Assembly: GCA_020627825.1 (NCBI GenBank)
Contig: JAHDGD010000005.1
Location: forward strand, 1-64,000
From: Saprospiraceae bacterium
Lineage (GTDB): Bacteria; Bacteroidota; Bacteroidia; Chitinophagales; Saprospiraceae
Direction of reading: 5' to 3'
DNA length: 64,000 bases
The position numbers were made by a program, and so were the translations under genes. Numbering within the stretch: the stretch's first letter is position 1; each line of letters opens with the position of its first letter. The notes under the pieces were generated by a model. The model had not been told where the DNA came from. It ran no database searches and saw nothing but the letters and a program-made list of their open reading frames with translations. This document shows positions 1 through 64,000 of this stretch, one piece after another.

Positions 1-166
1 TCATCTATTTATAATTTGAATTTATTGTCGACATTCTAAAATTTAAATGGTATAAATAGTATAACATCATCAATAAACCTTTTTAAAAAATATTCTTATA
101 AACACTATTCTCATTTTACATGTGTTAGCTATTTTTTAAAGATTGACAAATCAACTGGGATTCATG

Positions 167-1189
167 TTATTTTACCAATAGTTGAGTTTGGATCGGATAA
201 TGATCTGAATAATCTTCTTTTTGAGTATCGAAAGTTAAAACTTTGAAGTCATCAGAAACAAAGATATAATCTATTCTTAAAGAAGGAATAGCTCCATTAA
301 AAGAAGTCCCCATTCCATTTCCTCTTTTGTAAAAAGCGTCGGTATATTCTTTAACCATTTGAGCATAAACATAAGATTGAGGAACGTCATTGAAATCTCC
401 ACCAATAATTACAGGATAATCGATTTTCGAAGCATGTTCAATGATTTTTTGAACTTGGTTTGTTCTTTTCTGTGCGGTCGTGGCATATCTTTTCATCATT
501 GTTGCAACGTTTCCCCAAGTTTCAGTTTCTATCAATTCTCCTTCTGCTCGAACATCATTCGCGATCGTAGTGACATTATTGCTTTGTAAGTGAATAGAAT
601 AGATTCGAATTTTTTCTCCTTTGAATAAGATGTCAGCCCATATTCCACTATTATATTGTCCTTTGAAATCGATGGATCCTTTATCTAGGACTTTATACGG
701 ACTGATGATAATTGATCGTTTTTTTGGAATGTGAATGATGTGCTTCCCTTTACAAACACTTTTTAATGTTTGGTTTATAGTTGATGTTGTTTCTTGCAAA
801 AAGATAACAGCATTACTAAAATCTGATGCGATAAAATCATAAAAAGCATCTTTTTCTTTAAAGGCACTACCTGATGCTACGTTGTAACTTACAACATTAA
901 TTAATCGGTCACTTTTAATCACTTTTGGTGAATTAAAAGCAATAAGACGTTGACTGGCACTAAAGCCAATTAGTAACGTGCAAAACGAAACCAAACTGTA
1001 TGTCCATTTCGTAAATACCCATGAGATGAAGAATGCAATATTTAAAACAAATAAGGCAGGATAAATCAAGCCCAATAATGGAATATAATTGCTCGCAAGC
1101 GGAGAAATATAAGGTGACAAATAACTTATAAGTGTTAAGATGGCCACTATTATATTGATTACAAAAAGGGAAGATCGAATGAATTTCAT
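167..1189 (-). CDS. Endonuclease/exonuclease/phosphatase (EEP) family membrane protein
   Basis: A 340-residue protein with about three hydrophobic segments in the first 80 residues, followed by an EEP-fold domain from about residue 100. Fold signatures visible in order are SYNVAS, LQET, SIHLQS, GGDFND and the closing SDHYP. These supply the metal-binding and catalytic Asn, Glu, Asp and His of the DNase I/Mg-dependent phosphodiesterase superfamily. The active domain is expected on one face of the inner membrane. The substrate cannot be read from sequence; family members cleave DNA, RNA, phospholipids or inositol phosphates. It is the last gene of a minus-strand run, 38 nt behind the rhomboid gene, a pairing I recall as common in Bacteroidota. 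Confidence 0.85.
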   Translation of the reverse strand: MKFIRSSLFVINIIVAILTLISYLSPYISPLASNYIPLLGLIYPALFVLNIAFFISWVFTKWTYSLVSFCTLLIGFSASQRLIAFNSPKVIKSDRLINVVSYNVASGSAFKEKDAFYDFIASDFSNAVIFLQETTSTINQTLKSVCKGKHIIHIPKKRSIIISPYKVLDKGSIDFKGQYNSGIWADILFKGEKIRIYSIHLQSNNVTTIANDVRAEGELIETETWGNVATMMKRYATTAQKRTNQVQKIIEHASKIDYPVIIGGDFNDVPQSYVYAQMVKEYTDAFYKRGNGMGTSFNGAIPSLRIDYIFVSDDFKVLTFDTQKEDYSDHYPIQTQLLVK

Positions 1190-1227
1190 TTTTATGGGGA
1201 TAAACGCTATACTATCGGCAATTGATC

Positions 1228-2145
1228 TTAATCGTTTTTACTTGCCTTATCTAAAAATTCCTTTTCATCTTTACTCAAGCTTTTTATACCTTTTTTAGAG
1301 ATCTTATCAAGAATAGCATCTAGTCTATCTTGCGGATTTACATTCATTGTCGCTTTTTTCTTCGACGTAGATGATCTAGGCACAGTTGCTTTGTACTTTA
1401 CACTTAAAGGTGATTTTTTTTGCTTTTTTGGCTTTGGTCTGAATACATTTACTACCGCATCATACCATTTATGCATCCAATCAGCAGGATCATTATCAGA
1501 CTGGATCATCAAAATATACAACCATCCCATAACCATACCACCTATGTGACCAAAGTGTCCCCCTGTGTTATCCAAATTTGCCAAACCTACGACGTCCATA
1601 AAAATAAAAAACAAAGCAATCCATTTAATTTTTATAGGACCAAGAAACATGAGATGAATGTAGTTGTTTGGTGCTATTAATGCTGTTGCGACTACTATTG
1701 CCATGATGGCTGCAGAAGCACCTAATGAATACCCTACAGGAACACCAAAAACAAAAGCGAGCTGGATAAATACAATGCCCATTAACCCACCCAATATATA
1801 AAGAGGAACAACTCTTCGATCTCCCATTAGGTCTCCGAAAACTCTTCCAAACATGAATAGAACAAGCATGTTAAAAAGGAAATGAAAAAACCGGACATGC
1901 AAAAACATGTGTGAGACAATTGTCCAAGGTCGTTTTACCATTTCCCACAACGTAGGAGGTAACATAAACCAATTCGTGAATGATTCTTGAACCATTCTAT
2001 AATTCGTTCTTCCCACTGTAATACCTATCCCTGCATACACAAGATATAAAACAACCAATACAATTGTATTGATCATAATAAGCCTGGTTATATTATGACC
2101 ATAATTGAATTGACCCTTAATATCTTGATAAATAGATTTAAACAT
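1228..2145 (-). CDS. Rhomboid family intramembrane serine protease
   Basis: A 305-residue polytopic membrane protein. The catalytic Ser sits in GASAA (Ser144), a form seen in Bacteroidota in place of GxSG, and the catalytic His is in GHFGHIGG (His200). An HVRFFHFLFN stretch near residues 83-92 matches the conserved His/Asn helix. The family cuts substrates within or next to transmembrane helices. A basic, Lys-rich cytoplasmic tail of about 80 residues follows the last helix and looks like a charged coiled or disordered extension. The gene lies between yebC (77 nt upstream) and the EEP gene. The start ATG is the only good one. The natural substrate is unknown. Confidence 0.9.
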   Translation of the reverse strand: MFKSIYQDIKGQFNYGHNITRLIMINTIVLVVLYLVYAGIGITVGRTNYRMVQESFTNWFMLPPTLWEMVKRPWTIVSHMFLHVRFFHFLFNMLVLFMFGRVFGDLMGDRRVVPLYILGGLMGIVFIQLAFVFGVPVGYSLGASAAIMAIVVATALIAPNNYIHLMFLGPIKIKWIALFFIFMDVVGLANLDNTGGHFGHIGGMVMGWLYILMIQSDNDPADWMHKWYDAVVNVFRPKPKKQKKSPLSVKYKATVPRSSTSKKKATMNVNPQDRLDAILDKISKKGIKSLSKDEKEFLDKASKND

Positions 2146-2222
2146 AGCTTGTTTGCTTGTAGCTAAAACGGAAAATTTCTCAAAATGGTTTTAAAAGAGT
2201 GGTATTAAACTAAGTTTAACCC

Positions 2223-2951
2223 TTATGCCATATTGTGGTAGACATTTTGAACATCGTCATCATCATCAAACTTTTCCAGTAATTTTTCAATCTCCGCCTC
2301 TTGATCAGGATTTAAACTTTTCGTTTGAGTAGGAATTCTTTCGAAGCCCGAACTTATGATTTCATAATTGTTGCTCTCCAAGTAAGATTGCAATGAACCA
2401 AAACTTTCAAATCCTCCATAAATGACTATACAAGCTGGTGAATCTTCATCTGCCTCTTCTCGGAAAACTTCTTCCAGACCATGGTCAATTAATTCGAATT
2501 CAAATTCCTCCAAATCAATAGACTCGTTGTCTGCTATTTTGAAATGGCACTGATGGGTAAACATAAATTCTACGCTTCCATTTGTACCAAGATTTCCGTT
2601 CATTTTATTGAAATAAGAACGTACATTAGCGACCGTTCTATTGTTATTATCAGTTGCTGCTTCTACCATAATCGCAATACCATGTGGACCATATCCCTCG
2701 AGTGTAATTTCCTTGTAATCTTCAGTGTTTTTATCTGAAGCCCTTTTTATCGCTCGTTCAATATTGTCCTTCGGCATATTTGCTGCCTTTGCGTTCTGAA
2801 TAACAGCTCGCAATCGTGAATTTGATTCGGGGTCAGGTCCTCCTGCTTTAACAGCAATAACAATATCCTTTCCTATTCTGGTAAAGGTTTTGGCCATAGC
2901 GGCCCATCTTTTAAATTTTCTAGCTTTTCGGAATTCGAATGCTCTTCCCAT
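2223..2951 (-). CDS. yebC: YebC/PmpR (TACO1) family protein
   Basis: A 242-residue protein opening MGRAFEFRKARKFKRWAAMA, then TRIGKDI, NAKAANMPKDNIERAIKRA and YGPHGIAIMVEAATDNNNRT, the family hallmarks. YebC proteins have been described both as DNA-binding regulators and, more recently, as ribosome-associated factors that help translate difficult proline-rich stretches, like mitochondrial TACO1. Length is normal. The acidic DDDDDVQNVYHN C-terminus is typical. The FKBP gene ends 2 nt upstream of its start codon, so the two are probably cotranscribed. The family is certain; which role dominates here cannot be told. Confidence 0.93.
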   Translation of the reverse strand: MGRAFEFRKARKFKRWAAMAKTFTRIGKDIVIAVKAGGPDPESNSRLRAVIQNAKAANMPKDNIERAIKRASDKNTEDYKEITLEGYGPHGIAIMVEAATDNNNRTVANVRSYFNKMNGNLGTNGSVEFMFTHQCHFKIADNESIDLEEFEFELIDHGLEEVFREEADEDSPACIVIYGGFESFGSLQSYLESNNYEIISSGFERIPTQTKSLNPDQEAEIEKLLEKFDDDDDVQNVYHNMA

Positions 2952-2953
2952 TT

Positions 2954-3418
2954 TTATTCTACTTTTAGTAAGTCAACTTCAAAAAACAATACCTGATTTC
3001 CAGGAATATCTCCTCTTCCAGATTTTCCATAGCAAAGATAAGAAGGTAAAAATAGTTGAATGCTACCTCCTTGTCCTATCAAAGGTATACCTTGTCTCCA
3101 TCCTTCTATTGTATTGCCTAGTGTAAAGGATGCATCATCGTTTTCATCGAATACATCACCATTCGGATAAAATCCTTTGTAATTGCACGTGACGAAACTG
3201 TTTAATGAGGGCACTACACCCGGATTTCCTTCTTCATCAATAATGTAATAAAAATCAGTGCTGGATTTTACAGCTTGACTCATTAAGTTGTTTTCTTCTA
3301 GATAAGTTTCAATCTCTAAAAGATCTTCCATTAATATTTCTTCATCAGATTTTCCACAAGAAAAAAGGCTAAATGCAAAAAGGAGTACAAATAATTGTGG
3401 TATTAATTTCATTGTCAT
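2954..3418 (-). CDS. FKBP-type peptidyl-prolyl isomerase lipoprotein
   Basis: About 154 residues from ATG at 3418 (or 152 from ATG at 3412). The N-terminus is a lipoprotein signal ending in the lipobox LFSC, so the mature protein should be membrane-anchored outside the cytoplasm. The C-terminal half is an FKBP domain with EGWRQGIPLIGQGG, LPSYLCYG and the closing VLFFEVDLL. It catalyses cis-trans isomerisation of prolyl bonds during folding of envelope proteins. The reading frame stays open upstream to 3550, but that extension runs through the palindrome at 3531-3553 and would hide the signal peptide, so I reject it. It lies 138 nt after rpoN and just ahead of yebC. Confidence 0.88.
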   Translation of the reverse strand: MTMKLIPQLFVLLFAFSLFSCGKSDEEILMEDLLEIETYLEENNLMSQAVKSSTDFYYIIDEEGNPGVVPSLNSFVTCNYKGFYPNGDVFDENDDASFTLGNTIEGWRQGIPLIGQGGSIQLFLPSYLCYGKSGRGDIPGNQVLFFEVDLLKVE

Positions 3419-3530
3419 TTTTTTTAAATGGTATGAGTACGCATTTGTGTAACGCAAAAGTAATGAAATTGTATGTTTCTCATCTCTACTCATAGAGAGA
3501 TAACGTATTAACGGACAACAAAAAGTTCTT

Positions 3531-3553
3531 TTTTTGGGCTTCAAGCCCAAAAA
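3531..3553. repeat. Dispersed palindrome copy 1
   Basis: Perfect inverted repeat with 11-nt arms, TTTTTGGGCTT and its complement, around a single central C. It sits between the end of rpoN and the FKBP gene. On either strand the 3' flank is an A-tract, the reverse of an intrinsic terminator. Confidence 0.85.
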
Positions 3554-3556
3554 GCT

Positions 3557-5026
3557 TTATAATTCTTTCCGTAACCTTGCAACTGGAATATTCAATTGTT
3601 CTCTGTATTTCGCAACTGTTCTTCGCGCAATACTATACCCACTAACTTCTAGTAATTCTTTTAACTTTTCGTCAGAGTATGGCTTTCGTTTATTTTCTCG
3701 AGAAACAATATCTTTTAAAATATTTTTGACTTCAAGTGTTGATACTTCCTCTCCTTCTTGTGTCGTTACAGATTCGGAAAAGAACGATTTCAATTTACGA
3801 GTACCGAATTCTGTCTGCACAAATTTACTGTTCGCAACCCTTGAAACTGTTGAAATGTCCAAACCTGTAATTTCAGCTATATCTTTAAGTATCATTGGCT
3901 TAATTCTACGATCATCACCTGTCAAGAAAAAGTCATATTGAAATTGCATAATGGCATACATCGTAGAGTAAAGCGTATGATGCCTTTGTTTGATGGCGTC
4001 AATAAACCATTTAGCGGAATCGATCTTCTGCTTTATAAACATGACAGCATCTTTCTGCGATCTATTAGATTTATTACCTTTTTGTGCGTCTTTGTAGGTT
4101 TTAATCATCTCTACATACTGATCGTTTATTTTAAGATCAGGGGCATTTCGATTGTTTAGAGATAACTCAAGCTCTCCTTCTCTGTTTTTTATAAAGAAGT
4201 CAGGCAAAATATATTGGGTACGGGAAGAGGACACTTCTGAAACCGCCATCGCTGGTTTTGGGTTCAACCCAATAATAACATCAATAGCTTCTTTTAATTC
4301 CGATTCACTTAAGAAAAGATTTTTCTTAAGTCTTTCGTAATGTTTCTTGGTAAATTCAGAAAAATGATTTTCGATGATTTTCTGAGCGAAAATGTATTTT
4401 TTTTCTGGGTATCCTTCAATGTTTTTTAACTTGAGATCCATCTGGATACGCAGACATTCTTGTAAATCTCGAGCCGCAACTCCGGGAGGATCAAACTGTT
4501 GAATTTTTCCAAGTACCTCAAGAACGGTGTCTTTTTCTACTTCAATGTTTTGTGAAAAAAGTAAATCATCAATAATGGATTCAGGATCTCTTCTCAAATA
4601 CCCATCTTCATCAATAGAACCAATAATTTGTTCAGCAATAATATCTTGTTCTTCATTGGGAAGATCAAGCATACCTAGCTGCCGGTCAAGATAATCGTGA
4701 AAACTATTTTGAACTACAACTGGCGCTTTATAGTCTTCGTCAGAATGACTGAACGAATCCTTTAATTTATAACTTTGAGGATCATCTTCAATGTACTCGT
4801 TGATATAATCATCCAACTCAAACGCTTCCTCTTGCTGGTCCTGGTCATTGTCTAAATCGATCACTTCGGCATAATCATCGCCCTCCTCAAGAGCGGGATT
4901 GCTCTCCAGTTCTTCCTTGATCCTTTCTTCAAGTGAGGTTGTGGGGATCTGCAGGAGTTTCATAAGCTGTATCTGCTGGGGAGACAGCTTTTGCAACATT
5001 TTTTGACTAAGACTCTGCTTTAACAT
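3557..5026 (-). CDS. rpoN: RNA polymerase sigma-54 factor
   Basis: A 489-residue sigma-54. The Gln/Leu-rich activator-interacting region I is at the N-terminus (LSQKMLQKLSPQQIQLMKLLQIP), an acidic region II follows, then the core-binding domain and a C-terminal DNA-binding domain ending with the RpoN box ARRTVAKYRE (about residues 467-477), which reads the -24 promoter element. Region II is very rich in Asp/Glu. Transcription by this sigma needs AAA+ enhancer-binding proteins; none is encoded in the window. The gene is divergent from the aminopeptidase gene at 5215 and heads the minus-strand FKBP/yebC run. Confidence 0.97.
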   Translation of the reverse strand: MLKQSLSQKMLQKLSPQQIQLMKLLQIPTTSLEERIKEELESNPALEEGDDYAEVIDLDNDQDQQEEAFELDDYINEYIEDDPQSYKLKDSFSHSDEDYKAPVVVQNSFHDYLDRQLGMLDLPNEEQDIIAEQIIGSIDEDGYLRRDPESIIDDLLFSQNIEVEKDTVLEVLGKIQQFDPPGVAARDLQECLRIQMDLKLKNIEGYPEKKYIFAQKIIENHFSEFTKKHYERLKKNLFLSESELKEAIDVIIGLNPKPAMAVSEVSSSRTQYILPDFFIKNREGELELSLNNRNAPDLKINDQYVEMIKTYKDAQKGNKSNRSQKDAVMFIKQKIDSAKWFIDAIKQRHHTLYSTMYAIMQFQYDFFLTGDDRRIKPMILKDIAEITGLDISTVSRVANSKFVQTEFGTRKLKSFFSESVTTQEGEEVSTLEVKNILKDIVSRENKRKPYSDEKLKELLEVSGYSIARRTVAKYREQLNIPVARLRKEL

Positions 5027-5119
5027 CGGTTTAAGTTTACAAGCAAGTATTTATGTAACACGAATTACTTACTTAGCGTTCTAAAAAATTATATCTTTTT
5101 GGGTTTGTGTAGCTTTCGT

Positions 5120-5158
5120 TACTTTTGATGCTACATTGCTATGAGCAATGCAAATATA
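5120..5158. promoter_or_regulatory. Divergent rpoN / aminopeptidase promoter region
   Basis: TACTTTTG at 5120-5127 on the plus strand and TATATTTG on the minus strand (5151-5158) both fit the Bacteroidota -7 consensus TAnnTTTG and point at the aminopeptidase and rpoN genes respectively. Between them lies an inverted repeat, CATTGCT, 3 nt, AGCAATG (5134-5150), which would overlap the rpoN start point. The -33 elements are not convincing. Confidence 0.4.
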
Positions 5159-5214
5159 AAGAATATGAACAACATATTATAAAATTTTATAATATGTTTT
5201 ATTAAATTGGCTAT

Positions 5215-6993
5215 ATGGACACGGTAAACAATAAAATTAGTAAGCTTAGAACTCAATTAAAAGAAGCAGATCTTGACGCTTTCATTATTCCTTCTAGCGA
5301 TGCTCATCAAAGTGAATATGTTGCGGCTTTTGCCAATGTACGAGAATGGATTAGTGGATTTACGGGTTCAGCAGGTACCGTTATCATTACCCAAGATCAT
5401 GCAGGCTTATGGACAGATTCTAGATATTATTTGCAGGCAGAAACAGAGTTAAATGATTCTGAAATGTTCCTACATAAGATGGGAAACAGAGGAGTAATGA
5501 GTTGGATTTCATGGTTAAATGAGCAGTTTACAACTGACGCCAAAATTGCATTTAATGGTCAATTATTTACTAAAAGAGGGTATGAATTTATAAAGAAATC
5601 GCTTCATTCAAAAATGGAATTAATTACTGCTTTTGATCCCATTAACGCTATATGGGAGGATCGACCTGAACGACCCACAATGCCTATTTTCGAGCACCCT
5701 TTGCAATATGCGATCACATCTCGAAAAGAAAAAATAGAGGCTTTACGAAGTGGATTTATGGATAATGCAGATCGATATATTGTATCAGCATTGGATGATA
5801 TTGCATGGTTATTTAACTTAAGAGGTAATGACATCGACTTTAATCCAGTATTTTACGCATATGCAATCATCAGCAAGGAGGATGTCATTTTATTTTGTGA
5901 TGCCGATAAAATACCAACTTTACTTACGGAACAACTCCATCAAGATGGCATCGAGATAAAAGCGTATGATTTGTTTTTACCGTATGTCAATCACATTTCT
6001 AGTGAAGATAAAGTATTCATTGATCCTTCTGATATTAGTATTAGTTTATATAGGGCTGTAAACGCCCAAAAAGTGGAAGGAACAAATATTGTCCGTTCGT
6101 TGAAAGGAGTAAAAAATGAAGGGGAGTTATCACATGTTCGCAATGCTATGGAAAAAGACGGGGTTGCATTACTTCGTATGTATCGTTGGCTTGAGAAAGA
6201 GCTTGATGAGCATACAGTAACAGAAGCTGAAGTTTCGGATAAAATTCAATACTTCAGGTCTTTAATGGATGGCTATATAGGGGAATCTTTTCCACCAATT
6301 GTAGGGTATAAATCAAATGGAGCCATCATTCACTATAGACCAATGCATGGTCAATCTGCTTCTATTTCGAAAGAAGGAATGTTATTAATTGATAGTGGAG
6401 GACAATATATTGATGGTACAACCGATATCACTAGAACCATATGCTTCGGAACACCTACTAAAGAACAGAAAATAGCTTATACATTGGTGTTGAAAGGTAA
6501 AATCGCAATCGATCAGCTTATTTTCCCACAAGGAACTACAGGATATCAAATGGATATTTTAGCCAGAAGTGCGCTGTGGTCTGAAGGATTGGATTATGGA
6601 CATGGGACTGGACATGGAGTAGGATATGTACTCAATGTTCATGAAGGCCCTCAAGGTATTTCTCAAGTATTTAATCCGAAATCAAAACACCCTATGGAAG
6701 TGGGCATGATCACTTCCAATGAACCTGGATTTTACAAACAAGGAGGTTTTGGTATTCGAATTGAAAATTTAATTGCTACAAAATCGGTAAAAAATACTGA
6801 GTATGGACAGTTTTTGGGTTTCGAAACCCTTACTTTATTTCCTATTGCTACGAACCTTATTGATTCTACTTTACTAACAAGACCAGAAGTGAACTGGTTA
6901 AACAGTTATCATCAAAAGGTGCAAAAAAGACTCAGTCCACATTTAAATGAGGAAGAAAAAGGATGGTTAAAACAAAGATGTAAAGCGATATAA
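5215..6993 (+). CDS. Xaa-Pro aminopeptidase (M24B, aminopeptidase P family)
   Basis: A 592-residue cytoplasmic metallopeptidase that removes an N-terminal residue preceding proline. It has the long three-domain layout of the eukaryote-like aminopeptidase P: two creatinase-N-type domains, the pita-bread catalytic domain (about residues 310-530) and a C-terminal extension. All five metal ligands can be seen: two Asp in LIDSGGQYIDGTTDITRT, His in GHGTGHGVGY, Glu in SNEPGFY and Glu in GIRIENL. No signal peptide is present. It is monocistronic by context, divergent from rpoN. Confidence 0.93.
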   Translation: MDTVNNKISKLRTQLKEADLDAFIIPSSDAHQSEYVAAFANVREWISGFTGSAGTVIITQDHAGLWTDSRYYLQAETELNDSEMFLHKMGNRGVMSWISWLNEQFTTDAKIAFNGQLFTKRGYEFIKKSLHSKMELITAFDPINAIWEDRPERPTMPIFEHPLQYAITSRKEKIEALRSGFMDNADRYIVSALDDIAWLFNLRGNDIDFNPVFYAYAIISKEDVILFCDADKIPTLLTEQLHQDGIEIKAYDLFLPYVNHISSEDKVFIDPSDISISLYRAVNAQKVEGTNIVRSLKGVKNEGELSHVRNAMEKDGVALLRMYRWLEKELDEHTVTEAEVSDKIQYFRSLMDGYIGESFPPIVGYKSNGAIIHYRPMHGQSASISKEGMLLIDSGGQYIDGTTDITRTICFGTPTKEQKIAYTLVLKGKIAIDQLIFPQGTTGYQMDILARSALWSEGLDYGHGTGHGVGYVLNVHEGPQGISQVFNPKSKHPMEVGMITSNEPGFYKQGGFGIRIENLIATKSVKNTEYGQFLGFETLTLFPIATNLIDSTLLTRPEVNWLNSYHQKVQKRLSPHLNEEEKGWLKQRCKAI

Positions 6994-7058
6994 GAAAAGA
7001 AGAAAACAACAAAGCTTATAATGACCTTCGATAATTTCTTGTAAAGTATAGAATTGAT

Positions 7059-7066
7059 TATCTTTG
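7059..7066 (+). promoter_or_regulatory. -7 promoter box for the 42-residue membrane protein
   Basis: TATCTTTG matches the Bacteroidota TAnnTTTG box, 18 nt ahead of the ATG at 7085. A TTG at 7039-7041 lies 17 nt upstream of the box, an acceptable -33 spacing. This supports expression of the small gene that follows. Confidence 0.5.
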
Positions 7067-7084
7067 CGATTCAAATCGATACAT

Positions 7085-7213
7085 ATGGGACATCATACAG
7101 ATTATGGTAAAAAAGGGGCATACTTTCTAGGTTTTCTAGGGTTTGTTCTATTGATTATTATCTTATTGATATGGGTTTATTCTAAGAATTCAGAATTTCT
7201 TCCTATTCAATAA
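7085..7213 (+). CDS. Small single-pass membrane protein (42 aa)
   Basis: This short open frame encodes a His/Lys-containing N-terminus (MGHHTDYGKKGAYF), one hydrophobic helix of about 20 residues (LGFLGFVLLIIILLIWVYS) and a short tail. It begins with ATG and sits 18 nt after a good -7 box, which together make it a credible gene rather than chance. By the positive-inside rule the Lys-bearing N-terminus should be cytoplasmic. I do not recognise a family; small helices of this type are often accessory subunits of membrane complexes, but nothing near by suggests a partner. It lies between the aminopeptidase and nitroreductase genes. Confidence 0.6.
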   Translation: MGHHTDYGKKGAYFLGFLGFVLLIIILLIWVYSKNSEFLPIQ

Positions 7214-7270
7214 CCTCTTCTTACATTTTTCTTTTAGATGAACTTTCTGAAAGTTCCGCTCATATTGTAG

Positions 7271-7290
7271 TAAGTTAAAGGTTTAACTTA
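7271..7290. promoter_or_regulatory. Perfect inverted repeat upstream of the nitroreductase gene
   Basis: TAAGTTAAA, two bases GG, then TTTAACTTA: 9-nt arms, 24 nt ahead of the start codon. Size, symmetry and position suit an operator for a dimeric winged-helix repressor (MarR/HxlR type often control such flavoproteins). No regulator gene is adjacent, so the partner is unknown. Confidence 0.45.
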
Positions 7291-7314
7291 AAGCAATAGT
7301 TTAAAATATCATTT

Positions 7315-7914
7315 ATGGAGTTTCTAGACTTAATGAAACAACGCTATACAACTAAGCAATATGATGCATCTAAAAAGTTGAAGAAAGAGGATGTCGAAAA
7401 GTTGAAACAGATTTTACAACTTTCCCCTTCTTCTTTAAACAGTCAGCCTTGGAAATTCACGTTTGTATCAGATCAGGCTACTAAGGAAATCCTAGCAGAA
7501 CATTCCATGCACAATGCTGATCGCGTTATAAAATGTGATACGGTAGTTGCATTTAGTAGAATCGACGATTTGGCTTATTTCGAAGAGCAAATCAATAGAG
7601 AATTACCACAACGTCAGCTTGATTATTATTACAATAAGCTAAAACCGAAACCGATTGAAGAAGTGAAGAATTGGTTTAGCAGACAATTACATATTTCACT
7701 TGGTGTTTTTGTTAGTGCTTGTGCAATGATGGGAATTGACCATACGCCTATGGGTGGAATTGTGCCCGAGCAATACAATAAAATTCTTGGCTTAGACTCT
7801 TTTCATACTGACTTTGCAGTATGCATAGGATATCGCGACGATAATGATTTTAATCAACCTCACCTTATTCCGAAAAAGCGTGTAGATCTTGATAAGATCA
7901 TCCAGTCGATTTAA
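7315..7914 (+). CDS. NAD(P)H-dependent nitroreductase family flavoprotein
   Basis: A 199-residue FMN enzyme of the NfsB-like nitroreductase superfamily. The N-terminal RYTTKQYD and SPSSLNSQPWKF segments are the FMN phosphate and ring contacts, and GIDHTPMGGI in the C-terminal half is the second conserved block. Members are homodimeric, cytoplasmic, and reduce nitroaromatics, quinones or flavins with NAD(P)H. The physiological substrate cannot be told from sequence. A perfect 9+9 inverted repeat lies just upstream of the start and may be its operator. The next gene (GT2) starts 63 nt downstream. Confidence 0.88.
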   Translation: MEFLDLMKQRYTTKQYDASKKLKKEDVEKLKQILQLSPSSLNSQPWKFTFVSDQATKEILAEHSMHNADRVIKCDTVVAFSRIDDLAYFEEQINRELPQRQLDYYYNKLKPKPIEEVKNWFSRQLHISLGVFVSACAMMGIDHTPMGGIVPEQYNKILGLDSFHTDFAVCIGYRDDNDFNQPHLIPKKRVDLDKIIQSI

Positions 7915-7977
7915 TGAACTTGAATCATTTCTTTTATTTTCATGTTAAGGTATTGATTCTATAAATATGTTTATCAA

Positions 7978-8721
7978 ATGTCTACCAAAGTTGCGGTGCT
8001 TATACCTTATTATAATGGGAAGGAAGTCATTGATAAGTGTTTGGATAGTCTAGATTGTGATAAGCAAGATATTTGGTTAATTGATAATTCGGAACAGCCT
8101 GATACATTTGAAGCTCAATTCCATCATATTGTGACTGAACACAAAAGGTTGGGTTTCTCTAAGACAGTGAATATTGGTTTAAGAAAGATAAGGGAATTAG
8201 GATATACGCATGTTATTATTCTGAATCAAGATGCCTATTTCAAATCAGGACATTTTTTAAGGTTTTGTAAAGAGTTGGAAAATCTAGAAAAAGGGTTTCT
8301 ATGTCCACTTTTATATACAGAGGAGTTTAAAGAACTTATTCCATTTGTAAAACAACGGTATTTTGAGTCACATATTCCTTCAAAAAACGAGTATATAAGC
8401 GATTATGTAGGTGTCGTTATAGGTAGTCGTTTAGAATACCTTAAGAAGCTAGGTGATTTTGATGAGCAATTTTTTATGTACTTTGAAGAAAATGACTTAT
8501 TTCGAAGATCGAAACTTAAAAAACCAGTCTTAATCATGCCGAACGTTCATGTTGCTCATAAGAACAAAGCGAGTAAAATGGAGCAGGATTTATTAATGCA
8601 ATTTTATAAAAGCGAATTGTATTTTGAAAAGAAACATGGAACGTGTGCGGGCTATATGAAAAAACGTTTCCTTTATTTTATGCGAAAAATTTGGTTTTCG
8701 ATATCAGGTAAGAACAAATAA
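7978..8721 (+). CDS. Family 2 glycosyltransferase
   Basis: A 247-residue GT-A fold glycosyltransferase. It opens VAVLIPYYNGKEVIDKCLDSL, has a DxD-like NQDAYF motif at the metal/nucleotide-sugar site and the later FMYFEENDLFRR motif containing the catalytic base region. Rhamnosyltransferase-like GT2 proteins share this layout. It has no membrane helix, so it should act at the cytoplasmic face of the inner membrane on a lipid-linked or protein acceptor. It is isolated from the polysaccharide locus 25 kb away, so its acceptor is unknown. Confidence 0.88.
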   Translation: MSTKVAVLIPYYNGKEVIDKCLDSLDCDKQDIWLIDNSEQPDTFEAQFHHIVTEHKRLGFSKTVNIGLRKIRELGYTHVIILNQDAYFKSGHFLRFCKELENLEKGFLCPLLYTEEFKELIPFVKQRYFESHIPSKNEYISDYVGVVIGSRLEYLKKLGDFDEQFFMYFEENDLFRRSKLKKPVLIMPNVHVAHKNKASKMEQDLLMQFYKSELYFEKKHGTCAGYMKKRFLYFMRKIWFSISGKNK

Positions 8722-8746
8722 GCTAATTGTTGATGGGTTTCAATAA

Positions 8747-8780
8747 AAAAGAATGTTTTACCGCAAGATAAAACATTCTT
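8747..8780 (-). terminator. Intrinsic terminator of the sigma/anti-sigma operon
   Basis: A 12-bp hairpin (arm AAGAATGTTTTA at 8749-8760, loop of 8 nt, complementary arm 8769-8780). Read on the minus strand it is followed by a run of six T, which fits termination of the minus-strand operon. On the plus strand the U-tract is poor, though it may also slow readthrough from the GT2 gene. Confidence 0.6.
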
Positions 8781-8834
8781 ATATGTCAATTTAAATTTTT
8801 TGGTTGAAGTTAAGATGGGCAATGTAAGTGCATT

Positions 8835-9068
8835 TTACATCTTAATGTTGTTCTTTATTGTATTGATTAAGTTTTGGGAACATGTACTTCTTTTAACTTT
8901 AGTTTTGACTAAGTTTCTGAATTCAGAAGCGCGTTCGAGAAGGCTACTGTATTCAGGGTGAGAATTAGCTGTACTTTCAAATGCTGTAACTTCTTCATTC
9001 GAAAGAGCGTTATCTAGGTAAAGGTCAATTTTCTGTCGAAAATCTTCCATTTGTTCAGGAGTTCTCAT
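8835..9068 (-). CDS. Putative small anti-sigma factor
   Basis: A 77-residue soluble, helix-rich protein with no zinc-binding HxxxCxxC and no membrane helix. It lies 122 nt behind and in the same orientation as the ECF sigma gene, the usual place for a cognate anti-sigma factor. The motif IDLYLDNALSNEEVTAFE resembles the first helices of anti-sigma N-terminal domains, whose residues commonly read LYLDGELS with a following Glu. The role is therefore inferred from position and this short resemblance. It would act by binding the sigma factor in the cytoplasm. Confidence 0.6.
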   Translation of the reverse strand: MRTPEQMEDFRQKIDLYLDNALSNEEVTAFESTANSHPEYSSLLERASEFRNLVKTKVKRSTCSQNLINTIKNNIKM

Positions 9069-9190
9069 AAAATAAATTTGTTAGTATGATAATAAGCTAT
9101 AAGTCATTTTTATTTAAAATAAATGATTCTAGTCATAACAAAAAGTGTTATTGAAGTATAGAATCATTAAGCTAGCAAAGCTCTTTGTTT

Positions 9191-9796
9191 CTATTCTTCC
9201 TCAGATTCAGATTTTTTCTTTTTACCACGAATATCCTTATAACCTTGGGATTCCGCGTAACTTTTAAGTTTTTCTTTGAGTATGTTTCTCGCTCTAAATA
9301 ATCTAGAACGAACAGTACCTATGGGAACATCAATAATTTTTGAAATTTCCTCATAAGTAAACCCTTCAACATCACAGAGTAAAATAACCGTTCTAAAATC
9401 AATTGGCAAGTTATTGATTTCAGTAGTTATTTCGTCTCCCATTATGTTCTGAAAGATTTCCTGCCTCAAGTCAAGATAGTTCGTTTTACTTTTATCGTCC
9501 GTATCGTGATACGAGATGATTTCTTCGAAATCTACCTTGGTTGGCTGCTTAACTTTCTTCCTATATTGATTGATGTAAGCATTTTTCAATATCTTAAACA
9601 ACCAAGCTTTCGCATTAGTTCCCTCTTGATATTTATCTATAAATCTATATGCTTTTAAATAGGTTTCTTGCACCAAATCTTCTGCATCATCATCATCGAA
9701 AGTCAGGTGATAGGCAAAGGTTTTCAACGCATCCATGTGCGGTAAAAGCTCCTCTTCAAAGACACTAATTTCTTTTGCCGTTTTTTCTTTTGCCAA
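9191..9796 (-). CDS. ECF-type RNA polymerase sigma factor
   Basis: A 201-residue group 4 sigma-70 factor. Region 2 is DAEDLVQETYLKAYRFIDKY with NAKAWLFKILKNAYINQYRKK, binding core enzyme and the -10 element. Region 4 is LPIDFRTVILLCDVEGFTYEEISKII with GTVRSRLFRARNIL, the -35 binding helix-turn-helix. The C-terminus is Lys/Glu-rich. The start codon appears to be TTG; no ATG is available in frame ahead of region 2. The small downstream protein is the likely anti-sigma partner. Such pairs in Bacteroidota respond to envelope or oxidative stress, but the signal here is not evident. Confidence 0.93.
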   Translation of the reverse strand: MAKEKTAKEISVFEEELLPHMDALKTFAYHLTFDDDDAEDLVQETYLKAYRFIDKYQEGTNAKAWLFKILKNAYINQYRKKVKQPTKVDFEEIISYHDTDDKSKTNYLDLRQEIFQNIMGDEITTEINNLPIDFRTVILLCDVEGFTYEEISKIIDVPIGTVRSRLFRARNILKEKLKSYAESQGYKDIRGKKKKSESEEE

Positions 9797-9888
9797 GTTA
9801 GTTTTTTTTACAAATTAAAAAAATATTATTGAATTCCTATGGCTGGACTGTGATTTATCCTCTGTTTTACTAGCCTGTACAACAATTC

Positions 9889-11169
9889 TTATCCGATTGT
9901 GAGATGCATAAAAGTAGAGGGGTCAAGAAATTCTTCAGCTGTATGTTGAACTTCTCTAGCTGTAATGGATTTAAAGGTTTCTATTGTGTGTAAGACGTCT
10001 TCTCTAGTTTCGCCATTCAGAACAGCTGATTTGATCAGTCGGATGGTTTGAAAAGGACCATCTACTGCTGTCAATAAATTCCCCAATATATAGTTTCTGT
10101 TCATTTCAAGTTCTTCTTTTTCAAGAGGAACCTGACGCAGTAATTCCATTTCTTTTACTATCTCATTCGAGGCATCCTTCACATGATGTGGACTAACCTC
10201 TGTACTGATATAAAAATATCCTTCACATAACAGCGTATCTAAGGAGCTGAAAACATTGTAGGTATAACCTTTTTCCTCTCGTATATTTTTCATTAATCTG
10301 GACCCAAAATATCCGCCCAAAACATTGTTGAGAAAGGTCATTTGGGCGTAAGCCTTATCTTTTCGATTACCAAATTTTCTACCAATACGGATTGCTGATT
10401 GATGTTGTTGCACAGCAGGAAATTTAAATTGATCGGTGTTAGTAAAAGAAGATTTTTTATAGTGTATTTTACGCCCTTTGGTGTAGCTCCATTGACCAAA
10501 GGCCTGGTTGATAGATTGTTCAACTGTATCATCATATTGCCCGCATAAGAATAATGTACACTCTTGATTTGTCATCATATCTTGGTGATATTCTACTAAT
10601 CTTTCTCGTGTTATTTGCTGGAAATTTTCTTTGGTTGAATTGTAACCATATACGGCATCTTCTCCGAATAATTTTTCTGTTAGAAGACGATAAGCAACGA
10701 GCTCATTTTTAGACTGATCAAGTTCAAGTTTTCTGCAATTATTGTCAATACATTTAAGAATTTCTTCTTCAGCAAAGAGGGGCTCAAGAATAATCTCGCT
10801 AAACTTCTGTATTAAGATGGGAAAAAACTTACTCAAACTCATCAATGTGAACGTAGTATAGTCGAGAGATGAACGTGAGGTATACGAAGCGCCATAGCGG
10901 TCAAAAAACTCATACAAAGTTTCCGCTGAATCTTTTTGAGTGCCTTCCTTTATAACGCCTGCGAATATTCTATTGAGCGATTTATGCAATTCATGATGTC
11001 GACCTCCTTTAAAAACGATGTCAAGTTTTACCAGTTCTTGTGAACCTTGTCTAATATAATAAACAGGCAGACCATTATCCAAGTTAAAGCTGGTAAATGG
11101 GCGTACTGGAATTTTAGTAATGGAATGGATTTTCGGTCCATTACGTCGTATTTTTTCGTCGATGTTCAC
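9889..11169 (-). CDS. M16 family protein lacking the zinc-binding motif (non-catalytic type)
   Basis: A 426-residue protein with two M16 half-domains. In the N-terminal half, where active members have HxxEH, it reads GGRHHELHKSLNRIFAGVI, without the motif, so zinc peptidase activity is not expected. The C-terminal half keeps the Arg/Tyr block GSRLMKNIREEKGYTYN that contacts substrate in active heterodimers. This is the pattern of the inactive subunit of two-subunit M16 peptidases. Unusually, no active-type M16 gene is next to it. The start codon is GTG at 11169. It could act as a partner of an M16 protein encoded elsewhere. Confidence 0.82.
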   Translation of the reverse strand: MNIDEKIRRNGPKIHSITKIPVRPFTSFNLDNGLPVYYIRQGSQELVKLDIVFKGGRHHELHKSLNRIFAGVIKEGTQKDSAETLYEFFDRYGASYTSRSSLDYTTFTLMSLSKFFPILIQKFSEIILEPLFAEEEILKCIDNNCRKLELDQSKNELVAYRLLTEKLFGEDAVYGYNSTKENFQQITRERLVEYHQDMMTNQECTLFLCGQYDDTVEQSINQAFGQWSYTKGRKIHYKKSSFTNTDQFKFPAVQQHQSAIRIGRKFGNRKDKAYAQMTFLNNVLGGYFGSRLMKNIREEKGYTYNVFSSLDTLLCEGYFYISTEVSPHHVKDASNEIVKEMELLRQVPLEKEELEMNRNYILGNLLTAVDGPFQTIRLIKSAVLNGETREDVLHTIETFKSITAREVQHTAEEFLDPSTFMHLTIG

Positions 11170-11209
11170 ATGTAAAACTTAGATCACTCGCAAAGGTATA
11201 CTTTTGTGT

Positions 11210-12133
11210 TTAATCTTTACTTTTGTACTCTTCAATTAATTCCCATTCTCCCCTAAGCGCTAATCTAGATTGTATCGGCCAAGTTTCGTATGGATATTTT
11301 TCAGAATGATCACCAAAGATCTTTGCTAATTCTTTGATTTTCATTTGAACCAATTCTTCGAAACTATGAATGCCTTTAGAATTTAGTGTTTTTAAAGCTT
11401 TTTCATCCATTCCTACAAGATCAATCAAAGTCTTTTCTTCTTCTTCTAATTCAATAACAGGTGGTATGGCAGCTTCTTTTTCTGGTCTAAACAATTCATT
11501 GAAGACTTGCTCTTTTTTAAATTTTGGTTGATGAAGAAAAATGTTCTTTTCTTCTTTTTTTGGCAATACCTCTTTTGCGATAACTTTTGACGGTGCTTCA
11601 TTTGTTATAGCACGGACTTTATTCAAAATATCATGAGATACTTTAAACGTATCATTCTGTTTTTTTAACTGAAGCACTCTTTTTTTAGCTTTCTTTACCT
11701 CTTTTAAGAGTTTTTTATTTTCTTTAATGAAATCTTTTGCTTTCCACTTTTTCACTTTCTCCCTACTTTTCTGCATTTGCTTAGCTAATAATGCATTTGA
11801 TTCTTGAAGATGAATATAGTCAGGGGGAACTTCATATTGTTTTTCTAATAATTGCCGTTGAAGATCGACTTCTTTTTCAGACAGTTGCTTGGATACCATA
11901 GTCAATTGAAAAAATTCGGATTGCAGACGCTCAAGTTCACTTGACTTAGAATTTATTTCATCCTTTAATTGTGCAATAAGGGTAGATTGTTGACTGTTAA
12001 TCAACTTCTGCTGCTCTAGCGTTTCGATTAGATTTTGCATAGCTACATTGGAAATAGCTTTATGTAGAAAATAGCCGAAGGGGATAGCTAAAAACAGAAT
12101 GATCAATAAGATGAGAATCTCAGAAACCTCCAT
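11210..12133 (-). CDS. Membrane-anchored coiled-coil protein with C-terminal helix-hairpin-helix-like domain
   Basis: About 307 residues. One N-terminal membrane helix (ILILLIILFLAIPFGYFL) is followed by a long Lys/Glu/Gln-rich coiled coil (about residues 30-170) and a Lys/Glu/Pro linker. The C-terminus, DLVGMDEKALKTLNSKGI then SFEELVQMKIKELAKIFG, resembles the helix-hairpin-helix domain found in proteins annotated as predicted flap-endonuclease-1-like (H3TH) domains. The ATG at 12133 is preferred over the upstream one at 12148 because it starts directly at the membrane helix. Function is unknown; possible roles are membrane attachment of nucleic acid or scaffolding. It sits 40 nt ahead of the M16 gene. 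Confidence 0.7.
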   Translation of the reverse strand: MEVSEILILLIILFLAIPFGYFLHKAISNVAMQNLIETLEQQKLINSQQSTLIAQLKDEINSKSSELERLQSEFFQLTMVSKQLSEKEVDLQRQLLEKQYEVPPDYIHLQESNALLAKQMQKSREKVKKWKAKDFIKENKKLLKEVKKAKKRVLQLKKQNDTFKVSHDILNKVRAITNEAPSKVIAKEVLPKKEEKNIFLHQPKFKKEQVFNELFRPEKEAAIPPVIELEEEEKTLIDLVGMDEKALKTLNSKGIHSFEELVQMKIKELAKIFGDHSEKYPYETWPIQSRLALRGEWELIEEYKSKD

Positions 12134-12265
12134 CGCACAAATATACAAGCTTCACTTGGTTATCACTTATTTTTATGGAATTTCACTATTCAAATGAAAA
12201 ATATCCTACACTTCTTTCACTTTTTGTTTATTTTTCCAAAATAACTTATAACTAAATTTTTGCTT

Positions 12266-12697
12266 ATGAATACTACGAAAATACCAATCGTCTTTTGGAT
12301 TATTGCTGGAATTGGTCTAGTGTGGAATTTAATGGGGCTAGGAATGTTTGCTAGCGAATTAATGATATCACCTGATGTAATCGAAGCAATGGATGAAGCT
12401 CGAAGGAATTTATATGAAGATTCTCCTGCTTGGTTGAGCATTGTGTATGGAATCGCCACTATATGTGGAGTATTAGGATGCATTTTGTTGTTACTCCGTA
12501 AGAAATTAGCTGTCCCTATTTTACTGGTTTCTCTTGTTGCTGTATTAATTCAGATGGGGTATTCCATTTTGGCAACGAATGCAGTAGAGGTTTTCGGGAC
12601 AACTCAGGCGGTTATTATGCCTCTAGGAGTTATTGCAATCGGCGCATTTTTATTTTATTATGCAAGGAAATCAGCAGCTCTTGGATGGATAAAATAA
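12266..12697 (+). CDS. Hypothetical four-helix membrane protein
   Basis: A 143-residue protein with four predicted membrane helices; between helices one and two is an acidic loop containing SPDVIEAMDEARRNLYEDSPAW. The layout resembles small uncharacterised Bacteroidota membrane proteins; I cannot name a function. ATG at 12266 is taken as start; the in-frame TTG at 12260 adds only two residues. It overlaps the next gene by 13 nt, so the pair is probably translated together from one message. Its promoter region is shared with the divergent coiled-coil gene. Confidence 0.72.
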   Translation: MNTTKIPIVFWIIAGIGLVWNLMGLGMFASELMISPDVIEAMDEARRNLYEDSPAWLSIVYGIATICGVLGCILLLLRKKLAVPILLVSLVAVLIQMGYSILATNAVEVFGTTQAVIMPLGVIAIGAFLFYYARKSAALGWIK

Positions 12698-13077
12698 AAG
12701 ATAATATCTTTTTGATCGATGCAATAGGTGCATTGTGTTCTTTTTTATTTTTATTCGGTATACTAAAGATATGTCCAGAGATTTTGGGCTTTAAGCCCAA
12801 AATCTTTTACAAGCTTCTTCCCTTTGCTCTTGGATTTTTTGCTTACTCAATATGCAATCATTATTTAATTTCAAAACGTTGGCGATTTAGCCTTCGACTG
12901 GGAATTATTGCAAGTGCTAATGCAGCTTACGGATTGTATACGATGTATCTTGTGTTTGTGTCAAACGAACCCCAAGAAATGTATCTTTTGGCCCAAGTTT
13001 TAATTACTTTGGAATTCATTATTATCCTTGGAATCGTAATGCTTGAATTTTATTTTACCCGAGTTAATATGCATTAG
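12685..13077 (+). CDS. Hypothetical four-helix membrane protein containing a palindrome copy
   Basis: A 130-residue polytopic protein with about four hydrophobic helices and no recognised domain. Its start lies inside the end of the preceding membrane-protein gene (13-nt overlap), which argues for coupled translation. Codons 33-40 are made by the 23-bp palindrome at 12781-12803 and read ILGFKPKI, falling in the loop between helices one and two, where an insertion would be tolerated. The stop codon lies in the left arm of an 11-bp inverted repeat (13068-13078) that may mark a degenerate mobile element. Confidence 0.65.
   Translation: MDKIKDNIFLIDAIGALCSFLFLFGILKICPEILGFKPKIFYKLLPFALGFFAYSICNHYLISKRWRFSLRLGIIASANAAYGLYTMYLVFVSNEPQEMYLLAQVLITLEFIIILGIVMLEFYFTRVNMH
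12781..12803. repeat. Dispersed palindrome copy 2 (inside a CDS)
   Basis: Perfect inverted repeat, 11-nt arms ATTTTGGGCTT and complement around a central T. It is in frame inside the 130-residue membrane protein and encodes ILGFKPKI. Confidence 0.85.
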
Positions 13078-13220
13078 ACAATCTATTGCGGGCATAAACT
13101 ACATCAAAATCAATGCTTCGCTGGTGTTTTCAGATGAACCATAGCGATGCTATGATCAATCTTCCAAACCGCCCTAATTTTATAGTATTTTCAGTCCTCA
13201 TAACAAAGCTCTAATGCATA
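13068..13220. mobile_element. Possible MITE-like remnant with 11-bp terminal inverted repeats
   Basis: TATGCATTAGA at 13068-13078 is exactly repeated inverted at 13210-13220. The roughly 130 nt between hold a further hairpin (CATAGC, GAT, GCTATG at 13140-13154) and no open frame, and are less AT-rich than other gaps here. This is the shape of a small non-autonomous element or the remains of one, but no target-site duplication is clear. The left arm overlaps the last codons of the 12685-13077 gene. Confidence 0.3.
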
Positions 13221-13280
13221 ATTATGCTTATCAAAAATGAATTAACAAATCTAAGGGAGAATTATAAAGTTTAATGTGTA

Positions 13281-16200
13281 TTAACTTTCATTTACTTTAT
13301 ATCCTAGTTTTAATTCTTTGAGCCTTTTGATGAATGCATAATCAGCTTGCACTTGGCTTGACTTACTTTTTAATTTCAGCTTTTGATTGGTTTCAATATC
13401 GAATACTGTGATGCCAAGTTTATGTTTTCCTTTGGATTCTTCAACTGTTTGCTGAAGGGATTCTAGTAATTTTTCGTCTAGTTTAGAAATGGGAAGATAG
13501 ACCATGATGGAATGGGTCTTTTCTTCTCCTATGGTACTTAATAGCTGGACGTTTGAAATAGAGAAATAAGCATTGTCATTGTTCCAAGTTTTAAAAACAC
13601 CTTCCAAAAAAAGAACTTCTCCAGGATTAACTAAGTGATTGTATTTATTATAGTCATCCTTTCGGAGTGAAAAATCGTAAGATCCAGCCATATCTTGAAG
13701 TGTAAATCTCATATACTGATCTCCTCGGCGATTAGTGCCTCGAAATGCTTCTGCTACAATACCAGCAGTTTTCATAGGATTTCCGATTGGTTGTTGTTTG
13801 AAGTGTGCTAAACTAGCATTTGTAAAAGTGTTGATTTCGAATTCGTAGTCATCCAATGGGTGTCCACTTATGTAAATTCCAGCGACTTCTTTTTCCATTC
13901 TTAGCCGTTCCCTACTATTCCATTCTTCATATTTAGGAAATGAAGGCACGGATATCATTGTATCATTTATATTTCCAAAAAGTGAATTCTGTGAACTTTC
14001 TAGCAGATTTTTATACTCATTTCCGAACCTTATTCCATGTTCAAGAACAGTGTCGAAATTCCCGGAAGGAGCAAAGTACATAGCTCGATGACCTGTGTCT
14101 ACATTGTCGAATGCACCTCCTTTTACCAAAGATTCAAGACACTTTTTATTGACTGCTCTTAAGTTAACACGCTTCACAAGATCATAAAATCCTTCGAAAT
14201 GACCATCTTTTGTTCTTTGATCTACTAATTCACTAATAGGCCCTTCACCTACTCCTTTTAAAGCAGATAAGCCGAATCTAATATCTCCATTTTTATTTAC
14301 ACTAAATTTGATATTACTTTCATTGATATCAGGTCCTAGTACTTTGATATTCATTCGCTTGCATTCTCGAAGATATAGATTTATTTTGTCCATATCATTC
14401 TTGTTATGGTTCAGGACGGAGGCCATGAATTCTGCGGGATAATGTGTCTTTAAAAAGGCTGTTTGAAATGCAATAAAGGCATAACAAGTAGAGTGAGATT
14501 TGTTAAATGCATAAGAAGCAAAGGCTTCCCAGTCTTTCCATATTTTTTCTATGATCGAATCATCCGTATGACCATTTTTATGACATCCTTCTTTGAAAAC
14601 AGGCCACATCTCATCAATGAGTTTCTTCTTCTTTTTACCCATTGCTTTTCTCAGCATATCAGCTTGACCTTTGGAAAAACCAGCTAATTTTTGAGAAAGT
14701 AACATCACTTGCTCTTGGTAGACAGTAATTCCATAGGTTTCTTTTAGGTATTCTTCCATTTCTGGAAGGTCATAGGTAATCTTCGCCTTTCCGTGTTTTC
14801 TTGCTACGAAATCGTCTATATAAGCCATTGGGCCAGGGCGATACAAGGCATTCATTGCAATGACATCTTCGAACTTATTCGGTTGCAATGAACGAAGATG
14901 TTTTTGCATTCCTGGTGACTCGTATTGGAAAATGGCTAATGTTGCACCTTCTTGAAATAATTCATACGTCTTTACATCTTCCAGGTCTACATTCTCTATA
15001 TCAACGTCTTTACCTTGTGATTGCTTGACATTTTCTATTGCATCTTTTATGATCGTTAATGTCTTTAATCCCAGGAAATCCATTTTTAGAAGACCAGAAT
15101 CTTCTGCAACCGAGTTATCGAATTGTGAGATCAACATATCGGAATCCTTGGCGACCGAAACTGGAACATATTTCGTGATGTCATCCGGTGTAATGATGAC
15201 CCCACAGGCATGTACTCCAGTATTCCGTATACTTCCTTCTATTTTGGAAGCTTGTTTGATCATGGTTCCTATGTGATCGTTTCTTTTGCTTAACTCTCGA
15301 AATTGAATTGCTTTTGTCTTATCATCATCATTCAATTTATCTTTCAGCTTCTGGTCAATTCCATCTTTACCCAGTAATCCTTTTAAGGAGGTTGAAGGAT
15401 TTACAGGTAGTTTTTTAATGACATCGTTTACTTCAGGTATCGGTATATTCATTACTCGACCAACATCACGAATACTCGTTTTAGCTTTCATAGCACCATA
15501 CGTGATGATCTGTGCTACTTGATTTTTTCCATATTTATCGATGACGTAATCTATTACTTTGCCTCGTCCTTCATCATCAAAGTCGATGTCAATATCAGGC
15601 ATTGATACCCTTTCAGGATTAAGAAATCGCTCAAATAGTAAATCGTATTTTATAGGATCAATATTGGTAATTCCCAGACAATATGCAACCGCACTTCCTG
15701 CTGCAGAACCCCTTCCTGGTCCTACAGATACATTCATTTCTCTTGCTGTAGTGGTAAAATCTTGAACGATTAAAAAATACCCTTCATAACCTGATTTTTC
15801 AATAACAGATAGCTCGAAGTCAAGGCGTTCTCGTACCACTTGAGTAATGTCTCCATATCGTTTTTTTGCGCCTTCATATGTAATGTGCCGTAGAAAAGGC
15901 ATTTGGGTTTTAAACCCTTCAGGTAATGGATAATTCGGAAGCAGTATATCTCGATCAAGTTTTAGTGCTTTGACTTTATCTGCAATTTCTATTGTATGAT
16001 CTAATGCTTCCGGCACGTCATGAAATACATTTGCCATCTCAGCTTTTGTCTTGAAATAGAAATCAGACGAAGGAAATTTAAATCGCCTTGTATCTTCCAT
16101 TAAAGACCCTGTGTTTACACAAAGTAAAATATCATGAGGCTCCCAGTCATCTTCATCTATGTAATGAGAATCATTTGTAGCTATGGCTTTTACATTATGT

Positions 16201-16820
16201 TTTCTAGCTAAGGCCAATAGTTTTTGATTGATGTCTTCTTGAGAGCGTCCTATGCCATCAATATTTTCTAAACCCTTATGGCGTTGTAACTCGATGTAAT
16301 AGTCTTCCCCAAAATGATCAAGCCACCACTTCAATTGTTTTTCTGCTTCTTCTTCTTTTCCATGCAGGAGTAATTGTGGAATTTCAGCACCTATACAACA
16401 GCTTGTGGCAATTATTCCTTCGGTGTATTGTGCGAGTATCTCTTTATCAATTCGAGGGTACTTACTATATAAACCCTCTATGAAACCAATAGAGCATAAT
16501 TTAGATAGATTTTGATAACCGATTTCATTTTTAGCTAATAGCAATTGATGATAACGTCTATCTTTTTCTCCTTTTGATTTTTGAAAGCTTTTTTTGTGCC
16601 GATCTTCCACTAAATAAAATTCACATCCGATAATGGGTTTTACGCCATTTTTTTCAGCTTCTCTTACGAATTTAAATGCTCCGAACATGTTTCCATGATC
16701 GGTAAGGGCAACAGCTTTTTGGCCATCACTTGCTGCTTTTTTCATCATCGCACCGATATCAGACGCTCCATCGAGAAGCGAAAATTGAGTATGGCAATGC
16801 AAATGGCAAAAGTCAGGCAT
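13281..16820 (-). CDS. dnaE: DNA polymerase III alpha subunit
   Basis: A 1179-residue replicative polymerase, the catalytic subunit of the holoenzyme. The N-terminal PHP domain starts FCHLHCHTQFSLLDGASDI. The palm carries the catalytic aspartates in MPDIDIDFDDEGR, after the GPGRGSAAGS block. Fingers, beta-binding region and an OB-fold near the C-terminus (PMKTAGIVAEAFRGTNRRGD) follow. Length is normal for DnaE1. The minus-strand message probably starts in the 316-nt gap shared with comM, where the sequence TAACTTCG (16880-16887, minus strand) is one mismatch from the -7 consensus. The 5' leader would then contain palindrome copy 3. Confidence 0.97.
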   Translation of the reverse strand: MPDFCHLHCHTQFSLLDGASDIGAMMKKAASDGQKAVALTDHGNMFGAFKFVREAEKNGVKPIIGCEFYLVEDRHKKSFQKSKGEKDRRYHQLLLAKNEIGYQNLSKLCSIGFIEGLYSKYPRIDKEILAQYTEGIIATSCCIGAEIPQLLLHGKEEEAEKQLKWWLDHFGEDYYIELQRHKGLENIDGIGRSQEDINQKLLALARKHNVKAIATNDSHYIDEDDWEPHDILLCVNTGSLMEDTRRFKFPSSDFYFKTKAEMANVFHDVPEALDHTIEIADKVKALKLDRDILLPNYPLPEGFKTQMPFLRHITYEGAKKRYGDITQVVRERLDFELSVIEKSGYEGYFLIVQDFTTTAREMNVSVGPGRGSAAGSAVAYCLGITNIDPIKYDLLFERFLNPERVSMPDIDIDFDDEGRGKVIDYVIDKYGKNQVAQIITYGAMKAKTSIRDVGRVMNIPIPEVNDVIKKLPVNPSTSLKGLLGKDGIDQKLKDKLNDDDKTKAIQFRELSKRNDHIGTMIKQASKIEGSIRNTGVHACGVIITPDDITKYVPVSVAKDSDMLISQFDNSVAEDSGLLKMDFLGLKTLTIIKDAIENVKQSQGKDVDIENVDLEDVKTYELFQEGATLAIFQYESPGMQKHLRSLQPNKFEDVIAMNALYRPGPMAYIDDFVARKHGKAKITYDLPEMEEYLKETYGITVYQEQVMLLSQKLAGFSKGQADMLRKAMGKKKKKLIDEMWPVFKEGCHKNGHTDDSIIEKIWKDWEAFASYAFNKSHSTCYAFIAFQTAFLKTHYPAEFMASVLNHNKNDMDKINLYLRECKRMNIKVLGPDINESNIKFSVNKNGDIRFGLSALKGVGEGPISELVDQRTKDGHFEGFYDLVKRVNLRAVNKKCLESLVKGGAFDNVDTGHRAMYFAPSGNFDTVLEHGIRFGNEYKNLLESSQNSLFGNINDTMISVPSFPKYEEWNSRERLRMEKEVAGIYISGHPLDDYEFEINTFTNASLAHFKQQPIGNPMKTAGIVAEAFRGTNRRGDQYMRFTLQDMAGSYDFSLRKDDYNKYNHLVNPGEVLFLEGVFKTWNNDNAYFSISNVQLLSTIGEEKTHSIMVYLPISKLDEKLLESLQQTVEESKGKHKLGITVFDIETNQKLKLKSKSSQVQADYAFIKRLKELKLGYKVNES

Positions 16821-16846
16821 AGGTAAAGATCTTTAACAATAGGAAT

Positions 16847-16866
16847 TTTTGGGTTGGAACCCAAAA
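16847..16866. repeat. Dispersed palindrome copy 3
   Basis: Inverted repeat with 9-nt arms TTTTGGGTT and complement around GG. It is the GGGTT sub-type, in which both arms differ together from the GGGCTT sub-type. It lies 27 nt upstream of the dnaE start codon. Confidence 0.8.
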
Positions 16867-16947
16867 CATTTTAGAATTGCGAAGTTACAAAAGCTGTAGG
16901 ATGAAGGATAATATTTAGGAGCTTATTTTAAATGAGAAGAGAAAGAA

Positions 16948-16968
16948 CTTTTGGGTTTAACCCAAAAG
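16948..16968. repeat. Dispersed palindrome copy 4
   Basis: Perfect inverted repeat with 10-nt arms CTTTTGGGTT and complement around a central T, also GGGTT sub-type. It lies 81 nt from copy 3 in the dnaE/comM divergent region. Confidence 0.8.
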
Positions 16969-17136
16969 AAAAGGAACAACAACATCCTATCACATTAGAA
17001 ATTAATTTAATATGATCGCGCTTTTTTATTATGCTGAAAGTCTATTAAAATATAGTGTTTCAGAAAAATTTTAAAAAAACTTTTAAAAAATTGGAACGAA
17101 ATGAAGGGTTCATTACACTAATAAGAAACTAGAATT

Positions 17137-18702
17137 ATGTTAGTAAAAACATTTGCAAGTGCGGTGACTGGAGTAGAAGCTCACACGATTACGGTTGAAG
17201 TTAATGCGGGAGGTACTGTTACACCGAATAGGCCCTATTATCATTTGGTTGGATTGCCAGACTCTGCTGTAAAGGAAGGATTTCAACGCATCGAAACAGG
17301 GATTAAAAATAACGAGTACCGTATGCCAAGGACTAAACTTGTAGTAAATTTAGCACCAGCAGACATTAAAAAAGAAGGTTCTTCGTATGATTTACCCATT
17401 GCACTGGGAATCCTTGCAGCTTCAGGTCAATTGCCAGCATCAGCTGTTCCGAAACTAGAGCAGTATGTAATTTTAGGAGAGTTGTCTCTTGATGGTTCGC
17501 TAAGGCCTATAAAAGGTGCATTGCCTATAGCTATAAAAGCAAGAAAACAAGGTTTTAAGGGTGTTATTCTTCCTGCTCAAAATGCTCGAGAAGCTGCGAT
17601 TGTAAATAATCTTGAAGTGTATGGAATTCCTACCTTGAGTGATGCAGTAAAATTTTTTAATGGTTCCTTAAAATTGGAGCCCACTTTTGTTGATACACGA
17701 AATATTTTTCAACAAACATCAAGAAAATTTGATGTTGATTTTAGCGATGTCAAAGGCCAACAAAATATAAAACGGGCTCTAGAGTTAGCAGCGGCAGGAG
17801 GGCATAATGTGATATTAATAGGACCTCCTGGTGCAGGAAAAACTATGTTGGCAAGGCGATTACCTACTATTTTACCTCCTTTGAACTTAAAAGAAGCATT
17901 AGAAACTACAAAAATTCATTCGGTTGCAGGATTATTAAAAGAACATGATGCGTTAGTTCCACATCGTCCTTTTCGATCTCCTCATCATACCATAAGTGAC
18001 GTAGCGTTGGTAGGTGGTGGAAGTAATCCAAATCCTGGTGAGATTTCCTTAGCACATAATGGGGTATTGTTTTTAGATGAACTTCCCGAATTCAAGCGTT
18101 CCGTTTTGGAAGTTTTAAGACAACCTATGGAAGAACGAAAAGTAACAATTTCTCGAGCTCGGTTAACAGTCGATTATCCTGCTGGATTTATGTTGATTTC
18201 TTCTATGAATCCTTGTCCTTGTGGATACCATAATCATCCCGATAAAGAATGCTTGTGCCCTCCTGGTTCCGTAAAGAAATATCTCAATAAAATATCAGGT
18301 CCATTGTTGGACAGAATCGATCTACATGTAGAGGTGACACCCGTTTCAGTTGATGAGATCAATGATCCTCATAGTACTTCTGAAAAAAGTGCTGAAATTA
18401 TGGAACGTGTCATTCATGCTCGTATGATCCAAGAAAAGCGTTTTGAAGAGCTTGATCATATTTATTACAATGCACAAATGCCTTCAGCTATGGTAAAAAA
18501 AGTATGTCAGTTAAATCCGGAAGGCAGAGATTTACTTAAATTATCTATGGAAAAATTGCAACTTTCAGCACGCGCATATGATCGTATTCTGAAAGTATCA
18601 AGAACCATTGCTGATTTAGATGGAAAGAATGATATCTCTATTGAACATCTTAGTGAAGCCATTCACTATAGGAGCTTGGATCGAGATGACTGGGCTGGAT
18701 AA
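17137..18702 (+). CDS. comM: YifB/ComM family Mg-chelatase-like AAA+ ATPase
   Basis: A 521-residue AAA+ protein. An N-terminal Lon-substrate-like domain (LVGLPDSAVKEG, then NLAPADIKKEGSSYDLPIALGILAASG) precedes the ATPase with Walker A GPPGAGKT (229-236) and Walker B FLDELPEF (about 312-319). The four-Cys segment MNPCPCGYHNHPDKECLCPPG and a C-terminal helical lid follow. In naturally transformable bacteria ComM is a hexameric helicase that drives branch migration during integration of incoming DNA. The family is also widespread in non-competent bacteria, so competence should not be assumed here. It is divergent from dnaE. Confidence 0.93.
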   Translation: MLVKTFASAVTGVEAHTITVEVNAGGTVTPNRPYYHLVGLPDSAVKEGFQRIETGIKNNEYRMPRTKLVVNLAPADIKKEGSSYDLPIALGILAASGQLPASAVPKLEQYVILGELSLDGSLRPIKGALPIAIKARKQGFKGVILPAQNAREAAIVNNLEVYGIPTLSDAVKFFNGSLKLEPTFVDTRNIFQQTSRKFDVDFSDVKGQQNIKRALELAAAGGHNVILIGPPGAGKTMLARRLPTILPPLNLKEALETTKIHSVAGLLKEHDALVPHRPFRSPHHTISDVALVGGGSNPNPGEISLAHNGVLFLDELPEFKRSVLEVLRQPMEERKVTISRARLTVDYPAGFMLISSMNPCPCGYHNHPDKECLCPPGSVKKYLNKISGPLLDRIDLHVEVTPVSVDEINDPHSTSEKSAEIMERVIHARMIQEKRFEELDHIYYNAQMPSAMVKKVCQLNPEGRDLLKLSMEKLQLSARAYDRILKVSRTIADLDGKNDISIEHLSEAIHYRSLDRDDWAG

Positions 18703-18835
18703 ATGGTAATAGAATGAAAATTAACAAATAGAATAATGACGTTTATATTGGAAAAATAAGGCAATCTACTCGAATTAAATTAAGGTTCAATCGAATAATT
18801 GTAAAAATTGACCGAAAAATACCCAACTTTAATTG

Positions 18836-20077
18836 ATGAATGTTTCTGAAAACATACGAATTGCTCTTCGATCTATACGAGCTAATTGGCTCCGTTCTCT
18901 TTTGACGCTTAGCATTATAGCGTTAGGATTAATGAGTTTGGTTGGAATTTTAACGGCAATTGATGGATTGTTGCAGTCGATAAGTAACAGCTTTAATAGA
19001 ATAGGAGCGAGTTCTTTTACAGTAGAAAGAACGTATCAGAATATTCAGAGTAAGACACAAGGAAGAAGAAGAGTGAGAGGAAAGGAGATTAGTTTTCGAG
19101 ATGCTATGGAGTTTAAGAAGAGGTATGCTTATCAAGGCAGTAAAGTGTCAGTAGACTTGTTTTGTGGAAATGGAATGGTAGCAACCTATAAGAATAATGA
19201 GTCAAGTCCTAATATGAAGTTAGTTGGTGTTGATGAGAATTATCTTGATGTGAGTTCATTTGAGCTTGAAATAGGAAGGGGATTTACAGCTAATGAAGTG
19301 CAAAATGCCAGTTCAAAAATCATAATTGGTCCAGGATTTGTTGATAAGCTTTTTAATGGTAAGGCGGAGAAAGCTTTAGGCAAAATTATTAACCTTGACG
19401 ATAATAACTATATGGTTATTGGTGTAACAAAGTCGAAAGGTTCCACTTTCGGTGATTCCAATGATCGAAGAGCTATGATTCCCATTACAAAAGCAAGGGA
19501 AATATATGGAACGCAGTTTAGTAATTATTTGATAACTACATCAGTTTCAGTTCAACAAAAATTTGAGGATGCAATTTCATCAGCAATGGGAGTTATGCGA
19601 AATGTAAGAGGTTTAAGACCTGTAGATGAAAATGACTTTTCAATTAAGAAAAGTTCATCTCTTATGAATCAAATTAAAGACATCACTAAAACACTGAGGT
19701 TGGCAACTATTGCCATTGGTCTTATGACATTAGTTGGTGCTGCAATTGGTTTAATGAATATAATGTTGGTTTCTGTTACAGAAAGAACGAAAGAAATAGG
19801 TGTATCAAAAGCTTTGGGCGCAACTAAAAGAAATATTCTCATACAATTTTTAACAGAAGCCATAACCATCACTATGCTAGGAGGAATTATAGGAATAATA
19901 CTGGGTCTTATCGTAGGTAATATTGTGACTTTTGTTATTGGCCAAAGTTTTATTTTCCCTTTTGCGTGGGTCGCTCTAGGCTTGTTTGTATGTATTTTTA
20001 CAGGAATTTTATCTGGATTATACCCAGCATTAAAAGCTGCTAGCCTTGATCCTATAGAATCATTGCGATATGAATAG
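18836..20077 (+). CDS. MacB-like ABC transporter permease
   Basis: A 413-residue integral membrane protein: first helix at about residues 17-40 (LRSLLTLSIIALGLMSLVGI), a large periplasmic MacB-PCD domain to about 280, then three helices forming the FtsX domain, including TERTKEIGVSKALGAT and the closing GLYPALKAASLDPIESLRYE. MacB-type systems work by mechanotransmission, moving lipoproteins, peptides or toxins from the periplasm rather than through the membrane. No ATPase gene is next to it, so its nucleotide-binding partner must be encoded elsewhere. ATG at 18836 is preferred over TTG at 18833. Confidence 0.88.
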   Translation: MNVSENIRIALRSIRANWLRSLLTLSIIALGLMSLVGILTAIDGLLQSISNSFNRIGASSFTVERTYQNIQSKTQGRRRVRGKEISFRDAMEFKKRYAYQGSKVSVDLFCGNGMVATYKNNESSPNMKLVGVDENYLDVSSFELEIGRGFTANEVQNASSKIIIGPGFVDKLFNGKAEKALGKIINLDDNNYMVIGVTKSKGSTFGDSNDRRAMIPITKAREIYGTQFSNYLITTSVSVQQKFEDAISSAMGVMRNVRGLRPVDENDFSIKKSSSLMNQIKDITKTLRLATIAIGLMTLVGAAIGLMNIMLVSVTERTKEIGVSKALGATKRNILIQFLTEAITITMLGGIIGIILGLIVGNIVTFVIGQSFIFPFAWVALGLFVCIFTGILSGLYPALKAASLDPIESLRYE

Positions 20078-20314
20078 TACAGATTCTAGTGCTCTTTTTA
20101 TGCAGGTATGGATTCTATAAAAAGTATTTTATTTTGAATAGAACTTGTTATAGGGATGAAGCTACTTACGAAGAAATTTTCAGTAGCAAATTTAATTTCT
20201 CTACTATAGATTTCATATATTAAAATATATATATTCTTCGAAGGATATAAACTATTTTTATTCAAATCCATTTTACTTCTTAACTTACGTAATTAACATT
20301 CAACTAACACTAGA

Positions 20315-20341
20315 TTTTATCACCTTACTTTTTTGATAAAA
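20315..20341. promoter_or_regulatory. Inverted repeat just upstream of the LysR-type gene
   Basis: TTTTATCA and TGATAAAA are separated by 11 nt and end 10 nt before the ATG. The dyad and spacing resemble a LysR-type site (T-N11-A core), as expected for autoregulation; it could also be a hairpin over the translation start. Confidence 0.35.
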
Positions 20342-20351
20342 TGTATTGTTT

Positions 20352-21239
20352 ATGAATTTCACATTACATCAATTGCATATTTTCCTAGAAGTGTCAAGAC
20401 ATCAAAACATCACGCATGCTGCGCATTCAATGTTTATGACACAACCTGCCCTTTCTATTCAGTTAAAAAATTTCCAATCTCAATTTGAAATACCACTTGT
20501 GGAGAAAGTAGGGAAGAAAATTCAACTTACAGATTTTGGTACTTCAATAGCTACAATTGCTGAAAATATTTTAAAAGGCGCTGAAGAATTAAAATATAAA
20601 ACGAAAGAGTATAAAGGATTATTTGTAGGGAAATTAAGAATTTCATCAGCTTGTACAGGTAAATATGTAATTCCATATTTTTTAGGTGACTTTATCAATC
20701 AACACAAAGGAATAGACTTAACACTTGATGTATCAGCCAAAAACAAAGTTGTTGAGAGTTTAAAAAATAATGAAATCGATTTTGCATTAGTTTCAGTTGT
20801 GCCAGATCAAATAGAAATTAATGAAGAAATTCTTTTTGAAAATAAATTGTACTTGGTGCATAATAATTCAAAAATGGATAAGACAAAACCGTTGCTTTAT
20901 CGAGAAAAAGGATCGGCAACACGTGAAGCAATGGAACAATATTTTAAAAAGAGTAATAAAAAGAAAGCTATAGAATTAGCTTCAAATGAAGCGGTCAAAC
21001 AAGCATTGATTGCAGGACTAGGTCTTTCTATTATTCCTATTGTGGGGATTAGAAACCAATTAGAAAATGAGGAGCTTTACATTTTGCCTTCCAAAGGATT
21101 ACCAATCATTACACATTGGAGGTTGATATGGTTGAAAAACAAGAAGCTTTCTCCTATAGCTGAAGCATATATTGAATATATCCGAAAAAATAAACAGAAA
21201 ATAATAAAAGAGAATTTCAACTGGATTAATTCCTATTAA
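20352..21239 (+). CDS. LysR family transcriptional regulator
   Basis: A 295-residue regulator. The N-terminal winged helix-turn-helix reads LHQLHIFLEVSRHQNITHAA with MTQPALSIQLKNFQ as recognition region. The effector domain follows from about residue 90 (GKLRISSACTGKYVIPYFLGDF) with the typical RSSAC-like opening of CysB/CbbR-like members. ATG at 20352 is taken; TTG at 20346 adds two residues. It converges on the TrpF-like gene with a 4-nt overlap of coding ends and is not divergent from an obvious target gene. The ligand and regulon are unknown. An inverted repeat at 20315-20341 may be its own operator. Confidence 0.9.
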   Translation: MNFTLHQLHIFLEVSRHQNITHAAHSMFMTQPALSIQLKNFQSQFEIPLVEKVGKKIQLTDFGTSIATIAENILKGAEELKYKTKEYKGLFVGKLRISSACTGKYVIPYFLGDFINQHKGIDLTLDVSAKNKVVESLKNNEIDFALVSVVPDQIEINEEILFENKLYLVHNNSKMDKTKPLLYREKGSATREAMEQYFKKSNKKKAIELASNEAVKQALIAGLGLSIIPIVGIRNQLENEELYILPSKGLPIITHWRLIWLKNKKLSPIAEAYIEYIRKNKQKIIKENFNWINSY

Positions 21240-21814
21240 AAATCTTGAAGAACTTCAAAGATTTCATCCAGTTCATCATAAGATTTAAATCCTACTTTTT
21301 CTTCAGGGCTTCCATGTACCATTAGTCCAATAAATGAACTTTCAAGAACCCCTTTCTCCGTAACCTCTTGATTAACCACTTCGTAATATAAATCAAGAGC
21401 TCCTTTCCCTGCAATCATAGATTCTACCTCGACAATAGACTTAGTCGTTTTTAATACACCTGTTTCACTTGCATTATATGATACAAAATCATGCAACTCC
21501 TCTTCCTCTATTCCATAAATAATCGGCACATCTAGATTTGCTACTTTTCCTCTTTCTTTATACGGTACATATAAACCATGACAATTTAAGTCGACTACAT
21601 ATTTCTCTGGCTGATCAATCAAAGCGTCACTTAACTCTAAGTAAAATCTTGGTCCTTCTACCCAGCTTTGCATGACCCCTATTTCCTGAGGACTTAAGTA
21701 ATAAGCAGATTGTGGATCTATCGAAAAAATAAAAGCATCTACCATCCACCCAGCAAAATACCTCGCATCAGTTAAATTTCCAATGGAATGTGCGATTACT
21801 TTCTTCTTAAGCAT
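21236..21814 (-). CDS. TrpF-like beta/alpha-barrel protein
   Basis: A 192-residue protein. The opening KKKVIAHSIGNLTDARYFAG followed by VDAFIFSIDPQSAYYLSPQE is laid out like phosphoribosylanthranilate isomerase (strand one, loop with Asp-Ala, then SxxYVSP). The TrpF catalytic Cys, normally in KICG, is not present (IAHSIGN), and the phosphate-binding GG-rich end is not recognisable. It is therefore a barrel relative of unknown activity rather than a tryptophan enzyme, and no trp genes are near. Its start overlaps the end of the upstream acyltransferase gene by 8 nt, so the two are probably coupled. Confidence 0.6.
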   Translation of the reverse strand: MLKKKVIAHSIGNLTDARYFAGWMVDAFIFSIDPQSAYYLSPQEIGVMQSWVEGPRFYLELSDALIDQPEKYVVDLNCHGLYVPYKERGKVANLDVPIIYGIEEEELHDFVSYNASETGVLKTTKSIVEVESMIAGKGALDLYYEVVNQEVTEKGVLESSFIGLMVHGSPEEKVGFKSYDELDEIFEVLQDF

Positions 21815-22943
21815 ACTTTATAAGTTTAAGTTTATTTATAACTGGATTGGCGTACATCAGTAAAAAATTCTCTCTTAGGATTTTATCATCTGCTGAGATG
21901 CTTTTTTCCATTCTTTTTTGAAATTCTCCATATGCTTGCTCTGTATATTCCATTTTGTATGTTTTGCCTTTTGTGTACATATCATATGCTATGTAATTTG
22001 TAGGATGCAATTGATAGTATTCTTGAATTTTTTCTGTTAATTTTTGTGCGAGCGACTTTACCACAGCATTTGCAGATAATTTCTCTTCCTTTAATGACTT
22101 CAGGAAATCTTTCATTTCTGACCCACAATGAATATGTATACTCTTTTTATAGCCTAAGACTCCTTTTAAAATATTGTTGAAATCTTCGTTTTTTGTTTTT
22201 TTATATTCTTTACCGTTTAAAGCAGCTAAAATAGCAGGCATTTTCATGTAATCGGTCGGGTCATATTCATATGAAATGCTTAATGGAACAATATTGAGCG
22301 AAATAAAATAATCACATAAATCAACATCTTTGGGACATGCCATTGATAACATCTTCAAAACTCCAGGATGAGTGTGATCATTTCCATCTTTCGTTCTTCC
22401 TTCTTTCTGAGCTAGCCACACTGAATGGCCTTCTTTCATGAGGTGATGAATATAGGAAGAAAGCTCTTTTGACTTAATAAGTAATTCTCTTGGCGGTAAG
22501 GAACGGTGAACTAGAAAATTTCTATTCATTCTTGAAAAAGCATACAAAAATTCAGTAGGAACTAGATTATCACCAATGGCAGATGCAGTCATCCGCATTT
22601 CTTTTTCCAATAGAATGACATTCGTTAAACTCGTATCCAAAACTATATCTCTATGATTCGATATATACAAATAGGATGAATCTTTTTTTAATGTGTCAAA
22701 TCCTGAAGTTGTTAGTTTCTCAGTTGTTTCATTAAGAACACGTTTTAATGCTGGATAGATAATATTTTTATGGAATGCATAGATGGAGTTAATGGTCCCT
22801 ATTTGTTCTTCGTAAAAGTTAATTTCTTGATTCGGAAATGCATAATCCAAAAGGGCTAACATCATAGGGTCATGTAGATGCTTTTTCAAGGCTGCATTGA
22901 TCTCATGATCATGAAAAGGTCTTATGTCGGTATAGCTCATCAT
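21807..22943 (-). CDS. Glycerol acyltransferase (PlsC-like) family protein
   Basis: About 378 residues from the first of two tandem ATG codons. The acyltransferase block is SSYLYISNHRDIVLDTSL, where the spacing between His and the second Asp is one residue longer than the usual HX4D; the same NHRDI arrangement occurs in other Bacteroidota acyltransferases as I recall them. VWLAQKEGRTKDG is the glycerol-phosphate-binding EGTR-like block. It would transfer acyl chains to a phospholipid precursor or related lipid at the inner membrane. The gene is in a minus-strand run behind the DUF6155-like gene and overlaps the TrpF-like gene by 8 nt. Confidence 0.8.
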   Translation of the reverse strand: MMSYTDIRPFHDHEINAALKKHLHDPMMLALLDYAFPNQEINFYEEQIGTINSIYAFHKNIIYPALKRVLNETTEKLTTSGFDTLKKDSSYLYISNHRDIVLDTSLTNVILLEKEMRMTASAIGDNLVPTEFLYAFSRMNRNFLVHRSLPPRELLIKSKELSSYIHHLMKEGHSVWLAQKEGRTKDGNDHTHPGVLKMLSMACPKDVDLCDYFISLNIVPLSISYEYDPTDYMKMPAILAALNGKEYKKTKNEDFNNILKGVLGYKKSIHIHCGSEMKDFLKSLKEEKLSANAVVKSLAQKLTEKIQEYYQLHPTNYIAYDMYTKGKTYKMEYTEQAYGEFQKRMEKSISADDKILRENFLLMYANPVINKLKLIKYA

Positions 22944-22996
22944 AATAGAGCGCAAATTTAGGCTATTTCTTGAGATATAATGTCTTCCTAAATCTC

Positions 22997-23518
22997 TTAG
23001 TCAAAGATTCGATCTCTTATCTGTTCCATTTCTATTGCAGTGGATGGCTGCCTTTTCATATTCGCAATGCAATCGTTAATACGATCCATATAGTCATCTT
23101 CAAGCAAAGCATCTCTTATATTTAAACATGCTTTTTCATACGTTTCTAAAATGATATTGCGAATGGGATCCGTCAGTATCCAATGTTTCTTTACATATGC
23201 TGTTGCACATTCTACATTGAATAGGTATACATCTCCTAGTTCATAACTGTAACTTTTTTGTCTTTCCAAATTACGTAGAATGGCTCTAATTTTGCTGATG
23301 CGAGGTTTTCGTGGTCTTCGAATCGACCGTGTTGCATATTTTGATTCTATATTCTTTTTGATGGCATCATATATCCGTTTTCTGTCTTTTTCACTCCCCA
23401 GTTCCATGACATAATATTGTTTAACATCAGGAGAAAAACCATATAAGGCATCAAGCTCCATTCTGAGCTCTTCTTCATTCAATGACTGGATGTATTTTGT
23501 AAATGTTGATTTTTGCAT
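22997..23518 (-). CDS. Conserved hypothetical protein (DUF6155-like)
   Basis: A 173-residue, highly charged, helical soluble protein. The N-terminus FTKYIQSLNEEELRMELDAL and the central basic KYATRSIRRPRKPRISKIR resemble proteins I associate with DUF6155, a Bacteroidota/Firmicutes family without known function. No catalytic motif is visible. It lies 53 nt upstream of the acyltransferase gene and downstream of mscL, separated from the latter by a strong terminator, so it probably has its own promoter. The assignment to the family is from memory and modest in certainty. Confidence 0.6.
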   Translation of the reverse strand: MQKSTFTKYIQSLNEEELRMELDALYGFSPDVKQYYVMELGSEKDRKRIYDAIKKNIESKYATRSIRRPRKPRISKIRAILRNLERQKSYSYELGDVYLFNVECATAYVKKHWILTDPIRNIILETYEKACLNIRDALLEDDYMDRINDCIANMKRQPSTAIEMEQIRDRIFD

Positions 23519-23536
23519 CGTTTAATTCTAAAACAT

Positions 23537-23569
23537 AAAAAAAAGAGAACCGATCACTCAGTTCTCTTC
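23537..23569 (-). terminator. Intrinsic terminator of mscL
   Basis: On the minus strand, just after mscL, an 11-bp stem (AAGAGAACTGA pairing with TCGGTTCTCTT, one G-U pair) is closed by a GTGA tetraloop and followed by eight T. This is a canonical strong intrinsic terminator. Confidence 0.85.
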
Positions 23570-23598
23570 ATATAATTGTTTTCCTTAAAGATAGGTTT

Positions 23599-23994
23599 TT
23601 ATTTTGCCAATAGATCTCTTATTTCTCCTAAAAGCTCTTCTTGCGTAGGACCTGCTGGAGCTTCTTCTTCTTTAGGACTTACCTTATTGTAAGCTTTTAC
23701 AATAAGGAAAAGAACAAACCCAACAAGAATTAAATTAACAATGGTGTTGATCCACTTTCCATACAAAATTGCATTTTCAGCAACCTCATTTCCATCAGCA
23801 TCAGTAGTAGCTGCAGATAAAACGTACTTTAAGTCGTCAAAGTTAACACCACCTACTAAGTGACCAACAATTGGCATAACCATGTCATTCACAAAAGTGT
23901 TAATTACTAAACCAATTGCTCCTGCTAAAATAACAGCTACAGCAAAATCAATGACATTTCCAGTCATTATAAAGTCCTTAAATTCTTTAAGCAT
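23599..23994 (-). CDS. mscL: Large-conductance mechanosensitive channel
   Basis: A 131-residue inner-membrane protein of normal length. It opens MLKEFKDFIMTGNVIDFAVA, the conserved amphipathic helix and first pore helix, followed by ILAGAIGLVINTFVNDMVMP, a periplasmic loop and the second helix ILVGFVLFLIVKAYN. A Glu/Pro-rich cytoplasmic bundle ends with EELLGEIRDLLA, also conserved. The homopentamer opens under membrane tension to release solutes during osmotic downshock. It is followed by a clear terminator and stands alone. Confidence 0.96.
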   Translation of the reverse strand: MLKEFKDFIMTGNVIDFAVAVILAGAIGLVINTFVNDMVMPIVGHLVGGVNFDDLKYVLSAATTDADGNEVAENAILYGKWINTIVNLILVGFVLFLIVKAYNKVSPKEEEAPAGPTQEELLGEIRDLLAK

Positions 23995-24061
23995 AATCTT
24001 ATGTTTTGATACAAAAAGGATAAATATAGGTATAAATCAATAAAACATATATTTTTATTTA

Positions 24062-24069
24062 TATGTTTG
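24062..24069 (+). promoter_or_regulatory. -7 promoter box for the 149-residue membrane protein
   Basis: TATGTTTG matches TAnnTTTG and lies 17 nt ahead of the ATG at 24087. No convincing -33 element is seen upstream. Confidence 0.4.
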
Positions 24070-24086
24070 ATCATAAAATTTAATCT

Positions 24087-24536
24087 ATGCCTTATAGTCC
24101 ATTACTTCATGCACACTCAGGTCTTCGCTGGATTGCCCTTTTATTTTTGCTTTTAACAGTAGCAATCAGTTTAAAAAATTGGTTGTCGAAATCTCAAGAA
24201 TGGAATAAACCTGCGACTACTATTTATAAATTAAATACGATATTCATCCATATTCAGTTTTTATTAGGGATCGTTTTACTTTTTATAAGCCCAAAAATGA
24301 ATTTTTCAGGAGATTGGAAAGCGAATGAAGTCATAAGGTTTTTCACCTTTCAACACATTCCATCTATGATTATCGCAGTAATTTTGATAACTGTTGCGGG
24401 CGCAGTTGCCAAAAGAAGAGCGAAAATTCCTTCAAGACATATGATTATTGCGATACTCAACTTGTTGGCCCTTATTCTTATCCTTACGAACATACCTTGG
24501 CCTGGAATAACAGATATTGGTGCTGGGTGGTATTAA
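24087..24536 (+). CDS. Conserved four-helix membrane protein with conserved histidines
   Basis: A 149-residue protein with four hydrophobic helices. His residues occur in LLHAHSGLRW, IFIHIQF and FTFQHIPSM, at positions within or next to helices, an arrangement suggestive of haem or metal coordination. I recognise the HSGLRW opening and RFFTFQH block from uncharacterised Bacteroidota proteins sometimes labelled cytochrome-like; no biochemical role is established to my knowledge. It has its own -7 box and is followed 2 nt after the stop by palindrome copy 5. Confidence 0.65.
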   Translation: MPYSPLLHAHSGLRWIALLFLLLTVAISLKNWLSKSQEWNKPATTIYKLNTIFIHIQFLLGIVLLFISPKMNFSGDWKANEVIRFFTFQHIPSMIIAVILITVAGAVAKRRAKIPSRHMIIAILNLLALILILTNIPWPGITDIGAGWY

Positions 24537-24538
24537 AC

Positions 24539-24557
24539 TTTGGGCTTAAAGCCCAAA
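24539..24557. repeat. Dispersed palindrome copy 5
   Basis: Perfect inverted repeat, 9-nt arms TTTGGGCTT and complement around a central A. It starts 3 nt after a stop codon, but the 3' side is an A-tract, so it does not fit an intrinsic terminator. Confidence 0.85.
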
Positions 24558-24668
24558 AATTGTTACTTCATTGTATGTTTAAGCTTTAAAATCGTACACT
24601 ATTTTACCTTATGGTGTCGTTTTTGCTATGTTTTTGTCTTTACAAAAGCGAATTCCATCATTTATAGC

Positions 24669-24676
24669 TAATTTTG
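24669..24676 (+). promoter_or_regulatory. -7 promoter box of the periplasmic chaperone operon
   Basis: TAATTTTG matches TAnnTTTG and lies 21 nt before the ATG at 24698. It supports that ATG over the TTG at 24674, which would overlap the box. Confidence 0.45.
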
Positions 24677-24697
24677 TGGCACATTAAAATTACCTCA

Positions 24698-26641
24698 ATG
24701 TACAATTATATAATTTCATTCTTAATCTGTTTTATTACAGTAGGGGCTTTCGCCCAAAAAACAGATCCAGTTTTATTTACTGTAGAAGGAAATCCCGTTC
24801 ATGTTTCCGAGTTCGATTACATTTATTCAAAGAATACAGGAAAAAATACAGATTACAGTCTGAAAAGCCTCGAAGAATATCTTGATTTATATGTTAAGTT
24901 TAAACTTAAAGTTCAAAAGGCAAAAGAACTCAAACTCGACACCATTCCTAGTCTTCAAAAAGAATTGGAAGGATATAGACAACAACTTGCAAAATCTTAT
25001 CTTACTGATAAAGAAGTTACTAATCGATTAGTGGAAGAAGTATATAATCGATCCAAAACAGATGTCAAAGTTTCTCATATTCTCATCAACTTGAAGGAAA
25101 CTGCTAATTCAAAGGCGGAGAACGAAGCCCGAACGAAGATTGACGATATTTACAAAAAGATAAAAAGTGGCTTATCTTTTGATGAAGCCGTTCAACAATT
25201 TTCAGAAGATAAAATCTCTGCTGCTTCAGGTGGTTCATTACCCTTTTTAAACGCCATGTTTCCTGCTGGATTCTATGAGCTTGAAAATGCGGCTTATGCG
25301 CTTAAAAAAGGTGAAGTTTCTGAGCCTTTACGTACAAAATTAGGTTTTCATATCATTCGTTTGGATGAAGTGAGAGAAGCACGCGGAGAAATGGAGGTTG
25401 CACATATATTAATACGGAAAGAGAAGATTCGTCAGAAAAAATCAGATGGCGAAGAACGGATTAATGCAATTTATGACAGATTGGAAGCTGGGGAAGATTT
25501 TGCTACTCTTGCAAGTACATTAAGTGAGGATAAATCTTCAGCACGAAATGATGGGTATCTTGGGTTTTTTGGCATCAATAAATACGAACAAGCATTTGAA
25601 GATGCTGCATTTAGTCTTACAACGGATAACACTTATTCTAAACCTATAAAAACTTCAGTTGGTTGGCACATCATTAAAAGAATATCAAAAAAAGAAGCTC
25701 CTATTTATGAAAATGCTAAAAAAAGAATCAAGGCAAAAGTCATAAAAGATCCGCGACAAAAAATGGCGAAAAAAGCTTTAATCCAACAAATAAAAGTAGA
25801 GTCTGATTTCAAAGAAAGCAGAGAAGCCGTTTCAAAATTTGTTAATAGTTTGGATAAATCTTTCTTCTCATATAAGTGGAAACCAGAAGAAACATTTGAT
25901 GACGATCTGTTATCTTTCGGAAATACTTCGTACAGTTTAGCAGATTTTATGGAGTATGCAAGAGCCAATACCAGAGCTCGATTAAGAATGGATGAGCTGA
26001 GTTTAGAAGATGGTGTAAATAAATTATATAGAGATTTTGTAGAAGAGAAAGCTATAGAATATGAAGAAAAGCAACTCGTTTATAAGTATCCTGAATTTAA
26101 AGCCATTATGCGCGAATACGAAGAGGGAATTATGTTATTCGAGGTAACTAAAATGAATGTGTGGGATAAAGCATCTCAGGACTCTGTTGGATTGCAAAAG
26201 TTTTACACTGAAAACGCAGGTCGCTATACTTGGAAAGAACGTGCAAAAACGCAAACGTTTACATTGAATACGACGGATGAGAAATTGGCCGCAAAATTTA
26301 TGAAGAAAGCTAAAAGAAAATCACCGGAGTGGCTGAAAGATAAATTTGGGGATATCTTTTCAGTCGAAGAGCAAGTATATGAAAGAGGAAGCAGAGAAGT
26401 TTCAGGCATTAAATTTTCAAAAAAGTCAATTTCTGTTCCTGAAATAAATGAGAAGAAATCAATAATTACATTTAAAAAGATTGTTGAGATTATACCGTCT
26501 GCACAAAAAACGCTTGATGAGGCGAGAGGATATATTGAAGCAGATTACCAAGATCAATTGGAAAAAAGATGGATTAGTAAATTGCGTAATCAATATAAAG
26601 TAGAGATCAACGAAGACGTATTAAAAAGTATGGTTAAATAG
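24698..26641 (+). CDS. Periplasmic peptidyl-prolyl isomerase with two parvulin domains
   Basis: A 647-residue exported protein. The signal peptide (MYNYIISFLICFITVGAFAQ) is probably cut at or near AFA-Q. Two parvulin (rotamase) domains follow at about 125-230 and 240-345; both show HILI, an SEDK block, GG/GYLGF and a closing GFHIIRLDE or GWHIIKRIS. The C-terminal 300 residues are helical and lack a recognised domain. It would help fold outer-membrane proteins in the periplasm together with the SurA-like protein encoded two genes on. The next gene starts immediately after its stop codon. Confidence 0.88.
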   Translation: MYNYIISFLICFITVGAFAQKTDPVLFTVEGNPVHVSEFDYIYSKNTGKNTDYSLKSLEEYLDLYVKFKLKVQKAKELKLDTIPSLQKELEGYRQQLAKSYLTDKEVTNRLVEEVYNRSKTDVKVSHILINLKETANSKAENEARTKIDDIYKKIKSGLSFDEAVQQFSEDKISAASGGSLPFLNAMFPAGFYELENAAYALKKGEVSEPLRTKLGFHIIRLDEVREARGEMEVAHILIRKEKIRQKKSDGEERINAIYDRLEAGEDFATLASTLSEDKSSARNDGYLGFFGINKYEQAFEDAAFSLTTDNTYSKPIKTSVGWHIIKRISKKEAPIYENAKKRIKAKVIKDPRQKMAKKALIQQIKVESDFKESREAVSKFVNSLDKSFFSYKWKPEETFDDDLLSFGNTSYSLADFMEYARANTRARLRMDELSLEDGVNKLYRDFVEEKAIEYEEKQLVYKYPEFKAIMREYEEGIMLFEVTKMNVWDKASQDSVGLQKFYTENAGRYTWKERAKTQTFTLNTTDEKLAAKFMKKAKRKSPEWLKDKFGDIFSVEEQVYERGSREVSGIKFSKKSISVPEINEKKSIITFKKIVEIIPSAQKTLDEARGYIEADYQDQLEKRWISKLRNQYKVEINEDVLKSMVK

Positions 26642-27466
26642 ATGATTGAGAAACTGAATAGTTACTTTTTCTTTTTTTGTGCAATGTATGGCTTGACCTC
26701 TTGTACAATAAATTCTGAACCAGACCAACTGCGAGCACAGGTCTATGATTCAAGCTTATTCCAATCAGATATCAATGCATATTTCGGTCAAGATACGTCT
26801 TCTATTAATACAAAACAATTTGTTGATTCATGGATACGTAATGAATTAATCATTCAGAGCACTAAGTTGACGAAAGAAGAAAGGAAAGAAATTGAAGCCC
26901 TAACTGAAAATTATAAGAAAACGCTAGCTGTTCAAAAGCAAAAAGAAAAATTTTTAAATAGCAATTTAAATCTGGATGTTGATAGCATTGAAATAAGAAA
27001 TGCGTATGATGAACTTAAAAGTAGTTATAAATTAAAAAGAGATATTTTCAAGTATCATTTGGTTGTACTATCTAAAGAACATCCTGCATTTTTGGACATC
27101 AACAATTATTTTAAAAACGGTTATTTTGATCGTTTTTATGAAAGTTTGACAGGAGAAATCGAGTTGCAATATTTAGATTCAACAAAGTGGCATAATTGGT
27201 TGGATTTAAGTATAAAAATACCGCTTGATAAAATAGAAGAATCGGAAATAAAATCGGGATTGAACAAAATAATGGAAAATGAAAACTTTATTTTTTTCTT
27301 AAGAACCTTTGATTTTGTAGACAAAAATCAGACGGCACCGTTATCTTATATGGAGGACTATTTGATCAATGCCATTATTGAGAATCGAAAGGTAAAGCTG
27401 ATTGAAGAATATAGTAATGATTTATATCAATCGGCATTAAATAAGAATAAGTTAATCATAAATTAA
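26642..27466 (+). CDS. SurA-like periplasmic lipoprotein without parvulin domain
   Basis: A 274-residue protein with a short hydrophobic N-terminus ending in a lipobox-like LTSC, so probably a lipoprotein. The helical region with FVDSWIRNELIIQSTKL resembles the chaperone N-domain of PpiC/SurA proteins, but none of the rotamase motifs (HIL, GxLG, GYH) is present. It sits between two PPIase genes with 0- and 1-nt gaps, so it is surely part of the same operon and probably the same outer-membrane-protein chaperone system. A structural or holdase role is inferred. Confidence 0.65.
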   Translation: MIEKLNSYFFFFCAMYGLTSCTINSEPDQLRAQVYDSSLFQSDINAYFGQDTSSINTKQFVDSWIRNELIIQSTKLTKEERKEIEALTENYKKTLAVQKQKEKFLNSNLNLDVDSIEIRNAYDELKSSYKLKRDIFKYHLVVLSKEHPAFLDINNYFKNGYFDRFYESLTGEIELQYLDSTKWHNWLDLSIKIPLDKIEESEIKSGLNKIMENENFIFFLRTFDFVDKNQTAPLSYMEDYLINAIIENRKVKLIEEYSNDLYQSALNKNKLIIN

Positions 27467-27467
27467 T

Positions 27468-28841
27468 ATGAGAAGGATATATAAAATAAGCTTCATTGTA
27501 CTTTTTTTAAGTGCGATTACTTTTGGGCTTAAAGCCCAAAAATTAGTAGATAAAGTAGTTGCTCAAGTAGGAAGTGAATATATTTTGTTAAGTGATGTGG
27601 AAAAACAATTTTCATACTTACAAGAATCATCAGGAAGTATAAGTGACGAAGAACGTTGTTCAATTCTTGAAGGATTAATGGCTCAAAAAATAATGGTTGA
27701 CCAAGCAAAGCTTGATAGTATTGTTGTTTTGGATGCAGAAGTTGAACAACAACTTGATTTTCGTATAGAATCCATTCTGCGTCAAATGAATGGAGACACA
27801 GAATTTTTCGAAGAATATTATGGACAGACTGTACCAGAGGTAAAAGAATGGATGCGTATAAATATGAAAGAAATGCTTCTAGCAGAAAGAATGAGAGGGT
27901 CATTATTCGAGGGCATTACGATTACGCCAAGTGAAACAAGAGCTTTTTTCGAAAATATTCCAACTGATTCTTTGCCTTATTTTAACGCTGAAGTGGAAGT
28001 GGCTGAAATCGTTTTGGTTCCTCAAGTAAATGAAGTTGAAAAGTCAAAAGCATATGAATCATCTATGGCAGTTTACAAGGAACTAATGGAAAATAATGGA
28101 GACTTTGCGGCTTTGGCTAAAAAATTTAGTGATGATCCAGGTTCAAAAAGATTGGGGGGCGATTTAGGATGGCAAACTAGAGGAACATTTGTGCCAGAAT
28201 TCGATGCAATTGCATATACATTAAAAAAGGATGAAATAAGTGAGCCGTTTGAATCTCCTTTCGGGTATCACATAGTTCAGTTATTGGATAGAAGAGGAAA
28301 TACGGTACATACGAGGCATATTCTATTCAAACCAGAATTAACATTCGATGATATTCAGAAAACGAAAGAGAAATTAGAAGCAATAAAAGAAGAAGTACTT
28401 GTTGATAGCATCAGCTTTCAGAAAGCCATTAAAAAGTATTCTAGTAAAGACGAAGAAAGTTTTAATAATAATGGGCGTTTAACTAATCCAGTTAATGGCA
28501 CTACGTTTTTCGAAACAGCGGATTTACCTCCTGATATTTACTTTGCAATTGAAGGTATAGATGTCGAAGGATTAACAGAAGTTATAGAGTATACTACTCC
28601 AAGGGGCGAAACACAATTTAGAATAATAAAATTATTATCGAGAACTCGTCCACATAAAGCAAATCTTAAACAAGATTATGCGAAAATTCAATTCTATGCC
28701 AAGGAAAATAAAAAGAACGAATACTTTGGTAAATGGGTTCAAGAAAAGGCAGCAAAAAAGTATGTACAGCTTGATGAGAGGTTTGCTTCTTGCCCCAACT
28801 TAATGACATGGGGAAAAGAAAATCAGTCAGCTGACAATTAG
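27468..28841 (+). CDS. surA: SurA-type periplasmic chaperone/peptidyl-prolyl isomerase
   Basis: A 457-residue exported protein. After the signal peptide the mature protein begins KLVDKVVAQVGSEYILLSDVEKQ, the SurA N-domain signature. A canonical parvulin domain covers about residues 175-280 (DPGSKRLGGDLGW, then PFGYHIVQLLDRRG), and a weaker second one follows from HTRHILF. It escorts unfolded outer-membrane proteins to the BAM complex. The signal-peptide end is encoded by palindrome copy 6 (FGLKAQK), which makes the end of the signal peptide unusual by having a Lys before the Ala of the cleavage site. It is the last gene of the operon, closed by a terminator. Confidence 0.9.
   Translation: MRRIYKISFIVLFLSAITFGLKAQKLVDKVVAQVGSEYILLSDVEKQFSYLQESSGSISDEERCSILEGLMAQKIMVDQAKLDSIVVLDAEVEQQLDFRIESILRQMNGDTEFFEEYYGQTVPEVKEWMRINMKEMLLAERMRGSLFEGITITPSETRAFFENIPTDSLPYFNAEVEVAEIVLVPQVNEVEKSKAYESSMAVYKELMENNGDFAALAKKFSDDPGSKRLGGDLGWQTRGTFVPEFDAIAYTLKKDEISEPFESPFGYHIVQLLDRRGNTVHTRHILFKPELTFDDIQKTKEKLEAIKEEVLVDSISFQKAIKKYSSKDEESFNNNGRLTNPVNGTTFFETADLPPDIYFAIEGIDVEGLTEVIEYTTPRGETQFRIIKLLSRTRPHKANLKQDYAKIQFYAKENKKNEYFGKWVQEKAAKKYVQLDERFASCPNLMTWGKENQSADN
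27521..27541. repeat. Dispersed palindrome copy 6 (inside surA)
   Basis: Perfect inverted repeat, 10-nt arms TTTTGGGCTT and complement around A. It is in frame at the signal-peptide cleavage site of the SurA-like protein, in a different reading phase from copies 2 and 8. Confidence 0.85.
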
Positions 28842-28890
28842 ATTTGAATTTTTAGTATAGCAATCTAGAGTTATTAAAATGACCAAACTT

Positions 28891-28925
28891 AAAAAGAGCT
28901 TTTCCAAAACGGGAAAGCTCTTTTT
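28891..28925. terminator. Bidirectional intrinsic terminator between surA and rnr
   Basis: AAAAAGAGCTTTTCC and GGGAAAGCTCTTTTT form a long stem with a short loop. Both strands have an A-tract before and a T-tract after the GC part, so it can end both the plus-strand surA operon and the minus-strand rnr operon. Confidence 0.9.
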
Positions 28926-28952
28926 ATACCATCTGAATTTTAGGATTTCAGA

Positions 28953-31142
28953 TTAATTTAAATCAATATATTCTAATTCAATTTGCCTTTTCTCTAAATC
29001 TGCAGAACTGATTTTTACGCGTACTTTATCACCCATTTTATACACGGTTCCTGATTTTTTTCCTTTTGCTGATAACCTTCCGTTCAATATAAAGTGATCA
29101 TTTAATTGATCGAATCCCACCATTCCTTCAACAAGAGAATTCTCAAGTGTTACAAAAAGACCTCGATCAATCATCCCGCTGATATAAGCGTGAAATTCTT
29201 GACCAACATGTTCTTTAGCCCATTCTACTTGCTTGTATTTTATTGATTCTCTCTCAGCTGTAACGGCTTTTCGTTCTTGCAAAGAGATGTGCTTGCATTT
29301 AGCTTCGAGTTTATCTTTATCCGTTCTGTAAGTGTTTTTTAAGTTAGCATCCAGAATTCTATGAACGAGAACATCAGCGTATCTACGAATAGGGGAAGTA
29401 AAATGAGCATAATGTTCGAATCCCAAACCGTAATGCCCTATGTTGTTGCTACTATATTCAGCTTTAGCCATGGTTCGTATGGCAAGTGGCTCTAGAATTT
29501 TCAAAGGATCATTTTCTTCTGCTTGTTTAGCTAAATCATTGAATGAATCTGCAATTTGTTGCGGAGTATCAAGTTTCATGTGAATTCCCATTTCTTTGGC
29601 AAATGCAGCAAAATCGGCCAGTTTTTCTGGATCTGGTTCATCATGAATTCTATATACAAAAGGGATTTCCTTTCCTTTTGCCTTTTTATTGATGAAAATG
29701 GCAACTTCTTTATTTGCAAGCAACATAAAATCTTCAATCAATTTATGTGCATCGAAAGACTCCTTTACATAGACTTCGATAGGTTTTCCATCTTCGTCCA
29801 ATTTAAATCTTAACTCTTCACTTTGGAAAGCTATAGAACCTGAATGGAATCTTTTTGATCTTAAATGTTTGGAAACTTTATCAAGAAATTGAATTTCATC
29901 TGCAAAATCACCTTTTCCTGTAACAATTCGTTCTTGTGCTTCTTCATATGTAAACCTTCTATCACTATGGATAATAGTTCTTCCGAACCAACGATCTTTA
30001 ATAGCAAAATCCTTAGAAAAAATAAAAACTGCACTAAAACAAAATTTATCTTCTTTGGGATTTAAAGAGCATAGATCGTTCGATAACATTTCTGGAAGCA
30101 TTGGCGCAACACGATCGACAAGATAAACTGATGTTGCTCTTTCATAGGCTTCATCATCCAACGCACTTCCTTCTTTAAGGTAATGTGTGACGTCTGCAAT
30201 GTGAACACCTATTTCGAAATCTCCTTTATCTAATTTTTTAAAAGAAATTGCATCATCAAAATCTTTTGCAGTTTCGGGATCAATGGTAATGGTAAAGGTA
30301 TCTCTGAAATCTCTCCTTTCAGCAAGTGTTTCTTCTGTGATTTCCATAGACAAACGCTTTGCTTCTTCTTCTATTTCTTTAGGAAATTCTTGCGCAAAAC
30401 CATTGTTGTATAGGATTTCTGTCATAACAACATCGTTATTTACACTTGAACCAAGATCGATTACATTTTTACCTTGATACAAACGTTTCGTATCATTTTT
30501 ACCCCATGAACTAATATCAAGTTTAACAGAATTTCCTTGAGCAATTTCTTCTACTTCATGTAATCGAACATCAACTTGAAACATGATGCCTTTATGATTT
30601 ACTTCTACAAATGCTTCATTCGGAAATTTATATAATTTGCCTATAAATTTTGCCTGACTCCTTTCAATGATCTCCACTACTTTTCCAGCTGCTTTATGTT
30701 TTCCACTTTTTAAACTTGCTAAAATCTTTACAATGTCACCATCCAATGCACCACGTAAATTTTTTGCTGAAACAAAGACGTCTTCCTCGATTTCTGGAAT
30801 GATGATATAAGCTGAACCAGATCTTGTCATATCAACTTTGCCAGTAAATAATTTCTTTTTACTTCTTCCCCCAGTCCCAAGGCCATCTATAAAATCACCT
30901 TTAAAACTTTTATTTAGTTTATATCGACCCTCACTTATTGAAATAAGTTTATTTTGTTTTCCTAGTTTTTCTAGAGCATAATCAACAGAATCTCTGTTGT
31001 TTATGAGCTTAAGTTTTTTAATTAGTTGTTTGGAATTAAACCTTTTTTTTGGATTAATTAAAAATTGTTTTAATAATTTTCGCTCCAATTCTTGTGGCCT
31101 TAGTTTTTTTCTTTGTGTGCCTTTCTTTCTTCTTCTACTCAT
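28953..31142 (-). CDS. rnr: Ribonuclease R
   Basis: A 729-residue 3'-5' exoribonuclease of the RNase II/R family. An N-terminal helix-turn-helix-like segment, two cold-shock domains, the RNB catalytic domain (ITIDPETAKDFDDAISF, with the Asp cluster that binds Mg, then GVHIADVTHYL and the HYGLGFEHYAHFTSPIRRYAD block) and a C-terminal S1 domain are in the standard order. The first 30 residues are very Lys/Arg-rich. It degrades structured RNA, including rRNA and tmRNA-targeted messages. It overlaps the upstream small gene by 4 nt and is the last gene of a four-gene minus-strand operon. Confidence 0.96.
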   Translation of the reverse strand: MSRRRKKGTQRKKLRPQELERKLLKQFLINPKKRFNSKQLIKKLKLINNRDSVDYALEKLGKQNKLISISEGRYKLNKSFKGDFIDGLGTGGRSKKKLFTGKVDMTRSGSAYIIIPEIEEDVFVSAKNLRGALDGDIVKILASLKSGKHKAAGKVVEIIERSQAKFIGKLYKFPNEAFVEVNHKGIMFQVDVRLHEVEEIAQGNSVKLDISSWGKNDTKRLYQGKNVIDLGSSVNNDVVMTEILYNNGFAQEFPKEIEEEAKRLSMEITEETLAERRDFRDTFTITIDPETAKDFDDAISFKKLDKGDFEIGVHIADVTHYLKEGSALDDEAYERATSVYLVDRVAPMLPEMLSNDLCSLNPKEDKFCFSAVFIFSKDFAIKDRWFGRTIIHSDRRFTYEEAQERIVTGKGDFADEIQFLDKVSKHLRSKRFHSGSIAFQSEELRFKLDEDGKPIEVYVKESFDAHKLIEDFMLLANKEVAIFINKKAKGKEIPFVYRIHDEPDPEKLADFAAFAKEMGIHMKLDTPQQIADSFNDLAKQAEENDPLKILEPLAIRTMAKAEYSSNNIGHYGLGFEHYAHFTSPIRRYADVLVHRILDANLKNTYRTDKDKLEAKCKHISLQERKAVTAERESIKYKQVEWAKEHVGQEFHAYISGMIDRGLFVTLENSLVEGMVGFDQLNDHFILNGRLSAKGKKSGTVYKMGDKVRVKISSADLEKRQIELEYIDLN

Positions 31143-31648
31143 ATTTTATCTTCATTTAAGGAAAATATAATTTCTCCTGTACCTAACAATTCTAAGGTGT
31201 ATGACTTACTTTTTTTATTTAATGAGGTAGTATCTACTTCTTGTTGTCCTACAACAGTGTGAATAATCCAGTCTTCATCTATGGTACTTACAGTTCTTAC
31301 AATTGTTTCTTGATTTGTAATAGTTGCTGCAATTACTTTTCCGTCAATAAGTTCTCCATTTTTTGAAAAAGTGACCATCTTGTATTCGTAATTTAATAAT
31401 CCAGCTTTCCAATAAACCACTGCATGAAAGTTAGTTGTATTTTTTATTTTGAAACAAGGTAAGTATTCAGTGAATTCATCAGTCTCAGCTTCTATCGGAA
31501 TGATATAATTAGCTATAATTTCACCAGCAAATGGAGTATTAAGTCTACTGAAATCAAGTGAACTATCCTCTGTTAATGTAACAGGCAAATCTACTTCAGG
31601 AAAGTATTCTAAGAATTGTTTGAAATTAAAGTTTTGTGTTTTTTTCAA
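31139..31648 (-). CDS. Hypothetical protein upstream of rnr
   Basis: A 169-residue soluble, acidic, mostly beta-strand-like protein without recognised motifs. It starts with TTG (no ATG is available upstream of well-formed sequence) and overlaps the rnr start by 4 nt, so it should be translationally coupled to rnr. Uncharacterised proteins of this size occur next to rnr in other Bacteroidota as I recall, but I cannot assign a function. Confidence 0.6.
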   Translation of the reverse strand: MKKTQNFNFKQFLEYFPEVDLPVTLTEDSSLDFSRLNTPFAGEIIANYIIPIEAETDEFTEYLPCFKIKNTTNFHAVVYWKAGLLNYEYKMVTFSKNGELIDGKVIAATITNQETIVRTVSTIDEDWIIHTVVGQQEVDTTSLNKKSKSYTLELLGTGEIIFSLNEDKI

Positions 31649-31682
31649 TATTTTTATTACAAAGTTATGCCTTTGAATCTTA

Positions 31683-32279
31683 TTAATCTTTGATCACTTC
31701 ATTTTTAATTGATAATTCCCATCCCATATTGTTTAAGGTAAGATGTAGCATATTAATAAGATCTTCTTGTTGTTCATATGCTTTTTCTAGTAAACCACTT
31801 TCTAAAGCAATCTGTTCGATATCTTGTTTTGCCTTTTTTTGTATTGCGGTATAATCTTCTTTGCTAAAGGAAACAAATAAACCTTCGCTTATATCGTAAT
31901 ATTCTACATCATCGTCAAGACTTAGGATTTCAGGTTGAGGAAAATGTTCCAGATAGATCATCCTTTTTGTTTCATCTATAATAAGATCCATTTTTTCAAG
32001 ATCATACCCCACCATTACTGTCGCGTTTATTCGAACTAATGTTTTTTTACGTAAAGGACTTATATTGTATCCATAATATTCTTCATGCTTGCTTAAATCT
32101 GAGTATTGACCTTCCAAAGTGACCAATTTCAAAACTTTCTCAAGCTTTTCAAGCACAATTGTAGAATCTTGAACAACATGTCTTTTTGGTAGAAGCACCT
32201 TACTCGTATAAAGATATCCCAGACTTGCAAACAGGCCCATAGCCAAAACGAAAATTAAAACATTTTTAATAGACTTCAT
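31683..32279 (-). CDS. DUF4230 family protein
   Basis: A 198-residue protein with one N-terminal membrane helix (VLIFVLAMGLFASLGYLY) and an extracytoplasmic domain. The pattern LEKLEKVLKLVTLEGQYSDL, then RINATVMVGYDLEKMDLIIDE and IYLEHFPQPEILSLD, fits DUF4230, a family common in Bacteroidota and Firmicutes with no known function. It follows the DUF3108 gene by 1 nt and precedes the rnr-linked hypothetical gene by 34 nt. Confidence 0.78.
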   Translation of the reverse strand: MKSIKNVLIFVLAMGLFASLGYLYTSKVLLPKRHVVQDSTIVLEKLEKVLKLVTLEGQYSDLSKHEEYYGYNISPLRKKTLVRINATVMVGYDLEKMDLIIDETKRMIYLEHFPQPEILSLDDDVEYYDISEGLFVSFSKEDYTAIQKKAKQDIEQIALESGLLEKAYEQQEDLINMLHLTLNNMGWELSIKNEVIKD

Positions 32280-32280
32280 A

Positions 32281-33093
32281 TTACTTTTTACCCAAGGGAT
32301 ATTTTAATCCGCTATGCGATTTAAGAATAGCTTGAATACTGCCTACGCTTATAGGCGATTCTATAATTAAAGGTACTTTGTTTTCATCATCTGATACCCA
32401 TATATCCATTTTGGCTTCATTAGTAAATACAACTCCAGCAACTACTTGAGGAGAGATTCTTACTGCATCAATTTCTCCCATACCTTTTATTTCTTTAGTC
32501 CCTTTTCCTTCATATGAAATTTCAATAGGATAAACTTTATCGTCAATAAACATTTCAACTGGAAATTTCTGCATTTCTTCTACTTCAAGATAGTTCAAGT
32601 TTCTAAGGAAATATACAGTTGATAACATATCATGCATACAGTTTTGGATAGGATGAATGGTAGCTGTTACTTCGTCTTTTGTTTTACCCGAGTACGAAAT
32701 TACCTCTCCATTTTTTTGATCAAATTCTAATTTGTTATAAAATCTGTATCCTCCTTCTTCTATATTCCTTTCAAATTCAACAGGTAACATCGTTTTTTTA
32801 TCAATTACAGTTTTGTAAAAGTCGTTTACTTTAAAGAAATATTCATACGACTTATATGTTTTTCCAGTAGCTTCTACAATGTAATGATCTTCTGTTTCTT
32901 GTAACTTAAAATCTACCTCACCGGCACTTAGCCAAACAAAGTTCCAATTGTAGTAAATTTTATAAACGACATGTTCCCCTTCTTGAAAAGAATCATTTTC
33001 AATGCCACAAGGATCAATTGTAGGCATGCTGAAAGAAGAACACATAAAAAAGGTGATCAAAAGCACTAAATAATTAACAGTTGTTTTCTTCAT
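32281..33093 (-). CDS. DUF3108 family exported protein
   Basis: About 270 residues from ATG at 33093. A signal peptide (MKKTTVNYLVLLITFFMCSS) is followed by the DUF3108 pattern: FQEGEHVVYKIYYNWNFVWLSAGEVDFKL near the mature N-terminus and later AVRISPQVVAGVVF and KMDIWVSDDENKVPLIIE. The family is predicted to be a periplasmic beta-rich protein of unknown function. The upstream in-frame TTG at 33108 is less likely, since it would only lengthen the signal peptide. It is the first gene of the DUF3108/DUF4230/hypothetical/rnr operon. Confidence 0.82.
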   Translation of the reverse strand: MKKTTVNYLVLLITFFMCSSFSMPTIDPCGIENDSFQEGEHVVYKIYYNWNFVWLSAGEVDFKLQETEDHYIVEATGKTYKSYEYFFKVNDFYKTVIDKKTMLPVEFERNIEEGGYRFYNKLEFDQKNGEVISYSGKTKDEVTATIHPIQNCMHDMLSTVYFLRNLNYLEVEEMQKFPVEMFIDDKVYPIEISYEGKGTKEIKGMGEIDAVRISPQVVAGVVFTNEAKMDIWVSDDENKVPLIIESPISVGSIQAILKSHSGLKYPLGKK

Positions 33094-33332
33094 AATTGTA
33101 TACTTCAATTATCCTTCTGACGATTATAACTGAGAAAGGTTAAGATTTAGTTCGTAAATCTATGTTAACATAATGAAAACCAATGTAAAAAGTAAGAATT
33201 TATAGGATTGCCATATACTGTAATTATCTTTTTATGATATATAATATGATGTATATCAATCATGTATGTTGTCTGTATTTTGAAAACCTTTAAAAGTTTA
33301 TCATATTTGACATACAAATGAATGAATAAAAC

Positions 33333-33340
33333 TATATTTG
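33333..33340 (+). promoter_or_regulatory. -7 box, candidate promoter of the polysaccharide locus
   Basis: TATATTTG fits TAnnTTTG and lies 21 nt ahead of the ATG at 33362. It contains the TTG at 33338 that could otherwise be read as a start. The -33 partner is uncertain (a TTTG at 33306-33309 is 23 nt upstream, rather far). Confidence 0.4.
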
Positions 33341-33361
33341 AGTAATATTTTTACTCAATCT

Positions 33362-33907
33362 ATGCTTGAAGCGCTAATTTCTTCTAAAACAAGAGTCAAG
33401 TTACTCTTAAAGTTTTTTCTGAATTCTAAGTCTGAAGGTTATCTACGAGGTCTTGAACAAGAGTTTGGCGATTCTACTAACTCCATTAGATTAGAGCTTA
33501 ATAGATTCGAAGAAGCAGGAATGCTTAAAACAGAATCGAGTGGGAATAAGAAATTCTTTAAAGCCAATACCGATCACCCACTTTTTAACGAAGTCCACAA
33601 TATTCTCAGAAAGTATATAGGAATTGATAAAATCATTGAGAAAGTGATCAATCGATTAGGAGAAGTTGAACATGTCTATCTGGTAGGATCTTTAAGCAAA
33701 GGGATAGACAATAAAATAATTGATTTAATATTTTTTGGAGAGATTGATAAAGAATATCTTGTGCGCTTGATTGATCGAGTAGAAGAGCATTTATCAAGAA
33801 AAATAAGATACATTACGTATTCTTGTAAGGATATAGAAGAAATTTTGGATCAATATCCAGAAGCTTTGCTTTTATGGTCAAAAAAAGACGAGTCAAATGA
33901 AGCTTAA
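33362..33907 (+). CDS. Winged-helix regulator with nucleotidyltransferase-like domain
   Basis: About 181 residues. The N-terminal winged helix (MLEALISSKTRVKLLLKFFL, then LEQEFGDSTNSIRLELNRFE) is followed by a degenerate MNT-type nucleotidyltransferase fold: the GS motif is present (YLVGSLSKGI), but the paired catalytic Asp pattern is weak (IIDLIFFGEID). Proteins of this type stand at the head of exopolysaccharide clusters in several Bacteroidota, directly before a UpxY gene, and are thought to be regulators of the locus. It overlaps the next gene by 11 nt. ATG at 33362 is preferred because the alternative TTG is part of a -7 box. Confidence 0.75.
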   Translation: MLEALISSKTRVKLLLKFFLNSKSEGYLRGLEQEFGDSTNSIRLELNRFEEAGMLKTESSGNKKFFKANTDHPLFNEVHNILRKYIGIDKIIEKVINRLGEVEHVYLVGSLSKGIDNKIIDLIFFGEIDKEYLVRLIDRVEEHLSRKIRYITYSCKDIEEILDQYPEALLLWSKKDESNEA

Positions 33908-34439
33908 GGAGAGGAAAGACCACATATGTGCATCTGAGAAAAAATGGTTTGCTGTATACACGAGGTATAGAGCAGAAAAGTATGTTACCGATAAATTAAC
34001 AAAGAAGGGTATTACAAATTATGTTCCCTTATTGAATTTTACAAGAGTATATAAAAGTAAAAAGCGCGAAGTGCAATTGCCTTTGATCTCCTGTTATGTT
34101 TTTGTATATATCACAAAAGAGGAATACGTAAAAGTTCTCCAAACAGAGAATGTCATCTCATTTTTAAAGATACGTGGTACTTTAATTTCTATTCCTCAAG
34201 AAGAAATTGACATTATGAAGTGGGTAGTTGGAGAGGAGATTTTAGAGAATGTCCATAATGGTCCGCTAGAAAAAGGTCAAAGAGTAGAAATAATTTCAGG
34301 TAATTTGACAGGAATTAAAGGAACTGTGGTGAAAAGAAAAAGTAAGAAATATGTTCAAGTAGCATTGGATAGTTTAGGCTATACACTTGAATTGAATGTG
34401 TCTGAAGACATGTTACAGAAGGTACATTCTTTAGCATAA
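33897..34439 (+). CDS. UpxY/RfaH-type NusG paralogue (transcription antiterminator)
   Basis: A 180-residue specialised NusG protein. The NGN domain begins KKWFAVYTRYRAEKYVTDKL and includes VPLLNFTRVYKSKKREVQLPLISCYVFVYI; the KOW motif is GQRVEIISGNLTGIKGTVV near residues 125-145. Specialised NusG proteins bind elongating RNA polymerase at an ops-like element and prevent termination across long polysaccharide operons, as for UpxY in Bacteroides and RfaH in enterobacteria. Its position at the head of a locus of over 29 kb is exactly that expected. A candidate recruitment element lies about 80 nt downstream. Confidence 0.9.
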   Translation: MKLKERKDHICASEKKWFAVYTRYRAEKYVTDKLTKKGITNYVPLLNFTRVYKSKKREVQLPLISCYVFVYITKEEYVKVLQTENVISFLKIRGTLISIPQEEIDIMKWVVGEEILENVHNGPLEKGQRVEIISGNLTGIKGTVVKRKSKKYVQVALDSLGYTLELNVSEDMLQKVHSLA

Positions 34440-34441
34440 TA

Positions 34442-34465
34442 TTTTTTGGGCTCGAGCCCAAAAAA
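34442..34465. repeat. Dispersed palindrome copy 7
   Basis: Perfect inverted repeat of 24 bp with no spacer; the arm is TTTTTTGGGCTC. The inner T of other copies is C here and the other arm carries the matching G. It lies just after the UpxY-type gene stop codon. Confidence 0.85.
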
Positions 34466-34505
34466 GGTATAAAACGTTGTAAATCAAATTTTTAATAGAG
34501 GTCTT

Positions 34506-34532
34506 TCCGCGACACTAAATGGGCGGAGCCTT
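34506..34532 (+). promoter_or_regulatory. ops-like antitermination element (candidate)
   Basis: GGGCGGAGCC at 34521-34530 closely resembles the enterobacterial ops core GGCGGTAGC (one base missing) and forms a small hairpin of GGC, GGA, GCC like the one RfaH reads in the exposed non-template strand. A second stem (TCCGC 34506-34510 with GCGGA 34523-34527) competes with it. It lies between the UpxY-type gene and the first biosynthetic gene, 10 nt ahead of ugd. Confidence 0.4.
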
Positions 34533-34540
34533 ATATCATT

Positions 34541-35854
34541 ATGAATATTTGTGTAATTGGTACTGGATATGTTGGATTAGTTAGTGGAACTTGTTTTTCA
34601 GAAACTGGTAATAACGTAATTTGTGTAGATGTTGATGAGAAGAAAGTTTCAAGACTTTCTTCTGGTGAAATCGTAATTTATGAACCTGGTTTAGAGACTT
34701 TATTTCACCGGAATTTGGAACAAGGTAGGCTGAATTTTACTACATCTCTAGAATATGGTATACAGAATGCTGATATTATATTTTTAGCATTACCAACACC
34801 ACCAGGTAAGGATGGTCAAGCTGATTTACAATATGTTCTTGATGTATCAGAAAAATTGTCAAAGTTAATAGATAGTTATAAAGTCATTGTCAATAAAAGT
34901 ACAGTACCCGTAGGCACTGCTGATAAAGTTCATCGGATTCTTGAAAAGAATCTTGATCCTTCTTTATTTGATGTAGTTAGTAATCCCGAATTCTTGAGAG
35001 AAGGAGTTGCAGTAAATGATTTTATGAAACCAGATCGAGTAGTCGTAGGGACTTCAAGTGCCAAGGCAAAAAAATTGATGAAACGCCTTTATGATCCATT
35101 TGTAAGACAAGGAAATCCTATTTATTTCATGGATGTCCGTTCAAGTGAATTAACAAAGTACGCTTCGAACTCTTATCTCGCAACACGGATTAGTTTTATG
35201 AATGAAATAGCTAATCTGTGTGAGAAATTAGGTGCTGATGTTGATATGGTTCGTAAAGGGATGGGAAGTGATTCTAGAATAGGTAAACGATTTTTATTTC
35301 CTGGGATTGGATTTGGAGGATCTTGTTTTCCTAAGGATGTTCAAGCGCTTGAATTCATTGCTGATGAAAATGTATATGATTTTAAAATTTTGAAATCTGT
35401 ATTGAATGTAAATAACAGACAGAAAGTTATTCTTTACGATAAACTTGTGAGTCATTTCGGAGATGATCTTGATGGCAAAAAGATTGCAGTTTGGGGGCTT
35501 GCATTTAAACCAAATACAGACGATATAAGAGAAGCACCTGCTTTATATATAATAGATAAGTTGCTAGAACATAAATGTGATGTTACTGTTTTTGATCCTG
35601 AAGCAATGGAGAATGTAAAATCAATTTATGGAGATCGATTAACATATGCACATAATATGTATGAAGCTGCAGAAAATGGAGATGCATTATTAATAATGAC
35701 TGAGTGGCAAGTATTTAGAACACCTGATTTTAATCAACTGAAGGAAAAAATGAACAATAAAGTAATTTTTGATGGTCGCAATTTATTTGATCTTGAGTTG
35801 ATGAAGGAACAAGGCTTTTATTATTCCAGTATAGGTCGAAAGTTAATACAGTAA
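34541..35854 (+). CDS. ugd: UDP-glucose 6-dehydrogenase
   Basis: A 437-residue NAD-dependent enzyme oxidising UDP-glucose to UDP-glucuronate in two steps. The Rossmann fold opens NICVIGTGYVGLVSGTCFSE; the catalytic Cys is in GFGGSCFPKD (about residue 261), and the C-terminal domain has WGLAFKPNTDDIREAP. UDP-glucuronate is both a sugar donor and the substrate of the UDP-xylose synthase encoded at 54055. It is the first biosynthetic gene and shares the last base of its stop codon with cysC. Confidence 0.93.
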   Translation: MNICVIGTGYVGLVSGTCFSETGNNVICVDVDEKKVSRLSSGEIVIYEPGLETLFHRNLEQGRLNFTTSLEYGIQNADIIFLALPTPPGKDGQADLQYVLDVSEKLSKLIDSYKVIVNKSTVPVGTADKVHRILEKNLDPSLFDVVSNPEFLREGVAVNDFMKPDRVVVGTSSAKAKKLMKRLYDPFVRQGNPIYFMDVRSSELTKYASNSYLATRISFMNEIANLCEKLGADVDMVRKGMGSDSRIGKRFLFPGIGFGGSCFPKDVQALEFIADENVYDFKILKSVLNVNNRQKVILYDKLVSHFGDDLDGKKIAVWGLAFKPNTDDIREAPALYIIDKLLEHKCDVTVFDPEAMENVKSIYGDRLTYAHNMYEAAENGDALLIMTEWQVFRTPDFNQLKEKMNNKVIFDGRNLFDLELMKEQGFYYSSIGRKLIQ

Positions 35855-36447
35855 TGGAAAACATTTATCCAGTATACGATCAATTAATATCTAGAGCAGA
35901 AAAGGAACAATTTTTGAACCAAAAAGCATGTGTTTTTTGGTTAACAGGTTTATCTGGTTCAGGAAAAACAACGATAGCAAAACATGTAGAAAGGGTGTTG
36001 TTTAATAAAGGATTTTTTATTCAGACAATAGACGGTGATAATGTACGATCAGGTTTGTGTAATAATCTAAGTTTTAGCTTAGAAGATCGAAAAGAAAATA
36101 TAAGAAGAATTGCAGAGTTAACGGCCTTAAATATTAGGCAGGGAATTATCTGCATCAATACTTTTGTAAGTCCTACAAAAGCAATTCGCGAAATGGCAAA
36201 AGAAATTATAGGAGAAAAAGATTACTTTGAGATTTTTATTAATACACCCTTAGAAGCTTGTGAAAAACGCGATGTCAAAGGTCTCTATAAAAAAGCAAGA
36301 GCAGGAGAAATAAAAGGATTTACAGGAATTGACTCTCCTTTTGAGAAACCTGATCGTCCTTCTCTTACTATTTCAACTGAATCATCTATTCAAGAATCTG
36401 CATCTCAGTTAATAAATTTTATGATGTCCAAAGTAGTATTAACATAA
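35854..36447 (+). CDS. cysC: Adenylylsulfate (APS) kinase
   Basis: A 197-residue kinase converting APS plus ATP to PAPS, the universal sulfate donor. The P-loop GLSGSGKTT is at about 32-40, DGDNVRSGLCNNLSFSLEDRKENIRR is the APS-binding block, and the phospho-acceptor-like Ser lies in NTFVSPTKAIREMAKE. KGLYKKARAGEIKGFTGIDSPFEKP is also conserved. It has 1-nt overlaps with both neighbours, which are sugar genes. Together with cysD and cysN in the same locus it completes PAPS synthesis. No PAPS or APS reductase is encoded here, so sulfation rather than cysteine synthesis is the likely use. Confidence 0.93.
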   Translation: MENIYPVYDQLISRAEKEQFLNQKACVFWLTGLSGSGKTTIAKHVERVLFNKGFFIQTIDGDNVRSGLCNNLSFSLEDRKENIRRIAELTALNIRQGIICINTFVSPTKAIREMAKEIIGEKDYFEIFINTPLEACEKRDVKGLYKKARAGEIKGFTGIDSPFEKPDRPSLTISTESSIQESASQLINFMMSKVVLT

Positions 36448-37028
36448 TGAATGAAGATGTTTTTGTACATCCATCAGCTGTGGTTGATGAAGGAGCTATT
36501 CTAGGAAAAGGAACTAAAATTTGGCATTTTTCTCATGTAATGAGCACATGTGTTTTAGGAGAAAATTGCAATCTAGGGCAAAATGTTTTTATTGCCAATG
36601 ATGTCACCTTAGGCAATAATGTAAAAGTTCAAAATAATGTATCAATCTATAAAGGTGTAGTTTGTGAAGATGATGTTTTTTTGGGACCTTCCATGGTATT
36701 TACAAATGTTATCAATCCTAGAAGTGCGGTAAATAGAAGAAATGAATATGCATATACAAAAGTGGGAAAAGGTTGTTCTATAGGAGCGAACGCAACAATT
36801 GTTTGTGGAAATAATCTGGGGAAATATTCCTTTATTGGAGCTGGAGCAGTAGTAACGAAAGAAGTAAAACCATATGCTTTAATGGTAGGGAATCCTGCTT
36901 ATCAATTAGGTTGGGTGAGTGAATATGGTAACAGATTACATTTTGTTGACGGTATGGCGAAATGCGAAGAAAGTGGACAAATGTATCAGTTGGTGGGTAA
37001 TATGGTAAGCAAGGTTTTAAAAAGTTAG
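36447..37028 (+). CDS. wbpD: UDP-2-acetamido-3-amino-glucuronate N-acetyltransferase (WbpD/WlbB-like)
   Basis: A 193-residue left-handed beta-helix acetyltransferase. It opens FVHPSAVVDEGAILGKGTKIWHFSHVM, the WbpD/WlbB signature, and continues with hexapeptide repeats to GAGAVVTKEVKPYALMVGNPA. It adds the 3-N-acetyl group from acetyl-CoA to the product of the WbpE-type aminotransferase, giving UDP-GlcNAc3NAcA. The dehydrogenase, oxidoreductase, aminotransferase and epimerase of the same pathway are all in this locus. It overlaps cysC by 1 nt. Confidence 0.9.
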   Translation: MNEDVFVHPSAVVDEGAILGKGTKIWHFSHVMSTCVLGENCNLGQNVFIANDVTLGNNVKVQNNVSIYKGVVCEDDVFLGPSMVFTNVINPRSAVNRRNEYAYTKVGKGCSIGANATIVCGNNLGKYSFIGAGAVVTKEVKPYALMVGNPAYQLGWVSEYGNRLHFVDGMAKCEESGQMYQLVGNMVSKVLKS

Positions 37029-37097
37029 TTTGTTTTATACTGATTTTACCTTTGGAAAGATTTTTGATAAGAATGTATAGTAAACGAATAAGTTATA

Positions 37098-38399
37098 ATG
37101 GGTATTTATAAAGAACTTGTCAATAAAGAGAAAAAAATTGCATTAATAGGCTTAGGATATGTAGGACTTCCTATTGCTTTAGAATTTGCAAAAGATTTTG
37201 AAGTCATTGGATTTGATATCAACGAAGAAAGAATCGAGATGATGAAAAGTGGTGTGGATCCATCAAAAGAATTGGATGACAGTGCGTTTGATAATAAAAA
37301 CATCACATTTACTGCAGACCTCAACGTACTAAAAGAAGCAAACTTTTATATAGTTGCAGTTCCTACCGATATTGATGAAAATAAAGTTCCTAATTTAAAA
37401 CCTCTATTAGGTGCATCCAAGACTGTAGGCTCCGTCATAAAAAAAGGAGATTACGTTGTTTTTGAGTCTACTGTTTATCCAGGATGTACAGAAGATGATT
37501 GTATTCCAGTAATTGAGGAATTATCCGGTTTAACAAGAGGAGAAGATTTTCATGTTGGATATAGCCCTGAAAGAATTGTTCCAGGAGACAAAGTTAGAAC
37601 GCTTACTAAAATCATGAAAATTGTTTCAGGAGACAGCAAAGAATCATTGGAGGAGATTGCACTTGTTTATGATCATATTATAGAAGCGGGAATTCACAAA
37701 GCAAGTTCAATAAAAGTTGCTGAAGCAGCAAAGGTGATAGAAAATACCCAGAGGGATTTGAATATTTCTTTGATGAATGAATTATCCATCATTTTTGATA
37801 AAATGGGTATTGATACGCAAGAGGTGTTAAAAGCTGCTGGTACAAAATGGAATTTTTTGAAATTTCATCCAGGTCTTGTTGGTGGACATTGTATAGGTGT
37901 CGATCCGTATTATCTAATGCATAAAGCCAAAGGACTTGGTATTGATCCACAAGTTATTGCTGCAGGAAGAAGAATAAATGATGGAATGCCTGATTTTATT
38001 GCAAAGAAATTAGCACAAACATTAATCGAACAAGGAAAGAATCCAGGTGAATGCAAAGTGCTTGTAAAAGGCATTACATTTAAAGAAAATGTTGCAGATA
38101 TTCGAAATTCAAAAGTTGTAGATCTCATACATTCTCTAATGGATTATTCTATGGTCGTTCATGTTACCGATAATCAAGCATCTGCTAATGAAGTTGCTCA
38201 TGAATACAAGCTTTCTTTAACGGAAAACATTTCTTCAGATTACGATGCAATTATTGTAGCAGTTGCGCACAAAGAATATACAACATTAACTGCTGATGAT
38301 TTCAACAGGTTAATGAAGCCGAATGGCATACTAATAGATATAAAATCAATTTATACACCTTCTGAAATGGAAGGTAAATTAAAATACTGGCGTTTATAA
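37098..38399 (+). CDS. Nucleotide-sugar 6-dehydrogenase (TviB/WbpO type; UDP-HexNAc)
   Basis: A 433-residue enzyme with the Rossmann motif IALIGLGYVGLP and the catalytic Cys in GLVGGHCIGVDPYYLMHKA. The region KASSIKVAEAAKVIENTQRDLNI is typical of the TviB/WbpO branch, which oxidises C6 of UDP-GlcNAc or UDP-GalNAc. In this context it most likely makes UDP-GlcNAcA as the first step of the UDP-ManNAc3NAcA route (the WbpA role). The sugar preference cannot be fixed from sequence. A 69-nt gap precedes it, one of the few gaps in the locus; it overlaps cysD by 1 nt. Confidence 0.9.
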   Translation: MGIYKELVNKEKKIALIGLGYVGLPIALEFAKDFEVIGFDINEERIEMMKSGVDPSKELDDSAFDNKNITFTADLNVLKEANFYIVAVPTDIDENKVPNLKPLLGASKTVGSVIKKGDYVVFESTVYPGCTEDDCIPVIEELSGLTRGEDFHVGYSPERIVPGDKVRTLTKIMKIVSGDSKESLEEIALVYDHIIEAGIHKASSIKVAEAAKVIENTQRDLNISLMNELSIIFDKMGIDTQEVLKAAGTKWNFLKFHPGLVGGHCIGVDPYYLMHKAKGLGIDPQVIAAGRRINDGMPDFIAKKLAQTLIEQGKNPGECKVLVKGITFKENVADIRNSKVVDLIHSLMDYSMVVHVTDNQASANEVAHEYKLSLTENISSDYDAIIVAVAHKEYTTLTADDFNRLMKPNGILIDIKSIYTPSEMEGKLKYWRL

Positions 38400-39301
38400 T
38401 GGAATACTCTATCACTCACTTAGAAGAGTTAGAAGCAGAATCAATCTACATAATGAGAGAGGTTGCTGCGCAATTTGAAAATCCTGTTCTTATGTTTTCA
38501 GGGGGGAAAGATTCTATCTTAATGGTTTATTTAGCGTACAAAGCTTTTTACCCAGCTAAGATTCCTTTTCCACTTTTACATATTGATACAGGACATAATT
38601 TTCCTGAAACTATTGAATATAGAGATAGTTTAGTTGAAAAATTTGGTGCGAAATTGATTGTAGGTTCTGTTCAAGAGGCAATTGATCAGGGGTTAGTTCA
38701 AGAGGAAAAAGGAATAAATGCAAGTAGAAATGGTTTACAGACTACAGCCTTACTAGAAGCATTAGAAAAAGGAAAATATGATGCTGCTTTAGGCGGAGCA
38801 AGACGTGATGAAGAAAAGGCAAGAGCTAAAGAAAGATTCTTTTCACATCGTGATGAATTCGGTCAATGGGATCCAAAAAATCAAAGACCTGAATTATGGA
38901 ATCTATTTAATGGGAAAAAGAATATGGGAGAGCATTTTAGAATTTTTCCTATCTCAAATTGGACAGAATTAGATGTATGGCAGTACTTAGCCCAAGAAAA
39001 GGTTGATCTTCCTAGCTTATATTTTGCGCACGAAAGAAGTGTTATAGATAGAGATGGAATCTTACTTGCTGATTGTGATTACATACCAAAAAAAGATGGA
39101 GAAGAAGTTTTTACTGAAAAAGTAAGATGCCGAACGATTGGAGATATGACCTGTACTGGAGTATGGAAATCGGACGCTGAAACAGTAGAAGATATCATAA
39201 AAGAAATAGCGACAACAAGAATGACTGAAAGGGGTGGAAGAGCTGATGATAAAAGAAGTGAGACCAGTATGGAGGATCGTAAAAAATTGGGTTATTTTTA
39301 A
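38399..39301 (+). CDS. cysD: Sulfate adenylyltransferase subunit 2
   Basis: A 300-residue ATP-pyrophosphatase (PAPS-reductase-like fold). The PP-loop is MFSGGKDSILMVYLA, followed by LLHIDTGHNFPETIEYRD and GGARRDEEKARAKERFFS; the C-terminus has GRADDKRSETSMEDRKKLGYF. With the GTPase CysN it forms APS from sulfate and ATP. It is usually adjacent to cysN; here the two are separated by about 13 kb of sugar genes, which suggests gene shuffling within the polysaccharide locus. It overlaps the dehydrogenase gene by 1 nt. Confidence 0.95.
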   Translation: MEYSITHLEELEAESIYIMREVAAQFENPVLMFSGGKDSILMVYLAYKAFYPAKIPFPLLHIDTGHNFPETIEYRDSLVEKFGAKLIVGSVQEAIDQGLVQEEKGINASRNGLQTTALLEALEKGKYDAALGGARRDEEKARAKERFFSHRDEFGQWDPKNQRPELWNLFNGKKNMGEHFRIFPISNWTELDVWQYLAQEKVDLPSLYFAHERSVIDRDGILLADCDYIPKKDGEEVFTEKVRCRTIGDMTCTGVWKSDAETVEDIIKEIATTRMTERGGRADDKRSETSMEDRKKLGYF

Positions 39302-39331
39302 TTAAAATTGGCTTTCGCCAAAAAGGGCAGT

Positions 39332-40444
39332 ATGAAAATACAAATGGTAGATGTTAAAAATCAATACCTTCAAATAAAAGAAGAGATTGATAAAGGCATT
39401 CAAGATGTTATTAATGATACAGCATTTATAAATGGACCAGCTGTTAAAAGATTTAAAATAAATTTCGAAGCTTATCTGAAAGCTAATACTGTAATTCCAT
39501 GTGCAAATGGAACTGATGCTCTTCAAATAGCTATGATGGCGTTGGGATTAAAACCTGGTGATGAAGTAATTGTTCCTGCTTTCACATATGTCGCAACAGC
39601 TGAAGTGATTGCACTATTGAATTTAACACCTGTAATGGTTGATGTAGATGAACATACTTTTAATCTTTCACTGGACAATATTAAAGATAAAATTACTTCA
39701 AAAACTAAAGCAATTGTTCCTGTAAACCTTTATGGACAATGTGCAGATTTAGAAAGAATTGTTGAATTTTCAAAAGCTCACAATTTATATGTAATTGAAG
39801 ATAATGCCCAAGCAATAGGCGCAGATTTTATTTATAAAAATGGCTCACGAATTAAAGCAGGCTTAGTAGGTGATATAGGTACTACATCATTCTATCCTTC
39901 CAAAAATCTGGGTGCATATGGTGATGGTGGAGCTTGTTATACAAATGATGCTGAGTTAGGAGAAAAAATTAGAATGGTTGCCAATCATGGACAATCTAAA
40001 AAATATGTGCATGATATTATTGGCTGTAATAGTAGGTTAGATTCAATACAAGCAGCTATTTTAGATGTTAAACTTAAGTATTTAGATTCTTATGCAAAAG
40101 CACGAATTGAAGTTGCTAATTTTTACGATAGAGCATTTGTAAATGTAGAACAAATAGAAACTCCCTTAAGGGCAAATCATTCTACTCATGTTTTTCATCA
40201 ATACACATTGAAGATTAAAAATGGAAAAAGAAATGAATTAAAGGATTATCTAAATAAAAATGGTATTCCATCAATGATTTATTATCCTATTCCATTATAC
40301 AATCAAAAAGCATTTACATCCAAAGAAACATTGCCAATAACTGAAAAATTATGCCAAGAAGTATTATCACTTCCTATTCATACAGAGATGGATGAAAAAC
40401 AATTGAATTATATTTCTGAAAAAGTCTTACAATTTTTTAATTGA
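39332..40444 (+). CDS. wbpE: DegT/DnrJ family sugar aminotransferase (WbpE/WlbC-like)
   Basis: About 370 residues from ATG at 39332 (a TTG at 39308 would place a hairpin inside the coding region). This is a PLP-dependent fold-I sugar aminotransferase: MVDVKNQYLQIKEEI, ANGTDALQIAMMALGLKPGDEVI, VIEDNAQAIGADF and the PLP Lys in FYPSKNLGAYGDGGA (about residue 191). It fits WbpE, which aminates C3 of UDP-3-keto-GlcNAcA made by the WbpB-type oxidoreductase. It overlaps the next gene by 4 nt, TTGA, with a TTG start for that gene. Confidence 0.9.
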   Translation: MKIQMVDVKNQYLQIKEEIDKGIQDVINDTAFINGPAVKRFKINFEAYLKANTVIPCANGTDALQIAMMALGLKPGDEVIVPAFTYVATAEVIALLNLTPVMVDVDEHTFNLSLDNIKDKITSKTKAIVPVNLYGQCADLERIVEFSKAHNLYVIEDNAQAIGADFIYKNGSRIKAGLVGDIGTTSFYPSKNLGAYGDGGACYTNDAELGEKIRMVANHGQSKKYVHDIIGCNSRLDSIQAAILDVKLKYLDSYAKARIEVANFYDRAFVNVEQIETPLRANHSTHVFHQYTLKIKNGKRNELKDYLNKNGIPSMIYYPIPLYNQKAFTSKETLPITEKLCQEVLSLPIHTEMDEKQLNYISEKVLQFFN

Positions 40445-41718
40445 TAAACATTTTACTTATTTCTTATTATTGGCCTCCTTCTGGAGGAGGAGGTGTGCAT
40501 AGATGGTTGAAGATGTCAAAATATTTTCCTTATGAGAAAATGAATCTATTTGTGTATACACCTGAAAACCCAGAATATCCTGCATATGATGAATCTTTGA
40601 ATTCTAGTATAGATAAGAGAATAAAGATTATAAAAAGACCTATAACAGAACCCTATTCTTTTTATAAAAAGTTTACTGGTAAGAAAAAAGATGAGAAAAT
40701 TTATTCTGGATTTATCAACGATAAAAAATCTTGGAAAAATGACTTAGCAGTTTGGATAAGGAGTAATTTCTTTATTCCGGATGCGAGATTTTTGTGGATA
40801 AAACCTTCTATTAAATTTTTAATAAAAGAGGTAAAGAAACATTCAATCGATATTGTTATTTCAACAGGCCCTCCTCATTCCATGCATTTGATTGCAAATG
40901 GGTTAAAAAAGAAAAATCCTACTTTAAAATGGATTGCTGATTTTCGAGACCCTTGGACAAATATTGATTTTTACAATCAGTTAAAGTTGACAAAATGGGC
41001 AGACAATAAACATCATAGGCTTGAAAAAAAAGTTCTCAGAAATGCTGATAAAATTGTTGTAATTGGCTGGACTATGAAGGATGAATTTCAAGAAATTAGC
41101 AATAGAAACGATATAGAGATTATTACTAATGGTTTTGACCATGCTGATTTTGAAGATAAGTCAAGTAATGGATTATCGTTGAATATTTCTCACATTGGAT
41201 CATTAAATAAAGATCGAAATCCATTAGTTTTATGGAAAGCATTAAAAGAATTGAAAGATGAAGGGTCATTAGTGGATGGATTAAAAATAGATTTAATTGG
41301 AAATGTTGACCAATCTATTCATAAATCAATTGAGCAAAATAATATTGTTGATTTGATTAATGTAAAAGGCTTTGTTTCTCATGATGAGGCTATTCAATTC
41401 ATGATTAAATCTAAGATTTTACTATTGGTAATTAATGATTCTCCAAATTCCAAAGGGATTCTTACTGGAAAATCTTTTGAATATCTAGGAGCTAAAAGAC
41501 CAATTTTATGCATTGGACCCAAAGAAGGGGACGTGAAAAGGTTATTAAGTGACTTTCCTCAAGCATATTATATTGAGTATAAAGACGTCAATAAGTGTAA
41601 AATTATTATTCAAAAGCTCTTATCTAATGATTGTACTAACTTTAATGATCCTTTAGAGTATAGTAGAAAAAACTTAGCCATTAAGTTTTATGATTTGTGT
41701 AAAAAATTAGTTGCTTGA
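40441..41718 (+). CDS. Family 4 glycosyltransferase
   Basis: A 425-residue GT-B protein. The N-terminal domain opens NILLISYYWPPSGGGGVHRWLKMSK; the middle has STGPPHSMHL and WIADFRDPWTN; the C-terminal donor domain has ISHIGSLNKDRNP and GKSFEYLGAKRPILCIGP with the Glu of the donor-binding EX7E region. This layout is common for Bacteroidota capsule glycosyltransferases. The donor and acceptor are unknown. It starts with TTG in a 4-nt TTGA overlap with the aminotransferase gene and ends in the same kind of overlap with the epimerase gene. Confidence 0.85.
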   Translation: MINILLISYYWPPSGGGGVHRWLKMSKYFPYEKMNLFVYTPENPEYPAYDESLNSSIDKRIKIIKRPITEPYSFYKKFTGKKKDEKIYSGFINDKKSWKNDLAVWIRSNFFIPDARFLWIKPSIKFLIKEVKKHSIDIVISTGPPHSMHLIANGLKKKNPTLKWIADFRDPWTNIDFYNQLKLTKWADNKHHRLEKKVLRNADKIVVIGWTMKDEFQEISNRNDIEIITNGFDHADFEDKSSNGLSLNISHIGSLNKDRNPLVLWKALKELKDEGSLVDGLKIDLIGNVDQSIHKSIEQNNIVDLINVKGFVSHDEAIQFMIKSKILLLVINDSPNSKGILTGKSFEYLGAKRPILCIGPKEGDVKRLLSDFPQAYYIEYKDVNKCKIIIQKLLSNDCTNFNDPLEYSRKNLAIKFYDLCKKLVA

Positions 41719-42767
41719 AAAAATTAATTGCAATTATTGGTGCTAGACCACAATTCATTAAACATTATCCTTTTGAGAAAGAAGCAATAAAGTATTTTGC
41801 ATTAAAAACAATTCATACTGGACAACATTATGATGAAAATATGAGTGCAGTATTTTTTGATCAGTTAGGAATGAGACAACCTGATTTTATGCTTTCTCTA
41901 GGGGGTGGAAGTCACGGAGTTCAAACTGGTAAAATGATGGTTGAAATTGAGCAGATCGTTCAAGATGAACAACCTGATGGAATAGTTGTATATGGAGACA
42001 CAAATTCTACCCTCGCAGGAAGTCTTGTTGGATCTAAATTACACATTCCAGTTTTTCATATTGAGGCTGGTCTACGTTCTTATAACAAGAGAATGCCAGA
42101 AGAAATAAATAGAGTTTTAACAGATCATATTTCTTCTTTGCTTTTGGTTCCTAGTAAAGAAGCTGTTGGAAATCTTAAAAAAGAAGGAATCGAAGAAAAT
42201 GTATACATTGTTGGAGATATTATGAAAGATATTCTTCTATTATTTAAAAATGAGAACTTGTTTTTGGATAACAATGAAATTGATTCCTATTATTATGTGA
42301 CTTTACATCGACCTTATAACGTCGATGAAAAAGATCGATTAGTTTATGTTTTAGAAAATTTAAATAAGCTCGATAAGCCGATCGTTTTTCCTATGCATCC
42401 TCGCACAAAGAGAAATTTGTCAAAGTTTAATATTTCTATTGACTCCTTTAATAATATTAGAATAATCAATCCACAATCATATAAAGAGAATCTTTCCTAC
42501 TTGTTTCATGCTGATGCTTTGATTACTGATAGTGGCGGCATGCAAAAAGAAGCTTATTGGTTGGAGAAACCATGCATAACTATTAGGACTGAAACAGAGT
42601 GGGTAGAGACATTAGATTCAAATGCGAATACCTTGGTTTTTGATGATTTAACAAATTTGAAAAATGTACTTCAAAACCCCAATATAACCTTTAATAAATT
42701 ACTTTATGGTGATGGCACAACCTCCAACCAGATATGTAATTTGATTCTGAAAAAACTTAATTCATGA
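41715..42767 (+). CDS. wbpI: UDP-GlcNAc3NAcA 2-epimerase (WbpI-like)
   Basis: A 350-residue non-hydrolysing UDP-sugar 2-epimerase. The blocks IIGARPQFIKHYPF, HTGQHYDENMSAVFFDQLGM, VYGDTNSTLAGSLVGSKL and EAGLRSYNKRMPEEINRVLTDH match WbpI more than WecB (PQFIK and GDTNSTLAG). WbpI converts UDP-GlcNAc3NAcA into UDP-ManNAc3NAcA, the last step of the pathway. A second epimerase (51474) is closer to classical WecB. Start is TTG in a TTGA overlap with the glycosyltransferase gene; it overlaps the next gene by 4 nt as well. Confidence 0.85.
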   Translation: MKKLIAIIGARPQFIKHYPFEKEAIKYFALKTIHTGQHYDENMSAVFFDQLGMRQPDFMLSLGGGSHGVQTGKMMVEIEQIVQDEQPDGIVVYGDTNSTLAGSLVGSKLHIPVFHIEAGLRSYNKRMPEEINRVLTDHISSLLLVPSKEAVGNLKKEGIEENVYIVGDIMKDILLLFKNENLFLDNNEIDSYYYVTLHRPYNVDEKDRLVYVLENLNKLDKPIVFPMHPRTKRNLSKFNISIDSFNNIRIINPQSYKENLSYLFHADALITDSGGMQKEAYWLEKPCITIRTETEWVETLDSNANTLVFDDLTNLKNVLQNPNITFNKLLYGDGTTSNQICNLILKKLNS

Positions 42768-43732
42768 AAAGATTTGGATTAATAGGAGCTGCTGGATATA
42801 TCGCTCCTAGGCATATGAAGGCAATTAAAGATACTCAAAATGATCTTATTGCTGCAATGGATAAAAATGACTCAGTAGGAATTATTGATAGTTATTTTCC
42901 AAATGCTGCCTTTTTTACTGAATTTGAGCGATTTGATCGCCATTTAGAAAAAATTAAAAGAAATAATCGGTCTATTGATTATTTAAGTATTTGTAGTCCA
43001 AATTATTTACATGATGCTCACATAAGATTTGGTCTTAGATATGGATGCGATGTGATTTGTGAAAAACCTATTGTTTTGAATCCATGGAATATAGATGCAT
43101 TACAAGAAATTGAGAAGGAAACAGGTAATTCAATTTACAATATTCTTCAATTAAGACTTCATAAAAGTATTATTGATTTAAAAACACGCGTGGAAAATGG
43201 ACCAAAAGATAAAGTCTATGACTTTGATCTTACTTACCAAACTTCAAGAGGAACATGGTATTACACGAGCTGGAAAGGGAATGTCAATAAGTCAGGAGGT
43301 ATAGCTACAAATATTGGGGTACATTTTTTTGATATGTTAGGTTGGATTTTTGGAGATGTAAAAGAGAATATTGTTCATGTTCATACTCATGATAGAGCAG
43401 CTGGTTATTTAGAATTTGAAAAAGCTAGGGTAAGATGGTTTTTAAGTATTAACTATGATACATTACCTGAGGGTATAAAGGAAAAAGGGTTGAGAACATA
43501 TAGATCAATGACCATCGATGGAGAAGAAATAGAATTTAGTGGAGGTTTCACAGAACTACATACCGATAGCTATCGTGACATTATAAATGGAAAAGGATAT
43601 CCTATTGAAGCATCAAGAAAAGCAATCGAATTAGTTTATGGCATTCGTCATCAAGAGGCTATTGGACTCAAAGGAGAGTATCATCCATTTTGTAATAAGC
43701 CCATTGTAAAGCATCCATTTTCTAAAGATTGA
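42764..43732 (+). CDS. wbpB: Gfo/Idh oxidoreductase, UDP-GlcNAcA 3-dehydrogenase (WbpB/WlbA-like)
   Basis: A 322-residue NAD-dependent oxidoreductase. It opens RFGLIGAAGYIAPRHMKAIKDT; the catalytic Lys is in CEKPIVLNP and the catalytic His region is TNIGVHFFDMLGWIFG, as in WlbA. It oxidises C3 of UDP-GlcNAcA to the 3-keto sugar, which the WbpE-type aminotransferase then uses. All the enzymes of this route are within 8 kb. It has 4-nt overlaps at both ends. Confidence 0.9.
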   Translation: MKRFGLIGAAGYIAPRHMKAIKDTQNDLIAAMDKNDSVGIIDSYFPNAAFFTEFERFDRHLEKIKRNNRSIDYLSICSPNYLHDAHIRFGLRYGCDVICEKPIVLNPWNIDALQEIEKETGNSIYNILQLRLHKSIIDLKTRVENGPKDKVYDFDLTYQTSRGTWYYTSWKGNVNKSGGIATNIGVHFFDMLGWIFGDVKENIVHVHTHDRAAGYLEFEKARVRWFLSINYDTLPEGIKEKGLRTYRSMTIDGEEIEFSGGFTELHTDSYRDIINGKGYPIEASRKAIELVYGIRHQEAIGLKGEYHPFCNKPIVKHPFSKD

Positions 43733-44895
43733 AAAAAGTATTAGTAATCCTAGATAATGATTTTGTAAACGATGGTCGAGTACAAAAAGAAATTGATATT
43801 TATAAGAAAAACAATATAGATTTTAGAATCTTATGTTATGATTTTGGAAAATCCTATGAAAGAGATTCAAATATAATCCGTATTAAAAATGGGTTGATTT
43901 TAAAGAATAAGGTTCAAGCATTTGTTAATACTATTCCGTTAATTACATTTATCTGGTCAAGACATATAAAAAAAGTACTCAAAGAATTTGAAGCTGAGTT
44001 TATTCATGTTCATGATTTATATATGCTTCCACCAGTAAAGAAAGCTATTAAAACAATTCGATCTAAGTTTAAATTGATTCTAGATCTTCATGAAAATTAT
44101 CCATACGCAATTTATAACTATCAATATGCAAACCATCCGGTGAAGAAATATTTGGTTAGACCTGGATTATGGAAAAAAAAGGAAAGATCTATTTTGAAAG
44201 AGACTGATGGAATTATCGTACTAGATAAAACTTTTGGAAATTCCCTCAAAGAAAAATATATTGACCTAAGTGGAAAAAAGTTTCTTGAATTTCCTAATTA
44301 TCCTGATTATTCCAAATTGAATCAAACTCAACCAATAGATTTTAAGATTAATAAAAACACCATGTTGTACTTCGGTGGAGTAGCAAAGTCTAGAGGATTG
44401 ACTGAATGCATAATGGCTTTCATTGAAGTTCAAAAATCTATAGATGATATTCACTTTATGATAATTGGACCAGTAAATAAAGCTTATCAAAAAGAATTTC
44501 ATGAATTGATTCATGATCAAAATAATATTCAATATATTAATTGGATTAATATTGAACAACTATCATCAGTAATGAAGGAATGTTCATTTGCTGTAGCACC
44601 ATTTTATGTAAATCCACAAATTGAATCAGGAATCGCTAATAAAATATTTCAATACTTATATGGAAAATTACCTGTAATCGTATCCAATGCGAGACCAATG
44701 GCAAATCTTATTAAAAGACATGATTGTGGAGAAGTTTTTAATAGTGATATGGAATTAAGAAACGCAATGGCTGCTTATTTTAATAATGTTCGCCTAACAA
44801 AAGAAAAGGGTGTTAATGGGTACAATGCAATATTGAATTTTTATAGTGCGGATAGATATGAAGAAAAGTTTTTAAATTTTTATGAAGCTTTATAG
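43729..44895 (+). CDS. Family 4 glycosyltransferase
   Basis: A 388-residue GT-B enzyme. It opens VLVILDNDFVNDGRVQKEID, has FIHVHDLYMLPP and LDLHENYPYA in the acceptor domain and MLYFGGVAKSRGLTECI, then GIANKIFQYLYGKLPVIVSNARPM in the donor domain, the latter carrying the EX7E-type region in degenerate form. It should add one sugar of the repeat unit at the inner membrane; which one is unknown. Start is TTG in a TTGA overlap, and it overlaps the flippase gene by 14 nt. Confidence 0.83.
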   Translation: MKKVLVILDNDFVNDGRVQKEIDIYKKNNIDFRILCYDFGKSYERDSNIIRIKNGLILKNKVQAFVNTIPLITFIWSRHIKKVLKEFEAEFIHVHDLYMLPPVKKAIKTIRSKFKLILDLHENYPYAIYNYQYANHPVKKYLVRPGLWKKKERSILKETDGIIVLDKTFGNSLKEKYIDLSGKKFLEFPNYPDYSKLNQTQPIDFKINKNTMLYFGGVAKSRGLTECIMAFIEVQKSIDDIHFMIIGPVNKAYQKEFHELIHDQNNIQYINWINIEQLSSVMKECSFAVAPFYVNPQIESGIANKIFQYLYGKLPVIVSNARPMANLIKRHDCGEVFNSDMELRNAMAAYFNNVRLTKEKGVNGYNAILNFYSADRYEEKFLNFYEAL

Positions 44896-46285
44896 TAGAT
44901 TTCTGAAATTAACAGGAACTAAGGGTTCATTTAAAAGAAATACATTGATCATGTCTAGTGGCGCTTTGATCAATATAGGAATTTCAATTATTTTATATCC
45001 TATAATTACAAGATTGTATTCTGATGAAGATTTCGGTAATTATGGACTTCTGTTTTCTGTAATTACTACTTTAGGCCTTGTAGCTACTTTTTTATATCCT
45101 ACTGGACTAGTCATTCCTAAATTTCGATCTCAGTTTCATTCTTTATTGAAGCTTTGTTTCATATTAACGGGAGCTTCCTTTTTAGTTATTTCTATTTGGA
45201 TTTTGCTTTTCAAGGATTCTTTTTTGTTTATATTCAAACTATATAACGTTGAAGAATATCTTTTTTTAATTCCCATTGGTGTCGTATTAGTTTCGTTGAA
45301 AACTATATTTTTAAATATTAATGTAAGGAAGAAACTATTTAAAGAGAATGCTTTTTCCAATGTGGTGGCAGGTTCTTCATTAAAGATTTTGAATATTGGT
45401 TATGCCATAAGTTTTTCGGCAAGTGGGTTTGGTCTTTTAATAACGCATTTTATTTCTATCGGTATTCAAGTTGTTACTCTGGGATTGAAAAAGATGAAAA
45501 AAGATTTGTTTTTTTCTTTTAGGTCTAGTAATTCTACTTTGTTTTCTACTGCTAAAGAATATAGGAAATATCCATTAAATCTTTTACCTGGAAACATTAT
45601 TAATAAATATACTTCAGATTTACCTATTTTATTGTTAGGTGTATATTTTGAAGCTGCAATTGCAGGTGCATATGTGTTAGCTCATAATATTTTGAGTATC
45701 CCTTTAAATGTTTTAGGACTTTCTCTTTCTTCAGTATTTTTACAAAAGAGTAACGAATTAAATAATACTAATCCTGAATTATTAACATCATTTACTCGAA
45801 ATCTCAATCGCAAAATGACTTTATTAGGCGCATTAGTTTTTGGGTTCGTCTTTGCTTTTGGTGATTATTTGTTTTATTTGTTCTTTGGTAAGGAATGGTT
45901 GCTTGCAGGAACCACTGCTTCCATATTATCTCTTTATTTTATTATAAAATTAGTATCTGGTCCATTAGCAGTTGTTTTCCGTTCGGTTGGTAAAGAGCAA
46001 TATTCTTTGTATGCTAGTTCCGTTCTTGGAGTTTTGAGAACAGCTGGATTATATTTAGGTTTCTACTATCAGAGTTTTTACAAAGCTGTGTTATTTTTTA
46101 CAATTGGTAGTATGATAGGATATTTATACACTTTATTTCTGGTTTACAAAGCTACAAATCTTCCTGCTGCTAAAATTATGATGGAGATTGTTTTAATCGT
46201 GGCAATAGCGTTTATTATTTTTTATGCTATTAGATATGGCATAGACAAATTATTTAATTTAGATGCAATTATCATTAGGAAATAG
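44882..46285 (+). CDS. Wzx-type polysaccharide flippase
   Basis: A 467-residue protein with about 12 hydrophobic helices and basic inner loops. The N-terminus, LIMSSGALINIGISIILYPIITRLYSDEDFGNYGL, is typical of the MOP/MATE polysaccharide transporters (Wzx). It would flip the undecaprenyl-linked repeat unit to the periplasmic face for polymerisation. A Wzy polymerase is not visible in the window. It overlaps the upstream glycosyltransferase by 14 nt and the sulfotransferase gene by 23 nt. Confidence 0.87.
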   Translation: MKLYSRFLKLTGTKGSFKRNTLIMSSGALINIGISIILYPIITRLYSDEDFGNYGLLFSVITTLGLVATFLYPTGLVIPKFRSQFHSLLKLCFILTGASFLVISIWILLFKDSFLFIFKLYNVEEYLFLIPIGVVLVSLKTIFLNINVRKKLFKENAFSNVVAGSSLKILNIGYAISFSASGFGLLITHFISIGIQVVTLGLKKMKKDLFFSFRSSNSTLFSTAKEYRKYPLNLLPGNIINKYTSDLPILLLGVYFEAAIAGAYVLAHNILSIPLNVLGLSLSSVFLQKSNELNNTNPELLTSFTRNLNRKMTLLGALVFGFVFAFGDYLFYLFFGKEWLLAGTTASILSLYFIIKLVSGPLAVVFRSVGKEQYSLYASSVLGVLRTAGLYLGFYYQSFYKAVLFFTIGSMIGYLYTLFLVYKATNLPAAKIMMEIVLIVAIAFIIFYAIRYGIDKLFNLDAIIIRK

Positions 46286-47444
46286 ATTGTTCTTTTTTGT
46301 TGGAAAGATTTTATTCTGGCTTTTTCCTGGATTTGTGAAAAGTATTTTGAATCGTAAATATTTTAGTAAGATTCAAATTAAAGTTGATGATTTGTCAATA
46401 CATGGACCTGTTTACGTGAAGGAACCAAAACGTTTATTTCTTAATAACAATATTGTTTTAAAAGGCAATAATGTTATTGATTGTGATGGTGGAATTATTC
46501 TTGGAAGTAATGTTGAAATGGAAAGCAACGTAGATCTATTCACTAAAACTAGTGATTCCTTCGGGCCTATAATTATCGCCCCAAATAATAAGATTGATAA
46601 AAACACGAGTATTGAACCAAATAGTTTTATTGGTCAAGATTTCAATAAATCAAATCTTTACACTCAGAAGGCCTCTATGGTATTTATCTTAGGGACTGGT
46701 CGGAGTGGAACAAACGCTGTTTCTTCAGTATTAAATGCACAATCCGATGTAATGTGTCTTCATGATCCATTTCCTCATGTTAGTTTTTGGACGTCTGATT
46801 TTTTATATGGAGAATATGGTGAAGAAGAATTAATAAATAAATTGCGTTTTCTTTATCAATCTATTGATTCTCAGCCTTATCGATTAATTGGGCAATCTGA
46901 TCAAAAATTTGGAGCAATTATTCCACAATTACATACACTTTTTCCTAATGCTAAGTTTTTATGGGTTCTACGTGACGGGAGAGACTTTGTAAATAGTGCT
47001 TATCCACGAGGATGGTTTCGTAACTCAGAATATGGTTATAAACCTAATAGAAATGAATTTATTGATTCGAAGGCTGTTCCATCTCAGATGCATGCTTTTA
47101 ATCGATTGAATGGATTTAAACTTGGTCTTTTTACAGAGGACAAATGGAAAAATATGTCAGCGTTTGAACGATGCTGTTGGTACTGGAATTATTGGAACAT
47201 AAAGATTGAAAACGATCTAAAGAATGTCCCTGATAACCAAAAACTAACGATGAAACTAGAGGATATTAGTTCACAAAAGTCTAAATTGTCTGAGTTTCTA
47301 GAGATAGAAAGTGATTTTAATTTTGAGGTTACGAATAAAGCTAGTTATACAAGGTTAGAAACAAGTGACTGGACCTCTGAAATGCAAGGATTATTTCGTG
47401 CCCACTGTAATGAGTCTATGAATAAATGGTATCCATCTAGATGA
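46263..47444 (+). CDS. PAPS-dependent sulfotransferase with N-terminal hexapeptide-repeat-like domain
   Basis: A 393-residue protein. Residues about 140-393 are a sulfotransferase: the 5'-phosphosulfate-binding loop is VFILGTGRSGTNAVSSVL (140-157) and the 3'-phosphate site is WVLRDGRDFVNSAYPRGWF (about 233-251). Residues about 40-125 are beta-rich, with LNNNIVLKGNNVIDCDGGIILGSNV-like spacing that resembles the left-handed helix of acyltransferases. It should transfer sulfate from PAPS to a sugar, cytoplasmic by absence of a signal peptide. The donor is supplied by cysC/D/N of the same locus. It overlaps the flippase by 23 nt and the SGNH gene by 4 nt. Confidence 0.82.
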   Translation: MQLSLGNRLFFFVGKILFWLFPGFVKSILNRKYFSKIQIKVDDLSIHGPVYVKEPKRLFLNNNIVLKGNNVIDCDGGIILGSNVEMESNVDLFTKTSDSFGPIIIAPNNKIDKNTSIEPNSFIGQDFNKSNLYTQKASMVFILGTGRSGTNAVSSVLNAQSDVMCLHDPFPHVSFWTSDFLYGEYGEEELINKLRFLYQSIDSQPYRLIGQSDQKFGAIIPQLHTLFPNAKFLWVLRDGRDFVNSAYPRGWFRNSEYGYKPNRNEFIDSKAVPSQMHAFNRLNGFKLGLFTEDKWKNMSAFERCCWYWNYWNIKIENDLKNVPDNQKLTMKLEDISSQKSKLSEFLEIESDFNFEVTNKASYTRLETSDWTSEMQGLFRAHCNESMNKWYPSR

Positions 47445-48136
47445 AGTGTGTGATTATAGGTAATTCAGTTGCGCTGAGAGTTAGACCTAAAGAACCAACT
47501 TCGTCTCTTGTGTATGGTACAATTCTTGAAAACTCAAAGCTGGATAATGGTGAGAAGATAGAGGTTAAGAATTTTGGTATGTCTAGATTGTTAGTGACAG
47601 AGGCTTTCCGGAATAAAGATGTATATATCCGTGAATTTCCAGATGTATTTATTATAAATTTAGGTTGTGTAGATGCACCTTTAAGAGATATACCTTTATG
47701 GATGTCGGATATTCTTTTTTTTCGTAAAAAATCTAGATTGTTTAAATTTCTTAATACTTTGTATCTCTATTTTATCAAAAGATATAGTAATATTTTTGTG
47801 CACTTAAGATTTCATACTCCTTGGGTGAGGAAAAAGAAATTTAAAAGTTATTTCCGGAAATTAATTTCTGAAATAATTAAAGAAACAAATGCTAACATTA
47901 TTTTATTAGGAATTAATTCTGGTAATAAATTAATGGACAATAAATTACCTAATACGCAAAAGAGGTATAGAATATATAATAGTATAATAGAAAATATTGC
48001 TTTGGAGTTTAAGTTGAATCATATCAATGTTTCAGACCTTAATTCTTCATCGCATTATCCTGATGGTGTTCATTATAATTTAGCTGGTCATACAATAATT
48101 GCTAATCGAATTTTACATTATTTAAATACATTATGA
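47441..48136 (+). CDS. SGNH/GDSL-hydrolase-like protein
   Basis: A 231-residue protein with the four SGNH blocks in recognisable form: VIIGNSVALR (nucleophile Ser9), VKNFGMSR, IINLGCVDAPLR and the closing YPDGVHYNLAGH (Asp/His about 207-210). No signal peptide is seen. In polysaccharide loci such proteins are O-acetyl esterases or O-acyltransferases that set the acetylation of the chain; which applies here is inference. It overlaps both neighbours by 4 nt. Confidence 0.72.
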   Translation: MKCVIIGNSVALRVRPKEPTSSLVYGTILENSKLDNGEKIEVKNFGMSRLLVTEAFRNKDVYIREFPDVFIINLGCVDAPLRDIPLWMSDILFFRKKSRLFKFLNTLYLYFIKRYSNIFVHLRFHTPWVRKKKFKSYFRKLISEIIKETNANIILLGINSGNKLMDNKLPNTQKRYRIYNSIIENIALEFKLNHINVSDLNSSSHYPDGVHYNLAGHTIIANRILHYLNTL

Positions 48137-49296
48137 ATATCTCTAATGTTTTCCATAATATTTTAGAAACTGCAGAAAATAATTCTTATTCTAGTTTTGA
48201 TGTAAGTGATTTGCAAAGAACACAATTTGCACGCTTTGGCTCAACTATTAAGAATTTAAAAGTTAAGAATATCGTCATGAAACCATACGATATATTAATT
48301 AAAAATTTTCCGAATCAAGTCAGATATTTTGTTAAAGAAAAATATTTTAAGTACCCTCAAGGGATTGCAATGACAATCCGTGGACTAATTTCCTATTATA
48401 ATTATTCCAATAAGGACATTTATTTGCAGAAAGCAGTTTCATTAGGCGATTGGCTATTAGATAATAATTCAGGAGAAGGTAATAACTTAGGATGGGGACA
48501 ACCATTTTTGTGGTATTCTCGAAAAGTATTTCCTGCTAATACAGCTAGAGCTACGGTAACATCTCAAGTTGGTTGGGCATTTATTGATTTATATAATTCG
48601 ACTAAGTCTGATAAATATTTAGATGCATTGCTTAATATTTTTAATTGTTTTAAATATGAGTTTAATTATACAAGGCAGGACGATGGGACATTTTGTTTAA
48701 GCTATACAACTGTTGATAATTATCATATTCATAATTCCAATGTTCTAGCAAGTTCAATGTTAGCTAGATCTGGGAATTTACTCAATAATTCAGAAATAAT
48801 AGAATTTGCTAAAAATGCTACATTATTTACTTTAAATCATCAAAATACTGATGGTTCATTTTACTATTGGGCACCTCCGAATAAGCTTTCTTTTAAAATT
48901 GATAATATACACACTGGATTTGTTTTAGAAAGTTTAGAAACATTAAAGGATGACTTACCTGAATTGAAAATTGATTCCGCTTATTTAAAAGGATTAAACT
49001 ATTATTATCATAATTTATTTGAAGGTTGTATACCTAAATTTGATAATAATAAAATTTATCCCGTTGATATTCAGAGTTGTGCACAAGCTCTAATAACTTT
49101 TTCTAATACAGAGATTAAAGAATATTGTTTGCTTGCAAATAGTATATTAGATTTTACTTTGAAAAAATTCTATTTAAGTTCTAAGAAACATTTTGGGTTT
49201 AGGAAAATTTCAGAGTCAAGTACTATCGACGAAAGTTATTATTTTAGATGGGGAGATTCATGGATGATTAAAGCCCTTCCTTTATATTTAAATTAA
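48133..49296 (+). CDS. Predicted alpha/alpha-toroid protein of the polysaccharide locus
   Basis: A 387-residue protein with repeating helical-hairpin segments such as YPQGIAMTIRGLISYYNY, TSQVGWAFIDLYNSTKSDKYLDALL and HTGFVLESLETL. This spacing is that of (alpha/alpha) barrels found in glycosidases, polysaccharide lyases and the C-terminal part of glucuronyl C5-epimerases. No signal peptide and no catalytic motif I can name. Given UDP-glucuronate and sulfation genes in the locus, a uronate-modifying role is possible but only a guess. It abuts the FkbM gene directly. Confidence 0.5.
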   Translation: MNISNVFHNILETAENNSYSSFDVSDLQRTQFARFGSTIKNLKVKNIVMKPYDILIKNFPNQVRYFVKEKYFKYPQGIAMTIRGLISYYNYSNKDIYLQKAVSLGDWLLDNNSGEGNNLGWGQPFLWYSRKVFPANTARATVTSQVGWAFIDLYNSTKSDKYLDALLNIFNCFKYEFNYTRQDDGTFCLSYTTVDNYHIHNSNVLASSMLARSGNLLNNSEIIEFAKNATLFTLNHQNTDGSFYYWAPPNKLSFKIDNIHTGFVLESLETLKDDLPELKIDSAYLKGLNYYYHNLFEGCIPKFDNNKIYPVDIQSCAQALITFSNTEIKEYCLLANSILDFTLKKFYLSSKKHFGFRKISESSTIDESYYFRWGDSWMIKALPLYLN

Positions 49297-50148
49297 ATGT
49301 TCAAAAAAGTTATTAATTTATACGTCCGATATGGAATTGTAAAGAAAATTGAACAGTTACATATTGCAGAAAGTGGAATTGATCCTGAAGGTGATCCATA
49401 TGTAAAACTCGAAAATGGGACCATTTTTTATGGATCTCAACAAAAATTTAAAAGAGATAGATTATTATATAAGTTCTTGAATTCTACTACAAGAAGTGTT
49501 TTATCACTTGATGCATTACAGGTTGCTATGGATATTGTTATTCGATATGTGGAAGGAGGACTTAAATATAAAGGGCCAAAAAAGCAAATGCAATACACAG
49601 TTAAGGTTGGCGACCATGTGGCAGAAATGGGTGCTTTTCAAGGCTTTTGTTCTTTAAAATTAGCCCAGCAAGTTACTGAATCTGGTCAGGTTATTTGCAT
49701 TGAACCTAATCGGGATAATTTTAGATTACTGGAAAAGAACATGAAATCTAATAATTGCTCTCATGTAAAATGTGTTAATTACGGTGTTTGGGATTCTGAA
49801 TCTGAATTGACATTTAATATGCGCGACAATGATGGGCAATCGTCAAGTGTTGAATTGAATTACAAAGAAAGTGATGCGTCTTATAGTATAAAAGCAAAAC
49901 CTTTAGATAGTATATTCAATGAAATTGGAGTATTTCCTCGTGATTTTATGATCGTGCAATTAAATGGTGCTGAGATTAATGCACTGAAAGGTTTAAATAC
50001 GTTTAATCCAAGAAACTTAGCTATTGCAGCTAGATATGATACAAAAGGTGTAGATGCTGCTAAGGAAATACAAGACCATTTGATTGCTAAAGGATACGAA
50101 ACTTCTATTGTTGAACATGATTATGTATTCGCTAAATTAGATGCTTAA
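49297..50148 (+). CDS. FkbM family methyltransferase
   Basis: A 283-residue SAM-dependent methyltransferase. The SAM-binding motif I is VKVGDHVAEMGAFQGFCSL, followed by GQVICIEPNRDNFRLLEKNM and the FkbM-specific IKAKPLDSIFNEIG and MIVQLNGAEINALKGL. FkbM enzymes usually O-methylate sugars or polyketides. In motif I the usual DIGAN reads EMGAF and the later VKIDVEG block reads VQLNGAE, so acidic residues are altered and substrate or activity may be unusual. It starts right after the preceding stop and overlaps the deacetylase by 8 nt. Confidence 0.82.
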   Translation: MFKKVINLYVRYGIVKKIEQLHIAESGIDPEGDPYVKLENGTIFYGSQQKFKRDRLLYKFLNSTTRSVLSLDALQVAMDIVIRYVEGGLKYKGPKKQMQYTVKVGDHVAEMGAFQGFCSLKLAQQVTESGQVICIEPNRDNFRLLEKNMKSNNCSHVKCVNYGVWDSESELTFNMRDNDGQSSSVELNYKESDASYSIKAKPLDSIFNEIGVFPRDFMIVQLNGAEINALKGLNTFNPRNLAIAARYDTKGVDAAKEIQDHLIAKGYETSIVEHDYVFAKLDA

Positions 50149-51463
50149 CCTCAGTATTAGCATACCCAATTTCTGTTCCAACGAGTTTGAATATACCGTT
50201 AACTGTATATTTAAGACTTTTTTAGGCCTACATTATACTTGTACTATTAATAACGAGAATAAAGATACAGTTGTAAAATTCAATGAAAACTCATTGGTTA
50301 TTAAAAATTCATTTTTTAAAAGTGGAACTGGACCAATACGATATTCAACTGAAGATCTTCCTAAGCCTGTGCATGCCAATTTGAAAGTAGGATCTGTTTC
50401 TAAAAATTATGTTTCTTTATATGGTATTGATAAAATCGAAGGCACTAAAAATAATATTACTATTCACTCTGATTTTATAGCTGGTACATTTTTTATGCTT
50501 TCTAGATGGGAAGAATTTATTTCTGAACAAAAGGATGATCATCATAGGGCTTCATGTTCTTCTTCTGCAACTGCACAATATATTAGAAGGCCAATTGTAA
50601 ATGAATATGTTGAGATTATTTGGGCATGTCTCTTAGAATTGGGATTTAAGGGAAATCGAAAGAATAGAAATTTTGAAATTATACCAACTCATGATGTTGA
50701 TCATCCTTATAAATACTATACAATAAGAAATAAAATTTCGGGTTTCTTCAAGTCTATTCTTACATTTAAAACCGATGATTGGAAATCAAGTTTTTCTGCA
50801 ATTGTAAATGATACCGACCCTTTTGATACATATGATTTGCTTTTAGAAAATGCTGAAAAAATAGGTGCTAAAGCAGAGTTTAATTTCATGAATGCATCAA
50901 AGTCAAAATTTGATGATGGGTATAATATTGAACTCCCCAAAATTCAGAATCTTATTTATAAAATTAAAAGAGCAGGACACATTTTCGGGTTTCATCCATC
51001 TTATAATACAAGTAATAATATTCAATTGTTTAATGCAGAAATAGATGGATTACGAAGTAAAGTTGGATTTCCAGTAATACAAGGAAGACAGCATTATTTG
51101 AGATTTCAAGTACCTCAAACATGGCGAATTTGGTCTAATGCTAAATTAGAGATTGATAGCTCGATGGGATATGCAGATAAAGCTGGTTTTCGATGTGGCG
51201 TTTGTTATGATTTTCCTGTATACGATCTAGTAGATAGAAAGCCTCTTTCTTTATTAGAAAGACCTTTAATTGCAATGGAAGTTACACTAATGCAATACGA
51301 AAAATTAAATCCTCAAGATGCGATTAAAGTTGTTCAAGAATTAAAAAATGAAGTAAAAAAATACCAAGGGAATTTTGTCTTTTTATGGCATAATTCTTCT
51401 TTTAATTCTCCAAAATGGAATGATTATTTTCCAGTATTTGAGGAAATGTATTCATTAAATTAA
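50141..51463 (+). CDS. Polysaccharide deacetylase family (carbohydrate esterase 4-like) protein
   Basis: A 440-residue protein. The C-terminal half carries the NodB-like fold: IIPTHDVDHPYKYY (Asp-Asp/His motif 1), GFHPSYNT (motif 2, HxxxH-like) and LWHNSSFNSPKW near the end. The N-terminal half is a beta-rich region found with this type in Bacteroidota (I believe DUF7033). It may de-N-acetylate or otherwise hydrolyse part of the polysaccharide; the absence of a signal peptide argues for action on a cytoplasmic precursor. It overlaps the FkbM gene by 8 nt. Confidence 0.75.
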   Translation: MLNLSISIPNFCSNEFEYTVNCIFKTFLGLHYTCTINNENKDTVVKFNENSLVIKNSFFKSGTGPIRYSTEDLPKPVHANLKVGSVSKNYVSLYGIDKIEGTKNNITIHSDFIAGTFFMLSRWEEFISEQKDDHHRASCSSSATAQYIRRPIVNEYVEIIWACLLELGFKGNRKNRNFEIIPTHDVDHPYKYYTIRNKISGFFKSILTFKTDDWKSSFSAIVNDTDPFDTYDLLLENAEKIGAKAEFNFMNASKSKFDDGYNIELPKIQNLIYKIKRAGHIFGFHPSYNTSNNIQLFNAEIDGLRSKVGFPVIQGRQHYLRFQVPQTWRIWSNAKLEIDSSMGYADKAGFRCGVCYDFPVYDLVDRKPLSLLERPLIAMEVTLMQYEKLNPQDAIKVVQELKNEVKKYQGNFVFLWHNSSFNSPKWNDYFPVFEEMYSLN

Positions 51464-51473
51464 TGTATTTAAA

Positions 51474-52571
51474 ATGAAGATTATTAATGTTGTTGGTGCT
51501 CGTCCCAATTTTATAAAAATTGCCCCAATACATAGAGCGTTGAATAAAATTGATTCTGTAGAATCTTTGATTGTACATACAGGTCAACACTATGATGAAC
51601 GTATGAGTGATATTTTTTTTAATCAACTTGAATTACCGAAACCAGATTTTTATTTAGGTATAGGAGGTGGTTCTCATACCCACCAGAAAGCAAATGTAAT
51701 GCTTGCTTTTGAAAAAATCTGCAATAGTGAAAAACCTGATGTTGTTTTAGTAGTTGGAGATGTAAATGCCACAGCAGCTTGTAGTATTACCGCTATAAAA
51801 ATGGGTATTCGCACGGTTCATGTTGAGGCCGGATTAAGAAGTGGAGACAGGGATATGCCAGAGGAAATAAATCGAATTATTACAGATGCTATTTGTGATG
51901 ATTTATTTATTACAGAGCATAGCGGACTTATAAACCTTGCCAAGGAGGGAGTTCCTGATTCTAAAGTTCATTTTGTAGGGAATGTAATGATAGATTCTCT
52001 TGTTTATTTTCGCAAGAAAGCATCTTATGATGGTATATTAAATACTTTGGGCTTAAAGCCCAAAAAATATATTCTTATGACCATGCATAGACCTTCAAAT
52101 GTTGACAATGTTGATAGTTTAAATAAGATCTTGCAAATCATAAGAAATGCTTGTGCCCATAATAATGTTGTTTTTCCTGTTCATCCGAGAACAGAAAATA
52201 ATTTAAAGAAATTTAATTTGTGGGATAAATTAAGTACCATAAATGGCCTTCATATTATGGGACCTCAAGGGTATCTACAATTTTTAAATTTAATGGATAA
52301 TGCATTAATGATTATTACTGACTCTGGTGGTATTCAAGAAGAAACAACGTACTTACAAGTTCCATGCATTACGTTTAGATCTTCTACTGAACGTCCGATC
52401 ACCGTTGAATTAGGAACAAATGTTTTGATTAGTGAATTGGATGTAAAAGAGGTTGACCTTCAGGTGCAATCCATTCTCAATGGAGAACATAAAACAGGTG
52501 TTATTCCGCCTTTATGGGATGGAGATGCCGCAACTCGAATTGCAAAAATTTTAGTAAAAAAATATAATTAA
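51474..52571 (+). CDS. wecB: UDP-N-acetylglucosamine 2-epimerase (non-hydrolysing)
   Basis: A 365-residue epimerase of the WecB family: NVVGARPNFIKIAPIHRAL, HTGQHYDERMSDIFFNQLEL, VVGDVNATAACSITAIKMG, EAGLRSGDRDMPEEINRIITD and the later DSGGIQEETTYLQVPCITFR. It interconverts UDP-GlcNAc and UDP-ManNAc. As a WbpI-like epimerase is already present, this one probably supplies a second ManNAc-type precursor. Palindrome copy 8 lies in frame at LGLKPKK, in a surface loop before ILMTMHRPSNVD. It is 10 nt after the deacetylase and 6 nt ahead of cysN. Confidence 0.92.
   Translation: MKIINVVGARPNFIKIAPIHRALNKIDSVESLIVHTGQHYDERMSDIFFNQLELPKPDFYLGIGGGSHTHQKANVMLAFEKICNSEKPDVVLVVGDVNATAACSITAIKMGIRTVHVEAGLRSGDRDMPEEINRIITDAICDDLFITEHSGLINLAKEGVPDSKVHFVGNVMIDSLVYFRKKASYDGILNTLGLKPKKYILMTMHRPSNVDNVDSLNKILQIIRNACAHNNVVFPVHPRTENNLKKFNLWDKLSTINGLHIMGPQGYLQFLNLMDNALMIITDSGGIQEETTYLQVPCITFRSSTERPITVELGTNVLISELDVKEVDLQVQSILNGEHKTGVIPPLWDGDAATRIAKILVKKYN
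52046..52064. repeat. Dispersed palindrome copy 8 (inside wecB)
   Basis: Perfect inverted repeat, 9-nt arms TTTGGGCTT and complement around A. It encodes LGLKPK within the epimerase; GLKPKEY-like sequences occur naturally here in homologues, so an origin by convergence cannot be excluded for this copy. Confidence 0.7.
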
Positions 52572-52577
52572 TTATAA

Positions 52578-53834
52578 ATGGATAATACGGAATTATTAAG
52601 ATTTACAACAGCTGGTTCAGTTGATGATGGTAAGTCTACCTTAATAGGAAGATTGCTGTATGATAGTAAATCAATATATCAAGATCAGTATGAGACAATA
52701 GCTAAAGTAAGTGAAAGAAGAGGTGAAGAAGGTGTTAATTTAGCGTTGTTAACTGATGGGTTAAAAAGTGAAAGAGAACAAGGTATTACAATTGATGTAG
52801 CCTATCGATATTTTTCTACACCGAAACGTAAGTTTATTATAGCAGATACTCCAGGTCATATTCAATATACCAGAAATATGGTAACAGGTGCTTCAACCGC
52901 AAATGTTGCATTGGTTTTAGTTGACGCACGTAATGGTGTAATCGAACAGACAAGAAGACACGCTATAATTTCTTCTCTTCTACAAATACCTCACATTCTT
53001 GTATGCATTAATAAAATGGACTTAGTTGATTATAGTGAGGAAGTATATGAAAAAATAAAAGATGATTTTTCAAATTTTGCTTCAAAACTAGATGTCAAGG
53101 ACGTAGAATTTATTCCCATTTCTGCATTAAAAGGTGATAATGTTGTAAATCGTTCAGCCAATATGGACTGGTATGGTGGAGGAACTTTAATGTATTATCT
53201 AGAAAATGTTCATATAGCAAGCGACCATAATTTCAGAGATGTAAGATTTCCAGTTCAACATGTGATAAGACCTTATTCCGATGAATTTCATGATTTTAGA
53301 GGGTATGCAGGTAGAGTTGCTGGAGGAACTATAAAGATAGGAGATAAAGTAATGTTACTTCCTTCAGGTTTTATGTCAACAATAAAGTCTATTCATGGTG
53401 CATCAGGAGATCAAGAAACAGCTATTCCACCTCAAAGTGTAACATTAACGCTAAATGATGATCTTGACCTATCAAGGGGAGATATGATTGTAAGAGAGAA
53501 TAATGTGCCTGATGCTACCCAAGATATAGATATCATGTTGTGTTGGTTTGATCAAGAAAAACCATTACAAGTAAGAGGTAAATATGCTTTAAAGCATACA
53601 ACTCAAGATGTTAGATGTGTTGTAAAAGAAATCCAATATAAATTGGATATTGAAACACTGCATAGAAATAAAGAAGACAAATCCATTCGTATGAATGATA
53701 TTGCGCGTGTAACTTTAAGGACGACTAAACCATTGTTTATTGATCCTTATAGAAGAAATAGAATTACAGGTAGCCTTATTTTAATTGACGAAGCAACTAA
53801 TAATACTGTTGCTGCAGCTATGATCGTATCATGA
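52578..53834 (+). CDS. cysN: Sulfate adenylyltransferase subunit 1 (GTPase)
   Basis: A 418-residue EF-Tu-like GTPase that drives CysD. The P-loop is AGSVDDGKSTLIGRLL (about 11-26), switch II is IADTPGHIQYTRNMVTGAS, and the base-specificity motif is NKMDLVDYS. Two beta-barrel domains follow. It ends without a fused APS kinase domain, matching the separate cysC in the locus. It overlaps the DUF2061 gene by 4 nt. Confidence 0.96.
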   Translation: MDNTELLRFTTAGSVDDGKSTLIGRLLYDSKSIYQDQYETIAKVSERRGEEGVNLALLTDGLKSEREQGITIDVAYRYFSTPKRKFIIADTPGHIQYTRNMVTGASTANVALVLVDARNGVIEQTRRHAIISSLLQIPHILVCINKMDLVDYSEEVYEKIKDDFSNFASKLDVKDVEFIPISALKGDNVVNRSANMDWYGGGTLMYYLENVHIASDHNFRDVRFPVQHVIRPYSDEFHDFRGYAGRVAGGTIKIGDKVMLLPSGFMSTIKSIHGASGDQETAIPPQSVTLTLNDDLDLSRGDMIVRENNVPDATQDIDIMLCWFDQEKPLQVRGKYALKHTTQDVRCVVKEIQYKLDIETLHRNKEDKSIRMNDIARVTLRTTKPLFIDPYRRNRITGSLILIDEATNNTVAAAMIVS

Positions 53835-54055
53835 AAGAATCACATTTAAGAAGTGTTCTAAAAGGTGTAACATGGAGAATCCTTGCGACACTTACAACAG
53901 TAACCATTGCATTTTTTATAACTGGAGATGTTAAAAGTGCCCTCACGATAGGAGGCATAGAATTTTTTGGTAAACTATTGTTATACTATTTACATGAAAG
54001 AGCATGGCAAATGGTACCTTCTGGATCAATACGCTCCATCTTTAAAAAGAAGTAA
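53831..54055 (+). CDS. DUF2061 family small membrane protein
   Basis: A 74-residue protein with two hydrophobic segments: [21 protein letters not shown] with [14 protein letters not shown], then [15 protein letters not shown], the hallmarks of DUF2061. The family has no established biochemistry but is repeatedly linked to sulfate-activation genes in genomes, which fits the 4-nt overlap with cysN. A role in sulfate uptake or handling is an inference from that context. Confidence 0.88.
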
Positions 54056-55017
54056 TGCAACGTGTACTGATTACTGGAGCTGCTGGATTCTTAGGGTCAC
54101 ACTTATGTGATAAATTTATTGATGAAGGGTTTGAGGTAATAGGAATGGATAATTTATTAACAGGGGATATGGATAATATTGCTCATTTGATGCCTCTTGA
54201 GCAATTTAGTTTTCACCATCATGATGTTAGTAAATTCGTCCATGTTACTGGTAAAGTTGACTTTATTTTGCACTTTGCTTCGCCTGCTTCACCTATTGAT
54301 TATTTGAAAATGCCTATTCAAACGTTAAAAGTAGGCTCTCTTGGGACACATAATTTATTAGGTTTAGCGAAAGCAAAAAATGCTAGGATGTTGATTGCTT
54401 CTACTTCTGAAGTTTATGGTGATCCTCTTGTAAATCCTCAACCAGAAGAATACTGGGGTAATGTCAATCCTATTGGCCCTAGAGGAGTTTATGATGAGGC
54501 GAAACGTTTTCAAGAAGCTATTACAATGGCTTATCATACGTATCATGGACTGGATACTAGGATTGTTAGAATATTCAACACCTATGGACCTCGAATGCGA
54601 GTGAATGATGGAAGAGCATTGCCTACTTTTTTCTCGCAAGCTATTCGGAATCAAGATATTACTGTATTTGGTGATGGGGCTCAAACTAGAGCATTTTGCT
54701 ATGTAGACGATCTGATTGATGGGATCTTTAAATTGCTACATTGTCCATATCATTTACCAGTCAATATTGGCAATCCTGATGAAATAAGTGTTCTTAAAGC
54801 TGCGGAAGAAGTTTTAGAAATAGTTGGGTCAAGCCCAAAAGGGACTACATCTAAAATCATCTTTCAAGGACTACCAATCGATGATCCGAAAGTAAGAAGA
54901 CCAGATATTTCAAAAGCTATTAAAAAATTGGCTTGGGAGCCAAAAGTTAAAAGAAGAGATGGGTTCAAAAGAACTTTTAAATATTTCGAAAAGAAATTAA
55001 ATAACCTAGATGAATAA
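54055..55017 (+). CDS. UDP-glucuronate decarboxylase (UDP-xylose synthase)
   Basis: A 320-residue short-chain dehydrogenase of the UXS family. The NAD motif is [41 protein letters not shown] and [23 protein letters not shown] are UXS signatures, and the catalytic pair is in YDEAKRFQE (Tyr147, Lys151). It converts UDP-glucuronate, made by ugd of this locus, to UDP-xylose. Near residue 258 it has a short insert, GSSPKGTT, not typical for the family, which lies on a decayed palindrome (54824-54838). It overlaps neighbours by 1 and 8 nt. Confidence 0.9.
54824..54838. repeat. Possible decayed palindrome copy (inside UDP-xylose synthase)
   Basis: TTGGG and CCCAA flank TCAAG; the inner arms mismatch at one base. 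It encodes part of an extra GSSPKG loop in the UDP-xylose synthase. Confidence 0.35.
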
Positions 55018-56404
55018 GTTGGAAGAGTTACTGCTCTCTGGAGGAGATGAAAGACTGGAGTTAAAAGAAAATGGAACGAATAAATATTATATTCATCCAC
55101 TACAATACCAAGGTATTTTATTAAGAGGATCTTGTACGTGTAATCCTCTTAATTCATTTTCTCATCCTAAGCTAGTCGAAAAGTTTAATAATGAGCATGT
55201 AGATTTTCCTGCAATAAGAGAGGAGCAACGTCAAAGAATTTCCGCATTATTTAATTATGATAATCAGAATAAATTCGATGTAATTTTTGCACCTTCTGGA
55301 AGTGATTTACCTTATCTTCCTCTTATTTTTTCTAAAATTCTATATCCAGAAAAAGATATAAAACTTTTACTCACATGTCCAGAAGAATTAGGTTCTGGTT
55401 CTCAGCTAGCATTTTTGGGAAAGAATTATTCTAAGTATATTCAATTTGGAGAAAGTTCAGGAATTACGGAGGATATTAACCCATTGTATAATATTAGCAT
55501 GGAAAGATTTACTGCTAGAAGTAAAGACGGAAAAATCCTGAACAACAAAGATGCTATTGCAACTGATGTGGAGAATGAGCAAAACAAAAGTATTATTGGT
55601 GCACTTGTTATAGGAAGTAAATCTGGGATTGAAGATGATATTTCAATTATTCCTGATGTGTCAGCTAATGTTTTATGGACTGTTGATTTGTGTCAGCTCC
55701 GTAATAGTAAAAGATTGGTTAATGAATTGCTTGATAAAGGGTGTTTAGTTATGATTACAGGTTCTAAATTTTATATGTCTCCTCCTTTTTCAGGAGCACT
55801 ATTAGTGCCTAAGAATTTAAGTCATAAAATAAAACAAGTAAACGTAGATACTATAAAACAATTTGTTGCTGGCTATGATTTTATTTTTTCTAAGTATGAC
55901 TTTCCTGAATCTTGGAGTGTTCTGAGAGAGTTATTTAATTCAAGACATAATAATGGATTAGTTGTTAGATGGGAAGCAGCATTGGAATTAATGGAAAGAT
56001 TTGATCAATTACCAAAGGAAACTACAAGGAAAACAATTGAAGATTGGAATAGTACAGTTCATAAATATATTTTAGAATCTAAGTATTTAGAACTCATGCC
56101 TCAACAAGATAAAACCAATCAAACGATTGTTTCTTTTAAAGTGAAAGATAAAAATGGAAACTGGATGGATTATGATCAATTAAAGGAATTGCATTTAAAA
56201 ATTACAAATACACCATTCCTTTTTGAGAAATTCAAAAGTGTTTTAATCGGTCAACCAGTACGCTATAGTCATGGCGCATTTTTAAGATTTGCAATAGGTG
56301 CGTATAATATTTTAAAAATTGCAGGTAAAAATCTTGAAGATCGATTTGTTGTTGATAAGAAATTAATTCAGCATGTTGATAAAATGGTTCTAGAAAGCGT
56401 ATGA
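55010..56404 (+). CDS. Divergent fold-type I PLP-dependent enzyme
   Basis: A 464-residue protein laid out as an aminotransferase class V-like enzyme. [15 protein letters not shown] is the cofactor-phosphate and loop region, [10 protein letters not shown] provides the Asp that binds the pyridine N, and [19 protein letters not shown] carries the candidate PLP Lys (about residue 253). I cannot match it to a characterised enzyme. It is not of the DegT sugar-aminotransferase type used elsewhere in the locus. It overlaps a fold-III PLP enzyme gene by 4 nt, so the two probably act in sequence. Confidence 0.6.
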
Positions 56405-57558
56405 AAATCTTGACTAAAAAAGATATTATAGCATCTTATAACGCAATTAAGCATAAGGATCATAAATCAATGTATGTATATCATATTGATCTTTTAGATC
56501 AGCGATTACAACATCTTAAGAATGAATTTCCCAAAAGTGTTTTGCATGCTGTTGCCATTAAAACAAATAATCTTCCTGAAGTATTGAGCTATATAGTTTC
56601 ACAGGGATGTGGATTAGAAGCCGCTTCTTTTGAAGAAGTTAAACTTGCTGTAAATGCGGGATGCGATCCTTCTAAAATTGTATTCGATGGTCCTGCCAAA
56701 ACAAGAGAAGAGCTTGAATATTGCAATGCGAATTTTCAAGGAATAAAAATAAATGCGAATTCATTTAATGAATTGGAGAAATTGTTAGGATTAAAAAATC
56801 TTAATATTGGTATTCGAATTAATCCAATGTTGAGAATTGATTCTCCTGATATATTTATGGTTTCTGGTAAAGGAAGTAAATTTGGTATTCCTATAACAAG
56901 TAAAGAAAGAATAGTATCAAATATTTTTGCTAGTCCTTCCATTAATGGTTTACATGTTCATCCTGGTTCTGAAATATCAAGTTTGGAACAGCATGTATCA
57001 TGCATTAAAATAGTCTATGATTTCGCTATACAGATAAACAAAGAAATACCAAATAAAATAAAATGGATTGATATAGGGGGAGGAATAAAACCTGAGCAAG
57101 ATTTTGATGGAAATCAAAAAAAGCTCACACACTTTATTGCTTTATTAAAAAAATACTGTCCATTAATTTTTGATGATTTTGAATGTATTACGGAATATGG
57201 CAGATTTGTGCATACTCATTGTGCCTATGCAGTTTCTAAGGTTGAAGATATATTGGAGTATCACGAACCTCATATTGCTATAATACATTTAGGAGCAGAT
57301 TTATTCCTTCGTGAAGTTTATAGTTCTTCACCTCCCTCTCATCAGTATTTTAATATTACGTCTACTGATAGGCAATTACAACGTTATGATCTAGGTGGAC
57401 CGTTGTGTTTTTCAGGAGATTTTTTGGCGAAGAATGAAGAGCTTTTAAAATTGCAAATAGGTGATGTAATAGCTATTACAGCTTGTGGGTCCAATAGTAT
57501 TTCTATGTGGTCGGAACATTGTAGTCGTAAAAAGCCTATAATTAAGTATGCCCGATAA
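56401..57558 (+). CDS. Divergent fold-type III PLP enzyme (diaminopimelate/ornithine decarboxylase-like)
   Basis: A 385-residue alanine-racemase-fold enzyme. The PLP Lys is in HAVAIKTNN (about 54), followed by GLHVHPGSEI, the phosphate-binding WIDIGGGIK, TEYGRFVH and GGPLCFSGDFL, which keeps the active-site Cys. The Glu of the usual CESGD is Phe here, and the C-terminal GAY motif that supplies the second-subunit Tyr reads TACGSNSISMW, without Tyr. It may therefore not be a standard amino-acid decarboxylase. It overlaps the preceding PLP gene by 4 nt. Confidence 0.68.
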   Translation: MKILTKKDIIASYNAIKHKDHKSMYVYHIDLLDQRLQHLKNEFPKSVLHAVAIKTNNLPEVLSYIVSQGCGLEAASFEEVKLAVNAGCDPSKIVFDGPAKTREELEYCNANFQGIKINANSFNELEKLLGLKNLNIGIRINPMLRIDSPDIFMVSGKGSKFGIPITSKERIVSNIFASPSINGLHVHPGSEISSLEQHVSCIKIVYDFAIQINKEIPNKIKWIDIGGGIKPEQDFDGNQKKLTHFIALLKKYCPLIFDDFECITEYGRFVHTHCAYAVSKVEDILEYHEPHIAIIHLGADLFLREVYSSSPPSHQYFNITSTDRQLQRYDLGGPLCFSGDFLAKNEELLKLQIGDVIAITACGSNSISMWSEHCSRKKPIIKYAR

Positions 57559-57576
57559 TGTTTATTTAATTTAATT

Positions 57577-58632
57577 ATGAATAAAATGGAAACTTCAGAT
57601 GGTATAATTACATTGAAAGATATAATTTTATTAATTCAATCATTTATTAAATATCTTTTTAAAAAGTGGTTTGTAATAGCCATATTGGCTATTCTATTTT
57701 CTGGATTTTTCATATATAAACATTTTACAAGCGAAATTAAATATAAGTCTGAGCTTCGTTTTGTAGTTGAAGGTCAAAACGGAACTGGAGGTGGATTAGG
57801 TGGTTTGTTGGGAAGCATTGGAATTCGAAAGTCTGGAGGAGTAAGCCCATTTAAAATTTTAGAAGTTGGTAAATCGAGTAATATCTTACTAAAAGTTTTA
57901 TCTGCTAAAACATCTTCAGGTGAGTTCATTGGTAATAGGATTATCAATACATATAATTTAACTAAGAAATGGTCAGAAAATAATGCATCATTAAAAGATT
58001 TTCAATTTACGCAAGAACTAAACGATAGAGAATTAAGCGATAAAGAACGAATTGTCATCCGAAAATTAATGCGGAAATTTTGGAGTAAAGATGAAGATGT
58101 TGCCTTGTGTAAATTTACTCTGGATGAAGCAAAAGGAATTTATGTATTAAATTCTTCAACAATTAATGAAGATTTGAGTTTCGAAATTTCAACTCAGTTA
58201 TTTAAATTCATAAAACTATTTTTTGAGGATGAAATATTTGAAAATCAGAAGCAGTTTTCAGAAATTTTGACACACAAGGCTGATTCTTTAAGAGTCCTAA
58301 GAGATCAGAAAGTAAGACAGCTAGCTCGATTTAATGCTAGAAATCGAGGTTTAGTTAATGATGAAGTTTCAGCAGACTATACGATTCTTACACAAGAACA
58401 ATTAGTATTAAATTCTGCTTTAGCAGAAGTAATTAAAAATAAAGAAATGGCTGATGTCAATTTGAAAGACATACAACCATTATTTTTGGAAATAGATAGA
58501 CCATTCAAACCATTGCCAGTAATTACATCTTCTTTAATTCGAAATGCTATTATAGGGGGTGTAATAGGAATAATGCTTGGTTCTATTCTTTTGATTTTTA
58601 TAAAAATATATCAAGACGCAATGTCTTCTTAA
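57577..58632 (+). CDS. Wzz-type chain-length determinant protein
   Basis: A 351-residue inner-membrane protein: one helix near the N-terminus (WFVIAILAILFSGFFIYKH), a large periplasmic, helical region with coiled-coil character (about 215-300), and a second helix near the C-terminus (IIGGVIGIMLGSILLIFI). The order and the Pro-rich segment before the last helix (RPFKPLPVI) are those of Wzz/PCP co-polymerases. A Gly-rich loop NGTGGGLGGLLGSIG follows the first strand. No tyrosine-kinase domain is fused. It sets the length of the polysaccharide chain in a Wzy-dependent pathway. Confidence 0.85.
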   Translation: MNKMETSDGIITLKDIILLIQSFIKYLFKKWFVIAILAILFSGFFIYKHFTSEIKYKSELRFVVEGQNGTGGGLGGLLGSIGIRKSGGVSPFKILEVGKSSNILLKVLSAKTSSGEFIGNRIINTYNLTKKWSENNASLKDFQFTQELNDRELSDKERIVIRKLMRKFWSKDEDVALCKFTLDEAKGIYVLNSSTINEDLSFEISTQLFKFIKLFFEDEIFENQKQFSEILTHKADSLRVLRDQKVRQLARFNARNRGLVNDEVSADYTILTQEQLVLNSALAEVIKNKEMADVNLKDIQPLFLEIDRPFKPLPVITSSLIRNAIIGGVIGIMLGSILLIFIKIYQDAMSS

Positions 58633-58653
58633 TGCAATATTTAATGTTTATTA

Positions 58654-59679
58654 ATGAATAATTTGAATCTAAATAACAAATCAATTTTAATAACAGGAGG
58701 AACGGGATCCTTAGGTAAAGCCTTGACTAGGAGAATTTACAAAGAGTTTCCTAATGTAAAACGTTTGGTAATCTTTAGTAGAGATGAGCAAAAGCAGTTT
58801 CAAATGGCTCAAGAATATCCGACTTCCGACTTTCCAAGTATACGTTTTTTTATTGGTGATGTTCGTGATAAAGATCGTTTAATAAGGGCGATGAAGGGAA
58901 TTGATTATGTAATACATGCAGCTGCAATGAAACATGTGCATTTAGCTGAGTATAATCCTACAGAATGTATTAAAACGAATGTAGGTGGTGCTGAAAATGT
59001 AATTGATGCATGCTTACAGACGGAAGTGGAACGAGTTGTAGCTTTGTCTACAGATAAAGCATGCGCGCCTATAAATTTGTATGGAGCTACAAAACTGACC
59101 TCTGATAAATTATTTGTCGCCGCAAATAACATAAAGGGCAAAAATCCTATACGTTTTTCAGTTGTTCGTTATGGCAATGTTATGGGTTCCAATGGGTCAG
59201 TAATTCCTTTCTTTATAAAGAAAAGGAAAGAAGGATTTTTACCAATAACAAATACAGACATGACTCGATTTAATATTTCATTAGATGGAGGCGTTGATAT
59301 GGTTTTTCATGCTTTAGCAAATGCTTGGGGAGGAGAAATCTTTGTTCCTAAAATTCCTTCTTATAAAATAACAGATGTAGCGAAAGCTATTGCACCAAGT
59401 ATTGAACATAAAGTCATTGGGATTCGCCCTGGAGAAAAAATTCATGAAGAAATGATTACTTCATCTGATTCATATAATACCTATGATTTAGGCACGTATT
59501 ATGTTATTTTACCGTCAAAACCCAATTGGTCAATGGAGGATTTTAAAAAGGAATTTGGTGCTGAAAGGGTTCCTTCTGGATTTAATTATAATTCAGGGAA
59601 TAATACGGAATGGGTAACAGTGGAAGATTTGCAGGAATTTATTAAAGTTCATATTGATGAAAATTTTAAACCAGTATAA
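58654..59679 (+). CDS. pseB: UDP-GlcNAc 4,6-dehydratase (inverting), pseudaminic acid pathway
   Basis: A 341-residue SDR enzyme. The NADP motif is ILITGGTGSLGKAL; RDEQKQFQMAQEY, VIHAAAMKHVHLAEYNPTECIKTNV and LSTDKACAPINLYGATKL are typical of PseB. MTRFNISLDGGVDMV and GIRPGEKIHEEMI complete the pattern. It performs the first step of CMP-pseudaminate synthesis by dehydrating UDP-GlcNAc with C5 inversion. It directly abuts pseC (1-nt overlap). Confidence 0.94.
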   Translation: MNNLNLNNKSILITGGTGSLGKALTRRIYKEFPNVKRLVIFSRDEQKQFQMAQEYPTSDFPSIRFFIGDVRDKDRLIRAMKGIDYVIHAAAMKHVHLAEYNPTECIKTNVGGAENVIDACLQTEVERVVALSTDKACAPINLYGATKLTSDKLFVAANNIKGKNPIRFSVVRYGNVMGSNGSVIPFFIKKRKEGFLPITNTDMTRFNISLDGGVDMVFHALANAWGGEIFVPKIPSYKITDVAKAIAPSIEHKVIGIRPGEKIHEEMITSSDSYNTYDLGTYYVILPSKPNWSMEDFKKEFGAERVPSGFNYNSGNNTEWVTVEDLQEFIKVHIDENFKPV

Positions 59680-60836
59680 TGAATTTTAAAATTCCTTACG
59701 GTAGACAACACATTACTTCAGAAGATATTGACGCAGTAACTAATGTTTTACATGCAGACTTCTTAACAACCGGGCCCAAGGTCTCAGAATTTGAAGAAAA
59801 ATTTGCACAATATGTTGATAGTAAATATGCCGTTGCAGTTTCTAATGGAACAGCTGCTTTACATCTTTGTGCAATGGCATTAAATGTTACTAAAGATTCT
59901 AAAGTAATTACTACACCAATCACATTTGCAGCTAGTGCAAATTGTGTGCGATATTGTGGAGGTCAAATAGATTTTTGTGATATCAATCCTGACACATTAA
60001 CTATTGATTTAAAAAAATTACGAGCGAAGTTACAATCTGAGCCTAAAGGCACATATCAAGGAGTTATTCCGGTTGACTTTGCAGGCTATCCTGTAAATCT
60101 CGAAGAATTAAAAGAGATAGCTGATGAGTTTAATTTGTGGATTATAGAAGATGCATGTCATGCACCAGGAGGTTCTTTTATTGATCAGAATGGTAAAGAG
60201 CAAAGATGTGGTAACGGTAATTTTGCTAACCTTGCAATCTTCTCTTTTCATCCAGTAAAGCATATTGCTTGTGGAGAGGGGGGCATGATAACAACTAATG
60301 ATAAGAACTTATACGATAAATTAGTTCAACTTAGATCTCATGGAATGATTTATCAAGGTAATGAAAATTTAATCGAAAATCATGGAAGATGGTACATGGA
60401 ACTACAGGACTTAGGCTATAATTATCGATTACCTGATATTCTTTGTGCTTTGGGAATATCACAGTTGGCAAAAGCAAATGATGGGATAATTAGAAGACGA
60501 GAGATTGCAAAGATTTATGATGAAGCCTTTGAAGGAACTAAGATTTTAACTCATCGTCCAGCATCTAATATTAATCATGCATATCATCTTTATGTAGTTG
60601 AAATTGAAAAAAGAAAAGAAGTTTATGATTTGCTTCGGGAGAAAGGTATTTTTTGCCAAATACATTATATTCCATTACATACAATGCCTTATTATAAAAA
60701 ATTAGGTCCATATGATGATTTAATTAATGCAGAAAAATATTATAGAAATTGTCTAAGTCTGCCTATGTATCCTTCCCTAAAAGATTCAGAACAACAATAT
60801 GTTATTGAACAAATTTTAAACCTAACAAATAAGTAA
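59679..60836 (+). CDS. pseC: UDP-4-amino-4,6-dideoxy-N-acetyl-beta-L-altrosamine transaminase
   Basis: A 385-residue fold-I PLP sugar aminotransferase. IPYGRQHITSEDIDAVTNVL is the family opening, VSNGTAALHLCAMALNV the PLP phosphate region, IIEDACHAPGG the Asp region, and SFHPVKHIACGEGGMI carries the PLP Lys (about 194). It aminates C4 of the PseB product. The C-terminal block LREKGIFCQIHYIPLHTMPYY is typical. It sits between pseB and the Pse-linked methylase gene. Confidence 0.94.
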   Translation: MNFKIPYGRQHITSEDIDAVTNVLHADFLTTGPKVSEFEEKFAQYVDSKYAVAVSNGTAALHLCAMALNVTKDSKVITTPITFAASANCVRYCGGQIDFCDINPDTLTIDLKKLRAKLQSEPKGTYQGVIPVDFAGYPVNLEELKEIADEFNLWIIEDACHAPGGSFIDQNGKEQRCGNGNFANLAIFSFHPVKHIACGEGGMITTNDKNLYDKLVQLRSHGMIYQGNENLIENHGRWYMELQDLGYNYRLPDILCALGISQLAKANDGIIRRREIAKIYDEAFEGTKILTHRPASNINHAYHLYVVEIEKRKEVYDLLREKGIFCQIHYIPLHTMPYYKKLGPYDDLINAEKYYRNCLSLPMYPSLKDSEQQYVIEQILNLTNK

Positions 60837-60839
60837 AAA

Positions 60840-61484
60840 ATGCTATCGAAACAAGAACAATTTTGGACAGGTGATTTCGGAAAAGATTATACAGAAAGAA
60901 ATTCTCACTCTTTAGATGATTGGAATCAATTTTATATAAAAAATTGGGGAGTTACGAAATTAGAAATGAATCGGAGATCATTAGGTGATTTAAATTCACA
61001 AGCTAAGATATTAGAAGTAGGATGTAATACTGGAATGCAATTAAGGGCTCTGCAAAGTATGGGCTATGAGAATTTATATGGAGTAGAAATTCAAAAATAT
61101 GCAGTAGAAAGAGCAAAAGATTTTACAAAATATGTAAATATAATTCAAGGAAGCGGATTTGATTTACCATTTAAAAATGGATTCTTTGATGTTGTATGCA
61201 CAAATGGAGTGTTAATTCATATTTCTCCAAATGATTTACCTAGAATAATGGATGAAATGTACCGTTGTTCCAGTACTTTTATTTGGGGATTCGAATATTT
61301 TAGTGAAGAAACAAAGGAAATAAATTATAGAGGGAATAAAGGGTATTTATGGAAAGCTAATTTTGCACAGTTATTTCTTGAGCGTTTTTCAGATTTAAAA
61401 CTTGTAAATAGTCAAGATTATCCTTATGTATCCGATGCAGAGAAAGGGAATGTAGATCAAATGTATTTATTGAAAAAAGGTTGA
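60840..61484 (+). CDS. Pseudaminic acid biosynthesis-associated methylase
   Basis: A 214-residue class I SAM methyltransferase. KQEQFWTGDFGKDYTERNS is the characteristic opening of the family associated with pseudaminate loci; motif I is ILEVGCNTGMQLRAL and FDVVCTNGVLIHISP follows. The reaction has not, to my knowledge, been settled; it may methylate a pseudaminic acid intermediate or derivative. It is followed by pseF in a 4-nt TTGA overlap. Confidence 0.88.
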   Translation: MLSKQEQFWTGDFGKDYTERNSHSLDDWNQFYIKNWGVTKLEMNRRSLGDLNSQAKILEVGCNTGMQLRALQSMGYENLYGVEIQKYAVERAKDFTKYVNIIQGSGFDLPFKNGFFDVVCTNGVLIHISPNDLPRIMDEMYRCSSTFIWGFEYFSEETKEINYRGNKGYLWKANFAQLFLERFSDLKLVNSQDYPYVSDAEKGNVDQMYLLKKG

Positions 61485-62179
61485 AAAGATTAGCAATCAT
61501 ACCTGCTAGAGGAGGAAGTAAAAGAATTCCAAGAAAGAACATTAAATCTTTTTTGGGTAAACCCATCATTTCATATTCAATTTTAGCTGCAAAAGAATCA
61601 ATGCTTTTTGATGACATTATAGTTTCTACTGATGATGAGGAGATTGCAAATATTGCCAGAACATATGGTGCAAAAGTTCCCTTTTTGCGATCAGAAAAAA
61701 ATTCGGATGACTATGCTACTACTGCAGATGTGTTAATTGAAGTTTTAGATAAGTTAAGCAAACCATATGAATTAGTTTGCTGTATATATCCTACTGCACC
61801 TTTTGTTACTTCCAAAGTTTTAAAAGCTACTTTAGAATTATTAAACGTAAATAACTTCAAGTCAGTTTTTCCTGTATTACCTTACAGTTTTCCTATCCAA
61901 AGAGCCCTAAAAAAGAGTGATAATGGGAATTTGGAAATGTTCTTTGAACAGTATAAAAATTTCAGATCACAGGATCTCGAAAAAGCATATCATGATGCTG
62001 GTCAATTTTATTGGCTTAATGTGGATGATTTTATTAATACCAAAGAAATTTATTCAGATTTTTCTGGTATTTATGTATTAAATGAACTTCATGCCCAGGA
62101 TATAGATACAACTGTTGATTGGAAATTAGCAGAATTAAAATATACTATGATGATTCAAAATAATTCAATTGAAGCCTAG
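61481..62179 (+). CDS. pseF: Pseudaminic acid cytidylyltransferase
   Basis: A 232-residue CMP-sugar synthetase. RLAIIPARGGSKRIPRKNIKSFLGKPII is the CTP-binding opening with the PseF-type RIPRKNI; IVSTDDEEIANIA and YPTAPFVTSKVL follow. It activates pseudaminate with CTP, the last step before transfer. The start is TTG in a TTGA overlap with the methylase gene. It overlaps the PseG-PseH fusion by 11 nt. Confidence 0.93.
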   Translation: MKRLAIIPARGGSKRIPRKNIKSFLGKPIISYSILAAKESMLFDDIIVSTDDEEIANIARTYGAKVPFLRSEKNSDDYATTADVLIEVLDKLSKPYELVCCIYPTAPFVTSKVLKATLELLNVNNFKSVFPVLPYSFPIQRALKKSDNGNLEMFFEQYKNFRSQDLEKAYHDAGQFYWLNVDDFINTKEIYSDFSGIYVLNELHAQDIDTTVDWKLAELKYTMMIQNNSIEA

Positions 62180-63689
62180 AGTATTTTTCCGAGCAGATGG
62201 CAATGCTAGTATGGGGCTAGGACATGTTATCAGATCACTTGCGTATTTAAATATTTTAAAAACTGAATATCAATGTTTTTTCATTATAAAAGAGCCTTTA
62301 GAAAAACTAAAAAAAGAAATCTTAAAGTATTGCAATAATCTTATTGAAATTGCATTAAATGCTTCAATCGATGAAGAAATAGATTTAATAGGGTCGAAAA
62401 TTCAGGAACAAGATATCATCATTCTGGACGGTTATCATTTCGAAACTAGTTATCAAAGAAATATTAAGAATTTAAATTGTACCTTAGTTTGTATTGATGA
62501 TATTTATTCCTATCATTTTATTTCAGATTTGGTTATAAATCATGCACCTCTCATAAACAAAAGGAATTATTCTTGTGATTTTAATACCACTATAAAAACA
62601 GGATTAAAATATGCTCTGTTGCGTGAACCTTTCTTAAAAAAACGTGCTCAGCCTAGGGTGATTAATGAGATTAGAAACTGTTTTATTTGTTTTGGTGGCT
62701 CTGATTTTAATAATCTTACATTTAAAGCATTACAAGCGATTGTATCAAGTAAACATGATTTTAATGAAATACACATTGTAATAGGTCTTGCATATAAACA
62801 TAAAAGTATGCTTGAGTCTTTTATCAATATAGAAGACTTGAATTGTCAATTATACTCGAATTTATCCGATGTTGAAATGCGTGAGGTAATGGATAAATGT
62901 CAACTAGCCATAGTTCCATGTAGCAGTATATTGTACGAAGCTTGCTCAGTTCAAATGCTTATTATAACAGGGTTTTTTGTTGATAATCAAGTTCATGTAG
63001 AAAAAGGATTTCGTGAACTGGAGTTGGTCCATTCTGTTGGTGATTTTAATGTATGCACTAATTTACATGATATAATAGATAAAGTAGTTGATTTTAATGA
63101 TAATAAGCAAATTCTAAATCAACATAATAGTTTTAATGGAGCATCAAAATTAAATCTATTAAAATGTATTTCTAGTCTTGTTTATAATCAATATGAAATG
63201 CGGAATGCTTTATTTACTGATGTTGATTTATATTTTAATTGGGCGAATGATCCTATTGTACGAAAAAGTGCTATAAACCAAGACAAGATAGTTTACGAAG
63301 AGCATTGTAAATGGTTTACTTCCAAGCTAAATGCAAATAATACATTTATGTATGTTTTGCAAAATAATTTTCAAAAGCCTGTAGGTCAGATAAGGTTTGA
63401 TATAAAGAATAAAAATGCCATAATTAGCTATTCTATTGAAGATTCTTTTAGGGGAAAAGGGATGGCGACTGTTCTTGTTAAAAAAGGGATGTTGGAATTA
63501 CGAGAAGAACTATCTTTTGAGTCTTTATATTATATTGCATGGGTAAAAGTAGATAACCCTGCTTCAATTAAGGTATTTGAAAATATTGGTTATGAGTTTA
63601 CAGAAGAAAAATTGTATAATAACGAATTATATAACATTTATTCATTTGATATGAATTTAATTGCAAAGAATGAAATCAGTCGAATTTAA
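62169..63689 (+). CDS. pseG: Fused PseG (UDP-sugar hydrolase) and PseH (N-acetyltransferase)
   Basis: A 506-residue bifunctional protein. Residues 1 to about 330 are PseG, a GT-B-like hydrolase that removes UDP: FRADGNASMGLGHVIRSLAYL holds the catalytic His, and CFGGSDFNNLT and CQLAIVPCSSILYEACSVQM are further family blocks. From about 341 a GNAT domain follows (NWANDPIVRKSAI, then IEDSFRGKGMATVLVKKGM and NPASIKVFENIGYEF), corresponding to PseH. PseH acts before PseG in the pathway, so the fusion joins two consecutive steps. The start is TTG; it overlaps pseI by 20 nt. Confidence 0.92.
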   Translation: MKPRVFFRADGNASMGLGHVIRSLAYLNILKTEYQCFFIIKEPLEKLKKEILKYCNNLIEIALNASIDEEIDLIGSKIQEQDIIILDGYHFETSYQRNIKNLNCTLVCIDDIYSYHFISDLVINHAPLINKRNYSCDFNTTIKTGLKYALLREPFLKKRAQPRVINEIRNCFICFGGSDFNNLTFKALQAIVSSKHDFNEIHIVIGLAYKHKSMLESFINIEDLNCQLYSNLSDVEMREVMDKCQLAIVPCSSILYEACSVQMLIITGFFVDNQVHVEKGFRELELVHSVGDFNVCTNLHDIIDKVVDFNDNKQILNQHNSFNGASKLNLLKCISSLVYNQYEMRNALFTDVDLYFNWANDPIVRKSAINQDKIVYEEHCKWFTSKLNANNTFMYVLQNNFQKPVGQIRFDIKNKNAIISYSIEDSFRGKGMATVLVKKGMLELREELSFESLYYIAWVKVDNPASIKVFENIGYEFTEEKLYNNELYNIYSFDMNLIAKNEISRI

Positions 63690-64000
63690 AATAGGGAATA
63701 GAACAGTCGGTGATTTGCATAGTCCATTTATAATTGCTGAAATGTCAGGAAATCATAATGGAGATATTAATAGAGCTTTAGAACTTGTTAAAGCTGCAGC
63801 AGATTCAGGCGCTCATGCTTTAAAGCTTCAGACATATACTGCTGATACTATAACGCTTAATGTTAAAGGTGGATTATTTGATATTAATGATGAAAATTCA
63901 CTTTGGCACGGGAAGAATTTATATGATTTATATCAAGATGCGCATACTCCTTGGGAATGGCATAAAGAAATTTTTGAGTATGCAAATAGTCTTGGAATGT
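63670..64000 (+). CDS. pseI: Pseudaminic acid synthase, truncated by the window edge
   Basis: The first 110 codons of a NeuB-family synthase are present; the gene continues beyond the window. FKIGNRTVGDLHSPFIIAEM with SGNHNGDINRALELVKAAA and ALKLQTYTADTITLNV are the N-terminal barrel strands that bind phosphoenolpyruvate and metal. PseI condenses the PseG product with PEP to give pseudaminate. Its start lies 20 nt inside the end of the PseG-PseH gene. Confidence 0.93.
   Translation, partial: MKSVEFKIGNRTVGDLHSPFIIAEMSGNHNGDINRALELVKAAADSGAHALKLQTYTADTITLNVKGGLFDINDENSLWHGKNLYDLYQDAHTPWEWHKEIFEYANSLGM

Follow-up and report, generated by a model that had tools for sequence, protein, structure and literature searches.

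A polar, genus-specific stem-loop unit dispersed in hundreds of copies underlies a palindrome family of a Saprospiraceae genome

What maintains a family of short palindromes that recurs within as well as between genes and whose arms vary together? The question is raised by a contig of a Saprospiraceae bacterium, of which a stretch of 64,000 nucleotides (in the following, the window) was analysed. An earlier note on this DNA had described eight such inverted repeats and had taken their paired arm variation as a sign of selection on the dyad itself. All eight were found where described, and 8 of the window's 10 longest inverted repeats (arm of 8 or more, loop of at most 8, at least 3 G/C per arm) belong to the family. 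The dyads are the following, where two-sided refers to a unit (defined below) present on both strands, G000 is the host genome and G001 to G003 are compared genomes.

3531..3553, two-sided unit TTTTTGGGC-TTCAA-GCCCAAAAA, immediately 3' of the stop of rpoN (sigma-54; 3557-4963, minus strand)
12779..12805, two-sided unit AGATTTTGGGC-TTTAA-GCCCAAAATCT with 13-bp arms, between called genes
16847..16866, two-sided unit TTTTGGGT-TGGA-ACCCAAAA with T-A as fourth pair, in the divergent dnaE/comM gap, dnaE 27 bp downstream
16948..16968, two-sided unit CTTTTGGGT-TTA-ACCCAAAAG, in the divergent dnaE/comM gap together with the 16847 unit
24539..24557, two-sided unit TTTGGGC-TTAAA-GCCCAAA, directly 3' of ORF 24087-24536 (plus strand); not retained at the syntenic G001 locus
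27521..27541, two-sided unit within a SurA-like PPIase gene, at the signal-peptide end, encoding TFGLKAQK; identical in G001, absent from G003
34442..34465, two-sided unit TTTTTTGGGC-TCGA-GCCCAAAAAA, directly 3' of a NusG-domain gene (33897-34439); the G001 equivalent is GGGG-TTAA-CCCC
52046..52064, two-sided unit within UDP-GlcNAc 2-epimerase, encoding LGLKPKK

Two of the eight dyads lie within conserved genes (SurA-like, 27521; UDP-GlcNAc 2-epimerase, 52046), and most homologues of the epimerase have no dyad and align across 52046..52064 with no insertion. A 130-aa ORF (12685-13077) spans the dyad at 12779..12805; it is not among the called genes, and no Pfam match was found for it. The description of the flanks as T before and A after the dyad was correct. 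Intrinsic terminators were rejected as an identity of the family due to wrong polarity: on both strands, T lies before the hairpin and, for two-sided units, A lies after it. Genuine A...T terminators occur apart from the units.

Within the 4.46-Mb host genome, the pattern TTTGGG-N{2,10}-CCCAAA occurs 454 times, compared to 2 occurrences of the backward-read pattern, which agrees with the former estimate of hundreds of copies per genome. Matches of the unit number 521 (251 and 270 by orientation; reversed control 0/0). The density is about one per 7 kb. When all 6-mer arms were screened as close inverted repeats within 765 kb, strong enrichment was restricted to TTTGGG (81 observed vs. 0.8 expected), TTGGGC (63 vs. 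0.1) and overlapping arms. An origin by chance or composition is rejected given the reversed controls (0-2). With dyads and near-dyads masked, no enrichment of lone arms is left (TTTTGGGC, 58 vs. 47 expected), and a lone half-site signal was rejected on this basis.

The basic unit of the family is not the palindrome but the polar 5'-TTT(T)GGGC-NNNA-GCC(C)-3', in which TTT precedes a G/C hairpin of 4 bp. Dyads are places where this polar unit occupies both strands simultaneously (loops TCGA or TTWAA). Of the 108 GGGC-N4-GCCC sites within 1.29 Mb of the genome, every one is flanked by TTT 5' and/or AAA 3'. In all one-sided sites (52/52) the fourth loop base of the TTT strand is A, and one-mismatch copies of the unit are almost absent. 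TTT is found at the hairpin foot in 44/44 GNAA units; GAAA, GTAA and GGAA are the commonest loops of one-sided units. The perfect TTTGGGCNNNAGCCC was counted 155 times, while each single-base arm change occurs only 0-2 times, the optional last C excepted. Further units within the window are the following.

10341..10354, plus strand, one-sided unit TTTGGGC-GTAA-GCC, 14-base form
24744..24758, minus strand, one-sided unit TTTGGGC-GAAA-GCCC, antisense to a signal peptide (GAFAQK); retained in G001
39310..39323, minus strand, shorter-stem form TTTTGGC-GAAA-GCC, in the intergenic gap before 39332; the aligned G001 place is TTTGGGG-TTAAA-CCCCAAA
4257..4270, plus strand, weaker candidate: one-sided T-A form TTTGGGT-TCA-ACCC, antisense within rpoN

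The paired variation of the arms is borne out. The pair that follows GGG is complementary in 62/64 cases at spacing 6 and in 53/55 at spacing 7, compared to 51 and 42 when shuffled. This fourth pair covaries between C-G, G-C and T-A but not A-T, such that the wider form of the unit reads 5'-TTT(T)GGG[C/G/T]-loop-[G/C/A]CC(C)-3' with a loop of 3-5 nt, usually A-final. The spacing between arms ranges from 4 to 7 bp and the DNA fold energy from -4.1 to -8.2 kcal/mol. Outside the arms, intergenic and coding copies show a weak, symmetric and unpaired A(-6)T(-5) preference in register with TTTGGG.

Placement statistics are based on 1.29 Mb of the genome and on genes from a home-made gene caller. Dyads are densest in convergent gaps (1.10/kb vs. 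0.44-0.49), equally dense in divergent and tandem gaps, and nearly 10-fold or more scarcer per kb in coding than in intergenic DNA; for many units, the nearest stop codon is no more than tens of bases away. The two-sided form predominates even in tandem gaps, where units show no strand preference (5 sense, 5 antisense). Genic one-sided units are antisense in 46 and sense in 22 cases. Even spacing along the genome was rejected, as the intervals between units are near random (CV 0.89); those of 80-126 bp are slightly in excess (6/89). Two local proxies for orientation come from a fragmented assembly. Unit pairs of the same contig are 43 same-strand vs. 41 opposite-strand, and a coupling of the unit strand to GC skew is not clear-cut (35 vs. 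50 relative to the G-rich strand).

For two-species orthologues, sequence identity is 94.1% in the arms, 74% in the core, 55% in the flanks and 61% in the gene. Cores are swapped in place with amino-acid change (e.g., CTCGAG to TTTAA at C2:16013), and intergenic dyads are retained where the remaining sequence is no longer alignable. Identity that is far higher in arms than in genes, core swaps and amino acids that change under a kept dyad support the proposed selection on the dyad. The codon choice also tracks the motif, i.e., the peptide GAFAQ is encoded by GGG GCT TTC GCC CAA in 6/6 cases (0.01 expected). The units are held at orthologous places by strong, nearly all-or-none selection on nucleotide sequence and pairing. 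Homologues free of the dyad have unchanged length and no gap; copies arise by substitution and not by insertion. None of the three outcomes that the earlier note had named as speaking against its proposal was found, i.e., neither a genome count at chance level nor a lack of positional conservation or of covariation.

The unit is genus-specific. The four genus members have 151, 152, 75 and 51 copies of its GNAA form, compared to 0-5 elsewhere, and the highest unit count of any other genome among 288 sampled Bacteroidia is 12. A wider distribution of the family was rejected since matches from other genera have unrelated cores and are at chance level. The one-sided unit is genus-wide, while the dyad form is mainly a trait of G000 and G001; dyad matches of G002 and G003 were rejected as family members, since almost every locus checked is a coding site where a peptide motif lies. 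Two forms of the unit had no exact match in IMG/VR, on which basis a virus-borne element was rejected. Rfam gave no match above gathering score for the window, and a described hairpin or palindrome signal was not found in the literature on Bacteroidota.

We weighed several readings of the unit. The earlier note had offered an RNA hairpin or a dimeric-protein site; selection on the dyad stands, while the simple palindrome gives way to a polar stem-loop with 5' TTT. Duplex binding sites for a dimeric protein of the nucleoid or of chromosome organisation, kept genome-wide as are those of Noc, SlmA or MatP, would account for the intergenic enrichment with its peak in convergent gaps, and this reading keeps some weight because of the weak unpaired A/T preference outside the arms. 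We nevertheless consider it unlikely: a plain dimeric site is disfavoured by the variable spacing, the covariation of the fourth pair and the fact that TTT is invariably tied to a loop-final A of the same strand, and the near-random genome spacing also speaks against it. RNA stem-loops with a 5' U-tract and a GNRA-like tetraloop, i.e., elements of transcript stability, processing or protein binding, would fit the commonest one-sided loops and the many units close to stop codons. An mRNA hairpin is quite improbable because the placement of units is strand-indifferent. Genic one-sided units are mostly antisense, tandem gaps are balanced, and the two-sided form dominates even there and is equally dense in divergent gaps; the window's lack of Rfam matches points the same way.

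The motif could also be written and repaired, without any per-site function, by a bias of DNA repair or gene conversion (HIP1-like, methylation-linked or by hairpin template switching). Active correction would produce the missing one-mismatch copies and the symmetric core changes, and a model of this kind has been proposed for HIP1 (PMC4390886). Template switching, however, does not explain the unpaired invariant TTT of one-sided units, and altered amino acids would carry a cost with nothing gained in return, so that we give this reading only a small chance. Mobile short palindromes (REP/RAYT, RPE or MITE-like) would likewise be many dispersed hairpins with a short 5' tag, but this reading is already largely refuted and very improbable. 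A search for the RAYT transposase (Y1_Tnp, PF01797), suggested as a check by the earlier note, gave 0 matches in the 96% complete host genome while five control genomes were positive; there are almost no decayed copies, none in IMG/VR and no gap in dyad-free homologues. REP/RAYT was rejected accordingly.

Our preferred explanation is a polar stem-loop, dispersed through coding and intergenic DNA, for which the strand relative to genes matters little. One sequence- and structure-specific protein would read the hairpin on either strand; strand indifference and pairing suggest that it is probably read on single-stranded DNA. The two-strand form would make whichever strand turns single-stranded recognisable, which would explain the drift of free intergenic DNA to the perfect dyad. 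For the process, genome self-recognition in DNA uptake or recombination, similar to DUS/USS or Chi, is our leading guess. We give nearly even chances to a selection-maintained, strand-specific recognition signal that is read as ssDNA hairpin and acts in such self-recognition. Possible, if far from assured, is a genome-wide ssDNA hairpin 'self' signal that originated by point substitution at hundreds of loci, is doubled where proteins allow, and is read by a putative structure- and sequence-specific protein in uptake, recombination or replication. The A(-6)T(-5) preference, which base pairing does not explain and which hints at duplex contacts, and a density below that of known uptake sequences count against the preferred explanation.

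Chi, uptake sequences, HIP1 and matS are short genome-wide signals that revealed chromosome-reading machineries. In this respect the unit is unusually clean: decayed copies are almost absent, one of its pairs covaries, loops are exchanged between orthologous sites, and protein sequence gives way for its sake. Retention even at the cost of protein change suggests a genome-wide recognition signal used by the cell. As a defined bait of 16 bases, the unit can be used to look for the protein that reads it, and it offers a natural experiment in which a word is written into coding DNA by selection. The recurring proteome peptides GLKAQ, GAFAQ, AYAQ, LGLKPK and LGSSPK are in part by-products of the DNA signal.

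A genomic signal in which a strict sequence, covariation of a stem-loop and an origin by substitution come together in this way is not known to us. Chi-type signals show strict, polar recognition of one strand; the unit is strict and polar as well, but no clear orientation coherence is seen given the local proxies above. With REPs, whose tag is GTAG or CGTC and which may also lie within genes (PMC3733652), it shares the hairpin with a short 5' tag and hundreds of copies, while the tag is TTT, G000 has no Y1 transposase and copies are not inserted. HIP1 of cyanobacteria is a dyad over-represented throughout the genome with unsettled function (PMC4390886). The palindrome studied here is likewise over-represented in coding and intergenic DNA without insertion, and one-base deviations are located at the motif edge as reported for HIP1; it differs in being a polar stem-loop with interrupted arms instead of a fixed 8-mer, and in the scarcity of coding dyads. 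For uptake sequences, a bias to one orientation within reading frames has been reported (PMC2346458, PMC3630211). Compared to Neisseria DUS and Pasteurellaceae USS, the unit is itself a hairpin, in which one pair covaries and the loop differs between copies; its density is lower and lone arms are not enriched. It shares with them a short strict word, over-represented in both orientations and in hundreds of genic and intergenic copies, inverted intergenic pairs, and a taxon-specific dialect kept at orthologous places.

All eight inverted repeats that the earlier note had reported were found at their positions. The genome containing the window, G000, is a MAG of 4.46 Mb in 297 contigs (96% complete) and probably belongs to Saprospiraceae, since a window protein has its closest relatives among MAGs of that family. 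Within G000, the dyad TTTGGG-N{2,10}-CCCAAA occurs 454 times versus 2 for the backwards pattern, and a screen of all 6-mer arms (765 kb) yields only the TTTGGG family as strongly enriched among close inverted repeats. The same pattern is found 174 times in 2.1 Mb of the half-complete sister genome G001, 52 times in G003 and 25 times in G002, both from the same genus, and 0-37 times per genome in other genera. Since the cores are unrelated among the matches listed for other genera and nearly all checked G002/G003 loci are coding sites at peptide motifs, the dyad form belongs mainly to G000 and G001. Detailed statistics refer to a 1.29 Mb sample (29% of G000) with home-made gene calls.

The polarity of the element was found by examining the inner stem alone, i.e., GGGC-N4-GCCC. 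Every one of these sites in the sample (108/108) is flanked by TTT to its left, AAA to its right, or both. Just one side qualifies at 52 of them, and there loop position 4, read on the strand with TTT, is A without exception (loops GAAA 27, GTAA 9, CCCA 6, GGAA 2, others). GNAA hairpins show TTT at their 5' foot in 44/44. The true unit is therefore the polar stem-loop 5'-TTT(T)GGGC-NNNA-GCC(C)-3'. That is, the reported palindromes exist, but the basic element is this unit, and a dyad is a place where both strands carry the unit simultaneously, a constraint that restricts the loop to the T...A type (TCGA, TTWAA). The word is strict: against 155 perfect strand matches, each one-base variant of the arms has 0-2, and freedom is confined to the final C and, in part, to the A of the loop. 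The paired arm variation noticed earlier is borne out as a pairing constraint, i.e., the fourth pair is C-G, G-C or T-A, not A-T, with loops of 3-5 nt. Weighing perfect copies against those with one mismatch gives a rough, unfitted mutation-selection estimate in which scaled selection amounts to several units (2Nes about 4-6).

Four genus members hold 151, 152, 75 and 51 copies of the GNAA form, compared to 0-5 elsewhere. Among 289 Bacteroidia genomes, G000 scores 521 for the unit, and no other genome exceeds 12. In five other Bacteroidia genomes (G133, G091, G083, G123, G355), TTTGGGCTAAAGCCC / TTTGGGCTTTAGCCC occurs in small sets of 3-12; these may be a short repeat family with no relation to the unit. 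Literature searches (open-access full texts) found no published description of the hairpin signal.

The sample contains 147 dyads, 82 intergenic and 65 within called genes, at densities of 1.10/kb in convergent gaps, 0.44 in tandem gaps, 0.49 in divergent gaps and 0.057 in genes. One-sided units, i.e., those on one strand only, number 17 in intergenic DNA versus the 82 dyads. They are strand-indifferent: 5 sense and 5 antisense in tandem gaps, 22 sense and 46 antisense in genes. Coding dyads are often found in signal-peptide regions (FGLKAQK, FWAQAQK) or in stretches that encode LGLKPK-type peptides. Codons follow the motif among the recurring peptides of the sample, which include window 24744-24758 and 27521-27541: GAFAQ is written GGG GCT TTC GCC CAA in 6/6 cases (0.01 expected), GLKAQ has a single codon set of its own in 10/10 and AYAQ has one in 12/14 internal cases. 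All three sets match the hairpin unit, and far fewer such cases are expected from codon usage.

Neighbouring dyads are 80-126 bp apart in 6/89 intervals, which looks like an over-representation. In window 16821-17136, the gap separating the divergent genes dnaE and comM, lie two dyads about 100 bp apart. The ComM-family gene (17137-18702) thus adjoins these two units; as a hint at DNA uptake or recombination we treat this as an anecdote only, the family being widespread. Immediately upstream of the comM start, window 17057-17139 holds an A/T-rich dispersed sequence of about 60 bp that recurs roughly a dozen more times in G000 (78-95% identity) and has many matches in G002. Another dispersed repeat of about 155 bp (13053-13223), unrelated to the hairpin unit and possibly MITE-like, recurs in part or in full about a dozen more times in the sample (72-91% identity) and has matches in G002, G001 and G003.

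At the epimerase site (window 52046), most homologues lack the dyad and align without any insertion. Several G003 homologues behave likewise. Copies therefore originate by substitution. The sister comparison rests on one half-complete genome, G001; at 13 orthologous coding sites, identity is 94.1% in the arms, 74% in the core, 55% in the flanks and 61% over whole genes. Cores are swapped in place, with amino acids changing too, and where a dyad is broken, a one-sided unit is often left in G001, which matches the unit as derived solely from G000:

Sites changed between G000 (contig:position) and G001
C2:16013, core exchange, CTCGAG to TTTAA
C18:12684, core exchange, protein only 34% identical
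C246:79702, core exchange
C107:28547, core exchange, TCGA to GAAA; one-sided unit TTTGGGC-GAAA-GCCC remains in G001
C246:3985, dyad broken in G001; one-sided unit TTTGGGC-GGCA-GCCC remains

Positional conservation extends to intergenic dyads, which are retained in G001 although their surroundings no longer align; at C224:83370 two sites stand opposite two sites, and the place of window 34442 reads GGGGTTAACCCC in G001. Retention is incomplete, with window 24539 and a few others lacking a G001 counterpart.

We infer a reader that would perceive the hairpin on single-stranded DNA, on either strand; the intergenic preference for the both-strand form would follow if exposure could fall on either strand. 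Our guess is that the unit may serve self-recognition during DNA uptake or recombination. The strongest rival is a dimer binding duplex DNA, because outside the arms there is a weak preference for A(-6)T(-5), which is not paired; against it stand the variable spacing, the covarying fourth pair and the absolute coupling of TTT to the loop A. A function as RNA is disfavoured because the units are strand-indifferent, and no Rfam family matches within the window. Intrinsic terminators were rejected because the polarity is wrong.

Regarding known systems, a REP/RAYT-type origin, for which the earlier note proposed a transposase check, is rejected given the dyad-free homologues without insertion and the lack of any Y1_Tnp match in G000. 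Biased repair, the model proposed for HIP1 (PMC4390886), could produce the motif and could account for the missing decayed copies, but hairpin correction alone does not give the unpaired, invariant TTT.

Follow-up and report, generated by a model that had tools for sequence, protein, structure and literature searches.

In the family Saprospiraceae, nearly all of the closely related upxY genes are followed by a conserved ops/JUMPstart-like element, which most probably is a pause and loading site for the NusG paralogue UpxY on elongating RNA polymerase. A preliminary description of the window (the whole stretch of 64,000 nt analysed here) had proposed an ops-like element between a UpxY-type gene and its operon, and this is supported by a strongly conserved element after upxY orthologues. 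The sequence it had placed at 34506-34532 was confirmed as GGGCGGAGCC at 34521-34530 on the plus strand, and the site does lie past the end of the NusG-paralogue gene (upxY, 33897-34439) and ahead of the first biosynthetic ATG at 34541. The features of the locus, in window coordinates, are:

33338-33907, plus strand: gene for an uncharacterised protein of 189 aa just 5' of upxY, a conserved partner gene
33897-34439, plus strand: upxY, coding for a UpxY-family NusG paralogue (antiterminator) of 180 aa; 131 bits with NCBIfam NF033644 (cut-off 100) and 58 bits with Pfam NusG
34442-34465, no strand assigned: TTTTTTGGGCTCGAGCCCAAAAAA, a perfect palindrome and candidate hairpin in the DNA that separates upxY from the element
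34496-34517, plus strand: upstream hairpin with 5' arm TAGAG (34496-34500) and 3' arm CACTA (34513-34517), imperfect here, with family-wide covariation
34509-34513, plus strand: GCGAC box at an invariable distance from the GGC core (-13 to -9), each of its positions being 89-96% conserved among 70 elements
34522-34533, plus strand: GGC-GGA-GCC, the ops-like core of the GNA mini-hairpin kind, with T10, T11 and A12 after it; predicted pause at position 11, i.e., 34532
34541-63689, plus strand: predicted target operon for sulfated polysaccharide biosynthesis, 27 same-strand ORFs over roughly 29 kb

The complete element extends from about 34496 to 34533, and the span reported earlier is its 3' half. 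GGGCGGAGCC begins 82 nt past the 3' end of the upxY ORF and ends 10 nt ahead of the first biosynthetic ATG, and no second exact copy turned up when the whole genome (4.46 Mb) was searched. The 10-mer alone is weak evidence, and the weight of the case comes from conservation. The closest named relative is an uncultured Saprospiraceae MAG. In the closest relative the counterpart of the upstream hairpin has perfect arms (TAGAG/CTCTA). The window copy scores 12.9 bits against the family covariance model (E about 1), and owing to this weak match and its hairpin mismatch its assignment rests on synteny with the congeners. An alternative fold of the window sequence (CCGC:GCGG) is peculiar to this copy and impossible in the congeners, and was therefore not taken as functional. 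A palindrome like TTTTTTGGGCTCGAGCCCAAAAAA is present in the closest relative (L002) and absent in L008. A terminator role of the window palindrome was not supported, with no T-run 3' of it on the plus strand and none called by terminator prediction.

A UpxY match was present in 55 of the 101 genomes from relatives, and the DNA 3' of upxY was taken from these relatives and aligned; with a single protein as query the locus search gave 3 loci only. Nearly every closely related upxY that we examined has the element 38-378 nt past its stop codon. The order of its parts across the family is a hairpin with variable arms, the GCGAC box, about 3 nt, GGCGAAGCC and then N-T-R. The core GGC-GRA-GCC occurs in all 70 model matches except for G1 (69/70) and C9 (66/70), and T11 is conserved at 97%, the 13 elements from which the covariance model was built being included in these 70. 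Because the elements were first collected by regex, part of the core was preset, and the model-based set and a whole-genome search served as a check. The alignment after upxY orthologues that the preliminary description had suggested as a check thus bore out the element but not the exact GGCGGAGCC, which was given up as the conserved motif. GGCGAAGCC is the form in most of the family, and GGCGGAGCC/GGCAGAGCC is a variant of the window's genus, with GGGC(G/A)GAGCC carried by the window and two congeners. In the three congeneric loci, 17 of the 22 columns of the element block are invariant, compared to 27 of 95 flanking intergenic columns (p 4e-5, overstated as the genomes are related). Contig 36 of this genome carries a second upxY, whose element is of the canonical form.

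Some loci depart from the usual arrangement. After one upxY in G048 there is a tandem pair of elements, 82 nt apart (L044:3578-3625 and 3660-3707). In G004 (L060:2923-2965 and 4568-4619) and G026 (L052:4058-4105) the element is found upstream of a more distant upxY, as in Bacteroides, and the G004 elements upstream of upxY are of the GGATTCAGGGACGGCGAAGCCGTA type.

The hairpin is supported by covariation. Its own arms pair better than arms swapped between species, and none of 1000 and none of 2000 permutations was as good in this alignment-free test. The model-fitted alignment, which leans towards structure, showed 45 double-sided changes against 10.9 in shuffles, and 88% of its cells were paired against at most 50% when slid. 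The columns of the core are nearly invariant and therefore carry little information on core pairing, and the support for the core is its conservation. The core had been described as able to form the same small hairpin as ops; a mini-hairpin is indeed possible, but with a GNA triloop in place of the GNNA tetraloop seen in ops. On G-C stems, loops of either class give extraordinarily stable single-stranded DNA mini-hairpins (PMC4686876), and the core contains GCGAAGC (family) or GCGGAGC (window), which are both GNA mini-hairpins. The DNA folding energy calculated for the core 9-mers is small (-0.6 kcal/mol), although the parameters used may underrate how unusually stable GNA loops are.

We also searched 298 whole genomes of the family with the covariance model. 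A strong element was found in 155 genomes and UpxY in 208. Both were present in 151, only the element in 4, only UpxY in 57 and neither in 86 (Fisher p 1e-30, which overstates the association since it is uncorrected for kinship, and some genomes are incomplete). Some of the 57 genomes with UpxY and no strong match have weaker copies or a distant UpxY. Strong copies usually number one to four per genome. When 119 of them were compared by position, 90 were found no more than 1.5 kb from upxY. All of these share its strand, and 89 are downstream of it at a median distance of 88 nt. Outside the family, no more than 3 genomes in a sample of 395 from the whole class had matches at E<=1e-5. The matches in other families at L128 and L129 look like chance and were discarded. 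Another of the 3, an element-like site at L130:1533 (G554), precedes the gene for a large exported protein which on visual comparison is similar to the SLBB polysaccharide exporter at L101. Diverged forms of the element may exist more widely in Bacteroidia.

Twelve loci with copies away from upxY were read, and in ten of them the next gene downstream is of polysaccharide type and on the same strand. These genes encode polysaccharide exporters (five, including the large SLBB exporter of L101), Wzc-like proteins (two, the call at L102 being made by eye), a glycosyltransferase, a sugar oxidoreductase and an acyltransferase. The remaining two loci have a type IIG-like methylase and a short unassigned ORF. 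The copy at L099:3986-4032 is strong, has a hairpin without mismatches and stands before an Eco57I/type IIG-like restriction-methylase gene (4057-7653, 1198 aa). Two genomes, G057 and G050, have no element after upxY. Their four strong copies are at other places, three of them ahead of polysaccharide genes. Since copies stand before polysaccharide operons with no adjacent UpxY detected, and since G057 and G050 have them only away from upxY, UpxY probably also acts in trans. This suggests a regulon, in contrast to the one-factor-one-operon picture from Bacteroides.

The factor encoded next to the window element is UpxY and not RfaH; it reaches 53.8 bits on the RfaH model, below the cut-off of 144.5. 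Of 47 loci, 22 (the window counted) have a same-strand gene for a homologue of the 189-aa protein 5' of upxY. This homologue has 48-84% identity in the loci other than the window and is often more conserved than UpxY itself. No Pfam or NCBIfam family matched this protein at threshold, and there were only weak PaaX/Polbeta hints. It possibly has a winged-helix and nucleotidyltransferase-like fold, and could be a partner or regulator of UpxY. Downstream of the element, the long biosynthetic cluster was described correctly, but with about 29 genes, where we count 27 plus-strand ORFs. The genes tested in this operon (UDP-sugar dehydrogenases, CysC, CysD, CysN, an aminotransferase, and acyl- and sulfotransferases) fit a sulfated-polysaccharide cluster.

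The JUMPstart-like order of the parts, together with T11 and the GNA mini-hairpin class, leads us to read the element as a pause and UpxY loading site. The polymerase would transcribe the upstream arms, and the RNA hairpin would fold behind it. The polymerase would then pause with the RNA 3' end near core position 11 (34532), and in the melted bubble the non-template GGC-GGA-GCC might fold into a GNA mini-hairpin. This could be recognised by the NGN domain of UpxY, the GCGAC box being a further determinant, and UpxY would stay on the polymerase and make it resistant to termination across the roughly 29-kb operon. Pausing, the mini-hairpin in the bubble, UpxY binding and antitermination are all steps that we infer from the sequence. 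Most closely related UpxY proteins have K or R at the position that we take to be that of RfaH K10, and this fits with a DNA contact by UpxY but is no proof of it.

UpxY might instead recognise the nascent RNA hairpin with its UGCGA loop, in place of or besides the non-template DNA core, similar to LoaP. The hairpin covaries and UGCGA is conserved in its loop, which in L009 and L011 is exactly UGCG, i.e., a UNCG tetraloop. However, the loop varies between 4 and 13 nt in length, and most loops are longer and not closed as UNCG tetraloops, though UGCG is conserved. Furthermore, the GGC-GRA-GCC core and T11 are better conserved than the hairpin and stand in the ops register. We find RNA recognition unlikely. 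A structured, covarying leader upstream of biosynthetic operons could also be a cis-regulatory RNA (a riboswitch, an attenuator or the site of another protein) that merely adjoins upxY. This is improbable given the tight genome-level co-occurrence with UpxY, which includes G057 and G050, and as the leader has neither a ligand-sized fold nor an Rfam match.

In the window, a mere 10 nt separate the core from the ATG, as might be expected if the element served the first biosynthetic gene as a promoter or in translation initiation. Across loci, however, the distance to the next gene ranges from about 10 to 250 nt, and the element is strand-specific and hairpin-forming, unlike the Bacteroidota promoter boxes known to us, which makes such a role very improbable. 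Chance similarity or a dispersed repeat would be in line with a short GC-rich palindrome for which 0.26 copies are expected in the window when one mismatch is tolerated. Yet the copies are mostly found beside upxY or polysaccharide genes and are absent from most genomes that have no UpxY, and this family-wide distribution refutes chance or a repeat, to which we give next to no credence.

As a putative pause and UpxY loading site, the element closely parallels JUMPstart/ops. In E. coli ops (GGCGGTAGCGTGC) the polymerase pauses at U11, the non-template strand forms a hairpin via C3:G8 and RfaH reads the loop including the flipped T6 (PMC5995543). The layout of JUMPstart in Rfam (RF01707) is a 5-bp hairpin, 2 nt and GGCGGTAGCGTG (ops), and we confirmed a JUMPstart upstream of rfbB in E. 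coli C. A match to RF01707 in E. coli C scores 61 bits. Both elements have a short hairpin, a spacer of 2-3 nt, a GC-rich core able to form a mini-hairpin and T11 followed by a purine, and both stand before long polysaccharide operons and have a dedicated NusG paralogue. The core and T11 are in the ops register (GGCGGTAGCGTG vs GGCGAAGCCNTR). As in JUMPstart, a hairpin stands immediately upstream of the core; throughout the family it covaries and leaves about 3 nt to the core, though it is imperfect in the window copy. The window operon has the element upstream on its coding strand. By model test the element is not a member of RF01707, as the covariance model gave no match in the window or in eight element loci (E<=10 and E<=1), and no Rfam model matches these sequences. 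The ops core GGCGGTAGC with its T6 was not found; the window has GGCGGAGCC and most relatives have GGCGAAGCC. The earlier statement that one base is missing compared to the ops core is literally right, since removing T6, the base RfaH reads, from GGCGGTAGC yields GGCGGAGC. Without T6, the Saprospiraceae core (GGCGAAGCC/GGCGGAGCC) would close C3:G7 over a GNA triloop, one base shorter than the GNNA kind of loop in ops (GC-GGTA-GC). The hairpin loop of the Saprospiraceae element also differs in carrying the GCGAC box, and its factor is UpxY, encoded beside most copies.

The preliminary description knew of no defined recruitment sequence for UpxY-type factors in Bacteroidota. This calls for correction, since UpxY recruitment is already known from experimental work in Bacteroides, published by Saba and co-workers in 2024. 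There, UpxY is reportedly recruited via paused polymerase and via non-template and upstream duplex DNA, with nascent RNA hairpins helping. A passage in PMC12691694 cites UpxY contact with the upstream duplex. The Saprospiraceae share with Bacteroides a factor of the UpxY family, and a paused polymerase, recognition of the non-template strand and the upstream duplex, and aid from nascent RNA hairpins are predicted for them. Their site differs in usually being placed after upxY, whereas the Bacteroides site is in the leader before upxY, and in having one consensus common to the whole family. Moreover, the gene after upxY in the window is not upxZ but a UDP-glucose/GDP-mannose dehydrogenase gene, and the copies elsewhere suggest action in trans. 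LoaP, another NusG paralogue, binds a UNCG RNA hairpin (PMC12691694). Its dfn/mln leader hairpin in Bacillus likewise has a conserved loop, but LoaP reads the UNCG-tetraloop RNA and reportedly showed no specific ssDNA site, whereas conservation in the Saprospiraceae is dominated by the ops-like core. The d(GCGAAGC) mini-hairpin is known as a chemical structure, and we know of no link between it and UpxY recruitment; the Saprospiraceae core contains such GNA sequences.

The family-wide consensus, the likely regulon, the place after upxY and how closely the element parallels JUMPstart/ops appear to be new. The consensus is a compact one for a predicted UpxY recruitment site outside Bacteroides, and being family-wide it makes UpxY targets predictable from sequence. 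We tentatively suggest that non-template GNA/GNNA mini-hairpins after an RNA hairpin could be a general, convergent or ancient loading code for NusG paralogues, and that a single UpxY in Saprospiraceae could act in trans on a regulon of several operons, perhaps with a restriction-modification gene among its members. The layout in common with JUMPstart/ops, to which the likely pause position and a GNA/GNNA mini-hairpin belong, suggests that phyla far apart load their specialised NusG factors by one shared design.
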